Shown here piece by piece: positions 1-64,000 of a DNA stretch of 64,000 nucleotides. Below the pieces are notes generated by a model. It saw nothing but the letters and a program-made list of their open reading frames with translations, did no database searches and had not been told where the DNA came from. Position 1 is the stretch's first letter, and each line of letters starts with the position of its first letter. Origin of the DNA: Labyrinthula sp. Ha. Its lineage: Eukaryota; Sar; Bigyra; Labyrinthulida; Labyrinthulaceae. The stretch covers positions 62,001 through 126,000 of the forward strand of contig JAALGZ010000002.1 in the NCBI GenBank assembly GCA_015227615.1. The letters are read 5' to 3'. Made by a program: the position numbers and the translations under genes.

Positions 1-2
1 AG

Positions 3-983
3 GATAACTTTAGGTTATTGGAAAACTTTGGAATATCAAAACAAGATTTAATTTTTATTGATCAAATTCCTCTTGCAGATTGGAGTCAATTAAATACCTG
101 TAATATTTCTATTGTGGATCATAATAAACTTAGTCCGAAACAATATTTTTTGTCACCTAGAATAAAGTTTGTGGTCGATCACCACGATGATGAGAAATTA
201 TTTGTTGAACAAGCTGAAACTTTTATAAGACAGTATAAATCTTGTGCAACAGTTTTATCAAAGTATTTAGAATTTCAAGATGTGGAAATTATAAATGATC
301 CAGATGTACGGAAAATGATGTGCAGCACAATTTTAATGGACACTGATAATTTAATTAACCCCGCAGAAAAAATAGATCGTGAGGTTTATGACTTTTTGCT
401 GAGCAAAGAAGAAGATCAAAAAATTTCACATGAAAAGTATCAAAATTTACATAAAGTTTTGGTTGAAGCAAGATCTGATAACTCAGGTTTATCACCTTTG
501 GAAATGATGAAGAAGGATTTAAAGTATGCTAGTGATGAAAAAAACAGATTTTTATTTAGCGTTGCTTCGGTAAAAGATAAAATGCCCTCTCTTGGGGTAG
601 ATGGAGAAGAAGGAGAAGAAGATTTTATGAAAACTGTAAGCGAATTATTGGAAGAGGTTGATGAGAGAACAGGAAGAAATCTTGCTGGCTTCTATATTTT
701 AATGAAGAGAAGTTCTGAGAAGAAAAGACTTATTTGTGCTGTAAGAAATGAAGATGAGGAAAATTTTGGTTTTTTGAAAAGGATTCAACAGATGGCTGAA
801 GATGGGACGCAGACAAACTGGGCTTTAGTTAAAGGGAAGATCGATAAGAAGCTAGAGTTTGACTCTACGAACTCTGAAAGTGAGCAGGTGAAGAATGTTT
901 CATTCTTAGTGATTTCTTTAAATAAACCTGTTTCTAGAAAAGCTGTTCTTCCAATGTTAACTATTGCGTATAATAATTCATAA
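3..983 (+). CDS. PPX1: DHH-family exopolyphosphatase (PPX1/prune-like), 5' end outside window
   Basis: Metal-dependent phosphoesterase of the DHH superfamily, closest by eye to the PPX1/prune group that trims inorganic polyphosphate in the cytosol. The frame is open to the left edge from base 3; no ATG is needed at the edge, so the N-terminus is missing. Visible are the family motif VDHN (about bases 115-126), the signature VVDHHDDE (about 170-193), a downstream SCAT segment, and STILMDTDNL (about 325-355), which matches the conserved metal-site helix of PPX1-type enzymes. The C-terminal half fits a DHHA2 domain. The gene ends with TAA. DHH rather than DHR argues for PPX1 over animal prune. 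Substrate preference cannot be read from the sequence. Confidence 0.85.
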   Translation, partial: DNFRLLENFGISKQDLIFIDQIPLADWSQLNTCNISIVDHNKLSPKQYFLSPRIKFVVDHHDDEKLFVEQAETFIRQYKSCATVLSKYLEFQDVEIINDPDVRKMMCSTILMDTDNLINPAEKIDREVYDFLLSKEEDQKISHEKYQNLHKVLVEARSDNSGLSPLEMMKKDLKYASDEKNRFLFSVASVKDKMPSLGVDGEEGEEDFMKTVSELLEEVDERTGRNLAGFYILMKRSSEKKRLICAVRNEDEENFGFLKRIQQMAEDGTQTNWALVKGKIDKKLEFDSTNSESEQVKNVSFLVISLNKPVSRKAVLPMLTIAYNNS

Positions 984-3900
984 CAACATTAAAGCTGTAT
1001 ACTCTTAGTTAACAGGTAATCAGTAGATCTCTATTAACCCTAGAGAAAGTACAGATGTTCCGTAACCGGTAGCTATTAGAATTTTGGGTATCTATTTTAT
1101 TCTCTACTGTCTATACCGGCCTGTAAACTGTTTTGTGTAAGACCAATTTTCATAGGCTATTGAACTCTTTATACAATAAATGGAGAACAACTCATTTAGA
1201 GCCGTACAACATAATAAAACATTTGCATGTTACCATTGAACCGCTGTAAGTTAGAACTAATGCATTAGGTATTCAATCTCGGTAATCCAGTACTATTAAA
1301 ACTAATTTTACGGAATAAGGGGTGCATTCACAATTTTCTTTATTATCTTATCCTTGTTGATGATTCTATATATCATTCCAACTATTCTAATTAATTATTA
1401 ATAATCAGGATAGAATCAAAAGCATTATAAAGGTTTAGATATACCAATTTCTTGTAGAAAATAAGAATTAAAATAAAATATGTTTGATTCTTGATGATTA
1501 TTTTTAGTATGCATGACTATGCCCCAAAAACTGAACCAGATGCTATAGTCTACTGCAGGGGAAGATTTCACTTTAGTTTTTCTAAAAGGAAAGAAGATTT
1601 CTATTACTTTTTTATTTTAGGATCTTAAGTTGTCTAGAAGCACATTCCCTTAGGTGGTTAACTTAATTAAAGTGGAAAATTATTTCCATAGCCTTTTTTT
1701 CTCTAAACATTAAGAACAAGTTTCTATTTCTGCAATTCTCTTACCTGTAATATAATCAAGCCTTTTCTTAAACTTCTTGAGTAGATTTTGATTTCTTAAT
1801 TATTCTCCCCTAAAAATTCTTTGATATACCAAAATAGTATTCATGTTAAACTATCCTTATAATGAAAAGCAATTTAATATATCTGTAATTGGTTTATTGT
1901 TTGTATTTAGTAAAACACATATTTTCAAAGAAAACTACAGACACTTATTCTATTATTCTATTGTTTATAAAGTAACATTAAAATAAATATATTGCTTTCT
2001 AAAATTAGTAAATTATATTCCTCAAACAAATCTATCCAGGTTTTAAAAGAAAGTAATTTTGGTGAACGAAAGAATGAAGAGAATAGAGGAAAATAACTAT
2101 TAGAAAGTACAAGAATACTAAAATATGAATATTTCTGCCAGGAAAGAATTTAAATATAATAGCGAAGATTAAACTTTATGCTAACAAATCACAAGGTAAG
2201 AGCTCCATAGGGCACTTAGACATGTAAGATTATGACAAGATTACATATGGAATGAATAAGGTAAATGAAGACAAGAAAAGGAATAGTATTCAAGCCATCA
2301 AGAACTTTGTAGGCGTATATTGAGAACATTGTCATTCGTCAAGTTTATCTTAATGTTTATCAAGCTTATAGATAAAGAACAACTTATCAAATAGCAATCC
2401 AACGGTGAAAGATTGGACCATAAGTCGATTAGTGCAGTACTTTTTAAACAAAAAATTTTGTTGTTGTTGATGACAGCTAACTTCTTAAATCTTGAAGAGA
2501 GTAAGGGTTTGGTTTTTTCTGCATTATAGGAGGTAAGTTACAATAAGACTAAACTCCAGATGTAAAACATCTCGACTTTTACAACGAAAGAACCAGAAGA
2601 TGCCCAAATTATACTCGGTTGATTATCATACCTAGACTAATAAACAATCTCAAGTTGACTGTAATATTGTTGAAATAATATTCATCATCTGGATGGTTAT
2701 ATGGTTCCAGGGGAGTTGAAGCATTTCATCACCAAAAACTGGAATTAATCATAATGTAATCTGAACCTACAAATATAACAAATTAACCCATCTGCTATCC
2801 CAATTTGGCATCGGATTTGATTTATTGATAATGTATCAAAAAAAACTTTGACTATATGTTCCTTATTGATTGATTCTGATATTTTCTAAATCCTTCTTAT
2901 TGATTATTGCAAATCAACTGAATATCAATGCAAGGTTGCATCACAACGCACTGAGCCAAATAGTCAAGAAACTACGTTTGATTTTTTGCACCGTACTCAA
3001 AGCTTCCAAAACTAGCCACATGGTCCAACCACATCATATTATCCGAGTGTTACCATGTCATGGGACCAGTGCTTAAAAGTTTGGACACGGGACAGCAAAA
3101 AAGCTCAAAATTTTCGACAATTTAGAACAGTGTCGCATAGTCCATCTTTATTTGGGCAATCAATTGATAATCAGAATCATTTCATCAAAATCAAAATCTC
3201 AATTAGTTTATTGATAATCAGAATCTAAATAATTACCAAATAATTATTCATAATTCTTATCGGATCCGATGCTTAATCCTGGCAATCAAGCCAGATTTAA
3301 ACAAAACCACGGAGCTTACTCTTTATATGACCAAGAGCCTCTGTTCTATACCTCAAACACATGTAATATGGTTCAAGGCTTTCAATATTAACTAAGTGGT
3401 CAGATATGTGAGTATTTGTCTTTTAATGTCATTTCTCTGAAAGATTGCAACATTATCATTAGTAAAATCGATTGGTGCACCCACAAATCAGTAGAAGAAA
3501 TTATTACCTGGTACGGAGCAGTTTCTGAACTGAAATTTCTATCAAGACATTATAGAGCCAACCAAATCTTTATACCATACACTTCCTGGCAACATTTTTT
3601 CTGCATATGTGAGACCCATATGTTTTACTATTGGCCTATTGGTCAGGATTTTCATTACTATAGAGCATACCAGGAACTGCATCCTATATAGCTTTGAAAG
3701 AATAAATTTTAATCATGGCCTTTCTGCATTATGAAATAGACCACTCTTGGATATAAATACAGTTTATAGTAGTGAATTCCTATAAGGATTTCAGAATTCT
3801 TTTCTTAGTCCTTAGTACATGTTCTAGGATCCGCAATAATAAAAATACACAAGAACTCCCTAGCTTTTCTATATATACTATGGATTTTTTGTATGAGTCC

Positions 3901-5839
3901 TTTTTTTGAACATTTCTTCATGTCTCCTATACTTTTCTTGCGATTTTTAGGTCCATTAATTTGCACTGACCAAATCGAAGAAAGTTATTTAGGACATTCT
4001 TGCTTTGTACGAAGACCCTAATAAAGCATGATATCTTACTTACCCAGCTTAATCAGGTAAAAACCAAGGTTAGAGACACATCAGTAGTAAATAATTAGGG
4101 AATTGGGATGTATATTGATACACATAAACGTTGATACAGAAGAATTTCCTAAATTTCTACATTGAATCTTGCTATCTAAACTATGTGCAAAATCAATAAA
4201 TATTCCGTATAGCTAAGAGTATGGTGAATGCCAAGAGAGAAAAGAAAAATGGTCTAGCTCACGCCCAATTAGATGTGTTGCTAGTTAAAAACTTAATTTA
4301 TCTCCAGATGAAAAAAAAATCTCTTATAATTGTTGGAGACAGTTGTAAATTGTCTTAGAACAATAGGATGTATCAGGTGGTATACACATTAAAGACCAAG
4401 AGCATATGGGCGTTGGACTTCTGAAATACTCAAGGTTTCCTTCAACCTTGTTTTATAACATTAAGAGCAATTTTTTCTATTAAACATGAGACAAATTATT
4501 TGAATCTGCTTTTTTAGCATGTGGAAGCCGACTATTGCATAAAATATAAGAGGTGTATATTTTCTGTAACAGGTACAGACAGGAGAATCCTTTCCTATCA
4601 GAAAGCTTACTGGCAAACAAGCTTATCTTACCACGGTAACTATCTTTTATGGCCAGAGAGATCGCATGCAAGGGAATAAATGTCCATTTGCCGATCTCAC
4701 TTTGAACCTCTTTGTAGATCCTTCGAAATCCTCATATATTTTCTTTAAATAAGTTATTTACACGGTATTATTATGACAAAGGTATGTTTAGACATCTGCT
4801 TCCTGGAGAAATACTAGAATTATGGTTGTGGATACTGTTTTCTGTGCAATTTGGTAATACTGTTAATGTGGGACCATAGTTCAAGCCTTTGCCGCTGTTT
4901 ATTGTAGCAAGAAGATAATTGGAGTATCTCAAGACATTGTAGAAGTATAATAGGTATGTTTTCACACTCTCAAATCTCTATATATACAGCGATCCATTAT
5001 TGGCAATTATTGTATCAGATACTAATAATGAATATCTTTAGAAATTCAGGAGGTGTGGAAGTTTGTCTTCTGTTTCAGATAGTTGGGTAAAAAAACATGA
5101 TGCTAATTAAGACATAGTATTCTGTTCAAAGTGGGAAAGCGAACTTTGAGCAATTAATCCCAAAGACCATACAATTCTTAGTTCTTTTTGGCCAATAACA
5201 TCTACCTAATTCTTACCTCCTTCAATTCGAGATAATTACCAAATGGTACGTCATAGTTGCTTTTATTGGATTTTGTTTAAAGGTTCACCGCACTACGGTA
5301 AATTCAAATTCGGAATTTCTTAAATGAATGCATTAACGGAAGATTATAAGGAAGTATGATCAATATCGGTTCCTTTCGGCACGCCCGAAGATTCCTAAAA
5401 CCGTATATTTTTTCTCCTTAAATTCGGAACCAAAAAAGTCTAGCAAAAAATTAGAATGTCTACTGCATATGTTAAAATTTTACTTAAATTCATTTAAAAA
5501 TCAATTTCTATGATACTAGAACAAGTACTGTGTTCAGGGGCTAAGAACTGAGGCATAATTGGTTTTATCTCATAGAAAAACAATGTGAGATGAATTTCTT
5601 CATGAAACAGAATGTACTAATTTGTTAGGTTATTTCAGATTTTGAGATATTCAGAAAGTGCTAATATAAGAATAAAATATTTTCATAAAGGAATATGAAA
5701 TAATTTTACAGAAATAAACATAATTAACATTGATAGAATTTTTATCGTTAGTTTTATTTTCTTTTAGCTTACTGAATATATATGTTTGATAAGGATAGAG
5801 TCTTAATTTATTGGATTAAGAGAGGTATAAACTTAGTAT
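984..5839. other. Gene-poor AT-rich stretch
   Basis: No convincing coding region. Short ORFs (for example 2870-3076 and 3416-3691) have no recognisable motifs and are within the length expected by chance. A possible inverted-terminal-repeat element is noted at 2796-3285. Confidence 0.6.
2796..3285. repeat. Possible MITE-like inverted repeat element
   Basis: The left edge carries GCATCGGATTTGAT (near 2808-2821) and the right edge carries its near complement, ATCGGATCCGATGC (near 3259-3272), about 460 bp apart. Both are followed inward by runs rich in TATTGAT/ATCAATA words. A shorter related stretch seems to lie inverted near 61560-61730. No ORF or target duplication could be confirmed. Confidence 0.25.
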
Positions 5840-5940
5840 TGACTATTTTATGGATGGGTTTTGAATGTAATGTTTTTAAGTCAAATATCTATAACTGTAG
5901 TGAATAGGGAAGCCCTTAAAGTTTTCTTAAAAAAAAAGGT
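5840..5940 (+). repeat. Partial extra copy of the dispersed repeat
   Basis: The segment around TAACTGTAGTGAATAGGGA and CCCTTAAAGTT matches the internal part of the main copy near 6530-6590 (TAACTGTGGTGAAAGGGG, CCTTAAAGTT). It sits about 100 bp upstream of that copy in the same orientation, so it looks like a tandem remnant. Confidence 0.45.
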
Positions 5941-6009
5941 TATGCTACATATATTTTTGCGTCAGAAGCATTGTACAAAGCGTTTCGTATTTTGGTATGA
6001 TTGATTCAC

Positions 6010-7150
6010 GAACAATGGGTATTAAAAATTTCCTTTTTCAGAGCTCCTGAAATCTTGGAAATGTGACACTTTATTGAGAAGTCTATGCAGAATATATAAA
6101 CTCTCGAGAAAACAGGTTTCCAGCTCAAAATTCATCTTTCCTTTAGCTCAGAAGGCGTTTTAAGCTCTAGACGAGAGTTTCTTGTGGTATTACTTGGATT
6201 GAAGCTAAGAAAACACCATTATACCTTAATATCGACTATTCTTTAAAAAACATAGATACCTCCCTCACAAAAAGAATTAAAACTTATATTTCTTTATTCT
6301 TTGGCACTATCCACTGGAATAATTTAAAGGGTTATAGCAGAACCGAGAGATTTAATATTTTCAGATGTGTAGCTTTCAACATTTGACTTTTCTGAGTAAA
6401 ATTCAGATCAGTTACAGTTAACCATTGCAGAAAAGCTTTGAAGAATGGTTCATGAAGTCATATAAAGTGAGTTTATATAGTTTAATAAGAAACATATCCT
6501 CTATATAGCCTACTCTTCATGATGTTGTGTTTGAATTTATGTTTTTAGACATCTGTAACTGTGGTGAAAGGGGCCTTAAAGTTAGACCTTCTTAAGGTTT
6601 AAGTTACTCAGATTTACCAAATAATCTAACAAAATTATGACCAGAAAGATTTTCTTAAATGCGAAGCACTGAGTAGGTAATAAGACTATGCTTGGGGAGG
6701 GATTCGCAACAAGTATTAACAAATATCATATGTGTTGCTTTCAGGAATTATATTTTCTTGTACTTCATATTGTTTTAAGTCTTAAAACTTTTTATACGAG
6801 TAAGTGCTAGGTTGAACTTAAGATATGATTTTAGCGTTGTTGACGAATTGAAAAGAGCTCTTATATTATACAGCCATTATACTGCTTCTGGAAAATAAGT
6901 TTGATTTATTTGTGAACATCATCTCACAGCCAACAAAGAAATCAGCATTGGTTAATATACGTAATAGTTTTAATGTGACAGCCACAACGCAAGACTTATA
7001 AAAGTACTGTAACATATTTCTTTGCTGTTTTCTAGTTTATATAAACTGGATGTTCCAGTTGGTGGTATTTGGTATACAACTTATAACTAGGCAGTTTAAA
7101 TCTAAAACTATCTTCTATGACTAGAAGATACTTAGAAAAAATTTAAGGAC
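6010..7150 (+). repeat. Dispersed noncoding repeat, copy A
   Basis: Collinear with copy B at about 17480-18640 in the same orientation. Matching landmarks in order are TTACTTGGATTGAAGCTAAG (6191), CTTTTCTGAGTAAAATT (6388), the TTTGAAT..ATGTTTTT block (about 6530), GATTCGCAACAA..TAACAAATA (6701), TTATACTGC (6877) and TGTGAACATCATC (6914). By eye roughly two thirds of positions agree, with many small indels. Neither copy has a long ORF, so this is an old noncoding or non-autonomous repeat. The ends are approximate. Confidence 0.7.
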
Positions 7151-8007
7151 GAGCTGTTGTATATAATTAAACAGATAAATCTTATAAGTTACAATAATGT
7201 TGTAAGATAACAATCAGGCAGATGCACAAAGATTAAAACATGACTTAAAATTGTCACGTATTTCGCAAATATGAAAAAAAAACTTGCTTAAGTATCGTCG
7301 AATACATAATAAGCCCAATTAGAGAACATAGAATTTTAGAAATATTTATTTAAGGTATCTATGATTTTTATTTGGTGTTGAAATGCAAAATATTCACTAA
7401 GAAGTTATGTTTTCTGAGGTAATTATTGATATACATTATTTCATTCCCATTCTTGTACTTAAAGTATGCAAAATCTAACCGTAACTTAATAAAAAGCTAT
7501 AGTTTTCCTTGTTATAATTAAGAATATAGAAATTAATTTTAGATAATGTATTTTAAGTTTGCTAATACTAATTTTGTATTGCGCGAAAACCTTTTTTGTT
7601 TCAGTTTTTTCTGGGTATTCTCAAGATTAGCACTATACATATTTTGAAAATTTTATCTGTTCAAAAAGTAATATATTAAAAAGATATGATACTTAGAGGG
7701 AAACTGTTTTCAAACTATGTATCTCATGTATGTTTAAATCTACTTTAATCATATATTATCCCCAACATGGATCGTTTCGAGACTGAATAACATCTTACCT
7801 GAAATATCAAGAGGAGAGATGTCCCGTTTATACCCGCCTAAAGCTCGATAGTTTTTGACATACTAACGTTAAGAGGTCTGTTACTGTTAGTTACATGTAA
7901 CTCAAGATGATGTTTTCTTATTAATGTTAACTCTCCAACTATAGTGGTGTTTAATCTACTTGATTCAGCCATTTGGATTTTCATAATGATCATTTTTATA
8001 CAAACTC
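7151..8007. other. Gene-poor AT-rich stretch
   Basis: No gene or structural RNA recognised between repeat copy A and the retrotransposon remnant. Confidence 0.5.
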
Positions 8008-8020
8008 ATTTTGGGCAATT
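8008..8020 (+). promoter_or_regulatory. ATTTTGGGCAATT motif upstream of the non-LTR element
   Basis: Exact 13-mer shared with 19077-19089 (32 bp before the Ctf4-like start) and 33489-33501 (between SmF and MAT1). Here it lies about 90 bp before the first recognisable retrotransposon coding. It could be a core promoter element captured with or used by the element. The role is inferred only from recurrence and position. Confidence 0.35.
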
Positions 8021-8219
8021 ATTGTATGTCCTAAAAACACAAAACAAATCGTAATTTAAACAAACAAAGAATGTTGGGCTTGTGAAAACAACGTCAAGGA
8101 CGAAGCAAAAATGCAAAGTTTTCAGAGTAGCGACCTCACTACTCCTTCGAAAGAAGTCCCAGGGACAGCGAGCCGACTGAAACACCTGCCCAAGTTTGTG
8201 ACTGTGAATGGTGGTGGTC

Positions 8220-9360
8220 CAACTGCCTTTAAGAGTAGCCACTTACTACAGCTTTCTAAAGAAACTGAAATTCGAATGTTGCAGGAACTGCATAAGCAGG
8301 GAATGTAACGCATAGAGCAAATGGTGAACGTTATTCCGACTTCAGGAAGGTGGTTTTTTCAAAAGAACCTAAAAAAGCGGAGGGCGTAGCGACTTTCTTG
8401 TGTGATGAACTCGCTAGTTAAGTCACGGATGCAGACTGAAGAGGTGACATAATCCTGAAGCTGCTTGTCAAACAGGAAGGAAAAAGAAGTCTCGTCTTAG
8501 TGAACACGTACACCCCACACTGCGAACATGTATAAGAAGCCTACAAGAAGTACTTGAAAGAACTCAAGTCAGAGATAAATGGAATTAACAAGAGAAGGTC
8601 GGTTCTCATTTGCGGTGATCTAAATGCTCAAATCTCAATAAAAGAACTGAACAAAGAAGGTAAACTAGGGCTCTCCCATCGTACAAACGCTGATGGTAAA
8701 CTACTAGTGGAGTTTTTGAAAGAAAAAGAGCTAACAATTATCAACCATTTAGCTGTTACAGGCAAAAAAGGCTCTAGAAAACATGCTACATTTATGCCAA
8801 CGTCAAATAGTGGGGGGCCATCTGAAATTGGCTATGTAATTACGAACCATCTACCTGCAATATCTGGCTTCAAAATATCTTCAACCATAGCATACAACCT
8901 ATGGATGAAGGAAAACTTTGATCATCTTGCCCTTACAATAAGAATCAACATACATCGGGCACACACACCTGGAAAAAGAACCAGATCTCAGCTTGATTAC
9001 AATACACTAAGGTCGAACACAGATCTACAGGAGAAGATAAACAGCGAACTCAAAGAGGTACTGGAACTGAACGACACACTCACAGACGCCTACCTCACAC
9101 TTACCCACTCAATTCCATCAATCATGAAGAAACATCTTCCAGAAGTCAAGTACAACCTTCCTGAACATCAGAGCTCGGAAGAAACCATGTCTCTGATGCG
9201 GTACAAACGTTCCAACTGGAACAACTTGAACTCAGGAGAGAAAAAACGGATCACAAACGATCTAAGAAGTTCCGCGAAGGAGGACTACAGCAACTGGTTA
9301 GATAGAATAGCGGCTGAAATAGAAACTGCGTTCCAAAGCAAAAGTACGAGAACCGGCTAG
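8220..9360 (+). pseudogene. LINE endonuclease domain remnant
   Basis: Exonuclease-endonuclease-phosphatase fold typical of APE-type LINEs. Recognisable are LQELHKQGM near 8279-8305, then LVNTYTPH near 8490-8520, the catalytic-core motif ICGDLNAQI near 8608-8634, and a late motif where the family usually has an Asp-containing I-D-Y-I but this copy reads EIGYVI. That Asp loss, three stops between 8419 and 8535 and the frameshift show the nuclease is dead. The segment after about 8950 is the endonuclease-RT linker. Confidence 0.75.
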
Positions 9361-11325
9361 CAGCTGATAAAGAAAGTAAAACCAGTCTGGAAAGAGTTCG
9401 GTAAAATAACCAAAAATACAACTGGAAAGAAGGTGGGAACCGCAGGACGTATCCAGATACTAAAGGAACATTTAGAAAAGCAACAAAACCTACCACTTCC
9501 AACGAACTTGTTGACGGAAAACCAAATACGACATTACCAAACTCCAATACTTGCACCGGCTCCCTCGAACAGCATAAACATACATCCTCCAAAGGCAGAC
9601 GAGATCAAAGAATGCATCAAAACCCTAAAAAACAACAAAGCTCCAGGACCAAACAACTTAAGAAACGAAGTCCTAAAGCACGTTGAAATAGTTCAAAGTC
9701 ATGCTGTTAGAGAAATCCAATCTTTCTTTAGGCTAGATGCGTTCAACTCTAGAAAAATGAGAAAAATCTGCAGAGGAAAAGTTGTGTATCTCTACAAGCA
9801 AAAAGACAGTAAGAATGACCCCTCCAACTGTAGACCAATCTCGCTATGAAACTCCCATTTCAAACTTCTCTCAAAAATCATCAACAATCGAATAACCCCG
9901 ATACTAAATTAACTTCCCGACTACCAAGCAGGATACAGAAATAGCCGCTCAACTATACAAAAAATTGAGGCACTTGATACAACCATAAAAGAAACCCTCA
10001 AGCGGAAAATATATCTTCGAATTCTTTTCATAGACTTTGCAAAAGATTTTGATAGTATTTCGCACAAGTTCATGAAATTAGCTATGGAAGAACAGCATGT
10101 GCCAAAAAAGCTCATCAAACTCATCATCACTCTCTACGACAAAATAAAAGTTTTCGTTTCAGACAGCGGCGAAAAAATCAGCTTGCTAAATATAAAAAGA
10201 GGGTTTCTACAAGGGGATAGCTTATCCCCAAGCCTCTTTATTCTCTGTATCGACTCTATAATGAAGAGAATAAAAAACAATACCTTACAAGGCACCGACC
10301 TACACAACCAAACCTTCAGATACTCTGCATTCGCAGATTACTTGGTAATACTAACAAGGAACTATGAAGAAATAATCAGCTTTGTAACGCAACTGCAGAA
10401 CCTTCAACAACTCACAGGCCTAAAAACTAATATTAACAAAACAAAAGTTATGCTCACAAGCGAAGGATACAGTTTGGCTGATAACATACCAGACGTAGAC
10501 ATAAATTGAATATTAACCAACTTCCACTGTGAGCGTTGTGATAGATATTTACACACGGAGACGTCACTATAATATTACAAAAATTCTAGGTTTTTTGTTG
10601 GGACGCTCAACAGAAACAGAGCTGGGACTTTAGCTGCTACTGACAGTAGAACGATCATACACGATAAGATCCAATCCAGAACAAATAATGTTGAAGTAGC
10701 AGGGGAAGTAATCCAAGCAGTTACAAAATACAAATACCTGGGAGCTATCTTTGACTCAAAAGGCATCAATGCTGATGCTATCTCCAAGAAGTTAACAGAA
10801 GCCCACAGTCATATCAACCGATACAGAGACATACTATCTTCCTCGAAGATCCAAAAGAAGACAAGAATTAACCTGGCAAGAGCAATAGCAATAGCCCCAG
10901 CCATATACAATGTAAAAGATTGGCCGTCCAGCATAAATATAACAAAAGCTTTAACAAATTTATCAAGAAGGCTGAAGAAGATCATCAACAAGATAGACAG
11001 CTACAGCTTTCAACTGGAAGAGGGTAACTTGGATCTTTTCAGCACAGTAAAGAAACATCAGGAAAACTATCAATCCACAGCAAGAGATATTACAGATAAG
11101 GGGTTACTAGCAATACGAGAATATCAACTTCTAAATCCATCTCCACCACCAACAGCAAGACCTATATACTACTATGAGGTACTTGCATTACTCGGAGAAG
11201 AACCAGTGCCGCCTGAGGATTCGCCACAAACCCAATTTTCCCGCTACCCTAAATCAAAAACCAGCATTCTAACTGCACAAGTAGCCAGCAACCAGAAGAA
11301 CATATGGACAGGAACCAGTACTTAA
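9361..11325 (+). pseudogene. LINE reverse transcriptase remnant
   Basis: RT motifs in order: NNKAPGPNNLRNEVLK (about 9630-9677), the SNCRPISL end at 9846, then after two stops motif A FIDFAKDFDSISH (about 10027-10065), motif B GFLQGDSLSPSLF (about 10201-10240) and motif C AFADYLVIL (about 10329-10355). Active enzymes have two Asp residues in motif C (Y/F-A-D-D); here the second is Tyr, so the polymerase is inactive. A KYKYLGAIFDSKG segment (about 10729-10767) matches the conserved post-RT region. The last open stretch runs from 10573 to 11325. Confidence 0.85.
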
Positions 11326-13029
11326 ACATGAAGACAAACTTGGACTTGAACAGGAACTTGGACACGAACGGGAAATGAACAACACCCATCCTGCGGCTAA
11401 AATAAAATAACCACAATCATCCCACAGAAAACACAACAACCAGAATATCACCTAGAGCATTAAATGAAACTTCAAGAATAATCACTGGAGGAAGAGGGAT
11501 GAACCCACTGGACGATATGTAACTGCTGCAGCAAATAAACGAAATTCTCCCAAGAAGATAAAAGCCGCACTTTGACCAGGAGAACACCAAAAATGAACAT
11601 CCTTAGCCTGAAACAGCGCCTCTGGATAACCAAACTACAGAATAACTCGAAAGCAATATAATCCAGTTCAAAGGAGCCCTCCCCCCCAGCACTCACTAAG
11701 ATCATCTACAACCTTTACTGCAAAAAACAGAATCCCTGGAAAATAAAAGCAGCATTCTAAAAATAGCAAAAAAGCTCATCATCTATGCTTTCCGTCAACC
11801 TCCTAAAATTAAATCATAGCCTCCTAACTTCAAACACCTTAATACAGGTCTAGGATCGTCCTAAAGCTATCATAGGATAAAAGTAGGCCATCCAAAATGT
11901 AGAATCCAGAAAAGAAGGAGTAAAATCGTGAAAATCGTGAACCGGAACATAAAAGAAAGGTATATTGTGGTAAACCTTTAACGAGAAATGCTTTAACAGA
12001 TTGAAATGAGAGCACGTATTATTATCGTTTCAATCTGCGTGATTTGTGTTTTGTTAATTTGATTGTGGTTTGTATAAAAAAAGTCAGGATTTTGGGGAAT
12101 AACGGAATCAGATCAAGAAATGAAGAGGTTTACCAACCAGCTTCAGAGTATCCTGTAAAACACCAATAAGAACAGAGTATAACTAATGGGGCATAATAGA
12201 ACAAAAATACAATACAGTAATACGTAGCTCTTATTGGTAGTTAGATCCTCGCCCTAGGGTTAGACCAGTAGGACCACTAAGCTCCCTTAAGATATAAACC
12301 TAAACCAAACAAACAAATAAAATGATAAAAAAATCAAACAACAATATGAAGAAAGAGATGATAAAACAGGATTTAGATTTAAATGTTATCTTATTTGTAT
12401 TAATTATATAAAGGGGGTTGTATGATAAAAATTCAATAAACCCGAACAACTTCAAAATGAAGGTAGAATAGTTTGTCAAAGGGATCTAACCAACTCAACA
12501 AGTGTATTTTATGGAGTATTCTACCTTCTTTTATCCTTATATTAGGTTTCGATATTGTCCCTTTGATGCTATAAAATCTATATTTGCAAGATTTATCCTT
12601 TGTTTTCCAGCTCTGAATAAATTCAGGTATTTTGTTTAGCTTTCTTGACTTTAGATTTTGGGAGTGCAGATTCAATGATGAAAACTTTCAAAACTTTTAA
12701 CAATTTAAAAAATTGAAGCTAAGTGCATTGCAGTATAATAGTTTTATACGTTTAGTTTAGATTTTGTTACTGTAATATTCCTGAAGTGAGTTCTTTTTGC
12801 ATTTAATTGTAATCAATCAGTGTAAAAGACATAATGTAAAAATATTTTATATTATTATTTAGACTATCTAGAAACAAATTCAGTTCAATATATATATATG
12901 AAATATATTTAAAAGTTTATCATTTAATAAAACAATTTTTAAAATAAGGTATTTCTTATTAAAATATTGAGCTTTTAGTATTGGAAAAAAGGTTCAAAAG
13001 AAAGCTATTGTTTCAGCTATAAAAACTAT
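11326..13029. other. Retroelement tail and intergenic sequence
   Basis: Up to about 11900 the strand keeps the A/C-rich composition of the LINE remnant but no reading frame survives. From there to 13029 the DNA is ordinary AT-rich sequence. No gene is recognised; the ORFs present are antisense shadows. Confidence 0.5.
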
Positions 13030-14829
13030 TTGAAAACTAATAAAACAATAAAGATTGTAAAATGTGGTGTTGAGTATGCTTTTGAGAATCTTCCAGAAGA
13101 AGATATTATTGAATTACAAGAAATAATTGGTTCACATCCTTCGATACTTGGTCTTCAAGTTCATAGGGTTTTTATTGAATCTAAAGGAAAAAAACAAAAT
13201 GTTAAAAGAACTTGTTCATTCTGCTTTACAAAGTCAATATGAGAAAGGAAGTTTGTTAAAAGAAGTTCCAATTATTCTTATGGGTATTCTGTTTAGTTTA
13301 GTTTATTTTTTGGTGATGGAAGAACTGGAAGAACTTCTTTATTAAGAAACTTATCTGGAAAAAGTTTCCAAAGAGAAACACAATCTACTCTAGTTTTGGA
13401 AGATTATCAAATATTTCAAGTTGGCGACAAATTTTTTAAACCACTTACAAGATACGATCTGAGTGTTCAAAGAGTAAAGAATATGATAACTTGTAAGTAT
13501 TATATTGAAGATGAAGTCCAAAAAGGGTCAAAATATAACTTGAAATTTGAAGATGAGTTGATTGCAAGAATTATAAGAGAAAAAAGTTTGGTTGAACAGT
13601 ACACAACAGATTCTTATGATTCAGGTTTTAATAGTCATGATATTTACTTTCGTGTTTACGATTTTGGTGGATAAGAAGTTTTTTCTACTGTTCATCATAT
13701 TTTTATGAACAAAAATGCTTATTGTTTAGTTGTTTTTAATCTAACAAAGTTAATAGAAAAGGATTTATATAGACTCAAAATTTGGTGTGAAAGTATTTTA
13801 AGAAATACTCCAAAAGTACCTCTTATGTTTGTTGGGGCCTTTTCAAATACCTTTTTAAAGAAAAGTAAAACACTTGAAAGTGTAAATTATAAGTTTAAAT
13901 ATTTTCTATCTAGTCTTTTTGGAAAGTTAACTATTCTTATATAATGAAGATCTACTTTCTTTCCTGGTGAAAACGCCGTTGATTCTGATAAGAGTCGTGG
14001 GAATGCCATCAAAAGAAAGTTAAGTAGAGTAACTCGGTATGAATCAAAGTTATATTAATCCTTAAATCCAAGTATACGGATAAAATCTGTTTATCTATTA
14101 TTTTTGGATAATTGTCGAGAAGAATCAAATTATATGACAGTTGAAAATTTTAAACTAAAAGCTAAAAAATGTAACTTTCCTGAAGAGGAAATAGAAGAAA
14201 TGCCAGAAATATATTCCAAAGATGGAATTATTTCTTATTTCAAAGATATAAATTTATCTAAAAGCGATAATTTTATACTTTTTGCACCTTCTTTCTTAGC
14301 TCAAGCTTTGGGAAGTTTCATTCGTGATGAAAGTTTTCATCAACTTGCTTTTAGAACAAATAAAAATGTATTTTCAAAATATAGAAAATATATTGATACT
14401 GGAATAATAAGAAAAGATATATTTGAAGTTTTATTAAAACAATATAAAAAAAAAGAAAGACAATATGTTTCAAGCTTAGCTTTACATAGTTTGATGCTAT
14501 TTGTAGATCTAAGACAAAGAAGCAGTTTCATTGTTCCTGAAGTAATAGATTCAAAACCAAAAACATCTTCGACTCCTGATTTTGTGTTGAAAAACAAAAA
14601 TCCAATTATAAAAGAAAAGCTTCTGCAAATAGTTCTTATTTTCCTCGCACACAAAAAGCTGCAAGATTCATTTCTGTTTAAATTCTTTTCTAGAATAATG
14701 TTTGGTTCTGATGGAGTACTTGATATATTTCTAATAAAGGAAAAAGAACTTGGTTTTAGATTTATTGGCAAAACAAGAAACAGTTTTTTGTATGTTTTAG
14801 ACAGCAATTGGTTGAAGAAGGAAATATGA
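13030..14829 (+). pseudogene. Roco-family (ROC-COR GTPase) pseudogene
   Basis: Relic of a Roco protein, the large GTPase family that includes LRRK kinases. The ROC domain shows a P-loop FGDGRTGRTSLLRNLSG (about 13309-13359), a G3 region VYDFGG-stop-EVFSTVHH (about 13654-13698), and a hydrophobic NAYCLVVFNLTKL strand. A COR domain follows: LDNCREESNYMTVENF (14107-14154), ISYFKDINLS (about 14233-14262), and later RSSFIVPE. The P-loop Lys is Arg, and the G4 site reads VGAFSN. Stops lie at 13672 (TAA exactly where the G3 Gln should be), 13942, 13945 and 14056. Two frameshifts bracket 13196-13296, where the true frame is +2. No leucine-rich repeats or kinase domain are visible on either side. Confidence 0.85.
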
Positions 14830-17479
14830 GGGAACAAGAGGTAGAAGAAATTTTTACCTAAGAAGGAATATTTTGGAGGAAGTTTCTTTCCTTAAAATTC
14901 AAAGAAAACCTCGCTTTCAGAGTACAATATATATTTAGTTAGGTGAAAAATATTTTAGCCAATTTTAATGTTTAATTGTTTTTTCAGAGTTTTAGAATAA
15001 TTCTACTGGCTCTACTATTCGAGTTAAGAATATCTAGTTTTCAGTAATATCAACCTGAAATATTGTTTTAATCACTACTTATAGATCCTGGAGTTGTAGT
15101 TTATTCTTCCTAACTTTTCACAAGGATTATGTCTTTGAAAATAAATTCTTAACAAATTGATTTTTATACTTTCTTATTTGTCAACTAGGCGACTCAACTA
15201 ATGCTATTCTCCCCTTTATGACTCTGTTAGCTCAGTTTTTTATATGCTTGTACTTCTAATATTGTGTCTTGTCTTACTTTATAGTCGTTTTTCTTAGTTT
15301 TAGATATTAGACAGAGTGGTGCATTACCATAGGGATAGTTGTTACTTATGAGAGATGTAGTTGTTATTCTCCGGTATAGAATAACCTCCTTATGGCCAGT
15401 AATTCTATATTTCTCTCTATTTATGAGTTTTCTATATCGTTCGTCCGTACTCTTGATTGATCGCATTAACCCTTAATATATGTCAGTGATCACGGACCAT
15501 GTAAACGCCCAGAAGTAGTGTTTTTTACATAACGTAGTATTATTAGTCCAAATAGCACTACTCTATGGAAATTGAGAATTGAGAAATATATTTTTTTCGA
15601 GAGGTCCCAAGGAACTAAAAATTGCGGAGACATCTTTCAGGGATCTGATGAGAATCGATAAGGAACTATAGAAATAACCTAAGCACTGACAATACTCGTT
15701 TTAAACTTCCGAAAAATGAAATGTCGAGAGAAAAACAACAATTCTTTTAAAAAACTCGCCTAGAAATGACAAAAATGAGGAGTAACCTATAGATTTAGAA
15801 AAGGGAAAGTGTTTTTTCATGTATACCTTTAATTCTAGCTAGCGAAAACCTTGCATGTACAGAAAAGTGTAAAATGAAGAGTTTACCGAAGTGTGGAGTT
15901 TATATTAAACACCAATGTGACAGCATTATTTAGAAGAAAGATCTAATTTAAAATATGTTATTCAGCAATTAAATAGGAAAAGAGTCCTGTAGAGAAACCC
16001 CATCATTGGAAACAATAACCCAATTTGTGAACCGGAAATCAACTTTTTCAGTCTTCACCGAAACATAACGTCCAAACACTAAATTCTACCTTCTTCACGA
16101 TTTTTTTTTCGTTCATTTTGGTTTTTTCATGAAGATGCTAACCACTATGACTGAAATAATGTTCAGAAGATGTACTGCTAGCTTGGTCTGATGAAGCTTC
16201 GCGTGCTTTGGATACTGAGCCTGGAAACTGCTTTTCACTTGACTTCCACCACTTAGACAGATCTTATTTACTTTTATCGTAAATAAATGTTTCTTCAAAC
16301 GATTTCAACTTCTCTTCTGACGTATTTAAACTTTCTTCTTACGAGGTTTCGTATATAGTGAACTCAAAAGATGATTATGTGATTTTGGCTTAGTATTAAC
16401 AACAGTAATACTGTTCAGCTTAATAAAGGTTTCCTCTCTTAACTAGTTCTTCTACCTCGGGGGTATTTTTCTTTCTGATATTTTATTTTTCGTGTTTCTC
16501 TTCATTCCACATGTTCAATATAAATTTGTCATATACTCGGTAAGCTCAAAATCTTTAAGTAAAACTACCCATACAGGTAAATATTACTAACATTTATCTT
16601 ATTCATAGGTTGTTTGAGTGTAGTTTTCTCTTCCAATGCCAGAAAACAATAAAAATATAGTGACATCAAAAACTAGGAGAATTTTCAAATGAGTCCAACA
16701 TTAACTTGGATAACATAAGTAACACTGCCAATATTTTTTTCTCTTTAGAACGATATTAACTAAGTTTTCTGAATAAAAGTTAAACATATTTAACTTTTAC
16801 AAACAGAAAAATAGACAAATGGATTTAGCTATCTTTGAGTACAATATAGTATAATATATGTTAAGAGTTGAATAATATAAATAGTGCCATTAGAAAAAAG
16901 TTTTATTCTATTTCAGATGATACTAGTAACGTCTAGTGAATTAAAATCCTAACTTATTTACTTTGTATAAACAAAAATATTACTTTTTCGACATAAATAC
17001 CCCACAATAATACCTCTTATATGAGTATTCTAAGTCAATATATAGATAGTCTTCAAATATATATATAGTAATATATCTACCAAACAAATTAGGTTTTGAT
17101 CAGCTTAGCATGTATATAAGTTAGGAAAAACCTGGATTCTTAAATAGGAACTTGAATTATAATGGCATATATATTTCTATAAATAAAAGTAATAATACTT
17201 CAACGCTTATCTGTCCCTGTTTTAAAGCGCTCCCGACCGGTTTTACATTAGACCAATGCCATATTTCGTGTTACTTGATCAGATAGAAATTCAATTTCAT
17301 CTATTCTTAAGCTAAGCTTAAAACCAAGTTAAATTGGGCCAAATAACTCTTGCTGAGATTAATAGAGAACTTTTGTAAACTTTTTTTCAAAGAAAAATAA
17401 AAGGAACCTTAATTCAAACATACCTGTTGTTGGAAACAATTCTGCAAAGTGATCCGTTAAGTTATAACAACCGTTTAGG
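14830..17479. other. Gene-poor AT-rich stretch
   Basis: No recognisable gene. Small ORFs on the minus strand (15227-15466, 16113-16298) show no motif. Confidence 0.5.
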
Positions 17480-18640
17480 AATATTCGACATTTAAGATTG
17501 TCCTTTTTTCGAGTTACTCAGATCTTCAAGATAGGGTATTTTCATAGGCAATGTATACAGAATAATTCAGTCCTCAAATGTAATTTTCTCTAGATCTAAA
17601 TTCGCGTTTTTTTTTATCTTCGTAGTCGGTAAAAGCTGTGGACGAGTATTTCTTGAGGCATTACATGGATTGAAGCTGAGAAAAACAGCATTCAACCCCA
17701 ATATCCACATTTCTTTAAGAAAACATTAAAAAATCCCTAAAAATTTTTAAAAGTTTTAGGTCTTTTTTTTAATTTTTTGGGGCTCTATAGTAGAAAAATT
17801 CAAAGAATTATAGCAAAACTGGGAGATTTCGTATTTTAAGATGTGCAGATTTTCAAAATTGAGCTTTTCTGAGTAAAATTAAACTCAATTAAATTTAACC
17901 AAAGTATAAGGGCTTTTTAAATGGTTCTAAGATCCATTTTTTGGTGAATTCAGAAAGTATGAGACAACTAAGATATCGGTTAGAGCTGTTTTCCATGATA
18001 TTATGTTTGAATGTATGTTTTTTAAAGATCAGTAAACTTCATGAGAACAGCCATAAAATTGACCTTTTCCGGGGTCTAAGGAACTCCTCCATGCCAAATA
18101 CATAGAAAAAATAGATGGTTAAAAGGTTTTTCTCAGTTTATATAACACTTAGTGGGTGACAATATTGTATTTGAAGAAGATTTCGCAACAAAAAGTAACA
18201 AATACTCTATGTGTTATTCTTAGGAGTCATGGCTTTTTATGATTTATGTTGTTTTAATCCCATAAATTTAACGTTAGGTAGCGAAAAACTAAGTTTGGAA
18301 AGTTTTTAAAGTTTTGTAGAAGATTCAAAATGGTATTTCAGATTATATGGCAATTATACTGCATTTTGGGAAAAAGTGTTGATGCACTTGTGAACATCAT
18401 CGCATAACCAAGAAATAAAACCAAATTATATACTACAGGTGATAAATTTATTATAAGAGTTATAAATAATAGCTTGCAGAAGCATTTTGCTTTATTTCTT
18501 TGTGGTTATGTAGTTGAGATGAAATGGATGTACTATAATTTGGTGATATTTGGTGTTCTACACGAAGTTACTTGTTTTAAAGCCCAAAATGTTGGTTAGG
18601 ATTTAGAAGCTATTTAACAAGTCCGGAGAAACAATTTTTA
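17480..18640 (+). repeat. Dispersed noncoding repeat, copy B
   Basis: Same-orientation partner of copy A (6010-7150). Landmarks in the same order: TTACATGGATTGAAGCTGAG (17661), CTTTTCTGAGTAAAATT (17865), ATGTTTGAATGTATGTTTTT (18003), GATTTCGCAACAA..TAACAAATA (18179), TTATACTGCATTTTGG (18353) and TGTGAACATCATCGCATAAC (18380). The two copies bracket the LINE and Roco relics. Ends are approximate. Confidence 0.7.
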
Positions 18641-19076
18641 TTTTGCATAGCCCAAAACCTCTTCTAAGAAAAGAACTTTACAAATCTTAGGTACTTCACC
18701 GAAGATATAGTTTGATTTGAAACCAACAGGATATAAGTGTAGCTTAAAGGACTTCAATTTTAAAAATAAAGAAAAAAAAGCTAAAGTTTTTATTGCATCA
18801 ATCTCAAATATGATTCTCAAGGTTTAAATAGAAACTTATAGAGATCCAATTAAACCAAAAATATCCCCTGAAATTATAAATAGGGTAAATTTGTTTTGCC
18901 ACATGAAATTAACGGAAAAATCGAGCTTACCGTTAATACCGCTTATTTCACAATTCGATAAGGCTTCATTAATGGTGATAACGGTACGAGAAGCATAGCA
19001 AAATTAAACTACAATAATTAACGTTAAGCTTGATAAGAAACCTCACCTAACCTACCCAGTCTCCAAAAGTATTGAC
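18641..19076. other. Intergenic sequence upstream of Ctf4-like gene
   Basis: About 440 bp with no gene. It is AT-rich and leads into the 13-mer motif and the Ctf4-like start. Confidence 0.5.
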
Positions 19077-19089
19077 ATTTTGGGCAATT
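19077..19089 (+). promoter_or_regulatory. ATTTTGGGCAATT motif before the Ctf4-like gene
   Basis: Exact 13-mer ending 32 bp before the start codon at 19122, shared with 33489-33501 and 8008-8020. Position close to the start suggests a core-promoter or initiator-type element. This is inference from recurrence. Confidence 0.45.
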
Positions 19090-19121
19090 CTCTAAAAGAT
19101 CAAATAACCGTTTAAAAGTAA

Positions 19122-21754
19122 ATGAAGAAAAGAAAACAAACGTTGAAAGATTATTGTTCGCAAACACAGCAGGAACCTGAATTCCTCACTACATCTGCAA
19201 TTGCTGGAGGTTTTGTTGTGTCCAAAAGCGAGAAACTTTTTATTCTCAATGATTCCACAAGTCTTTCTTTGCCAAGCAAGCGTTCAACACTTATAACGGT
19301 ATTTGGCACTAGCTATATAAGTCTTAGGTAAAAGGAAAAGAAATAGGATTTACTGCTGCTAGTATCACAAAAGAAAAGAAAATTGTTGCTATTGGGGATG
19401 AAGATGGAAATCTAAGTTTAATAAATGTTGAAAATCTATTGCCTTCTGGGAAAGAGAAAAACATAGAACCAACTTTGGATGAAACAGTTTCCACACAGGC
19501 AACTAGAATCTCTCAATTTGAAACTCAAGTTACTCATATAAAATTTTGCACCTTTAAGAAAGACGAAAATGAAATAGAGGTTCTTATTGCTTCTTCTGGA
19601 AGCAGTTTACGCGCCTTCTTTGGTGTCACCTTACAAAACTATGGAGAATGTGAAGTACAGAGTTTGAATGTGTTTGATCCAATTATTAAGGATATTGCGT
19701 TTGATAAAGAAAATGAGATTATATATGTATTAAGTGAAAAGCAAATGTTTACCCTCAAAATTTCAAATGACAAGAACAAGTTTTTTGTTGTTTCAACGAA
19801 GGATTTATATAGACGTACAGAGTATGCTGATTTAGCCAGATTACAAATTCCTACTGATTTTTTTCCGAATCAAATTACATGTTGTGGAATATATAGAGGG
19901 TTTCTTTTTTACGGATTAGAGACAAAAGAATTCGCTGTGAGGAAGGTGGAAGGAAGGAAAATTCAAGAGGAACTAATAAAGTTTGAAGTTCCCGACATTC
20001 CAAAGAAAATTGTAGCTGGCTTCAAACAGGTGCTAATTGCTCTGGATGATGGAGATTATGTTTTTCCAGATTTACTTTTTAAAAAACTAGTGGAAGATGG
20101 TGAGAGTAAACCAGCTGAACGAAGTGAAACTACTCGCAAGGTTTCAGTTGAAAGTGGAACGAAAAGAGTTTATGCAGAAAAGGTTATTGAAGAAGTGAAA
20201 CAAGCTGAGGATGATGATGATGAGAGTTTAAGCGATTCTGATGATTCTCAAAAGAATGAGGTTCTTAGGGAAATAGAAGAAGCACAGGCTACTAAATTCG
20301 CAGCGGAGGAGAAACTGCAAAGCGCGGTGGAACACAAAGAGGTTCAAGAAGAACCTGTGATCCCATTCAATCCAAACAGCACACTCGATAGAAAAGATTT
20401 TGCATTTGATTCAGCTAAAAAAGGTCATGAGATACTGGCATATAATATTGCAGGAAAGGTTCTATACAATATAAAGACAAATGTGGTTGACTTTAGCTTC
20501 CACGACAAGACCCATAGACCAAAATCAGTAGAATGCCCAGTTGAGTTTGTCGACGAACCCGATGTTTATCCTATTGCATCGTTGAAGGAAAGTCAAGGAA
20601 CAGAAGGTAAAGCTGGTGTGGTTGTTTGGACATGTTCTTATGATAGAAGATATAAACGAAGACGAGGTGGATCAAGAAAACAAGCCAATATTGCAGAAGT
20701 AGAGCAGAGTGTTCTTAAATCTGCTTGGGAGAAGGCAAATGAGGCAGAAAAAAATGGAGCTGTAATAGAAGATGAAGAAGAGGATTCGAAGCCTTTTTCT
20801 GTCATCAACTTTGTTCCCCTAGACAACTCATTTGAATCCTTCGAGTACTCAACAAAGGAACAAATCGTCTTAACCGCTGTTGGCGAGGAGTTTTTGGCGC
20901 TATATACTTCTGATAGATTGTTGAGGATAATATTACTCTCTTCTTTACAATTGCCAGGTCTATTTATAGATGCTGATGTTGTTACAATGACCGCGCAAGG
21001 TGACAAATTGTTTCTTTTATGCACCGATGGAGTAAGAGTTTATAGGTTCAGCAAAAACCATCTTGAACTCATCACTACAGTTTTTCTTTCAAGAGACACT
21101 ACAACTTCGGCTACTTATCTAGGTAGCTACAAAGAGGTTCCGACTTTGTGTGTGGATGGTCAGTTTCTAATATATGTCGAAAAATTGTCTTCTTTCGTAT
21201 CTGGAATATCTGAAGCCATTCTAAAAGGAAAACTAGGAAAATGCTTACCCGTTGGGATTAACCAAACTGGAAAAAGCTTGCAATTAGTGCTTTTTAATCT
21301 GCTGCAAAAGACTACATTTCCGCTCGACGTAAGCTTGTCTCTCTTGGGCCTGGAAAATGATACAGGAACTTTGAAACATAGGTTGCACAAATCTTATTTA
21401 GAACAGGAGCTATTTCGATTTGAGGATTCTCTTAAACTTCAAGCAGAAACCAATCTTAAGCACATGATACTCTCTGCAAAGCTTGGTAAAGTCAGTCGGT
21501 GCAAGGGAATCATCAAACTGTTAACCAACACTCAGGAGGTCGTAGAAGATGAAGCTAGCATTACTTTCCTGAACAAATTATTTACAAAGGCGAAAATTCT
21601 AATCCAGAAAGAGGCTGAGAGTAACAATTCACTCGAAGATGTTGTGGATCTATTGGCAAGTATAGAGCCAAGGTCTTCTTCTCCAAAGTTAAGAGACGTT
21701 TCTGACGAAGATAAAGAAAACCTTCCGAACTATAAAAGGCAAAGAATTAACTAG
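19122..21754 (+). CDS. CTF4: Ctf4/WDHD1/AND-1-like replisome hub protein (one 29-nt intron)
   Basis: Replication-fork adaptor that, in the known family, links the CMG helicase to DNA polymerase alpha and cohesion factors. Join 19122-19298 and 19328-21754 gives 867 aa. An N-terminal WD40-like region spans about residues 1-350 (for example IVAIGDEDGNLSLINV). An acidic linker follows near 357-372 (DDDDESLSDSDD). The SepB-type domain lies at about 555-800: FVPLDNSFESF, VVTMTAQGDKLFLL, and a helical C-terminus resembling the family's segment after the second propeller. The tail ends DEDKENLPNYKRQRIN. There is no HMG box, unlike animal WDHD1. The exon-2 frame has no early ATG, so the exon at 19122 and the intron are needed for a start. 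Its stop is 291 bp from the convergent kinase stop. Confidence 0.8.
19299..19327 (+). other. 29-nt GT-AG intron in the Ctf4-like gene
   Basis: Starts GTATTTGG and ends GTCTTAG. Phase 0: joins ...STLIT to VKGKEIGF. Without removal the first exon stops at 19329-19331 and the long frame has no start codon. Removal links both exactly and gives a natural WD-type strand order. A 1-nt frameshift or assembly error is the alternative. Confidence 0.65.
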
Positions 21755-22045
21755 GTTATTTGGGAAAAACGCAAGGAGTTGAACCTTGAAACATCTACTA
21801 TTAAGCCCATTACCTAGTAACATACATGGTTTTGGCTAATTTTTTTCAATTATGTTTCACGATTTTCTTAACAGCATGTACTTCAAAATTTCTATCATGA
21901 AAAGAAAAACATATCTAGTTCTTAAGAGTATCATTACTCAACGAGGTTCTTGACCATAAAGTAGATTTTTCTCCCAAAGAAGTTCAAAAACTAGACTGCA
22001 GACACAGAAAGATGTTTAAAATATCTCAGTAAAGCTTCCGCTCAA

Positions 22046-23336
22046 CTACTTCATCCTGAGGAACTTATTATATTGTTTGTAGAACTCATTGGCGGGGTCA
22101 CTTAATTTGTTCATTTGTTGCATAAAAGGATGTAAGAGTAACGCAGTAGATTCCAACCTTTCTACAGGATCTTTAACTAATACAACCTAAAACTAAGAGA
22201 ATAGGAAAGAGTACTTCAAGAAAGTGATGTATCAGTGATCCCCTTCGTCTTCCATGATGTGAAACTAGTTTTGGTGGAGGTTCAGAGGCTATTAAGTAGA
22301 ACAAATCAAGGGGTGTCAACCTATGCGTAGGATCATGGTGAGGAGGTTTTCCATCACCAAGCTCGATGCAAAGAACCCCTAGAGCCCAAATGTCAATTTT
22401 GTGGGTGTATGGAGTCCTTCGACACATCTCAGGTGCCAGCCAAAACGGTGAACCTTTAATGGAACCTCTTTCCTTTTTTTCTAGTGTCAAAGCTTCAACA
22501 AACCCAAAGTCAGCTAGCTTTATTTCTCCTAGTGTGTTGTACAATACATTTGCACTTTTTATATCTCTATGCATTATTTTCCTAGTATGTAGAAAATTAA
22601 GCCCTTTCAATATTTCTTTAATGGTATAAGAAATGATCTCATCTTTCCAAATATATTTCTCTTTAACTAGTTTGTTTAAGCCGGAGGCCATCTTGTCCAT
22701 TACTAAATGGTACCTTTTATGCTTTTCATCATGAAAACAATCAAAAACTGATACAATATTTTTGCAACCATTGGCAGTACAAAATGATAAAAACGATATT
22801 TCTGTTTCAATATCCTTTTTTTCATCTCTTCGTGGATTAAACTTATACTCCATCACTTTCACAGCGAAAGGCTTCTTCGTATCCTTACTTATTGCCTCAA
22901 CAACAACTCCTTGGGCTCCTTTACCTAAATTTCTTTTCCCCTGTGTAATATATTTAGAGTGAAATGATGAAGGATTAACATGGAAATGCTGAAATATTTG
23001 TTCCTCTACTTTTTCTTGTGGTTGATATCCTTTATGTTTCTCATAATAACCTTTCAACAAGTTAACCAGATCATCTCTTTCCATCTTACTCTCTTCAATC
23101 TTCCGCTTCACAACAGAAGACCTGGCAACTAGCTCTTGAATAGTTCGAGGAACTTTTCTTAATCCAGTTGGTGAAGAAGGATCGAACTCAAGATCATCTA
23201 TATTCAACTGGATCCCCACTGTTACTTCCTCTATTTCCCCCACATCTCCTATTGTCAACTCAGGTCGCTTTGAAAACATCCGCCTCACCAGCTCGGCGGG
23301 GTTAAAATTTGTATTTCTCTTCAACTTTCTTTGCAT
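22046..23336 (-). CDS. STE20/PAK-like protein kinase (one 28-nt intron)
   Basis: Serine/threonine kinase of the STE20 group, most like PAKs. Join of complement 22215-23336 and 22046-22186 gives 420 aa. A CRIB-like stretch (about residues 38-72, VTVGIQLN..LEF.., diverged from the classical Rac/Cdc42-binding consensus) precedes the catalytic domain. Kinase features: Gly loop LGKGAQGVV (138-146), Lys160 in FAVK, MHRDIKSANV (255-264), LADFGF (274-279), GSPFWLAPE (295-303), DIWALG (315-320). Unspliced, the frame stops before subdomain XI. Splicing adds LVKDPVERLESTALLLHPFM, which carries the conserved Arg. The start is placed at Met 23336 because longer frames run into the divergent gene at 23542 and look non-coding. 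The two genes share a 205-bp promoter region. Confidence 0.85.
22187..22214 (-). other. 28-nt GT-AG intron in the PAK-like kinase
   Basis: On the minus strand it begins GTACTCTTTCC and ends AGTTTTAG, phase 0 after Glu374. Removal replaces a hydrophobic nonsense tail ending GCIS with the kinase subdomain XI and a normal C-terminus ending at TAG 22046-22048. Confidence 0.8.
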
Positions 23337-23541
23337 TTCAATATGACTTAACGGAACACTTTCTGGTAATAATACTGCACTTCTTGTAAATTGCAAATAT
23401 GTCCTGCCGAAAGTTTGTGAAAGGTATGCCTCTTCTGAACAAAGGGAGGCTGATCCTTCTTCTATCACCCAAAATATCAAGTGTAAGGAAGGCACAAGTA
23501 GAAATATCTCCCAGGCAGAGGTGCAAATAGTTGGAAAATAG

Positions 23542-24324
23542 ATGGGTTTAACAGCGGCAGAAAAACGAGCTGCAAGGAGAAGGGAAAGAATACTAAAACA
23601 AGGCAAAGATAGACTATCTGTTGCACTTGGAGAAAAGAAAGAAGTTCTAGAAAAAAATGATGAGAAAATATCCTGGGAAGAAAAAAGAAAGAAGTCGATT
23701 AAAGAGAGTAAGTCTGTTGAACGAGATCAAGTGTTGAGTAATATCTCAAAAACTACCGCTGAGACTCGAATAAAAGACGAAAATGAAATTTCGGTTGGTA
23801 ATGCTTCTGTTGGAAATAAAGAAATGAAGGATGTGGTTCCAGTGAATGTTGATAAGCCTTTACTAAGTGATTTCTTAGCTGCGCACATGATAAGGTTTTT
23901 TGGTGCATTTCTAATTGCGTTCTTCTATGCATCTAAACTGGGTTTTGTTGTACAAACTTTAGATTCTGGTGTGAAAATTAATGAGGAAATCGTATATGAT
24001 GAGGTTGAAATTCAGTTTGAGATCGAAGTTAACAAGGGCCCTGCAGAAAAAGCAAGAGACGCCGCGCTTATATACCCAATGTGGATTTTATTTGTTGGCC
24101 AAATGTTTGCCTTTTTACTTGTTGGAAGAATTCGAAATGGTTTGTTTTTGGTGTCTTCTTCTGGAGTTGAAAGTCAAGAGAATTTTGTTTTAAAGATGAT
24201 CATTTCTATAAATAAGCCCTTGTTTGATAAAGCATTCCTGCTGTTGAAGATAGTGAACATCATCTTTGAAGATATTTGTTTGGCTCTAATATTATTTGTG
24301 CTTATCAAACTCTTTATTAGTTAA
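23542..24324 (+). CDS. GET2: GET2/CAML-like tail-anchored protein insertion receptor subunit
   Basis: 260 aa. In the known GET pathway the GET1-GET2 (WRB-CAML) complex in the ER membrane receives tail-anchored proteins from the GET3 ATPase, and the GET2 N-terminus tethers GET3 through a basic helix. Here the N-terminus has that hallmark: RAARRRERILKQGKDRL at residues 9-25. A charged flexible linker (31-105) follows, then three predicted membrane segments at about 115-137, 175-196 and 236-258, the family topology. The sequence is otherwise divergent, as usual for GET2, so the call rests on the basic motif plus topology. The gene is divergent from the PAK-like kinase and its stop lies 20 bp from the convergent RCK kinase stop. 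Confidence 0.75.
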   Translation: MGLTAAEKRAARRRERILKQGKDRLSVALGEKKEVLEKNDEKISWEEKRKKSIKESKSVERDQVLSNISKTTAETRIKDENEISVGNASVGNKEMKDVVPVNVDKPLLSDFLAAHMIRFFGAFLIAFFYASKLGFVVQTLDSGVKINEEIVYDEVEIQFEIEVNKGPAEKARDAALIYPMWILFVGQMFAFLLVGRIRNGLFLVSSSGVESQENFVLKMIISINKPLFDKAFLLLKIVNIIFEDICLALILFVLIKLFIS

Positions 24325-24344
24325 AAGATGGCCCGCTCTATTTC

Positions 24345-25958
24345 CTAGAATGGAAAGTACTTACGAACACTTCTTCGGTTTCTAAATGTTCTAAATTTTG
24401 GCTTGAACGTTTTTAGTAGTTTGGGACCCGGAATTTTAATTGCAGATTTCAACTTCTCAGGGTACGTAACTTTCAAATCTGAATTTTTATTCGGAGCGAC
24501 ACTGACTGGTTTTGGGTTAAATGTGCTAAACACTTGCTTCTTTACCATAAAATCGGTTGATATTTTGTTATCATCCACTTGGTCATGTTCTGGGATAAGA
24601 AATGGTTGATAAGTGCTATATCGGGATGGAACTTCAATAAGTTCTTTTTTAAGATGAGGAGCCTGTTCATTGTTTTCAAATACTGAGGGAAAACTCTGTG
24701 AAGAGAACGCTTCTTGTGCTAAACCGGGTGTAGATGGAACATTTAACTCGCTATGAAAGCTCTGATTACTCGGATTCTGCACAATAATTTCTGGGTAGTA
24801 GTCTGGGTACGGCTGAGGAGTTTTTACTGTGGGTATTAATTCGGTATTGGTTATGTTCTTCTGAAAACCAAACGTGTTCACGAAGGTATACAGATCATCA
24901 TCTTGACGGATTTGATTTAAAGGAGGAAGTTTTGTAAATGACCGTGTTAATGGTGCATCTTCAGAGGTTCTAAATGTTTCCTCTGCACTGCACGAAACAG
25001 GAACCTTAAATGAATTTTGTCTAAGGGTGAGTTTAGCGTTGAGAAAAGAGCATCCAAGAGCCTGTTTTGCGCTAGGCCGCTTGAATGGGTTGAACTGCAG
25101 CATGTCCAATAGTAGACTTGAACAGTGATTGGACACTTGAGTAAGACGTCTATTATTCAATGTTGCTCTTAAATTTGTAGGAACAAAATATGGCCATTGA
25201 AATCCTGTTTTAGCTGACAATTTCCTTGCTTCAGGCCAATCAGTTTCTCGTGGTGTTCCAAGGATGCCACAAATCTTCATCAGCTGATCAACCTCATTTC
25301 TTCCTGCAAAGAGAGGGAGTAGCATTATTAACTCTGCTAAAATACATCCAGCTGCCCAAATGTCTGCTGGAGAGTTATAAGTTTTTGAATGAAGAAGCAG
25401 CTCTGGAGCGCGGTACCATCTTGTAGAGACATACTCTGTATATGGAGGCAGAGATCTAATCTCCCGTGCTAGTCCAAAATCAGCAAGTTTAACCTTGTAA
25501 CCTGTTTCTGGGCTACTCGCACACAGAAAATTTTCAGGTTTTACATCCCGATGAAAGTACCCGTGTGAATGGATAAAAAAAAGCGCTCTTAAAATTTGCA
25601 AAAGGATGTCTTTGATGGTGTGTTCTTCTATTTCTTCACTTCTTTCTTGATGAAATTTGATCAGTTCGTATAAATTCTGATCCATGAACTCAAAAACAAA
25701 ATAAAGTTCGTTATTTTCACGAATAACTTCTTTTAATTTCACTATATTTTCATGATTAAGTTTCTTCAGTGATTGAACTTCACGTAAATTAACACACTCT
25801 TCCCATGAGAAAAATTTTCGTTTCATCTTCTTGATTGCCACTACTTCGCCTAAACTAACATATGATAAATCAAGAATACCTGAAACCGTGTTCATTGCCT
25901 TGAAAACAACTCCATAAGCACCATTTCCTAGTTCTTGAGCTACAGAATATCTTTTCAT
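24345..25958 (-). CDS. RCK-family kinase (MAK/ICK/Ime2-like), one 30-nt intron
   Basis: CMGC-group serine/threonine kinase of the RCK family (animal MAK/ICK/MOK, algal LF4, yeast Ime2), known for control of cilium length or, in fungi, meiosis. 527 aa after removal of the short intron. Gly loop [12 protein letters not shown] (about 10-21), [10 protein letters not shown], the family signature [38 protein letters not shown], and the activation segment [14 protein letters not shown] with its TEY dual-phosphorylation site. The kinase domain ends near 290. The remaining ~240 residues are Ser/Pro/Asn-rich and probably disordered. If the organism is flagellated this would be a flagellar regulator, but no other flagellar gene is in the window. 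It ends with TAG. Confidence 0.9.
25850..25879 (-). other. 30-nt GT-AG intron in the RCK kinase
   Basis: Minus strand begins GTATTCTTG and ends GTTAGTTTAG, phase 1. It is in frame and stop-free, so it reads as a 10-residue insertion ([10 protein letters not shown]) between VSG and EVVAIKKMK. Kinases of this family have no insertion there. Removal restores the standard spacing. Confidence 0.75.
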
Positions 25959-28900
25959 TTTCTGTTTTTTAGGGTTGCATTCTAAACGTTAATTTTACTG
26001 ACATTGTATGCATTTAGTAAATGAAGAGTCTATACAAGCATTTAATGCTAGATTAGAGGTTTGCGTTTATTAATAGACTAAGAGTGGGATCGACCTATAC
26101 CAACTATTTGAGATCACTCATGAGAAGCATTAAGATCTTATAGTAAGAAGTCGTTCTTCTAAGTTAAATGTTTCAAATCTTTTAAGATGAATCATCTCTT
26201 GATCTTTTGTAAATACGGAGAATGCATCCATCTTCGAGATTGCTTTTTTATAGTGAAGAGTTTACTTCTGTCTTTCACCCTGAATAGCACTGATTTGAAT
26301 GTATCTGTTTTAATTTGAAACCTGTTCATCATGTTCTTCTTATAGAAAGAGGTTCTTAATGTTATTTAAAGGCCGAATCTTAATCTGGACTTTTAAATAA
26401 TCCTTCTAATTTTAAGCGAGTTCTAAGAGAGGTACCCTTTCTGTTAAATAAAGGAGAATATTTTCCCCCAGGATCTAGGACATAGATGAGAAACTTAGTT
26501 GTAAGTGTTATTAATTAAAAGGTTCAGCTTGAAAGTGCTTACTTGGGCTTGAGCAAACTGCAAGAATACGATTTTACCATTTATCCTGTTAAAAAGAATA
26601 GCATGTTTGTTAGCAGCTATCTAGCTGATGATGACGACAAGTTTAGAAAGAAAATTACAATCCTTCAAGGGACAAGTAGACTAAGACTTTTAATTCTAGA
26701 ACAACTAGTTTCTCTTAACTGATGAGCTATTCAAGCTAATAACCTGGTTTAATAGGTGTCCTAAATCATCTAAATTATTTACTTTGGCCTATAAGTTTAT
26801 ACCCCAAGTGCGATTTAGCTTACCTTACACTTTTAAGGTTTTAATACCTTTACTAATAATAATACTATACTGGTTTACAGGGTGTTGTCTCAAGTGAATT
26901 GATGCTTGCCATTAGAAAAGATATAGCTATACTCTTTTAATCTTTGCTCATTGAGGTTTCTTGTTGTTGGATAACGTAACTAGTAATTAGCTAATAGCCC
27001 AAACTAATCGTGAGATACGTAACTGTCTAACCAACGTTTTCTATAATACATTTATTAATATCACATATCAACAAGGTGCTCGAGTAACCTCTCATACTTA
27101 ATCTAGGTCTTTTTAGTGGTGAACAACGAAAAGTGTTGTTCACAGGAAGAAAGAATAGAATAAAATTGATGACTGTATGGCGCATGGACTGACTTAGCTT
27201 CACTGACCCGATATTTTGAAATCTGAAGAGGATGTTAAATGAGCCTAATGTGTTCAACATGTTGTTTTGAGCAAATACTGTGAGAATAATTTAGGAACAG
27301 ACACTATTTAATCATACAAAGAAAAATTAATTGTAACTTTGTTTAAACTTGTGGAATATGAGGAAGATTTTGTCTATGCGACACATTTGTCTCTGGTTGA
27401 TGCTAATATTGAAGTCATGTGCAAAAAAGTTTTACATATCCTTTCTTAACTATATAACAGTCATGAAACTAGCGAAGCAGAATCGAAACAGAATATCATA
27501 CTAGCCGCATGAAAACACTAGAATCGAAGTCTTTTTCTTTGCATGGTAGGATCACATTATCTGATGTTGTCGACTTAATTCATTTGAAGTGACTTCCTAT
27601 AAAGCAAACAATATTCTTAGATATAGGTAACTTAACTATTTAAAAATTAAAGTCAGAACAAGCATTGTACATATCGGCTATATAGCCTTTTGTTGAAGAA
27701 AGTAGAGGGATTTACTAAATCATACTAAGTATATGATCACAATTATGAAGGAAGAAGTAAGAAAATTTATTTTGCAATATGTATTGCACCACTTACGCAG
27801 TAGTGTTTGGTGTTTCTCGGGGAATTTCCCTTGCCACTTTCTATTTGGAAAGTTTTGACAACATGGATCTAAGTGATTGTGACTCTATTGTTTATCCCAA
27901 GACCTGTACAGACCTTGAAGCATCACAAGACTGCAAAAGGCTTGACTCTACTTTTCAACAAATTAATTGATATCTATACTGTTCAAGTAATGGGAATAGA
28001 AAATACTTTGTATTCTTAACCTATTACTCGGAAGGAACAATTGGTAAAAAAGTAACAAACAAACTACGGGAGTTAAGATTTCCAACCTAGGAAAATTAGG
28101 TGAAGATATAGGTTGTTATTGTATACGAATATTATTTTGAAGAATTGTCTCCTGTTAATAATTTTCAACCTACGCGAAAAAACTATCTCGTGTTTCTAAT
28201 ACCCTTCTAGATTGTCTCCCATACTCACCTAAAGTAAAACCCAAAGTTTTGCAAATGGCCTCTATGCTCTTTGCCAACCACACTGCTGCTGAATTAGTCT
28301 TTACTCGTTCAAAATGATATTTCTACAGACTCTCTTGTTGATGAGGAAAATTTGCTTAAACTCCTGAAATAACAGTGTGATAAAGAAATTATGTTAGATA
28401 TTCGAGAAAGTCTTCAAGAGTTACTATTTACTTTACCTACTTATTCAATCTTCAGTTGTTCCTACCATTGAACATAATCTGGAGTACTGTTGTGGATGGT
28501 GATTTTAACATAAGAAACTTCATCCCTGCCGACTATCTGGTTTTAATTAAATTTGATGAATAAGATTTTCATAGTTCTAGAACTGGTAAATGCTTTAGCT
28601 TTTGATATGCTGTATCATTTATTCTCATACATTTTCCTCTGGTTATAATTCATGTTTTTGGATTCAAGATATTGTCATCTTCTATTTTTTAGGTGACAAT
28701 CGGAAAGTCTTGAGAATAGAGCCTAAATAGAAAGGAAACATGGTTCCTCAAAAACTGGAAAGTGATGATCAAGTAGAGTAAGAATATGATCCAATTTGTT
28801 TCATTTTGATTTCATTAGCTATCTGCTTCATATCAATATCAATTGCACCTATTGTTTAAATGGATTATATACACTTTAGATCAGCTTAATAATAATATGA

Positions 28901-31807
28901 TATACTTTATGATGATTCCTATTTCATCTTGAGCAGGGATATAAATAGAACCGCAGCCAGCATATGATGATAGAGCTCCTTCTACTTAGCTAAGAGGTTT
29001 TGCGCCCTTATGAAACAGTACATTCTCATTTATTGTTTCTTTATCTAAGCTTTTATGTTTTATTAACTATCTATGGAACTGTTAACTCTCAGCTTAGAAG
29101 ACAAAATAGGTGGTCTGAGCTATCTCAATTTGTTTCCTTCATAATTACAAATAGTTAGTGAAACCACCCATGAAAAATTAAACTAGGAATTTTCTATTTT
29201 AGTCAATAAACTTTAACGGCATAAACAGAATGTATAAGTAGCTGTCCTCATGAGAAAACATTTTGTACTATGATGGTTAACACCTTTCTCGAGAAAAATA
29301 TATCATTTAATCTTTTCTATGCTGTCCATGGATACAATTCTGAGAATAGATATTTCTCATGTTTGAAGATTGCATCTGTTCAGTTTTTATAGGTATTGCA
29401 TAAGACTCAGTTCAATATACAAATTTTCACCTTGATTTGAATGCTCTTTCCCCAGAATTCAATGCCCAATTTCTGGCTACATGTGCCAGTTAAAATATTA
29501 AGCCCAGATCTATAGGTTCTTTATATAGGCATACCGTTTCCCTAAATGTGAAATAAGGTAATCTATACAGCATTTTTTCACAAAGCAACTTTGTAAAGTA
29601 ATCGTTAGGAAGCAAAGGACTCTGGATATCTAGATCCAATGACTAGAGCCACGACTCAATATACAAGTAGATATAAACCAAAAAATACTATCGTTTACAT
29701 TAATCTGGTTTTACTCTTCTACCCTCTAATATAATACTGCGCTTAATTAGTATTTTTGCAGTGAAGTATGAAATTAATTTGCAAATATTTTTGTATGATA
29801 AATTTAATGTTTCAAATATTTTAAATGGGTAAATTCAGGTTATGACTATTTATATGCCTACGATTATGTAAAGATGGGAAATATCTCTAAGTAGATTCTA
29901 CATATGGACAGCTCAGCATAAGTGTCAATTACAACTCCATGTTTTTATGATCTCGAATATTTCCAAGAAAACTTAAGGCAATCGCAGCAAAAGATTTTCC
30001 AAACGTAGGGAATCAAGAGTATTTAAGAACATTCCTGTATTAACGCATTTTCAATAATTGCTTCCTAAACTATGCAAGGGAAGAGTTAAAGTCACGAAAT
30101 GTGTAGATGCTGTTCATAACCAGTTAAAATTAGCAAATGGAAAAAAAATTAAGGAATAGCTAGCAAGATAGGATTACGTTGGTATAACTCTAAAAATATG
30201 CATAAATCTTAAGGATACTGGAGGCAGCTTATGCAAAAAATACTTAAGTAGAGTCAGGGCTTCATACAGCTCCAGCCTGTTTCAGGATCAACTTTTTATT
30301 AATAGCCGAGCTATCAGTCTTAGTATTCTAGCAGTATAGCTTAGCAGGTTTTAAAATAGTTAAACATAGCGGAAGTATTGAAAAAGTGTTCATAGAAAGT
30401 CTCCAGCTCGTCTTATTTCATATAATATATTTTCTAACTTTAACAAGTAACCAGACATAGGGGTAAGTATTGGGGTAAACTGTTCCGTCATATATAGATA
30501 TTCGCGCCTGTGTGGGTTCATTGCCTATAAAAATGGTTAAGTCTTAGCTATAAAAAATGCTTAAAACTTATAAGTAGAAATACTTCATTTTCTATATTAA
30601 CTTGAAAACTCTTATATCTTTCTTACAGTTACAGTTTTCTTTTGGTTAAAGCTTTTGGCCAACTTTGAGATGCCATGTATCTTATCAATTCTGGCACTAA
30701 CTTATACTTTTTTCTTAATTGAACAGATTATCTGCATACTTTATTGAGTTTATATTATAAGAACAAAGGAAAAGGAGATTCATCTGTTCAGTTTTGCTAA
30801 CACTATCTTGAGTGGAAGGTTCTACATATTGCAGCTCCACCGCAAAACTTAATGAAACTATGCCCCACAATGTAGTGACAACAGCTATGGAAATTTTCTA
30901 TAATTTAACGAATTTTGATGATATTACCAATTGGTTATCCATTTTTCCCCTGGGTGTACTAAACTTGTTTTTAGTGGCACACATATCGCAAATAATGTCA
31001 TATGCCATGAAATGAGCGAACATCTATAGATTTTTCCATTAGACGGAAAAGTTAGTATCAAATTTTGCATGAAAACATGAAAAAAACACAGATAGAACTT
31101 TCCATAATTCTCTGTTCCATTGGTAATCTTTTGTATAGTACTTTGAAAATTTGTCCTTGTTGTGCTGGGTTTACAGCTAATCTCCAGTTCAGTTTTCTGG
31201 GTCCCTTAAATTGTTTAAGCAGAAATAAATTTAATTTTAGATTTTAAAGTCAAGGCGGTTACTGTACAAATAAGGATCTAGAGTTCATGTTTTTCTAACT
31301 CACTACCTCATAATCTCCCAAGTACCAACTTGAACTGCAGTCCGATTCTTAGCAGCACAACAAGACTTGTACCGGAGACACAAAAACTTGGAGAGCATGA
31401 GTAAACAGATTAAGTTTTATGTATAAATCTATTCTTAAGTGCTTGACAGTTCTATTTTCCACTGAAAGTTATCATATTCTCTAATTATACTAATATTTAC
31501 TCAAGTTACAAGAACCCAGCATGCTACAACATTAAACTTGCACCTTCAAAATTAATTGAAGAAGCAATTAGATTTTCTAAAATTATATTATCAATATACC
31601 TTTTTCTCAATAAAGTTTTGTCATCTCAAATACAAAGAGTGCAATAAAAGTGTGCGTCCTACAAGCCAAATCAAGAACACAACCAAACCATACACTAAAT
31701 TTACCCAAAACCAGCACCATGTGCAAATTCCCATACATATTCATACATGTCTAATATAGCCATTTGAGTGCGATTTGCAGTTCCTACACTCAGAAGGAAC
31801 AAGAAAG
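25959..31807. other. 5.8-kb gene desert with scraps of old coding sequence
   Basis: No intact gene. Several stop-interrupted stretches look protein-like (26517-26722, about 27340-27510, 27779-27970, 28190-28565) and may derive from one decayed element. The rest is AT-rich and unremarkable. Confidence 0.5.
28190..28565 (+). pseudogene. Possible decayed retroelement integrase C-terminus
   Basis: Read across frameshifts and stops, the stretch gives an LP..VLQMASMLFANHTAAELV-like piece, then a charged helical piece, then FIPADYLVLIKFDE. This order resembles the end of Ty3/gypsy-type integrases, where an assembly of helices is followed by a G/A-D-Y-V-L-V strand. The match is weak and no reverse transcriptase is seen nearby. 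Confidence 0.2.
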
Positions 31808-33154
31808 ATGACAGACACAAAACCAGCTGAACAACTACTTCGAACAGCCACAGACGCTCGAAATTACATCAATAGATCAATAGCTCTTCAAAAGCCTCTC
31901 GATTACCAGCTTTTTGACGACCTACATACCAAAATTAAACGAGGGTTCCAGCAGAATGTCGTTGCTGCTCTAAATCAGGAACAGAATGGAGACAAACAAG
32001 TTGTCAGACGCGAACAAACTGCCCAAGAGAAGTTCATTGAGCTTCTTCAATCCACAGATCCTGTTACCAAGAGCTACCTCTTAGTCTGCGCTATGGGAAG
32101 GTCCGCAATGTTCGGCCAGATTAATGAAATTGGGGACCACATTCTGGCTGACGCAGAACTCTCTTTGGGCACAATCAACAAGTTGATAATTCCAGGAACT
32201 TCAAAAAGGGCAGAGCATGTTTTTTTTACAGGACAGAACTCAATTGTTAGATTTGACATTTTACAGGGAAGAAGGGAAGCTGTACGATACTTGCTTGCAA
32301 ACAGGTCAATTAACGCAAGCATCACTTGCACACCCGTAATGGCTCAATTGAACGCTTATGCGTATTCTGAATGGTACCAGAAAATTGCTGAAGCGGCAAA
32401 GTATGTGAAAAATAACCCCATTAAGCCCTCTGAAGCCCTTTTGAGGAGGCAAGATGACGCATTCACAAAGAACCTTGAAAAACCAGTTACTCAGGATGAA
32501 GCACTTGCAGCATGTGCAAAATTTGCAGTGGGTATCTTGAAAACTGCGCTTGTTCTTAAAACTGGGAATGTAACCGATGAGCAAAAGCTTAAACAACAGT
32601 ATAACAGGACATTCAAGCAAGCAAAGAAAAATGGGATCAGGGATTCTTTTCACGCTTGTTATAAAGAGAAATTTTTTGTTGATATAATCGATGAACGGGG
32701 GTTAGCCGTTGAAGACCAAATGTTAACGGCTAGAGAGCAGGAGAGGTTGGATGAAGGAGATTGCGAAGTTTTTGAGAACTTGCAGTTTGACAAGTATAGT
32801 TTTTTTGAGTTGCTGCTAAATTATTTGCAAGAGGAGATGGAGCATGCTGATAGAATGATAAACCTGCGCGTTTTGTTGAAGTGTGACTTTGACGACTGTG
32901 GATTTGGTTTAGCATTGGGGGACGGGTTGCGAAAGTTAATAGCGAAAGGGTTTTTCATCCAAGCAAAAGTTAAAGCAACGAAAAAGAGTTTTCAGTTAAT
33001 CCATACTGACACATTAAAAGTAGAGGTGAAGAACTTAATGGAAAGCCAAGGAATTCAGAAGGACAAACCGTTATTCAGATATCTGCAGGATCACATCAAA
33101 GGTGATTTTTCAACCAAGCTGCCGCGCAGACTTTTTGGACTGTTCAAATTTTAA
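31808..33154 (+). CDS. Unidentified 448-aa protein
   Basis: Not recognised. A single uninterrupted exon from ATG 31808 (an upstream TTG-led extension is not needed) to TAA. The protein is soluble and predicted largely helical, with no signal peptide or membrane segment. Recognisable stretches include SYLLVCAMGRSAMFGQI and AQLNAYAYSEWYQKIAEAA, a Lys/Arg-rich middle (about 260-290), an acidic patch DEGDCEVFE, and a basic C-terminus ending LPRRLFGLFKF. By eye the coding sequence is richer in G and C than the neighbouring genes, which could reflect high expression or different origin. It converges on SmF with only 3 bp between the two stop codons. Its length and clean frame make it a real gene. 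Confidence 0.75.
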   Translation: MTDTKPAEQLLRTATDARNYINRSIALQKPLDYQLFDDLHTKIKRGFQQNVVAALNQEQNGDKQVVRREQTAQEKFIELLQSTDPVTKSYLLVCAMGRSAMFGQINEIGDHILADAELSLGTINKLIIPGTSKRAEHVFFTGQNSIVRFDILQGRREAVRYLLANRSINASITCTPVMAQLNAYAYSEWYQKIAEAAKYVKNNPIKPSEALLRRQDDAFTKNLEKPVTQDEALAACAKFAVGILKTALVLKTGNVTDEQKLKQQYNRTFKQAKKNGIRDSFHACYKEKFFVDIIDERGLAVEDQMLTAREQERLDEGDCEVFENLQFDKYSFFELLLNYLQEEMEHADRMINLRVLLKCDFDDCGFGLALGDGLRKLIAKGFFIQAKVKATKKSFQLIHTDTLKVEVKNLMESQGIQKDKPLFRYLQDHIKGDFSTKLPRRLFGLFKF

Positions 33155-33157
33155 GAA

Positions 33158-33385
33158 CTAAGAATCTTCTCTTATATGTAAAACATTGTTACATCGGATT
33201 AACACCTCCCCAAATTGCCCTTCAAAGTTTCCATTAATAAATTCCTGCGTGGAACCGAGTTGGACGTTCATGAACTGGTCAGTTGATATTAATAGTCCTT
33301 TATACTCTCTACCCCATTTTAATTTAACAACAACGCTTTTTCCAACGAGTGAAGCGAGAAATGGTTTTGGATTCAACAATTCCAT
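33158..33385 (-). CDS. SNRPF: Spliceosomal Sm protein F
   Basis: 75-aa core protein of the heptameric Sm ring on U1, U2, U4 and U5 snRNAs. It starts [20 protein letters not shown], the typical SmF start, continues [20 protein letters not shown] (Sm1 motif, residues about 24-43), and has the Sm2 motif [14 protein letters not shown] (about 60-73). IRCNN in place of the usual IRGNN is characteristic of SmF and separates it from LSm6. It lacks the acidic tail of human SmF (86 aa). It is divergent from MAT1 with 124 bp between starts. Its presence fits a nuclear genome with splicing. Confidence 0.93.
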
Positions 33386-33488
33386 ATTTTTTCCTTTTCG
33401 TTTTTAAACGGACAAGTGATGGCAATATCTGCAGGTATATCTAGCATACATTTTCAGAGATAAAACTACCTAGATGGCACTGCAGATA

Positions 33489-33501
33489 ATTTTGGGCAAT
33501 T
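33489..33501 (+). promoter_or_regulatory. ATTTTGGGCAATT motif between SmF and MAT1
   Basis: Exact copy of the 13-mer at 19077-19089, in the same orientation relative to the downstream gene, and ending 8 bp before the MAT1 start at 33510. So close to the ATG it would have to act at or near the transcription start, implying a very short 5' UTR. Confidence 0.45.
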
Positions 33502-33509
33502 GATGATTT

Positions 33510-34262
33510 ATGAAGTTCAAGAGAAAGGTCTTGGAGATAGACTCTAGTATATGTGTGTTCTGCAACAACAAAAATGTAAACTTCCTTGATTATGGAAAAA
33601 AATATCTAACTTCAAGAATTTGTGGACACCAGATCTGTAACGTATGTTTCAATGCACAAAAACTCGAGAATTGTCCACTTTGTGGGAAGGTCATGAAAAG
33701 AACTCAGATTTCAGAAGCTTCAAAAGAGCAAATTCAGCTAGAAAAGGAAAGAAAAGTAAGAATCAAGGTAATGAAAGAGTTTAATTTATCTGAAACTGAC
33801 TTTGATAGTTTGGAAGATTTTCGAAAGTATCAAGAGAAGGCTGAAGATGTCATTTTTGCTTTTCTCAAGGATAAGAACAGCCCTTGGGCAGAAGAGGAAA
33901 TGAAGATTAATAGAGAAAAGTATAAAGAAAAGATAGCTATTAATTTATCCCGATTAGTAGCAAAAGAAAGACAGTTGATTAGCGAGCTCCGTAAAGAAAA
34001 AGAAAAGGAATTGGCATTCTTAGAAGCCGAAGTAAGCAACAAACCAAAAGAAAAACTGAAAGAGTATGAAGGAAATGAAAAGGAAAAGAACAAGAAAACA
34101 ATAGATTTTGTTTCTCGTTTTTGGCAGCAGTTTAGTTACATGCAACCTAAACCGGTTTCAAGTGAGAAGAAGAAAATGGAGCCAAGTGTTGAAGAAGTAC
34201 AGACTGCTGGTGGGTTTAATCCTAAATGCGTTACGCAGAGAATGGAAGCACTTCTTTTATAA
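33510..34262 (+). CDS. TFB3: TFIIH/CAK assembly factor MAT1 (TFB3)
   Basis: 250-aa RING protein that in known systems assembles the CDK7-cyclin H kinase and tethers it to TFIIH for transcription and repair. The RING is C3HC4: C15, C18, C38, H40, C43, C46, C55, C58 (CVFC, ICGHQIC, NVCF, NCPLCGK). The MAT1-specific region follows: VMKEFNLSETDFDSLEDFRK and a KYQEKAEDVIFAF segment, matching the family's helical arch that contacts XPD. A long charged coiled coil (about 120-200) completes it. It is shorter than human MAT1 (309 aa). It is divergent from SmF. Confidence 0.88.
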   Translation: MKFKRKVLEIDSSICVFCNNKNVNFLDYGKKYLTSRICGHQICNVCFNAQKLENCPLCGKVMKRTQISEASKEQIQLEKERKVRIKVMKEFNLSETDFDSLEDFRKYQEKAEDVIFAFLKDKNSPWAEEEMKINREKYKEKIAINLSRLVAKERQLISELRKEKEKELAFLEAEVSNKPKEKLKEYEGNEKEKNKKTIDFVSRFWQQFSYMQPKPVSSEKKKMEPSVEEVQTAGGFNPKCVTQRMEALLL

Positions 34263-37200
34263 CCCCTTTTTAATTTTGATATTTCTCCGTAGGTTATGAA
34301 GATTTACCGAGTTATTGTAATTTGAAAATGTGATCGTATGAGTTGGTTTCTGTTTTGAAGGCTAAACTGCCGGTTTGACGAACTTTGTAAATCTGTGCTA
34401 GGTTCTGTAATGTAAAAGACTATGTTGGATTAGTAGATGTGTTACTTTGGTAAGGGTTGAACATCCCAGCAAGTTTAGGATACTGTTTTGAGGGTCCCTT
34501 TTTTTCTTTCAAAGAGGTTTTTTTGGCAATTTTTTTGTAAGAGTTTTTAACCAATGTTTCAAAACAGTTTATGGAATCTTGGCTTGTTTGCATTGGCTGG
34601 TTCGAAGTTGAATTTCTGACGTATTCCTTATATCAAGTTAATGCTACCTTTGCTTGTATATAAAGTTCAAAAACTCTTGTACGAGAAGTTTAAATTATTC
34701 CCTTAGATGAGTAAAAACAAGCTTTAATTTAGTTCTAGGCTAGATGTGGTAAAATTCATAGCTTATGATTATCACAAAATTAAATATTTTTGGTTACTTA
34801 AAAAAAGTACACATTGAGATCAAAATCTACAGCAGATATTAGTGCTTCTGGTATACCCGAATTTTTACATATATTAACCACCTTATTAAGCCATTTGTAC
34901 TAACTAATCATTCATTCGAGTACTATGCTATCAATAATTAATACAGAAAGTTCGATACAAGTTTTGGATTTTATTCTTGGCACATACTCGTACGAATCAT
35001 GTTTATTTATAGTTTCTGATGGAACCAATGCTAAAAATACTCTTGTCCTTTGAAGCTCAGGAAAATTACCTTTTCAGCTTTAGCAAAACCAGCAAATAGC
35101 TAAATAAGAAAAAAATGAAAACTGAAACCTATAATTAATGAGTTTTTTAAGACCTCTTGTGAAGCTCATGTTCTAGCTGGTACAGATGAAATTAACGGCA
35201 TTCATGTCATATGGAAGCATATTGCGTTCCCTTGTTCTTTTATACACTGAATCATTCGAAATCAACAATTTCAAATTATGCTTGGGTTTTAACATTTTGT
35301 CATTAGCCAGCAGAAACTCTGCTAAATTTAGCTCTAGTAGGGGGAATGATAGCTTAATGTTATCTAAATGGATACTTTCCTTATATTTTATTAAGATATC
35401 ATATATTGCTAATTTCACAACTAAGTTTGAAAAACAAAATTGTTTATGTTTCTGCCAGTTAGTGCTTGTCCACACATCGGTGTAAGTTCTTAATCTACCG
35501 TGTACATGGATATTGCTCCCCCTTCAGAGTGAGCGCTGTATGCTCTACCTCTCAGATAAAGTTATACCTAATTAAACAAGAAGCTAACAAAATCTCTGCG
35601 AGATTCCTAACCTCTTCTATTATTAAACTCTTATATTTGTACAAGAGAAAATTAGATCTCTATTGGTGCAAATAGTTTTTAAAAATGCATTGCTACCTCG
35701 GGTTACTCTCCCATTGCACATAACTTTCTTAGTTTCCATACTATTAACTATTAAATTTCAACTAAACAGAAAAAAACTCATTGGTTTATGCTCTAGTTAT
35801 ACTTTCCTATCCAAGCAAAATGCTTCGATAGCTACACAGTATTGTCTCTGTGTACCTTGCTTTTGTTAAGTCAAAACTCATTTGTCATAAGTCGATACAC
35901 ATTTTTACATATTGATAGCTTTTCCATATATCTTACACTTGTAGTGTTCACATTTACAGTTTATCTGCTCAAAATGAACTAAAGAACAGTTGGATACTCG
36001 AAAGTGAGGTGAGGGTACTAACAAGAATTTTAGCCAATGAACTGATCTTATTCAATCTTTTCAGTGACCAACAAGTTAATCTGACTACGTATTACTCAGA
36101 AGAAACCTAAAAAAGAGGCAACAAGTTCTTAGAGCTTTATTATTAAAATTAAAATATCTCAAATGATTCTAAGTCTCTTTACTCGTATTGAGTCACTCTT
36201 ATATCATTGTATAGATTGCTGCTAGCTTTATTCTTTTGTTGTTATGTTTTCTGGATAAAATGTCGCGAGAAAGGTTATACTTCTTGGTTCCCCAAATATC
36301 TATCTACTATTATTACTATGCCATTGGATGCTGTTATGATAATTGATAACCGAGTAATATTCACAGCTAGTTCTGAATTCCTCCTAACTATTCTTATTTG
36401 GTATTGGTAATCAGAACAAGGCCAGAGTGACTTGATAAGCTTCAGAATTAATGAGCATTCTTTCGTAATAAGAAGCAAAATACGAAACATTTGATTATTG
36501 ATGAGTATTAACAAAATGCATTTTTATATGGAATACACGATTTCAGCCCATGAACAAAATTATCCAATATCTTATCAGTTCGTATACCTATATAACAATT
36601 TTTTCGTACAAGAAATATGCTTTATCTTTTCTACACTCTGAAAACTTGATAAGGCTTTCAGGAACTTCAAAGATTAAAGTGGCAAAAAACTGTTAAGATT
36701 GACGTGCATACAATATGGAAGTTTTATCCGCTAATTAAGGTCGGGAAAAGTTTAAACGCCATTAAATCAATCCACAGGCAGTGCTAATACAGGTGAAAAA
36801 CAGATAGTTAAAAATCTAAAAATAAATTTCTTTCCCTAGGCTCTATTGGTTCTCTGCTTTATGGTAGTTGAAAAATATTTATTATCACCTTTTATTTCTT
36901 ATGTTGTTGCTGTCGTGTGCTCTTATCTTAGTACTGCATCGTATAACTGGTTCAGACATCACTTCACAAAATAATAGTTCTTGAAATTACCCTGCGCTAG
37001 AGAAAGTTAAGTAAGAAGTGACATATCACCAAATCTAAAAAAGTTAGCTAGCTAGGCTACATGATAACTGGTTTTATCATTCTCTTTTACAAAGAATGGA
37101 ATCTAATAAAAGTTTCTAGTATATATGATTCTCACTATCTTTACGTTAATCTAGCAGAGGTGAAAAAAAAAGTAATTCTTTATTACATTACATGGTGATA

Positions 37201-40200
37201 TAACTCAGAATCAGAGACATCAGAATGGATAAAATTATTAACCTGTAATGACTCATAGTTAGCGTTTTAATCTAATATCGCAATTGCTATTGTTTTAACT
37301 CATTAGTTGCTGTGTTTAAATTGTACCGCAGCATAGTTTAATACAGTAAAGCTCGCTTTATATCTATTAAATGATTAACAATATCAGCATACGTAGGTTT
37401 CAAGAAAAAATTCTCATTAAAAAGTGTTAATTGAGCATATAATAGACATAGCAACCCTCATGCTGAGGCTACCTTGAGTAAGAAAATTTTTACAAAAAAA
37501 ATTCTTATAACTATACTTAAAACTTTCTAGTCCAATTTGACAGATATTTTCGATATAGATTTCAAGTAATCAGGGATTCAAGATATACTTTTCTTAAATG
37601 TTGGAACTGTTTTTCTATTCACAATCGTTTTTAAGGCTCCACGAACACCAGAATATTCAACAAGAATACATTGTCTCATTTATATAACTCAATATTTTAG
37701 GTTCTTCACAGTTTTGTTCCTTTTGTAGTTGAATAACAACGGTTCTTCAACTTAGTTTTCTCAGCAAAATTTTACTTTTTACTGAAAGATAGAAATTTAA
37801 GCAATCAGAATACGTAATTTAGTAACATTTGGAAGAACTAACTATCAATGCATTACACACAAAGAAAAATGAAATTAACTTAGGCTGCTGAAAAGCATTT
37901 CATGATGAGAATAGTTTAAGATATCAAAACAAACCTGTCCAATATAAAAGTCCCATGTCTGAAATATGTAAGCTATATATATTAATAAGTTAGCTTTAAA
38001 GTGTTTGAGAAAAATTAACGTTACAGAGCTTAGTGTGATAGCCCAACTCATCGTTAGGACTACCCATTGTCAATACCGAGTTCCTGTCCTAATGCAAAGT
38101 ACATCCTCGAGGGTTTATATCCTAGCGAGCCAGTTTCAGATCAAAGCTCTGAAATAACTAATTCTCGCCCGCCACATAATTCTGAAGATTAAAATCTTAG
38201 AATTAGACTATCTCAGATCAAACTAAAGAGATTATATGAGTGCCAAAAAATAAATCAAAGCAGCATGAAGCACAACACCACAGGAAAATTCAATGTCAAA
38301 TTCCTCTAGAACTAGCAGAGTGGGTTGAGAATCTATCTTAGATGTAAACTCACTTCTTAAATATACGAAAAGAAATATAAAATCTTATTTAAAAAATACA
38401 AGAAATAATTATAAGAAATAGTACTAAACATATCCCATTTGCAAGAGTATATTCATTTCAGATCAATACCAAATTGGCCCTAAGATTTATATAGGCAGTG
38501 GTTAAAGGGTGTGTAAAACCCATCAAAGCAAACGCCGCCCATGGTATCCAAATATAAAATATAGTAAATAAACATGGTTTAAAGCTAAACAACAGCAAAA
38601 CCACCATCTTATCAAAATATTTTAAGCAAAGAAGGGAACAATAATTGAAGAGTTAAATCAAGTTTTTCACCCTTCCACTCCCCCAAATAGGAGAACCCCA
38701 TTTTCAGTATCTGAAACACCTCTTCTTCGTTCAAATGTAGTTGACGAGGAAGTGAATATACAAAGCAAACCGAGTATGATGCCAAGAACCGGGTTCAGCA
38801 ATCTAGGAAAGGACTTTACCTCGCAGTTTGATATATATATATATGATTTAACTCGAAAGTTGATAGAGCAATTGCCAATGTGGTTTCATAGGTTTGAGGG
38901 TATATCCATGTTTTTTTTGAGTTAAGGTTCTAAAAAATGTTGAATAGAAATATGTTACCAATGGAGTCAATGTGTTATGTCATATCAAACTTATAAAATC
39001 GGAGATGGTTCATGGTGGTGATAATATAACCAGGAAAGAGCGTCTTACTAATGATTATATAACGTGGCTAAAATTAGTACCAATGATTAAGCAATGTAGA
39101 TATATTAAAGTGATCTTAAGGCAGAATGGTTTATCCATACCAACAAGAAAACCACAGAGTATTGTAACAAGATGCTTTTTGGAGTATTGGAATAAGAAAG
39201 AAATCTGGCCATCTTACTGAAAAAATGTATCATATTTTCTCATCACATATGCGTGGATACAATTCATATAATCTAGTTAGTAGGGCATTTTTCATACAAT
39301 ATCTGAGATGTATAAATACTTATAACCTTTTTCATTGAATACTTAGCGAGGCGTTCATATTTTTTACAAACGATAGGCGATTAAATGTTGAAGGATCTCC
39401 TCTATAATATAATATACAGAATATTTTTTTACAAGAATTCTACCATTGCTATTCTATTCTCTCAAGTTAACAAATATGACTGATTGCATTATTATACTGC
39501 ATACATTAAAAAATTTCCTCTGTCGGTGAGAGTTCAGTTTATAGCTCCCAATATCATTCATTATCTTATTGCTGACTATGCTCTTGACCATCTACGCTTC
39601 TTCATAAAATATTGGTTAGCTTGTTTGAAATAATTTGTTGAACCTCATTCGTTTATTTACATATGTTTATGGTACCTTTACTGAAGACATTGCAAGTGAA
39701 AATCGTGCTTCTTGCTTTTACTCCCATATGTTTTGTTATTGGGTTATCTGAGTGAAATCGTTTTTTAAGGACAATGACCAGAGCGCTAAGAAGAGAGCAA
39801 ATGGTAATAAAAATGAAATTGCTATAATACTATAGTGATTCCGAGTATCCCTTTGAAGATGATTTGTATGTGACGTTAATCTATTTGAGGGGACAATTCA
39901 CCTTCTTCGGTAGAGATTTTTTAGAGAGTTTGCAAAATATGACAAAATTCGTGGCTATTGTTAGCTCAAGTATTAGACATCTGCATCCAGGATCATTTAC
40001 AAGAATTCATGTAGAATGAAAGATCATGAACTAGGTTCACATTGTAGTTTTACATGAACTCTAGGATTTAATTATTTATCACTAGGTGACAGTTACAGAG
40101 TAAAATTTTGCTGAAAACTACTCAACCCGTAAATATAATAGCTAACTGTTTTTTTGTACTTTTTGAATGTTTATTTCATAGTAGAGGATCATGTTTCATG

Positions 40201-43200
40201 ATGTATAGCAGTCGTAGACCAAGGGATCAACACTTGATAAATCTCTATTTAAAAAGATCAAACATATTCGTGGGAAATGAGAGGACTTTAAATGGATATC
40301 TTCAGAGTATATTGAAACCATTATAAGAAACTATAAGTTCTACATTGAAGAATGTAAGCAATTCTCTAGATTTTAATTGTACTCAACAGAGGCGAGTTAA
40401 AGAGATTTCTTATTCATCGCTATGTTGGTAGTTCCAAGAAGCATCATACCATCTTAAAAGTCTCTCCAAAAAATATTTTGAAAGAAAATTCCGAAGTTTT
40501 TACTCTATTTAGTTCTTGTGATTTCTTAATGAAAACAGCGAGTATGAAATCTTTGTTATGCGTCCTCGTGAGTTACTTGCACTGTGTACTACAGAATAAT
40601 GAGATCTGGTATTTGATTGTAAGACTAAAACATTATAACTATAGCTTTAAGTTTATAACTATCTATCTAACCCCAAAAATTGTTTTGTGAATTGAACATT
40701 TTTTAATTTGGTGCAAGTGATAAAAGATCTAAATAAGGGCTGGGTTAGGTTTTACAGAAGCTGGTAACGCTACATGTTTAGGGATATTGTGGTTATTTCT
40801 TATTTGATTCTGTATTTCTATATTTGAAAACTGTGAATAGCATACGTATGAAGAGGTGTGCAAGAAAAGTATTGTATTGTGTTGTTCCTAAGTTTAGTAT
40901 CTTTTATCCTGACAATTTCCTTCTGAAAATTATGTTGCTACATGTGTCATGAAACGTCGTTGTTCGTTTTAAAATCTACGATATAATTTTAACATCTATG
41001 GATAAATTTTAAGATTGTTATGTTATTAGAAAATTTTTGTGTATATGAAAATAGGTATCTTACATTGATTCTCAAAATCTGCAGATATTGTTTCAGATGA
41101 GTTATAGAACTATGTTACTTAAGATATTGAAGAATTGAAAAGATTTTATATATCTATTTCAGGAAGTAAATAATGTTTACAGTATCTAAGATATATCCTC
41201 CACTTAACTACATATTAAATTTATTTTATATTCTCGGTCTAAACAGATTCTTGAGCTTAATCAAGTGATTTAATTCTCTTTCTAGACTACCAAAATGCGA
41301 AGTTGTTTTTCGTTCTCGTAGAATCCAACCTATCTTACATTATCTTCAGATAGTGGCTGTTTAACTAGAGCCTTGGTGAATAAAAAAATTCTCTCTTGTT
41401 CATTTAAAACAGTTACTTACCTTCTGATATAATGATTTCGTTTGTATTACCAGTTGAAACCATGATTCTATCCCATACAGATCAGGTGTTTTCTATAGCT
41501 TAGACTACAATGCAAAATTTTCAATCTACTTTACTACTCTATGTTCTATTGATAAGGTATGAGTTCAAACATAATTCCTTCTATGTATTTATTTTCACTT
41601 ATGTTTTTTTTTGTCATATTTTTATACTTGTTTTAGTAGGCATCAACATTTCATTATCCATTTTCCATCCCATGCCTTTGGTTTTGCAGATTATAAATTC
41701 TTGAAAGTTCCGGTTTCTACTATCCAAAAGTAACAATTAATTAGGAAGAAGAGTTAAAAATCATACAGGAATTTTTCTTCATCTTGTTGATATATATTAA
41801 ATATTTCAATTTGTTTGCAATTACAATTAATCCACTTAAATGAAAGTTATATCTATCCTTTCTTATCAAGTTCTTTTTTCATGGCTTATATTTCACCAGA
41901 ATCTTAGATATTAGCACCTGATCCATCTCCAGAAGATTGGTTTTCAAAAATAATATTCCCTTAAGCAAACGTTTCTAATGCTCATGATGATTTGTTGCCT
42001 TTGTTGTTTCTGATTTTGGGCTCTATTTGGTGGCATGAGACTTTTTTCTGCTGCTATTGCTTCTGTTTCTCAGTTATTCTCATAGCAACCCTTAATCTAC
42101 TTTGGCTGACAAAATATAAATTCTAGCTGTATATTCCAGATCTGCGTTGCTTCTTTTTTCCGTAACATGTTACAAGAAGTTTAGGTTTTACCTTAAGTAA
42201 TCAGCATTCAGCTTATATAATGGAACTATCCTACTCTTATCAACAGCGTTATTCTATGGAGGGATAAATAGTACACTAGAAGAGGAAGGAGTCTAACTTT
42301 TTTCATGTTAGAAAGTTTGGCTATATGTACAGCAAGATATATTTTCTAGAAACTAAATCCTGGAGATGTAGTTGATAGCATTGTTTCTTGTATGAGGTTT
42401 ACTAATTCTGTCATAATGATTGTATCTTTTTTTTAACATTCCTAGTTCTTTATAATTGTTTCTTGAATACATGGTTCATTCCTTCTACTAGGTACATATT
42501 ATTTGTTATACCTTCTTATTTTATTGAGAAATTTTTTGGTAACATTTTAAAAGAATTGCAGTTGCTCTCTTCCTGAGAGTTATGAGGCTGGTGGTGTCCA
42601 TATACTTCGCCTGTACCACATACTGTTTGAATCTTATGTTTTTCTCGTCAGTCAAGTCTAATTATTACAGGTTAAGAAGAAATTGTAGTAAGGATACCAA
42701 TGCTAAAATATTGATTCTTAGGTGTCATTTGATAGAGTTAGTCTTGAAAGAGTCACGGTAATATTCCAAAGTATTTTGTGCTTACTGAGTCTTTCTCAAT
42801 GCATCTGCTACTCAGATACTACTGGCAGTAATAATATTTCAAAATACTTCAATAAAACATGATATTTTCCGCATATTGTTATAAATAATAAATATTGTGT
42901 GAAATTTCCTGAAAATTTTCTTTAAATCTAATCCTGCTGTATATAGAAGAACTTGTACCTAACTATATCAAAGGGTCACTACACCTGAAATATTATTTGA
43001 AAGATTTTACTACTCTTATTAGAGCACTAATTTCATAAAACTAGGCCTCTGCTAACCTTCCCGGAAAGAAAATAAGGAATATCATTGGTACAGTATGATC
43101 AGTCCTATTCATAGAGATATGAATTTAGCTGCTAACATGTCAAATATCAAGACAAATATTTGTTTCAAGATGAAAAATTAATGTTGAAGTCTAATATAAT

Positions 43201-45128
43201 CAATATGTAGTATTAAAAAATTAAAAATCAAAGGCTAGCATCCAAAAAGTTAAGAAAGAGACTAAAAGAAGTGACATCACCTATTGCGGCATAATATGAT
43301 AACAGGCAAGAATAGTCGGATATTGTCATACCAGGGAGCACCCCTATCTCGAAAAGTTTTCTGTCTCATGGTACATGAAGGTAGTTTGAAAGATTCATTC
43401 TTGCCTACTCTTGATTAGTATTAGATTTAATCTGAGAAAATTTAACCACTTTGCCAGCTATACTTTAGTTTTTCTGACGTGTCAATCATACACAACACAA
43501 GATTTCCGCTTACAACGTTGCGGATAATTTCATTAAGGATTAGCTCAGTAATCATCCATTTCTCATTTCTTTTCTTCTCTTCGAGTTGAGTTCCAGTCCA
43601 GTTTCATGTTGATATATTCAAGCTGTTAGATGATAGAAGTGACACGAATTTTGTGTTATAAAACAAGTGTTTCCCCTGAAAAGATTAATAGCCAAATTTT
43701 CTTAACTCTAAGGCAGGTATTACATCTTTTAAATATTTTGCCTGAATATATTACTATTATATATTAAAATGAGCATAGTAGGTGGTATTTACAGTTCTTG
43801 TATAGCGTTCTGGATATGTTTACATATCTTTACATACATTCTCCAGCTATGACCTTAGGTTTTTTTTGTCTGCAAATTTCTTATAATCTTTTAACTAGAA
43901 TCTCAGGTGTATTACGTCTGATGAAAAAAAATCCAAATTAAATCATACAAAAGCAAATAGAAAGATTCCTGCTACTCCAGAAGGGCCACCCTGAGGTTTG
44001 GATTACCACTTATACTCGCGCGGATGATTTACTAAGAGATCTCTATTTTGTATGCAAGTTCTCCTCTATATCAGTAGATGACAGGTATAATCAGGGCTCT
44101 TTTAACAGTGGCTGGAATTTCTTATTGACTAGCTTTATCACATATTTACAGGCAAACTGTAGAGTGATGGCGGAGTGTGATTTCTTATGACACGTTTTCA
44201 CTTTCTCGCTATGGATAAAGAGGAATTCACCATTGGATACAGGCTCTTTAATTTTACTCTTCAGTTTGGCTTTTTGGAGAGGTTGTTGATGATGCTAAAG
44301 AAGTTAGTTCGAAATTGGGTCGATCTTATAAGGACTCCGTTTTTATCACCCCATTTTCCTGATGTTTTAATTATCATAACATTTTTACAGCAACTTGCTT
44401 TTTTTTCGTAATTGATGACAACATAATGATGTCTTTTTCTCTTATGTTTTTATATACCCTTGCTTCCAATATGTTCATTTATTGTTAGCATGACAGGTCA
44501 TTGCAACCATGTTGCTCGTATTTTCCGGCAAAAACTATATCAAATCAAAAGTTTATTGTCTTTTTCTTTATGTTGAATGCATTTTCATCACAGTTGTTAC
44601 CTAATTTCTATAATGTAATTTCTGATTTCTTGGTTTATTATTAATATCTCGACCTCCTTACTGTAATTGTTATCAAAATTGGATTTTTTACTAGTACATA
44701 CACTTCATATCTAGTGATTCAAGTATAATCAATTGATGCTGTGAGATTTCTTCACCATCTTCTTTCTCTTCAATTAGAAAAATATTCTGCATATATTCAT
44801 TTCTATTGTAGTAGATGATTTCCAACCACATGTTTTACTTTTCAAGTGTCGTGTATCTCAGTCCCATAAAGTATTGCATGTGTTCGTTTCTTTAAAAATT
44901 TGGTGCAATTTTATGTCTTTTGTGCAGATTTTTTATGACCGCTTACTCCTTCATCAACTGATGTAGAGTTGAATAAATCCATAGACTTTATTGCATGTTC
45001 CTAAGCCGGTTAGTAAGCGATCTATGAGCCTGGAATTTATCTATGAGAACTAAGCAAATATGGCTAAAGCTGTTTAAGGTTTAAACACTTCTGCTAGTTG
45101 TTATATTTTTCTCGTAGCAAACTGACTG
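34263..45128. other. 10.9-kb gene desert
   Basis: The longest gene-free stretch. No intact gene, tRNA or retroelement recognised. ORFs of 60-100 codons (35186-35485 with an overlapping antisense frame, 38972-39220, 40108-40326, 44187-44411) have no motifs. A short TA run is at about 38831-38843. Confidence 0.55.
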
Positions 45129-45222
45129 CAAAATTGTAATTACTCAGTATTTATTTGGTAAGTGTTACCTTCTTGGTCATCTTAGCCTTCACTATATATT
45201 TTAAGTCAATGCAGTGGATCTA
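45129..45222 (+). repeat. Left copy of ~100-bp tandem duplication flanking the copia element
   Basis: This 94-bp block (CAAAATTGTAATTACTCAG to GTGGATCTA) recurs at 50270-50363 with one difference (A/G). Its last five bases, ATCTA, are the left target-site duplication. Confidence 0.9.
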
Positions 45223-45374
45223 TGTTGCTATATGTTGAGTGTTGTGTTGAGAATAAAGTACTAAAAGTGAAGGTAGCTAAAATAGTACCGAAGGAGTTAG
45301 TTTGGTTTTATTGAGGTGTGTATCACCATAATTAATTATTAAGTGAATACAATATAAAACAACTTGCGCCAATA
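45223..45374 (+). repeat. 5' LTR of the copia element
   Basis: 152 bp, TGTTGCTATATG...CTTGCGCCAATA. Contains an AATACAATATAAAACAA stretch near its end that could hold the TATA-like promoter. Confidence 0.92.
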
Positions 45375-45385
45375 GGTTAAGAGCC
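45375..45385 (+). promoter_or_regulatory. Primer-binding site complementary to a tRNA-Lys(CUU) anticodon arm
   Basis: GGTTAAGAGCC directly follows the LTR. Its complement, GGCTCTTAACC, is a 7-nt anticodon loop CUCUUAA with U33, anticodon CUU and A37, flanked by GG/CC stem pairs. There is no TGG for pairing to a 3' CCA end. This fits priming by an internal tRNA fragment, as known for Drosophila copia and Ty5, which use initiator tRNA. Confidence 0.6.
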
Positions 45386-45770
45386 TAAAAGCCTCTAACT
45401 GACGATCCAACATCGAGATAAATCAGGTTCTAAGAGTGTCTGGAAGTAAGGGACGATAACTCGAGAGAAGAATTTTTATCCACAAATCACTCAAACATTA
45501 AATAACTTCTTTGACCTGTATCATACGTATTCAAAGAGATAGGTAAATAAACTTGTTGTCATATTTCTCTTTTTGGTATTGTTTACGCAATATTAACACT
45601 TTTTATTTGATAACTTTGGTAACGTTTGCGTTTCGTGTAAGAAAGTTGTTGGTGACAGTTACCCAACATACGTTTCAAAGTTTTACTCCCGGGTACCCTA
45701 CGATATAAAACGAGTACCAAACAAACCTAAATACATAAATAAAAGGACAAAAGACAATAAGAAGAGAACA

Positions 45771-48700
45771 ATGAACTACGAAAAACAGGCCAATCAGTTA
45801 CCCAAACTTGGAACCCAACGTGTTATCTTCAGAGACTGGCAAGAATCACTTCTGGCTTATCTTGGAAAGAAACATTTATCCATGTATATTAACTACAATG
45901 TACATCCTCCTCAATTAGTTGAAAAAGATACTAAACATTCAGAAGTAGCCAAAGATATGATTCAAACAGCCAAAGGTTCCAACCCATTTAATATTTCAGA
46001 CATCCAACATTTTACGAAAACTTCCAATGAAACCCCATTTGACTTATTCAAAATATCCATGAGAGCACACGTTTATTAAATCAATGACGATGTTGTAGCT
46101 TGTTATGAAGATGAAGAACATTTTTATGAAGCTAAACTTCAATATGCAAGTGATATCAGTGCTGTTAAACACATACTTTGGATGACCATGATCGTCGAAC
46201 TTGTTCACTATGTTGACAACACTGAATCTTTGTTCCAATGTTATACAGCTATTAAGTTTCACTATGAGAAGGACAAACAAACTTCAAAACTCTCTGCAAA
46301 AATACGACTCCAAAAAATTCAATATAGAGACTTGAACTCTTATATTAATATATTCAGAAAAAGATTTGCAGAATACAAACTCCATGGAGGAACTGACAGC
46401 AGGCAAATTGTAGAAACTTTCATGTTAAATCTTCCAGACAATAAATATCATCTTCATAAAACCATCTGCAATACAGAGACACTGAACGATACAATATTTT
46501 ACTTTCTAAAAGTATCAGCAAATATGAGTCTGCGATGTCCAGAACAAACATTACCAAAAACGAAACCAATAAGCATCAACAAGACAGAAGTAACGAGATC
46601 AAAAACTTTCCAACCAAAGAAACGCTGCATGAAATGTGGAGTGTTTGGACACAAACTCGATGCTTGTCCAAATGAAGCCTTTGTTTGTTGGAAGTGTGGG
46701 AGTCACGATCACAAATGGAAAACTTGTTCTGTTCAAGTCATCCGCGTTAACAAGATAAACATTTTTCAAGAAGAAGAAGAGGAAGAATCTTGTCAACAAC
46801 ATGATATTGAAGACTCAAACTTCAACCCATTTTTCACTCCATCCGATGATGAAGATGAAACAACTCCATCTCACTTGAACTTCAATATTCTAAGAATGAA
46901 AATAAATATTCAAAATAATACAATTGAGAACCAGACATGCAACTGCAGATTCAAAAACCAGTGTATCAAGGTACTACTGGACTCTGGAGCGACACGTCAT
47001 GTTACTGGTGACAAACATCTTTTGCGTAATACATCCCCTGAAACTCAAGTATCTTTATCTGGAGCTTTAGACCAAGTTAACTTTGACACAATGAAAGGAG
47101 ACATCTACATTCTTCTACCCAATAATACTGTTCTACAACTAAAGGATGTAGTCTATGTTCCAATGCTAAAAGAAAAGCAAACCATCATTAGTGAGTCAAT
47201 GTTAGTTGACGATGGTTACGCTTTTCACAAGTATCAACAAAAGAGCACACTTACAAAAAACGGCTACACTGTATCAACCTTTGAGAGACAGAATGGACAT
47301 TTCTTTCTGCATGGAACAAACAATCCGGAAAATAACATTGGAATACTTCAGTTGAATATTTCAGCTACAGATCTTATGCACTATAGACTTGGTCATATCA
47401 ACGATAAATACATACTGTCCACTGGATTCAAACCAATGACACAGTCGTACTGTATTGGATGTTCAGCAGGAAAGTTAGTCCAGAAAAACAAAGGTAAAAC
47501 GGTGAATTACGACACCTCTAAACTCTGGAAAGCAACTTACCCTTGGGAAAAGATTCACCTTGATACGATTGGAAAACTTCCTTCATCCATCAACAACTTC
47601 AAATATATCTGTCTCATTGTTTGTAATTACTCTGGTTATCTTACACCTATCATTGTCAAAAATAAATCAAATATATCTGGATTAGTGAAGAAATTTATTA
47701 AGAGTGTAAGAAAACTTCATAATAAACGTGTTAAATATATCTTCAGTGACAGAGGTACCGAGTTTACAAAGTTGAATGAATATTGTTTCAAGAAAAATAT
47801 AATAAGAGAATATTAAAATGAATATTTTCCTTCAGAAAATGGGAAAATAGAACGCCAAAACCGCACATTTCTAGAAATGATGAGAGCCTTCTTGATCCAA
47901 GCAAATATCTCAGAAAAATATTGGTGCTACTGTGCAAACCATAGCTGCAATATTATCAACTCCATTACTAGAAAAAACGGCACGTCTTCATATAAACTTG
48001 TATTCAACAAAGATCCTAAACTCGAAGAGTTGAAGTTATTTGGAGCAAGAGGCTATGCACTTTCATCTAAAAAGAAAAAGTTTCAAACCACAATACCTAT
48101 TATATATCTTGGTCAAGATAACGAATCCAAAGCAAACATATGCATAAACTGTAAAAACGGGAAGATAGTGCGCGTAAGAACAACCAAGTTGGACGAAGTG
48201 GGAACCATTAACTCAGCATATGGAAAGTTCATTCATCAAACTTCGAGATATTCATCAACTTCAAATACTTCAAAGATAGAAAAAGTGGTCCAACATATTA
48301 CAAAAAATATACTTCAAATACAAGAAAACCGCGAAGAAACAGCAGAATTATCTGACGACGACCATTCTAAGGAACAAGGGAAGGAAACTGAGTCCGTCAC
48401 ACCCCTATCTGAAGACACTGCAGCCCCTAAAATGTTCAAAACATCTAATAATACCTTAGGAAGCTTCGATATATCACAGGAGAACATTATCAGTGGCCAG
48501 AGACGTCACATGAAGGTTCATGTTTTAAATTCTTCATTATCTGCAAATATTGATTTATCGATAATTCCCCCGAGAAATTTTGGGCAGATTAACGTTAGAA
48601 AAGATTCGGAAGCCTGGTATGCCGCTTATACTAAAGAAATCGAATCTTTAGAGACTACCGGTACATTTGCAGTTGTACCACGTCTAGATTCGCGAACTCG

Positions 48701-50099
48701 GGTAATCAAACTGGTCGAACTGTTCAAAGTCGAACGGAACATGAACAACGAAATTCTCGCAAAGGTCCGCCTATGTGCTAACGACAATAAGTATGGAGAA
48801 AATACCAGAAGAAAAGTTCCTGAATATTATGCTCCAGTCGCACCAGTGGCAACAATACGTATTTTCTTATGTATTGCCCTACGATTCAACACCTGGTTAC
48901 GTCAGTTGGACATAACCGGGGCTTTTATTTACGGCACATTAGAAAAACCAATATCCATTGAGTTATCAAAAGGTCATGCCAAGAGAGAAGGAAACAAGTA
49001 TGTTTGGAAAAGCTGCACTTCAATATATGGACTCAGAAATGCACCGAAGATTTGACACAAAACAATATCGGAAGCTCTAATTTCAGCTGGATTAAGGCCA
49101 TTACCGAGTGACAAATGCTTGTTCACAAATGAGGGAAGGAAAAAGAGAATTATAGTTTTGGTTCATGTCGATGATCTATTGTATAGTGGGGAAGAAAAAG
49201 AAGTCGATGCATTTGAGAACATGATGTCGGAACGTTTCAAGTTGACCTTTAATCCAGTTGCTGAAACTTATGTGGGATTGTGTTTGTCTAAAGGAAGGAA
49301 CAAGACATGTTACGTAAACTTATATAACCATATTGTAAATGGTTTTGAGCAGCATCGACTGGAGGTTTCCAAGAATAAACTAGAAACACCGATGAATAAA
49401 GATCTTATTGCCGATGACGCCAATAAGTTATACACAGAAAAAGAATATCAACAGATTATGGGCTTGCTGAATTATATTACTGTTTACGGAAGACCAGAAA
49501 TGAGTTTTTCTATCCACATGTTATCTACGAAGTTGAAGAGTCCGAATCAATGTTGTCTGGAACAATCCAAGCGAGCTCTGATGTATTTATTTAAAACGAA
49601 GAATAAGAAGTTGAAATACGAGGCTTTGAAAGATTCTGAAAATGTTTTATACTTGCTGACTGACAGCTCCTATGCCAATGGAGAAAATCGTAAGAGTGTG
49701 TTTGGAAATATAATTCTTTTAAATAAGAATATTATATTTTATAGGAGTAAGACAGAACCAATTGTAACTACGTCGTCAACAGAAGCAGAATACGTGGGAA
49801 TCAGTTGCTCAATCAAAGATTTAAGGGTCAGTTATAATTTGTTAAAGGAATTGGAAGTGGATTTCAAGACAGTTATTTTAATTGACAACCAGTCTGCTCT
49901 GAGATTATGTAAAAGAGAAATTGCTACAGGAAGATTGAAACATCTTGACACCAGATATAAATATGTTTCGCAGGAAGTGCTTGCTATGAAAGCAGAGTTA
50001 CAGTATGTGCAAACAAGTGAGAACTGGTCTGATATTATGACAAAGTTATGTGGCAAGAATATGTTTAATAAGTTCCTGGATCGGTTCTATGTTAACTAA
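45771..50099 (+). pseudogene. Copia gag-pol polyprotein with three in-frame stops
   Basis: One frame throughout. Gag: 45771 to about 46900, with two zinc knuckles (CMKCGVFGHKLDAC and CWKCGSHDHKWKTC, about 46627-46730). Protease: LLDSGATRHVTGD (about 46975-47013). Integrase: zinc-binding HYRLGHI (about 47379) through CIGC, and the catalytic region with SDRGTEF near 47745-47765. RT: VRLCANDNKYGEN, LRQLDITGAFIYG (about 48896-48935), VHVDDLLYSG (about 49161-49190, catalytic DD intact). RNase H: LTDSSYANGENRKSVFG and the STEAEYVGIS segment. Stops: TAA 46077, TAA 47814 in integrase, TGA 49053 exactly where the conserved Trp of the ...AP-x-x-W motif is expected. No frameshift was seen. Confidence 0.92.
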
Positions 50100-50106
50100 G
50101 GGAAGG
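50098..50106 (+). other. Polypurine tract of the copia element
   Basis: AAGGGAAGG immediately before the 3' LTR, overlapping the polyprotein stop codon. It is the expected primer for plus-strand synthesis. Confidence 0.75.
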
Positions 50107-50258
50107 TGTTGTTATATGTTGAATGTTGTGTTGAGAATAAAGTACTAAAAGTGAAGGTAGTTAAAATAGTACCGTAGGAGTTAGTTTGGTTTTATTGAGG
50201 TGGGTATCACCATAATTAATTATTTAGTGAATACAATATAAAACAACTTGCGTCAATA
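50107..50258 (+). repeat. 3' LTR of the copia element
   Basis: 152 bp, TGTTGTTATATG...CTTGCGTCAATA. Seven substitutions and no indel relative to the 5' LTR. Confidence 0.92.
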
Positions 50259-50269
50259 ATCTAACACCC

Positions 50270-50363
50270 CAAAATTGTAATTACTCAGTATTTATTTGGT
50301 AAGTGTTACCTTCTTGGTCATCTTAGCCTTCGCTATATATTTTAAGTCAATGCAGTGGATCTA
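50270..50363 (+). repeat. Right copy of the ~100-bp tandem duplication
   Basis: 93 of 94 bases match 45129-45222. It is followed by ACACCCCAAAATTG, which also precedes it, showing that the unit is about 100 bp and was tandem before the element split it. Confidence 0.9.
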
Positions 50364-50984
50364 ACACCCCAAAATTGTTAAATACTACAATTAAATACTA
50401 TTTTTAGCCAGCATATACATTTTTACTGTTAATTATCGGATCCTTTGTATTTTTCTTTTTCCTTATTTCCCTTGACAGTGTACTTCAAACTTTCTTGCTC
50501 TAGCTACTATTGTGGCTTATACTGTTGCTTAGAACTTAATCAACCAAAGTTTTTTTATAGGAGCCCCCTATGGGCTTCTTACAGCCTTAACTATTCAGCC
50601 ATCTTATTGATATACTTATATTAAGGCGTTCACAGCCACAGATTTACTTATTGAAACCTCAATTTGTTTTGAGTAAAACCACTTACATTAATGGACAAAA
50701 CTGAGATCATTACAACTTCATGAAGCCTCCAGGAGTTTGAGAACCCATAAGCATGGCGTATTGAACCAAGGAAGCTCTCCAAAGTGTTTTCTTGGGCATT
50801 TTGTTTTGCCCAAATATGTCCAAGAGTTATTACTTGGCCACATAGCCCAATACTATGCCTGAAATAGCCTTCGTTGAATATGACCTATTCAGACATCCGA
50901 AGAAAAGAAAACCGGCAAGACAGTTCTCCAGAGGAGTTCAGCACTTTGATCAAAAAAAGACTATACAGTACGTAAAACCAGACA
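50364..50984. other. Intergenic region upstream of the PH-domain gene
   Basis: About 620 bp without a gene. It contains a perfect 7-bp inverted repeat (see 50792-50813). Confidence 0.5.
50792..50813. promoter_or_regulatory. TTGGGCA/TGCCCAA inverted repeat
   Basis: Arms TTGGGCA (50792-50798) and TGCCCAA (50807-50813) with an 8-nt spacer, about 170 bp before the PH gene start. The arm is the core of the 13-mer found before the Ctf4-like and MAT1 genes, so it may be a two-site version of the same element. Confidence 0.3.
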
Positions 50985-52076
50985 ATGGCCCTCAATAATG
51001 ACTCAGCACTAGAGCAGCTAAAACTTGAAAAGACAAATGGTTCATCCAGTAATGGAAACCTACTTCAAACTGAGGCAAGCACGAAAAGCTTCGCACAATT
51101 GGGCAAACCAAATGCAAAAACGAAAAAGAAGCGGCCTGGTAAAAAAAGTGCCGCCGCGGCATTACGACAATCCGCTAGAAGAGTTGGAGGATCAAATTTC
51201 CGTCTTCAAGCACTGCAGTTGGCTGCAAAACAGGCAGATCAAGAGAAGAACAAATCGAAGAAAAGTATTTCCCAACCTACGAACACAACCTTAAAGAAAG
51301 GAAAACCGTCAAAGTCCCTTATAAACAGAAGAAGTATGATGAACACAGCCCCTTCTCCCTCAATGCTTGGTGCGCCGATGCCAGAGGAATTAGGAGTAAC
51401 CAAGAAGATGACCTCTAGAGGAAGGGGATTGAGTAGAGACTCCAAGAAGAGTGAAAGATCGGAGGGGAAAAAGCCAACAAAAGCAGCAAGTCAAAGAGAA
51501 AACATTATTAGGTATGGGGAGCTGCTGAAAAAGAGTGTAACCCTGTCAAAAACCTGGAAGCAGAGGTTTGTGGTTGTCACGAACAAAGCAGTCTACTACT
51601 ATGAAACCAGTTTTGATGTTCCTCAGGAGTTCAGTCAGATCGACATAAAACCACGTGGCTGTATTCCTTTTGATACAGTGAATAATTGCACGGCTGATAA
51701 TCAGGATCCGAACCATCAGAAGTTCATTATCTACACGGCAGATAGGGTATACAGGTTCCAGGCGGATTTCTCAGGAGGTGCGAGTGTTTGGGTTGGATTG
51801 ATCATGGGTGCCGTGGAAAACTCGATGCAACAATTTAATGGTCTAACAAGGGGATATTCAAGTCGGAGGGAGAGTTTTAGTAGTCTAATTGCGGATGAGG
51901 TTGATAGTTTTAATCTGACTGAGGGAAGAGCGTCAAGTGTTTTTGGATTCAGAAATCTTACTGAAGCGCTCGATCATGATGCAGCGAAGAAGAGTAAAGC
52001 TTGGGGAAATGAAAACCAGAAGAGTGGTCGGCTTACCGTAGCTGATGCACAGGAGGACAATGAATTTAACATTTGA
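50985..52076 (+). CDS. PH-domain protein with long basic N-terminus
   Basis: 363 aa, single exon, TGA stop. Residues 1-170 are Lys/Arg/Ser/Ala-rich and probably disordered (KKKRPGKKSAAAALRQSARR near 47-66), suited to binding acidic membranes or nucleic acid. A pleckstrin-homology domain follows at about 176-280: IRYGELLKKSVTLSKTWKQR, FVVVTNKAVYYYE, and a final helix with the near-invariant Trp269 (ASVWVGLIMGAV). The first strand keeps basic residues (KK, KTWKQR) that in many PH domains bind phosphoinositides. The C-terminal 80 residues are Ser-rich. Specific partner unknown. It converges on the channel gene with 50 bp between stops. Confidence 0.82.
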   Translation: MALNNDSALEQLKLEKTNGSSSNGNLLQTEASTKSFAQLGKPNAKTKKKRPGKKSAAAALRQSARRVGGSNFRLQALQLAAKQADQEKNKSKKSISQPTNTTLKKGKPSKSLINRRSMMNTAPSPSMLGAPMPEELGVTKKMTSRGRGLSRDSKKSERSEGKKPTKAASQRENIIRYGELLKKSVTLSKTWKQRFVVVTNKAVYYYETSFDVPQEFSQIDIKPRGCIPFDTVNNCTADNQDPNHQKFIIYTADRVYRFQADFSGGASVWVGLIMGAVENSMQQFNGLTRGYSSRRESFSSLIADEVDSFNLTEGRASSVFGFRNLTEALDHDAAKKSKAWGNENQKSGRLTVADAQEDNEFNI

Positions 52077-52126
52077 GTTAGAGGAGCTGATTTGTAAACA
52101 AATAAGAGATCTAAGCTATAACCTGT

Positions 52127-54688
52127 TTAATTTTCTATCTTCTGTTTCCGCTTTGCTTTAATAAGCAGCATAAATTCTACAAATTCAACCAAATCTATTT
52201 CTCCACTACCATCTTCATCTACCGCAGAAACAAGCTCTCTCAATCTAGCTTTTCCAGGATATTGATTAATACTCTCAAGACCTAATTTTAACTCCTCTTC
52301 TTCTATTGTTCCACCCCCATCTAAGTCCAACATATTAAACACTGTCTTGTACATTTCAATCTCCTCTTCTGATAAATTCTTTTCGTCTTTAATCTCTTCT
52401 AATCTTCTCAACAAACTCTGTTCTTCTTGCTGTTGCTCTGTAGCTTCCTCCATACTTGTTGTTACCACACCAATAAATAAAGTCATTAACACAAGAGCTC
52501 CAATGAAAATGAAAATTATAAAATACATAGCAGCAATTGCAGGTTGAGAAACTGGAGATTTACAATATTGAGGAAACTCACCATATCCATATTTATCGCA
52601 TCCAAAAATATTAATATACATGACATCAGTCCAGTCTTCCATAGTAGCTAAGCGAAACATTGTCAAAAGAGAAGTTAAGAGATCTCCAAAATGCCAAGGA
52701 TCATTTTCTTGAAATAGGATCATTCCAATGATAGAAAAAAAATAAAATACTAAAAGGAGAATAACACCAATGTAAGTGATCGAACTTACTCCTTTGATTA
52801 GCGCTACAACTATAATTTGCAGTGCTGGAAGAGACTTGACTAATTTAAGTACTCGAAGTAATCTTAAGAGTCTAAGAATTGTAAGCATAGAACCCGATCC
52901 AGGAAGAAGTGAACCAACAACTACTATATAATCAAATATATTCCATTTTTGCAAAGACTTCCTTTTTATGAAATATTTCCATGGACAAAGTCCTTCTGCA
53001 ACAGTTTTTAAAAGAACCTCAATGGAAAAAATAACTAGAATCCCAGTATCTAAAGCATGCAAAAAACTTGATCCAGAGAGTGAAGGGTAAGTTTGCAATC
53101 CAACAACAACTCCGGCAACTAAAATAACAATGATGATAAAATTATTAAACACTGCTGATTTCACAACGAGTTCTGCCTTTTCTCCAAGAACAATCCACAA
53201 CCCTTTGTAAAAATCAAAACTGTACCAGAAACCAGGTAAAGCATATGCCTTCCTTAAATTTTCTGATCCAGGTGTTAAACTATTTACCAACAACTTCCCA
53301 CTGTCATCTACCTCAATCCCATTCCAAGCCTGCAAGAAGCTAATCTTCACTCTTTCGTGCTCTGCTGCCGATTCTTCATCCTCTTGGTCCACAATGTTTC
53401 TAATAAAGGTATAAACTCCAATAACAAGAGTTGCTAGTCCTCTAAATGTTCTTTTCTCTCCATCCAGTCGGGGTGAAATATTTTCATCCGGCATACCTTC
53501 TTCCATCGCGGAAGCAATTGACAATCTGCTGAACGAGTTGGCATCTTCAGCACTAAGAGAAGCACGTACTTTTTCTATTTCAGCATGAAATGCAGCCATG
53601 TTTCCCGTCTTCATCGATGCCTTTTTAGTTCTTTGCGCTGCTTTTTCCATTTTTCTTTTTTTTTCTTTTAACTCAATCTCCTCCTTCATCTGTGCCATTG
53701 ATTCTGCCATACTCATTGTAACAGCACCCACAAATAAACTTAAGATGACCAAAGCAGATACTACAACAAAACTTACAAAGTACACACTTGAAACAGCTGA
53801 TCGGCTACTTTTTCTCTGATCACAAAAATATGGTGCTCCATAATCAACTGCCGCATCAAACTTTGTAGTGTAAACTCCAGATGGATACTTTTCACTAGCA
53901 CATCCGAAAATGTTAATATACATAATATCAGTCCAATCTTCTAATGTACAAATTCTAAAAAGGGTAACCATTGACATTTCTAATGAACCGAAATGGAGCG
54001 GATCATTTACTGCAAAAAATTCAATTCCTATAATAGCGTAGAGATAGAATACAAGTAGCAGAAGAACAAGAATATAACCAATTGATTTAACTCCACCTAC
54101 AAGTCCCATGACAATAATTTGCAGCTTTGGAATTTTCTTGACAAGTTTCATTACTCTTAAAAGTCTGATAAGTCTCAAAAGTCCTGCAGAATTGCTTTGT
54201 CCTGAACTAAGTAATTGACTAAAGACAGGTAGAGACATTAAGACAACAATAAAGTCAAAAATGTTCCAGTACTTTTCTTCTGAAGTAATAAATGAGAGGG
54301 GATTATTTCCAGTAGCAATAAGCTTTAAGATGAGTTCAAACCCAAAAATGAACAGAATTATGTCATCGATAAGACTGATCACGGGAGAATCTTCGAGTGA
54401 TTCATAGGTTTGTAAGCCTACAAGAATTCCAGCTAGACAAATCACCACTATCACAAATCCATTGAAGGTGTCATTATGAATAATTCTATAAGCTTTTGCT
54501 CCTATTTTTAAATATTGCTTTAGGTACTTCTTCTCTGAAACAAACTTTTCTTTCCATGCATTAGGGTTTTCAATTACAAGCGAAGCAGCTGAGGCAAAGT
54601 TTGGATCTACCTGGGACCCTTTTTTCTTCTTCTGCTGCTTGAGCTTTAAAGCAAGATTTCTTCCTGCAATTGCAGCTGCGGCAGCCAT
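52127..54688 (-). CDS. Two-domain voltage-gated cation channel with C-terminal EF-hands
   Basis: 853-aa membrane channel with two complete six-helix repeats. Domain I is about residues 73-330: voltage sensor LLRLIRLLRVMKLVKKIPK (170-188), pore filter CTLEDWTD (247-254). Domain II is about 511-750: sensor ILRLLRLLRVLKLVKSLP (604-621), filter ATMEDWTD (681-688). A charged linker (about 331-495) joins them. The tail has two canonical EF-hand loops, DLDGGGTIEEEE (788-799) and DEDGSGEIDLVE (824-835). The pore repeats are much alike (both T-x-E-D-W-T-D-x-M-Y-I-N-I-F-G-C), unlike two-pore channels, whose EF-hands lie between the repeats and whose filters lack Glu. The Glu-Asp filters suggest Ca2+/Na+ permeation. 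Closest by pattern to single-domain EukCat-type channels of diatoms, here doubled. Confidence 0.9.
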   Translation of the reverse strand: MAAAAAIAGRNLALKLKQQKKKKGSQVDPNFASAASLVIENPNAWKEKFVSEKKYLKQYLKIGAKAYRIIHNDTFNGFVIVVICLAGILVGLQTYESLEDSPVISLIDDIILFIFGFELILKLIATGNNPLSFITSEEKYWNIFDFIVVLMSLPVFSQLLSSGQSNSAGLLRLIRLLRVMKLVKKIPKLQIIVMGLVGGVKSIGYILVLLLLVFYLYAIIGIEFFAVNDPLHFGSLEMSMVTLFRICTLEDWTDIMYINIFGCASEKYPSGVYTTKFDAAVDYGAPYFCDQRKSSRSAVSSVYFVSFVVVSALVILSLFVGAVTMSMAESMAQMKEEIELKEKKRKMEKAAQRTKKASMKTGNMAAFHAEIEKVRASLSAEDANSFSRLSIASAMEEGMPDENISPRLDGEKRTFRGLATLVIGVYTFIRNIVDQEDEESAAEHERVKISFLQAWNGIEVDDSGKLLVNSLTPGSENLRKAYALPGFWYSFDFYKGLWIVLGEKAELVVKSAVFNNFIIIVILVAGVVVGLQTYPSLSGSSFLHALDTGILVIFSIEVLLKTVAEGLCPWKYFIKRKSLQKWNIFDYIVVVGSLLPGSGSMLTILRLLRLLRVLKLVKSLPALQIIVVALIKGVSSITYIGVILLLVFYFFSIIGMILFQENDPWHFGDLLTSLLTMFRLATMEDWTDVMYINIFGCDKYGYGEFPQYCKSPVSQPAIAAMYFIIFIFIGALVLMTLFIGVVTTSMEEATEQQQEEQSLLRRLEEIKDEKNLSEEEIEMYKTVFNMLDLDGGGTIEEEELKLGLESINQYPGKARLRELVSAVDEDGSGEIDLVEFVEFMLLIKAKRKQKIEN

Positions 54689-54841
54689 TCATAAATTTAA
54701 ACGTCTTTTGTATAATTCTGTTTTTACCTAAAGGATACAAAAGTCCTAAACCCCTTCACGACTTAATACTGAAAAAACAACATATACTGACACGGAAACT
54801 TCTCTATCATCATAATACATATCTAATTCACTTAATCAAAG

Positions 54842-57800
54842 CTACTTCTTGGCAACAGAATCTTTCTTATACGGAATATCTGGAAGAGTTAAATCATTTG
54901 CAGAGATTTTTCGTTTTTTTGGGGTGGCAGCTTTGAGTAATTTTGGCAGGTTGTTGAATTGCTCCTTAGCAGTAAGTGCATTCAATTGTTTTTTCAGTTG
55001 TTCTTTTTCTCGTCTCTCGAGCTCGATCTGTGACAAAAGTATATTTCTCTGTTCTGTAACTTCCAGCAGCGCCAAAGATAAACCCCTGTTTGCATACTGA
55101 AGATTCAGCACCTGATCAGCGGCAAAATGTCGAGTTGCCCAATTTACTCGAGAAAGAATTTCAGGTTCTAAAACAGCATCTAGAGATTGTGACGCATATT
55201 CCGCCGAAACAAAAATGTCATCAAAACTAACCCTACCTTTATTTCTAGTTTTCATCTTATATCTGCTTCTTGTAGGTCCATCCGCTGAGCGCAAGCTCAT
55301 TGTAGTTGGTTTAGAAGTTTTCTTATCCTTAACAAAATTCTTGTTTACCGATCTGCCCCATCCTGCTACTAAAGCCATCTCATAAGCATTTTTTAGAACG
55401 GCTTCATTGTCTACCCATTGACTCGTAACCAGAGGTACTTTAGCTCTCTTAGGTTTAGTCAGGGCCAGAGTCAAGTTACTTGAACTCAACTCTTCTTCAT
55501 TGTTCTTAATCAGCGAGCTAATTTTCCTCTTGGCTATAAACTTCTGAGCAATCGAAGGAGAAGAAAATATGTATCTATCAGCAAAATCAGCAAGAACTTT
55601 TCCACTTGAACCAAATGAGGTGTGGTCATAAAGATAGGATCGATCCTCAACACACTGTTGACAAAATATTTGTGATTTAGGCAACTTCGTAAGTGAAGGA
55701 TCAGCACAGAAATAATGATAATTTCCATCACACCCATCACACATTATCATTGCCTCAACTTTATCATTCTTTTTACAATTAAGACAAATCTTTTGGCCTT
55801 GATTCGATTTTACCTTGTTTGTGATTTGCTTTTCTTCTTCTGCAAGCTCTTCTTCTGTTACACTCAGCTTCGAAGAAAAAAACTTGTTCGAAGAAAGCAT
55901 CTTTGGTGAAATTTTAGTTGTATTTGGGTTATTGAAGAAGGATCGTATTTTTGCATGCTTCAAGAAAAGGCTCACAGTTTTTGCTGTTTGAAATGGGCCA
56001 AAAGATTGCGGTCTAGGTTGAAACACGGTCGCTTTATCTACGACGGCGAAACTTAGTCCTCTTGTATTTGATTTTAGCAGATTAACTCTTCGATCAAAAA
56101 ATCCGAGGACATTTTTAGCCCAGAGAATAGAATCATTAATGCAGGTTCGAATAATATCCAAATCAGGTTGGGGAAAAAACTTCGAATTTTCATACTTGTT
56201 TCGAAAAGCAGCCCATAAATCAGGATCCTCAAATTCGGTTGAATAATTCTGTCCAGATTCGCTTTGTGATAGATATGCAGGAAGAAAAGAATTATTGAAA
56301 AAATTCTTGAGTTCAATATTTGTTTTTGTAACAACTTTCTCTGCACACAGGTTCCAAGCAAGCCCATAGTTCGATTGAAGTGCTGAATCAAGTAGTTTAA
56401 TAGCTTCATAAGCTGAAAATTCGCTCCCAAACAATTGCTCAGAAAATACGTTAGAAACGCCAAAAAAGCGATCTAAGACTTCAAGAGCAAGATAATTTTT
56501 TGCCTCATCTGGACTCTTGCCCTGAATTGTGCACACATGATAAAACTCCGTACCTGGCTTAGCTCGCGAGGATTCTCCCATTATAAGCGACAACCCATAA
56601 CGAAATCTGAGCGATAGTGGCCTATTCAGAGTCTTAGGCTGTGGTCCTCTGTAAACAGTCAATAAGGTGTATTTAAGATTGTTTTTAGGTATACAAACGT
56701 CTCGAAGAACTTTTTGAAGAAGTTGCACCGCATTTGCAGATTTCAGGTCTAATTTCGGGGAGATAATTGTGTAGGAGTGTCCACTCCGATGTATCATTTT
56801 CACCTTGGAAGAAAGTAACACCTGTCCTTCTCTTTCCATTTGTAGACATTCCAAGCATTGATAACAGCCAGTACAGACTAAACATTTTGCATGAGGAGTG
56901 TCATTAAGCTTTCGGAAACAAAAAGCGCATATAGTTCTTGTTTCGTGTGCCTCATCTATAATACCAGGTACATCAAGATCAATTGATTGCATCCCTTTCT
57001 TATTTCTTCTCGCTTCTTTGGAAGATAAGACTGCAACTCCGGGACCAGTAAGTTCACCATCAACATACTTCAAACTTTTATAGCTATATGTGTAAGCATT
57101 TTCAGCAACAACTTTAGCCAACCGAGCATTATAGTGTCGATCGATGAAGAAAGTACGACCTGCGAGAGTTCTCTTAACAATCTTAAGTTTCTTTTCAAAA
57201 GTTGTCTCTTCAGCTGGCTTGCTGAATACATCCAACACTTCAATTCCTTCGGAGAGTATATCTTTAATGCAGGCGATTCCTTTACCTTGTGGGAGAGTAT
57301 TTATGTGTTGAATGTAATCTGGTTTGGAAACAACTGGAACCTTCATTAAGAGCCGATGTAATGGTTGGACATCTGTTTCGTAGGAAGAAAAAAGTTCGTT
57401 TAATCCAAAGGCCACTCTTCCAGAGGTAAGTAAGACATCACTAGGCCAATACAACCAAGCAACTTTAGCTTTCTTGATTCCATTCTTGTCCTGAAAGAGC
57501 TCTTCAATTTGACCAATGAAAAATCCTAACCTAGACATTATATTTTCAGAGGTATAGTTTGCATGATCTCCTAAATTCTTCAGCTTAGTTTCTTTGAAAA
57601 CTACTACAAAATCCCATATTTGAAAAGTTTCCATCTCTTCTCCTCCAGCGTCGTATCTTTTAAACCCAATGTAGTTAATTTTACCATTTGCTGATTTGAA
57701 CTCGGAGCCTTGCCACGAATAAATTGCTGTTTGAAGTGTTCGACTTGCAACAGTATCCCTAAATCTCACATCGAAATCAGCATCAGATGGAGTTGATGCC

Positions 57801-59584
57801 TTGAGCTTATTAAGAGCTATTCTTGAGCTCTTCTTCCGTCGAGACCCTTTTTTAACAGGTTCAGAGCTAGGATAATGATTTCTTCTTGTAGCAGCAGGCG
57901 TGGCAGGTACAAAAGTCGAAACCTGAGCTTTCAGATCATTGGCTGCTAAGAGCTCCAAAGATGTTCCGGTGACTCTATAGCCAAACAGATTATTTCCTGC
58001 ATCCTTCAAATGTTTTTTAATCAACGCAATTAGGTGTTTTTGAAGATTATACCTAAATTTTGACTTTACCGAAGTTTGAAAATATTCCTTACCAACTCTC
58101 TCCTGGAAATAATTTGTAATTTCATCTTCACAAAACTTCTTAATCTTTTGTAGTTCATCCAAAGAGCGGTGTTCAATTAACTTCTCTCTATGAGAAATTC
58201 TTGCTTCTGTTTCTTTTGGGAACACAGTACTTAAGAAAAACCACAAGACAAAAAATTTTTCTGAGATTTTTGGATTTTCACCTGGGGTAATCTCTACCTT
58301 CCATTCAGACACAGGTTGTTCTTCTTTTAACTTGATTACAATCTTCGGTACTTTCTCTTTCCCCTTAGACTTTAATAAGACACTCTGTTCTGGTCTCTCA
58401 CTCAATCTAGTTTTCAGTTTAATAGGTTTTACCTGGCTAACCTTTTCATAAAGCTTTTTACCAGATTCTGGTCTCCTCTTCTTAGCAGGAACCATCCTTT
58501 TCTTAGGAACGGGTACAATCGGTTCAAAGGAAACCGCGTTTAAAACTCTCTTACGCTTGTTTGATTCTTCAGAAACAGCATTAAGTAGCGCATCGACGCC
58601 ATCGCGCTGACCAGTTGGTTTTAACCTTGCTTTTCTCTTAATAGAGTTCCTTTGGCCACTCTCATTTCCACTCTTAAGACCAAGCGAGACTGGCGGAGTA
58701 GCAGCAGATTTTCTTCTTCTGGATGATGTAATTATATTCCGTGGGTCCACATTTCCATCTATCTGATTTGTTAAACCAAACTCAATGGGTTCAGGTTCTA
58801 CAGAATTTGCTTGAACAAGAACTTCGGGACTCCTTCCGCTAGTATTTTCATTATTAGATTTAGTTCTCATCTTAATCTTCTTTAAATTAGACGCTTTGAT
58901 TTGTTCAATCGCTCTTCTTGGTGTCTCCAGGTTGGATGGTTTAACCTGCACCTTGTTTTGACTAACCTGGACTTTAGTTTTCTGTTTCTTCGGGGAGATT
59001 TCAGATAGATTCGATGAATTTTTCTTACTTACGCTCAAAGGAATCTTCTCTTCATCTATTCTTAGATCCTTGTTCTCTACCTGTTGAGTTGAAGATATAT
59101 TTTTCGTGTCCCGTGTTACTGTAGCTTTACTAGGTTTATCAAAAGCCTTTTGCAACGCTTTTTCAAAATCATTCTGTTTCTTTTCATTCTTTAAATCCTC
59201 GGCATTCTTTTCTGTCAAAGGAACAATCTTTTCTTCTCCTTTCACGTACAAAATCCAAAGTTTCTTTTCTTTTCCTTGTGCATCAACATACTTGCATAAA
59301 ACCCAACTTCCAAAATACCCAACTGTAGGATCACCTGGATCAACGTAATCCTCCTTATATGAAAATCTCTTGAAACGATTTCTCATGTGCGTCTCCAAAA
59401 ACTCAGAAGAACCACCACTTTTGAAACCTTCGGCAGTTGCTAGAAAATATTCATTTCCTGAATTTGTCTTGCTTTTTGGTGGTTTTATTTTTACATAAGA
59501 GTCCTTTTCTATTGATAGTTTTTCTGTTTTTTCTGGTTCCTAAAAATTTTAAATTTGTTAAATATTTACTTTTAAGGTGCTCAT
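54842..59584 (-). CDS. Large BAH / zinc-binding / PHD-finger chromatin protein (one 30-nt intron)
   Basis: Nuclear chromatin-associated protein, about 1570 aa. Exon 1 is only 15 nt (59570-59584, MSTLK), then a 30-nt intron, then one exon from 59539. The N-terminal third is basic and low-complexity. A BAH domain lies at about 637-767: FQIWDFVVVF, FFIGQIEELFQDKNG, KVAWLYWPSDVLLT, LNELFSSYETDV. A Cys/His cluster at about 876-925 resembles a ZZ-type finger (CAFC..CLVC..C..C..C with a later HRSGH). A PHD finger starts near 1257: CLNCKKN, MIMCDGCDGNYHYFC, CQQC. A C-terminal coiled coil (about 1510-1540) follows. BAH plus PHD modules usually read histone marks; the target is unknown. The long frame begins without ATG, so the exon-1 join supplies the start. 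It lies 153 bp behind the channel gene, same strand. Confidence 0.82.
59540..59569 (-). other. 30-nt GT-AG intron after a 15-nt first exon
   Basis: Minus strand begins GTAAATATTTAAC and ends AATTTTTAG, phase 0. It follows ATG AGC ACC TTA AAA and precedes GAACCAGAA, from which the frame is open for 4.7 kb. It contains an in-frame TAA, so retention would truncate the protein at once. Confidence 0.7.
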
Positions 59585-62500
59585 ATTTTAGAATATTAAT
59601 ATGATATTTTAGTACTCTTAAGTAGAAAGAAAAGAGGAATTAAAGTCAAAAAGTGATTTAAAAACGATAGAATTTCGACTGAATATAATTGAAATTTAAT
59701 ATCTAATTGATTTAGACAAAATTTGAAGAAGAAATCAAAACTTTTATAATTTCGTAGAATTCCCTAGGATTTTCTTATAGAAGAAGTGATTTATGCTTCA
59801 AGACGATCTTAAAGTTTATTTCTTGAGTAAAACCAAATATACTTTTTCAATTAAAAGCTATGCACACGTTTTTTCTTTTCCCTTTCTTGATCTTGCCGTG
59901 TTAAAATGCCTTTTCTTATTCCTTTGATTTAGGAAACGGTTTGAAGCAAATTGCTTTTGATGCCAGGGATTGGGCCTGTGCAAACAGGGTTCATTTTGGG
60001 GAAATTCCTGGATGGCATATATAGCATCCCTGTTTCCAATTAGTCTACATAATACGTACCAGTTTCTTTGATTATCTGCGTTTAGAAGCTGTACAAATAG
60101 AGCTACATAACATAAACATTAAAATTACCTAGAATTCAATATCATTTCCTCTCAATCATAAAGTCATCGTCAGTTTTAGCTTGCTAAGAGGATGTACTAG
60201 TTGATCAACTCATTGACAGTCTTTGGAAAGTAGCAACTATTAATACTTTCTGCGTAATTTTCAGAGATAATGTGACATTGAAAAGGAATTTATTAATTTA
60301 TTAAGTATTAAGTTTGTTCCTTATTTTAGATTATTACGTTTCTTTATATATGGCAGCTACAGTAAGTGTAGTGTTAAGGGCCCTCCTGTTTCAGCTTAAC
60401 TAAGACCAATACTCTCCGAAGCTAGGGAGAAGAGCAAATGTAGGTTTTAGATTTTGTACTATGAGAACTTATATTTGTTAACAGAATTTCGATATATATA
60501 TATACTCCTCTTGGACTGTTCCAAGAGGAAGACACTTCCACTGAGCTGGTAACTCTTCAAGAAGATGTGTTTAAGTTACACGTGATATACAAGATTTATC
60601 TTTTGAATGAACTTCTTACTCGAAATAATGGTCAAGGTGTTCACCAAAGTTTTTTCGCATTTTCGTGTAAAGATCTCTATAGCTTTCTACCAAGAATTAT
60701 AATCCTAAATGTATGTTTTTCCTAGTCTTCTTAGTTCCCGGTAGACTTCCTTGTTGACTTTTCTTTCAGGAACAAAGGTTAGTTTCCCAATTATTCCTAT
60801 GTCATATGCCAGAGACTCCACTAAGAACAGGTCAAATTGACTATCTTAGCGGGGATAGGTACTTCAAGAATTGATTAAAATAACTTGGAACCATAGTCCG
60901 TGAGCCAAAAACAATACACCAAATATATTCCTTAGAGAAATTTTTGAATAACCTCGGGGAAAAAACTAAAAGTTTTCAAACCCTCTATTGACATTATCAT
61001 TGATGTAAAGGTTAGGTATTTGCTAAGTCCGCAATGAGCATTTGATTGCACGAGTGGTCTATCTGGCATGAACCTGAATTCAAGAAAACATCTGGAACTT
61101 TGTAACAACTGGCTTACAAATCACGGATGGGCCCGGAGCACCAGTGCTCCCTGCCCTAAACAACGTTTTTATTATTTCCTTTTACCTCAGTCAAATTGAA
61201 GAAAACACGATATGTGACATAAACTGTACTAGGGGCTACTTCTTTACTTTGCGAGCTGCTGGATAACATTGATAAAGAAAGGTTTCATTTCCTAACTAGT
61301 TCTAAACATGTGGCATGGATATTGGCAAACCCAGTACATAACCGTGTCTCGGTCTAAGACAGTAGAGAGCACATTAGGTGGATAGTTAAGTTGAAGCAAC
61401 CCGCCTAATTTTCTATTTAGCATAAAAAATTGAAAATACATATCATTTTCTAACTCGTAATAAATTAAGACCTCATTCAATTTCAAGAAGATCTCTAGTG
61501 CTAGCAGATATTACTAGGAATCATTCTTCAGAAAAATTATCAATACATATTTGCTATATGTTCTGATTCTGATTATCAACTAGAAATTTGGGACCTTGAA
61601 CCTTATCAAATGATTATGATTTTTGTTAACTGATCCATAATAAATTGAGGTGCCTGGCTCTATCTAAAATGATCCAACAAATATTATTGTCAGCTTGCAG
61701 TAAGTCGAAACCTTCAAAAATTGGATCATGTGGTCAAGCTTTGTATTTATTATCAATGGATAGCAAGAATTAAATATGAAAAATTTAAAGCAAAATAGAA
61801 CTCGATTTTATTATTGTAAAGCAGAGTCATAACAAAAATTCAGCAGTTACTGGCAGTTTTTAGAAGATTTAATTCCTGCTCAAATGGTTAAATAAAACTA
61901 AGTCCTTTAAGTGGAAATTTTCCATCACCACCTTATTGCAGGAAATAAAAGTGCCAGATAAAGGTTTCATTTCTTTGTAAAAAACTTATTTTTTTCTCCT
62001 ATCTTTTAGAAGCTTCTTCCCTCATTTCCTACATTTCAACTTCAAGACAAAGAATTCACGAATTCCAGATAAATAGTTAATTTCACCCTTTATATCTGAA
62101 GGACCTTGGAAAGTAACCTTGATTAACTCAGCTACAGCAAGTTTTTTTCATATTTCTTGTCCGCACCTTGTTCATCATTTCTAAACTTCAATAAATAATA
62201 TTTATTTCAGATGCAGGGTTGAGTACATCGTCACAGGAGCACGTACTTGTAAAACAAAGCTTTTCTGAACGAAATTAGTCAGTGTCTCTAGCCGAAGCAT
62301 ACTTTGTACATAATAGTAGGGGTGTTTGTCAACTGCTATCTAGCTGATGAAAACTAGGTTATTAACTTTGATAAGATCACTACGGGACAGTTAGAGGGTT
62401 AGGGTATTTAACCTCAAGTAGCTTAAATTATACAGCTATTAAAGCTCTTACACTTAGTTTAATACCTCAAAATGGCAATCTTGTTTACTGGCTGTGGTGT

Positions 62501-63026
62501 TTTCGACCGGATTTTACTATAATCATTTTATGAACTTTTTTGTAAACTGGTTAAGGTCCTATCTCTCTCGCAAAAACTTTATTCATGAACTACTATTTCA
62601 GTTAGAACTTAATTGGTCTGATTTCTTCCCGAGTAAGAAATGTAATTTATTTAATTACAAAGTAGTGTTCTTTCGACGTGGTTATTGCACACCTTTTGCC
62701 TTAACTAAAGCTGTCCAAATTAATTGTAGGCACCATAACTATTATGCTGATTATTTATATTTTGTATATTAAATAAAACACAGTAACGAAGTGTTCGAGT
62801 GACCGCTCATACATTTCCTGCATGTTAGTTTGCTAAGCCTCTACTTCAACCGGTCAACACTGCAAGGTAAAACCAAAGAGTTATAATTCTATGGCTCTAT
62901 TTTTCTGATCAAAGCAAAAACTAGGAAGACAGAATAATTCGATAATTGCTACTGTAAATAACTTTTAATGCCTACCCAAACAATCTCAAGCAAATGTACA
63001 CATCAAAGTTAAATAACACGGATATC
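59585..63026. other. 3.4-kb gene desert
   Basis: No gene recognised. The stretch 61560-61730 (GATTCTGATTATCAAC, GGATCATGTGGTCAAGCTTT) resembles the inverse of parts of 2996-3220, hinting at a dispersed short element. The ORF at 62494-62772 has no motif. Confidence 0.5.
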
Positions 63027-64000
63027 TTACTCTCCTTTTACCGTCTTCATTACATCATCATAAGCACTTTCATGAACCCCTTTCACTGCACGTCCTGAAT
63101 TGTCACCTCCTACACCTGACGCCAGTCTCTTAAATTCTTCATCCCATTCAATAGCCGCAGGCGTCGAGCAAGCGATGCTTGGACCTGAAGGTACTGTGTT
63201 TCTTGCACTTTCTGAAGGAAACGCGTTCTCGAACATTTCTCTATAAACATAAGCTTCCTTTGTCTGCGGGGTATTCACCGGAAATCTCTTTGCTCTATTC
63301 TTGAACTGTGAATCTGATACTTTAGCAGCTCCGTTGTCTCTCAACCCGTCAATCCAACTATATCCCACACCATCTGAAAACTGTTCCTTCTGTCTCCAAA
63401 GTACTTCTGCCGGTAGGTATTTATATTCCTTCGTTTCATCAAAAGCTTTCCTTAGGATATATTTCTCGATTTTCTTTGCATTGTTTCTAGGTATTTTCAA
63501 ATCCGGGTTCATGTTCATAACAAGATCCAAGAACTCCTTATCTAGAAAGGGTACTCTAGGTTCCACCCCAAACGAACTCATGGCTTTGTTTGCTCGCAGG
63601 CAATCATAATAGTGCAGGTTATCTAGTTTCCTTACAGTCTCTTCATGAAGGGCTTTTCCATCGGGTGCCTTGTGGAAATACAAGTATCCAGCAAGACATT
63701 CATCAGCGCCCTCCCCAGATAAAACCATCTTCACCCCGAGAGCCTTAATCTTTCTAGCCATTAAGTACATTGGCGTACTAGCTCTAATGGTTGTTACATC
63801 ATACGTCTCCAAATGATATATTACCTCGTGTAAAACGTCCAATCCCTCCTGCACAGTAAATACAAACTCATGATGCTGGGTTCCTAGAAAATCACTAACT
63901 TTCTTAGCGGCTTCTAAGTCAGGACTACCTTTTAGCCCAATACTGAAAGAATGAATCGCAGGGTAGTTTGGCATTTTGTTTTTGAACTTTACTGCAACGC
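63027..64000 (-). CDS. ASNS: Asparagine synthetase (glutamine-hydrolysing), 5' end outside window
   Basis: Makes asparagine from aspartate, ATP and glutamine. Only the C-terminal 323 residues are present, and the frame is open to the right edge, so the glutaminase domain and the SGG-type ATP loop lie outside. The visible synthetase domain is highly conserved: [118 protein letters not shown]. The usual E-I-F-G-G after SGEG(S/A)D reads E-C-L-A-G here, a mild variation. The C-terminus ends [13 protein letters not shown], as in bacterial-type class B and plant enzymes. Nearest neighbour is a 3.4-kb desert. Confidence 0.95.

Follow-up and report, generated by a model that had tools for sequence, protein, structure and literature searches.

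Candidate ultra-short spliceosomal introns of about 30 nt in the genome of Labyrinthula sp. Ha

Four genes within a 64,000-nt stretch of Labyrinthula sp. Ha DNA (the window, meaning the whole stretch analyzed) had been described as each carrying one intron of at most 30 nt, which raises the question of whether segments this short are spliceosomal introns and whether they are confined to these genes. All four segments were found as described, with lengths of 29, 28, 30, and 30 nt, a GTA start and a TAG end in each, and phases 0, 0, 1, and 0 in the order Ctf4, PAK, RCK, and BAH/PHD. Judging by their sequence features, they very probably belong to a genome-wide, ultra-short class of U2-type (GT-AG) spliceosomal introns. 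This was the best-supported reading and was extended by a genome sample in which 38 of 39 curated introns measured 27-34 nt (mode, 29 nt) and one measured 73 nt, within the length limits of the searches.

Four segments and their genes

The 28-nt, phase-0 segment (22187..22214, reverse strand) lies in the "PAK-like" gene, a STE20-family kinase whose best solved relatives are STK25, STK24, and MST4, followed by the PAKs. It separates a first exon with the Pkinase match (22215..23336, reverse strand; start codon tentative) from a translated last exon of 47 codons including the stop, which was read by eye (22046..22186, reverse strand). The segment breaks the kinase frame and the domain resumes beyond it; upon its removal the Pfam match grew from 4-199 to 4-263 and the Pkinase score from 168.9 to 180.9 bits, so that the lost subdomain XI was restored, as had been claimed. 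The 30-nt, phase-1 segment (25850..25879, reverse strand) belongs to a two-exon RCK/MAK-type kinase gene (24345..25958, reverse strand), delineated by Pfam and translation with the start read from sequence. This segment is in-frame and encodes 10 residues that were rightly called foreign to the family, being present in none of 119 relatives, a count that leaves out P0121, the read-through model of the same gene. Its removal raised the Pkinase score from 215.8 to 233.3 bits.

P0121, a public gene model, reads through both kinase introns, and it is the model for the alternative in which the segments are retained as coding or non-functional sequence. The RCK 30-mer would then be an insertion specific to this lineage, and truncation or an internal start codon would account for the kinase, Ctf4, and BAH genes, as P0121 assumes for the kinases. 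It keeps the RCK segment, which contains no in-frame stop, and terminates four codons past the read-through of the STE20-kinase segment. However, P0121 is a fusion of two neighboring kinase genes and loses subdomain XI, the RCK insertion is missing from every one of the relatives counted, and like segments with an A at position -8 recur elsewhere (24 of the 34 short introns found beyond the window). Retention is, on this evidence, very unlikely. The model also serves as a practical warning that existing gene models of this genome can misread introns, having suffered a fusion, one retained intron, and truncation by another.

The two remaining segments had been credited with supplying missing start exons. 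They do supply an ATG in the Ctf4/Mcl1-like and BAH/PHD genes, but both cases are weaker, that of Ctf4 being the weakest of the four. The 29-nt, phase-0 Ctf4 segment (19299..19327, forward strand), with an A at -8, joins a proposed first coding exon of 59 codons (19122..19298, forward strand) to a second exon (19328..21754, forward strand) that matched Pfam Mcl1_mid with 40.4 bits. Without the proposed exon, the first methionine of the ORF occurs only at residue 140. The coding score of this exon was far above that of its own other two frames and was matched or exceeded by 46 of 122 open intergenic stretches; no solved relative covered it. In the BAH/PHD gene, the 30-nt, phase-0 segment (59540..59569, reverse strand) contains an in-frame stop, has an A at -8, and precedes a second exon with BAH (31.9 bits) and PHD (29.8 bits) matches in Pfam (54842..59539, reverse strand). 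The proposed first exon consists of five codons (MSTLK; 59570..59584, reverse strand), and the first methionine without it is found only at residue 52. When a splice-site matrix was trained without the window, three of the four segments ranked 1 (PAK-like), 5 (BAH/PHD, 18.4 bits), and 7 among 60 window matches above 11 bits, and the Ctf4 segment scored 12.6 bits. Since first-order shuffles yielded 25-50 such matches, the matrix alone is indecisive.

Short introns elsewhere in the genome

The curated set of 39 introns comprised the four from the window and 35 from kinase and kinesin genes elsewhere in the genome. Twenty kinase loci were chosen from 132 matches for their stops or cut-short matches and are not a density sample. 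Spliced profile alignments were run with free boundaries. A general kinase profile with penalized inserts was abandoned because kinase inserts swamped the signal, and cheap inserts were used instead; the kinesin profile was also built from six loci outside the spliced-alignment runs (L063, L064, and L066-L069). Removals were limited to 500 nt in nine kinase loci, 320 nt in 16 kinesin loci, and 130 nt in the other kinase loci, so that longer introns would escape detection. Over PAK, RCK, and the 20 kinase loci, 23 rounds yielded a GT-AG removal above the threshold, as did 14 rounds over the 16 kinesin loci; in 11 of these 37 rounds it was the top removal irrespective of ends. For PAK, the top removal was a 73-nt, non-GT-AG segment (gain, 19.6, vs. 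12.1 for the GT-AG removal), and for RCK no GT-AG removal reached a gain of 8 bits in this alignment.

Lengths in the curated set were 27 nt (one intron), 28 nt (10), 29 nt (13), 30 nt (8), 31 nt (4), and 32, 34, and 73 nt (one each). Eight of the 39 were chosen by eye or as second choice (two in L035, the 31-nt intron of L043, one in L070, three in L076, and the 28-nt intron of L079). All 38 short introns had GT-AG ends at places where their removal restores the frame of a conserved gene, these ends having been a selection criterion. In kinase locus L037, a single 29-nt removal connected DWWSF with GVLVYEMIVGIPPF and resulted in 100 stop-free codons, as opposed to many stops on read-through. 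Five kinesins shared a phase-1 intron position in the P-loop glycine codon, occupied by differing introns of 28-29 nt. Kinase loci L034 (an ambiguous 33-nt candidate), L039 (alternatives of 27-54 nt), and L040 (a weak 36-nt candidate) were excluded from the set. No intron candidate was found in kinase loci L046, L048, L050, and L053, in kinesin loci L073, L074, and L082, or in the kinesin controls L062 and L065, both of which were also part of the profile.

The position -8, which played no part in intron selection, was occupied by A in 27 of 38 short introns against a background of 0.21 (binomial tail of 4e-11 before correction for 13 positions). A strict subset, lacking the four window introns and the eight chosen by eye or as second choice, gave 18 of 26 (tail, 1e-7). 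From its position, this adenine is probably the branch point. At +5, A was favored, yet it occurred in only 17 of the 38. The 5′ ends of the short introns were weak, and their column counts, which do not compare introns pairwise, revealed no common sequence beyond the splice signals.

Chance bridging was gauged by permuting the boundaries. In 319,530 bases, made up of the window and the 77 loci that remained of 90 once 13 duplicates or overlaps had been set aside, frame-bridging GTA..TAG segments of 26-34 nt numbered 35, vs. 6.1 on average and at most 17 for the 35 other A/G/T-permuted pairs; at 35-140 nt the excess was absent. Another 14 candidate segments of 26-34 nt that bridged a frame, not counted in the curated set, had an A at -8 in eight cases. 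A scan for frame-bridging dinucleotide pairs at 27-32 nt discriminated poorly (37 for GT-AG, 32 for GA-AG, and 8-20 for five other pairs), and with a high coding threshold there was no GT-AG excess, with two candidates and the same number for four other pairs.

These data bear on the suggestion that assembly or sequencing indels, or pseudogenes, were bridged by GT..AG segments by chance. Several kinase matches do run through in-frame stops and retrotransposon pieces lie within the same window, but indels would not repeatedly insert 27-34 nt with identical ends, a T-rich body, and an adenine at -8; the length peak was absent from the permuted pairs; and the L037 kinase frame was clean after a single removal, all of which makes this explanation highly improbable. 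Minor (U12-type) introns, short forms of which are reported in Blastocystis (PMC10639083), or introner-like copies derived from a single family of mobile sequences are exceedingly unlikely, given 38 GT-AG short introns with weak 5′ ends that share splice signals alone in their columns and a U12 search without a match, its control being equally silent.

The snRNAs and a changed U6 box

Genes for U1 (three), U2 (three), U4, and U6 were found in the genome. The U1 match, at 66.2 bits, was under the gathering score of 69.5 bits; its 5′ end (AUACUUACCUG) and the GUAGUA of U2 look canonical. Searches for U5 returned no match in the genome, with an equally silent control. Where the only U6 gene found here has AUAGAGA, almost every known U6 gene has ACAGAGA. 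A search of all 50.84 Mb located the AUAGAGA U6 box at one place and the canonical box at none. Stem II computed for the genome's own U4 and U6 was -22.9 kcal/mol, vs. -13.1 and -10.3 kcal/mol when either was paired with an Rfam-consensus partner. The assembly could lack the real U6, or an intron could split its gene. A published survey gives ACAGAGA for U6 in 240 of 240 species (PMC10581693).

The typical intron is 28-31 nt long, with a 5′ GTA, a weak next region in which A is favored at +5, a T-rich body, and a TAG end, and would be removed by splicing from a branch adenosine at -8, i.e., at +21 to +24. The changed U6 base would face intron position +5, pairing with A instead of G, and the preference at +5 may have co-evolved with this altered base. 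We tentatively offer a joint reading, somewhat short of an even chance, in which the spliceosome was rewired for an intron of this fixed geometry: as U6 went from ACAGAGA to AUAGAGA and +5 from G to A, U1 would have stayed canonical and 5′ splice-site choice would have been handed to U6. Taken with Blastocystis, this reading would also make 30-nt introns ancestral to Bigyra, predating parasitism or genome compaction. Natural alterations of the U6 ACAGAGA box are rare, and one accompanied by a matching intron tendency renders U6/5′ splice-site co-evolution directly testable.

Known systems and genome compaction

Labyrinthulomycetes belong by taxonomic lineage to Bigyra, Stramenopiles, the same major group as Blastocystis. 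Blastocystis introns are reported with a mode of 30 nt in three subtypes (PMC5608401) and a median of 31 nt (PMC3129679), and they resemble those described here in their GT-AG ends and sharp peak near 30 nt; compared by length, ends, and genome size, the difference lies in assemblies of 12.9-18.8 Mb (PMC5608401), whereas the present genome spans 50.84 Mb and has retrotransposon pieces in the window. Because Blastocystis has 30-nt introns, the length is of a known kind; what is new is the larger genome, the fixed geometry, and the U6 change. The heterotrich ciliate Stentor likewise has near-fixed intron length, a GUA start, and a branch A at a fixed place (predicted in our case), but its introns are half as long (15-16 nt, with the branch A described at position 10 of 15) and its U6 is reported to retain ACAGAGA (PMC9505925). 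An alteration within the U6 ACAGA box is also described in Cyanidioschyzon merolae, where it could make up for a change in the splice site (PMC10581693); there the central A became U, facing +4, whereas here C became U, facing +5.

The further claim that such introns are not simply a product of compaction fits a 50.84-Mb genome with retrotransposon pieces, but precedents exist. Mikrocytos combines uniform introns of 16-17 nt with transposon invasions, although mikrocytids are described as having a reduced parasite genome with 224 introns of highly conserved sequence (PMC10245619). Trichomonas vaginalis, with an unusually large, repeat-rich genome, has tiny type B introns of ~25 nt, and differs in its reported total of 63 active introns, two length types, and recognizable branch motif (PMC12316389). 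Stramenopiles gain a second lineage with probable introns of 30 nt, here in a larger genome that bears retrotransposons, for which reason compaction is insufficient as their cause.

Two markers speak to the identity of the host genome, making a labyrinthulomycete the most likely host; Proteromonas, an earlier candidate, was discarded in view of them. PfaD-type PUFA-synthase subunits are, among eukaryotes, typical of labyrinthulomycetes, and an open frame of 1497 aa matched the PfaD profile with 570.1 bits (cut-off, 449.25), which one of 14 prokaryote controls also exceeded. For HSP90, the named relatives among the 120 matches listed were mostly stramenopiles, plus three plant records and one sand-fly record.

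Probable introns of the window

The preliminary description placed an intron in each of the Ctf4 (19299-19327), STE20/PAK-like kinase (22187-22214), RCK kinase (25850-25879) and BAH/PHD (59540-59569) genes, and all four segments were borne out: they are 29, 28, 30 and 30 nt long, start with GTA and end with TAG, and lie in phases 0, 0, 1 and 0, respectively. The STE20/PAK-like case is the clearest. When this 28-nt segment was read through, the frame closed four codons past it, while its removal let the protein run on into a normal subdomain XI, the kinase subdomain described earlier as lost and restored. The Pfam kinase match grew from 4-199 (168.9 bits) to 4-263 (180.9 bits), the two query proteins being unequal in N-terminal length, and an alignment with STK25, a protein of solved structure, spans the exon junction. 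The RCK segment is open and in frame, and its 10 residues, described earlier as foreign to the family, were missing in 119 of 119 aligned relatives, a count that excludes P0121, the public gene model covering both kinases; without the segment, the kinase domain match rose from 215.8 to 233.3 bits.

The other two segments bear on the missing start exons: their removal provides an ATG, whereas the open frame would otherwise have its first Met at residue 52 in BAH/PHD and at residue 140 in Ctf4. The Ctf4 first exon scored no better than many open intergenic stretches, 46 of 122 of which reached its coding score. With a splice-signal score of 12.6 bits, versus 18.1-21.6 bits for the other three, the Ctf4 segment is the least supported of the four.

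P0121, the nearest database protein, comes from EukProt, lies on scaffold_2 and bears a name in what we take to be MAKER style. It joins the RCK and STE20 kinases into one protein, retains the RCK segment as 10 residues, and reads through the STE20 segment to end four codons later; two of the four probable introns are overlooked in it. An HSP90 model named in the same style is 100% identical to the HSP90 of this genome.

A probable genome-wide class of short introns

The genome holding the window comprises 50.84 Mb in 153 contigs. From it we sampled 20 of 132 kinase matches, picked for stops or shortened frames (further such matches exist), and all 30 kinesin matches listed, which represent 22 genes by our count; six of these loci served for the profile and were kept out of the run. 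Profiles were built from uninterrupted paralogues, and the alignment let any segment drop out, whatever its ends, up to limits of 130, 320 or 500 nt, longer introns escaping detection. Nineteen predicted introns from 13 of the 20 kinase loci and 16 from 11 of the 16 kinesin loci run, together with the window's four, gave a curated set of 39, eight of them chosen by eye or as second choice. Their lengths were 27 (one), 28 (10), 29 (13), 30 (eight), 31 (four), 32 (one), 34 (one) and 73 nt (one). At locus L037, for example, removing 29 nt connects ...DWWSF with GVLVYEMIVGIPPF..., after which 100 codons are free of stops. The one clearly longer intron found (L045, positions 819-891; 73 nt) reads GTATAT..ATAG. 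In five kinesin paralogues (L071, L072, L075, L076, L085) the P-loop glycine codon is interrupted at one common phase-1 site by introns (28-29 nt) of differing sequence, implying an old site or one hit more than once. By eye, seven kinase loci (L035, L036, L038, L043, L044, L051, L052) have introns near the activation-loop motif CGTPE at adjacent, not identical, positions.

We also scanned 319,530 bases (the window plus 77 of 90 loci) for segments connecting two coding-like stretches. GTA..TAG segments of 26-34 nt numbered 35, whereas the 35 other permuted A/G/T triplet pairs averaged 6.1 and never exceeded 17; an alternative setting gave 33 versus an average of 6.7 and at most 13. The excess was absent from these bases at 35-70 nt (27 vs. 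31.3) and 71-140 nt (58 vs. 77.2), and two further settings showed little or zero discrimination of GT-AG type segments. A splice matrix trained with the window excluded gave 60 window matches above 11 bits, versus 25-50 in first-order shuffles, so introns here are not definable from sequence signals alone.

Counting from the 3' end, A occurred at -8 in 27 of 38 short introns (tail ~4e-11 at a background of 0.21, before correcting for 13 positions); the runner-up among positions -16 to -4 reached 12 of 38, and anchoring these introns at their 5' ends yielded no comparable column. Intron interiors are invisible to the profile alignments. The -8 A persisted in 18 of 26 introns of a strict subset lacking the window's four and the eight by-eye or second-choice cases (tail 1e-7), and in 8 of 14 bridging candidates outside the curated set. 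Of the window's four, only the RCK intron lacks it, its A standing at -7 instead. On sequence grounds, we take the -8 A as the putative branch adenosine; in 26 of the 27 introns it lies at +21 to +24 from the 5' end.

Spliceosomal RNAs and the U6 box

Searches of the genome found three U1 copies (66.2 bits, slightly under the gathering score of 69.5) with the 5' start AUACUUACCUG, three U2 copies (112.6-117 bits) containing GUAGUA, U4 (48.8 bits) and one U6 gene (59.9 bits); for U5 and U12 there was no match, the controls being equally silent. The U6 gene (L054; G000:C46:223545-223653) has AUAGAGA in place of ACAGAGA, and an exact 19-letter search of the whole genome found the former in one place and the latter in none. 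That this gene is a pseudogene is unlikely, because a T-run follows it and its stem II strand matches the U4 of this genome strongly (-22.9 kcal/mol, vs. -13.1 and -10.3 with consensus partners). In established structures, the changed base faces intron +5, where the 38 short introns have A 17, T 13, G 6 and C 2 times (tail for A 7e-4), with A in 14 of 26 of the strict subset. This preference would be compatible with compensation for the U6 change, short of proof. The U6 box is described as pairing with the intron (PMC10581693, PMC11732430), and ACAGA is invariant across a set of 240 species (230 from Saccharomycotina plus 10 outgroups), whereas C. merolae U6 has the central A of this box changed (PMC10581693); Stentor U6, unlike that of this genome, retains ACAGAGA (PMC9505925).

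Locus L031 (G000:C96:198793-201939) packs RNA genes for U1, U3 and U4, the last on the opposite strand, into ~1.3 kb, and extra U1 and U2 copies occur on C96 and C135. The cluster is partly duplicated: 501 bases of L031 and L033 looked identical, and the full 3,147-base stretches differ.

Host affinity and other window features

Among 120 HSP90 matches listed, most of the named relatives were stramenopiles, oomycetes among them; the exceptions were one sand-fly record and three from plants, two of which topped the list. The nearest full-length proteins listed were 81-83% identical. A PfaD-type PUFA-synthase frame (1497 aa) scored 570.1 bits, although one of the prokaryote controls likewise passes this test. 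Both lines of evidence suggest a labyrinthulomycete host, for which Labyrinthula sp. SR_Ha_C is a candidate.

The short introns may be ancestral in Bigyra, to which Blastocystis belongs, or may have two separate origins. In Blastocystis, intron lengths peak at 30 nt in three subtypes (PMC5608401), and a median of 31 is also on record (PMC3129679), so this length is already known elsewhere. New features here are the occurrence in a further lineage close to Blastocystis, the larger genome size, the adenine fixed at -8 and the altered U6 box. No published account of ultra-short introns in labyrinthulomycetes was found in the literature covered, which lacks most subscription papers; PMC11951076, PMC13345962 and PMC11322444 do not use the word "intron" in their main text.

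Copia-type retrotransposon pieces (gag_pre-integrs, rve, RVT_2) occupy 45597-50099 of the window, and the near-identical intron-like strings flanking them (45261-45288 and 50145-50172) probably sit within long terminal repeats. A second, broken element at 8536-11325 (RVT_1, 72.3 bits, and a weak endonuclease match; strong AT skew) is non-LTR-like. An asparagine synthase B gene at 63027-63998, possibly acquired by gene transfer, has metagenome proteins as top matches (up to 69%), and the named ones among those listed are bacterial (about 63-66%).
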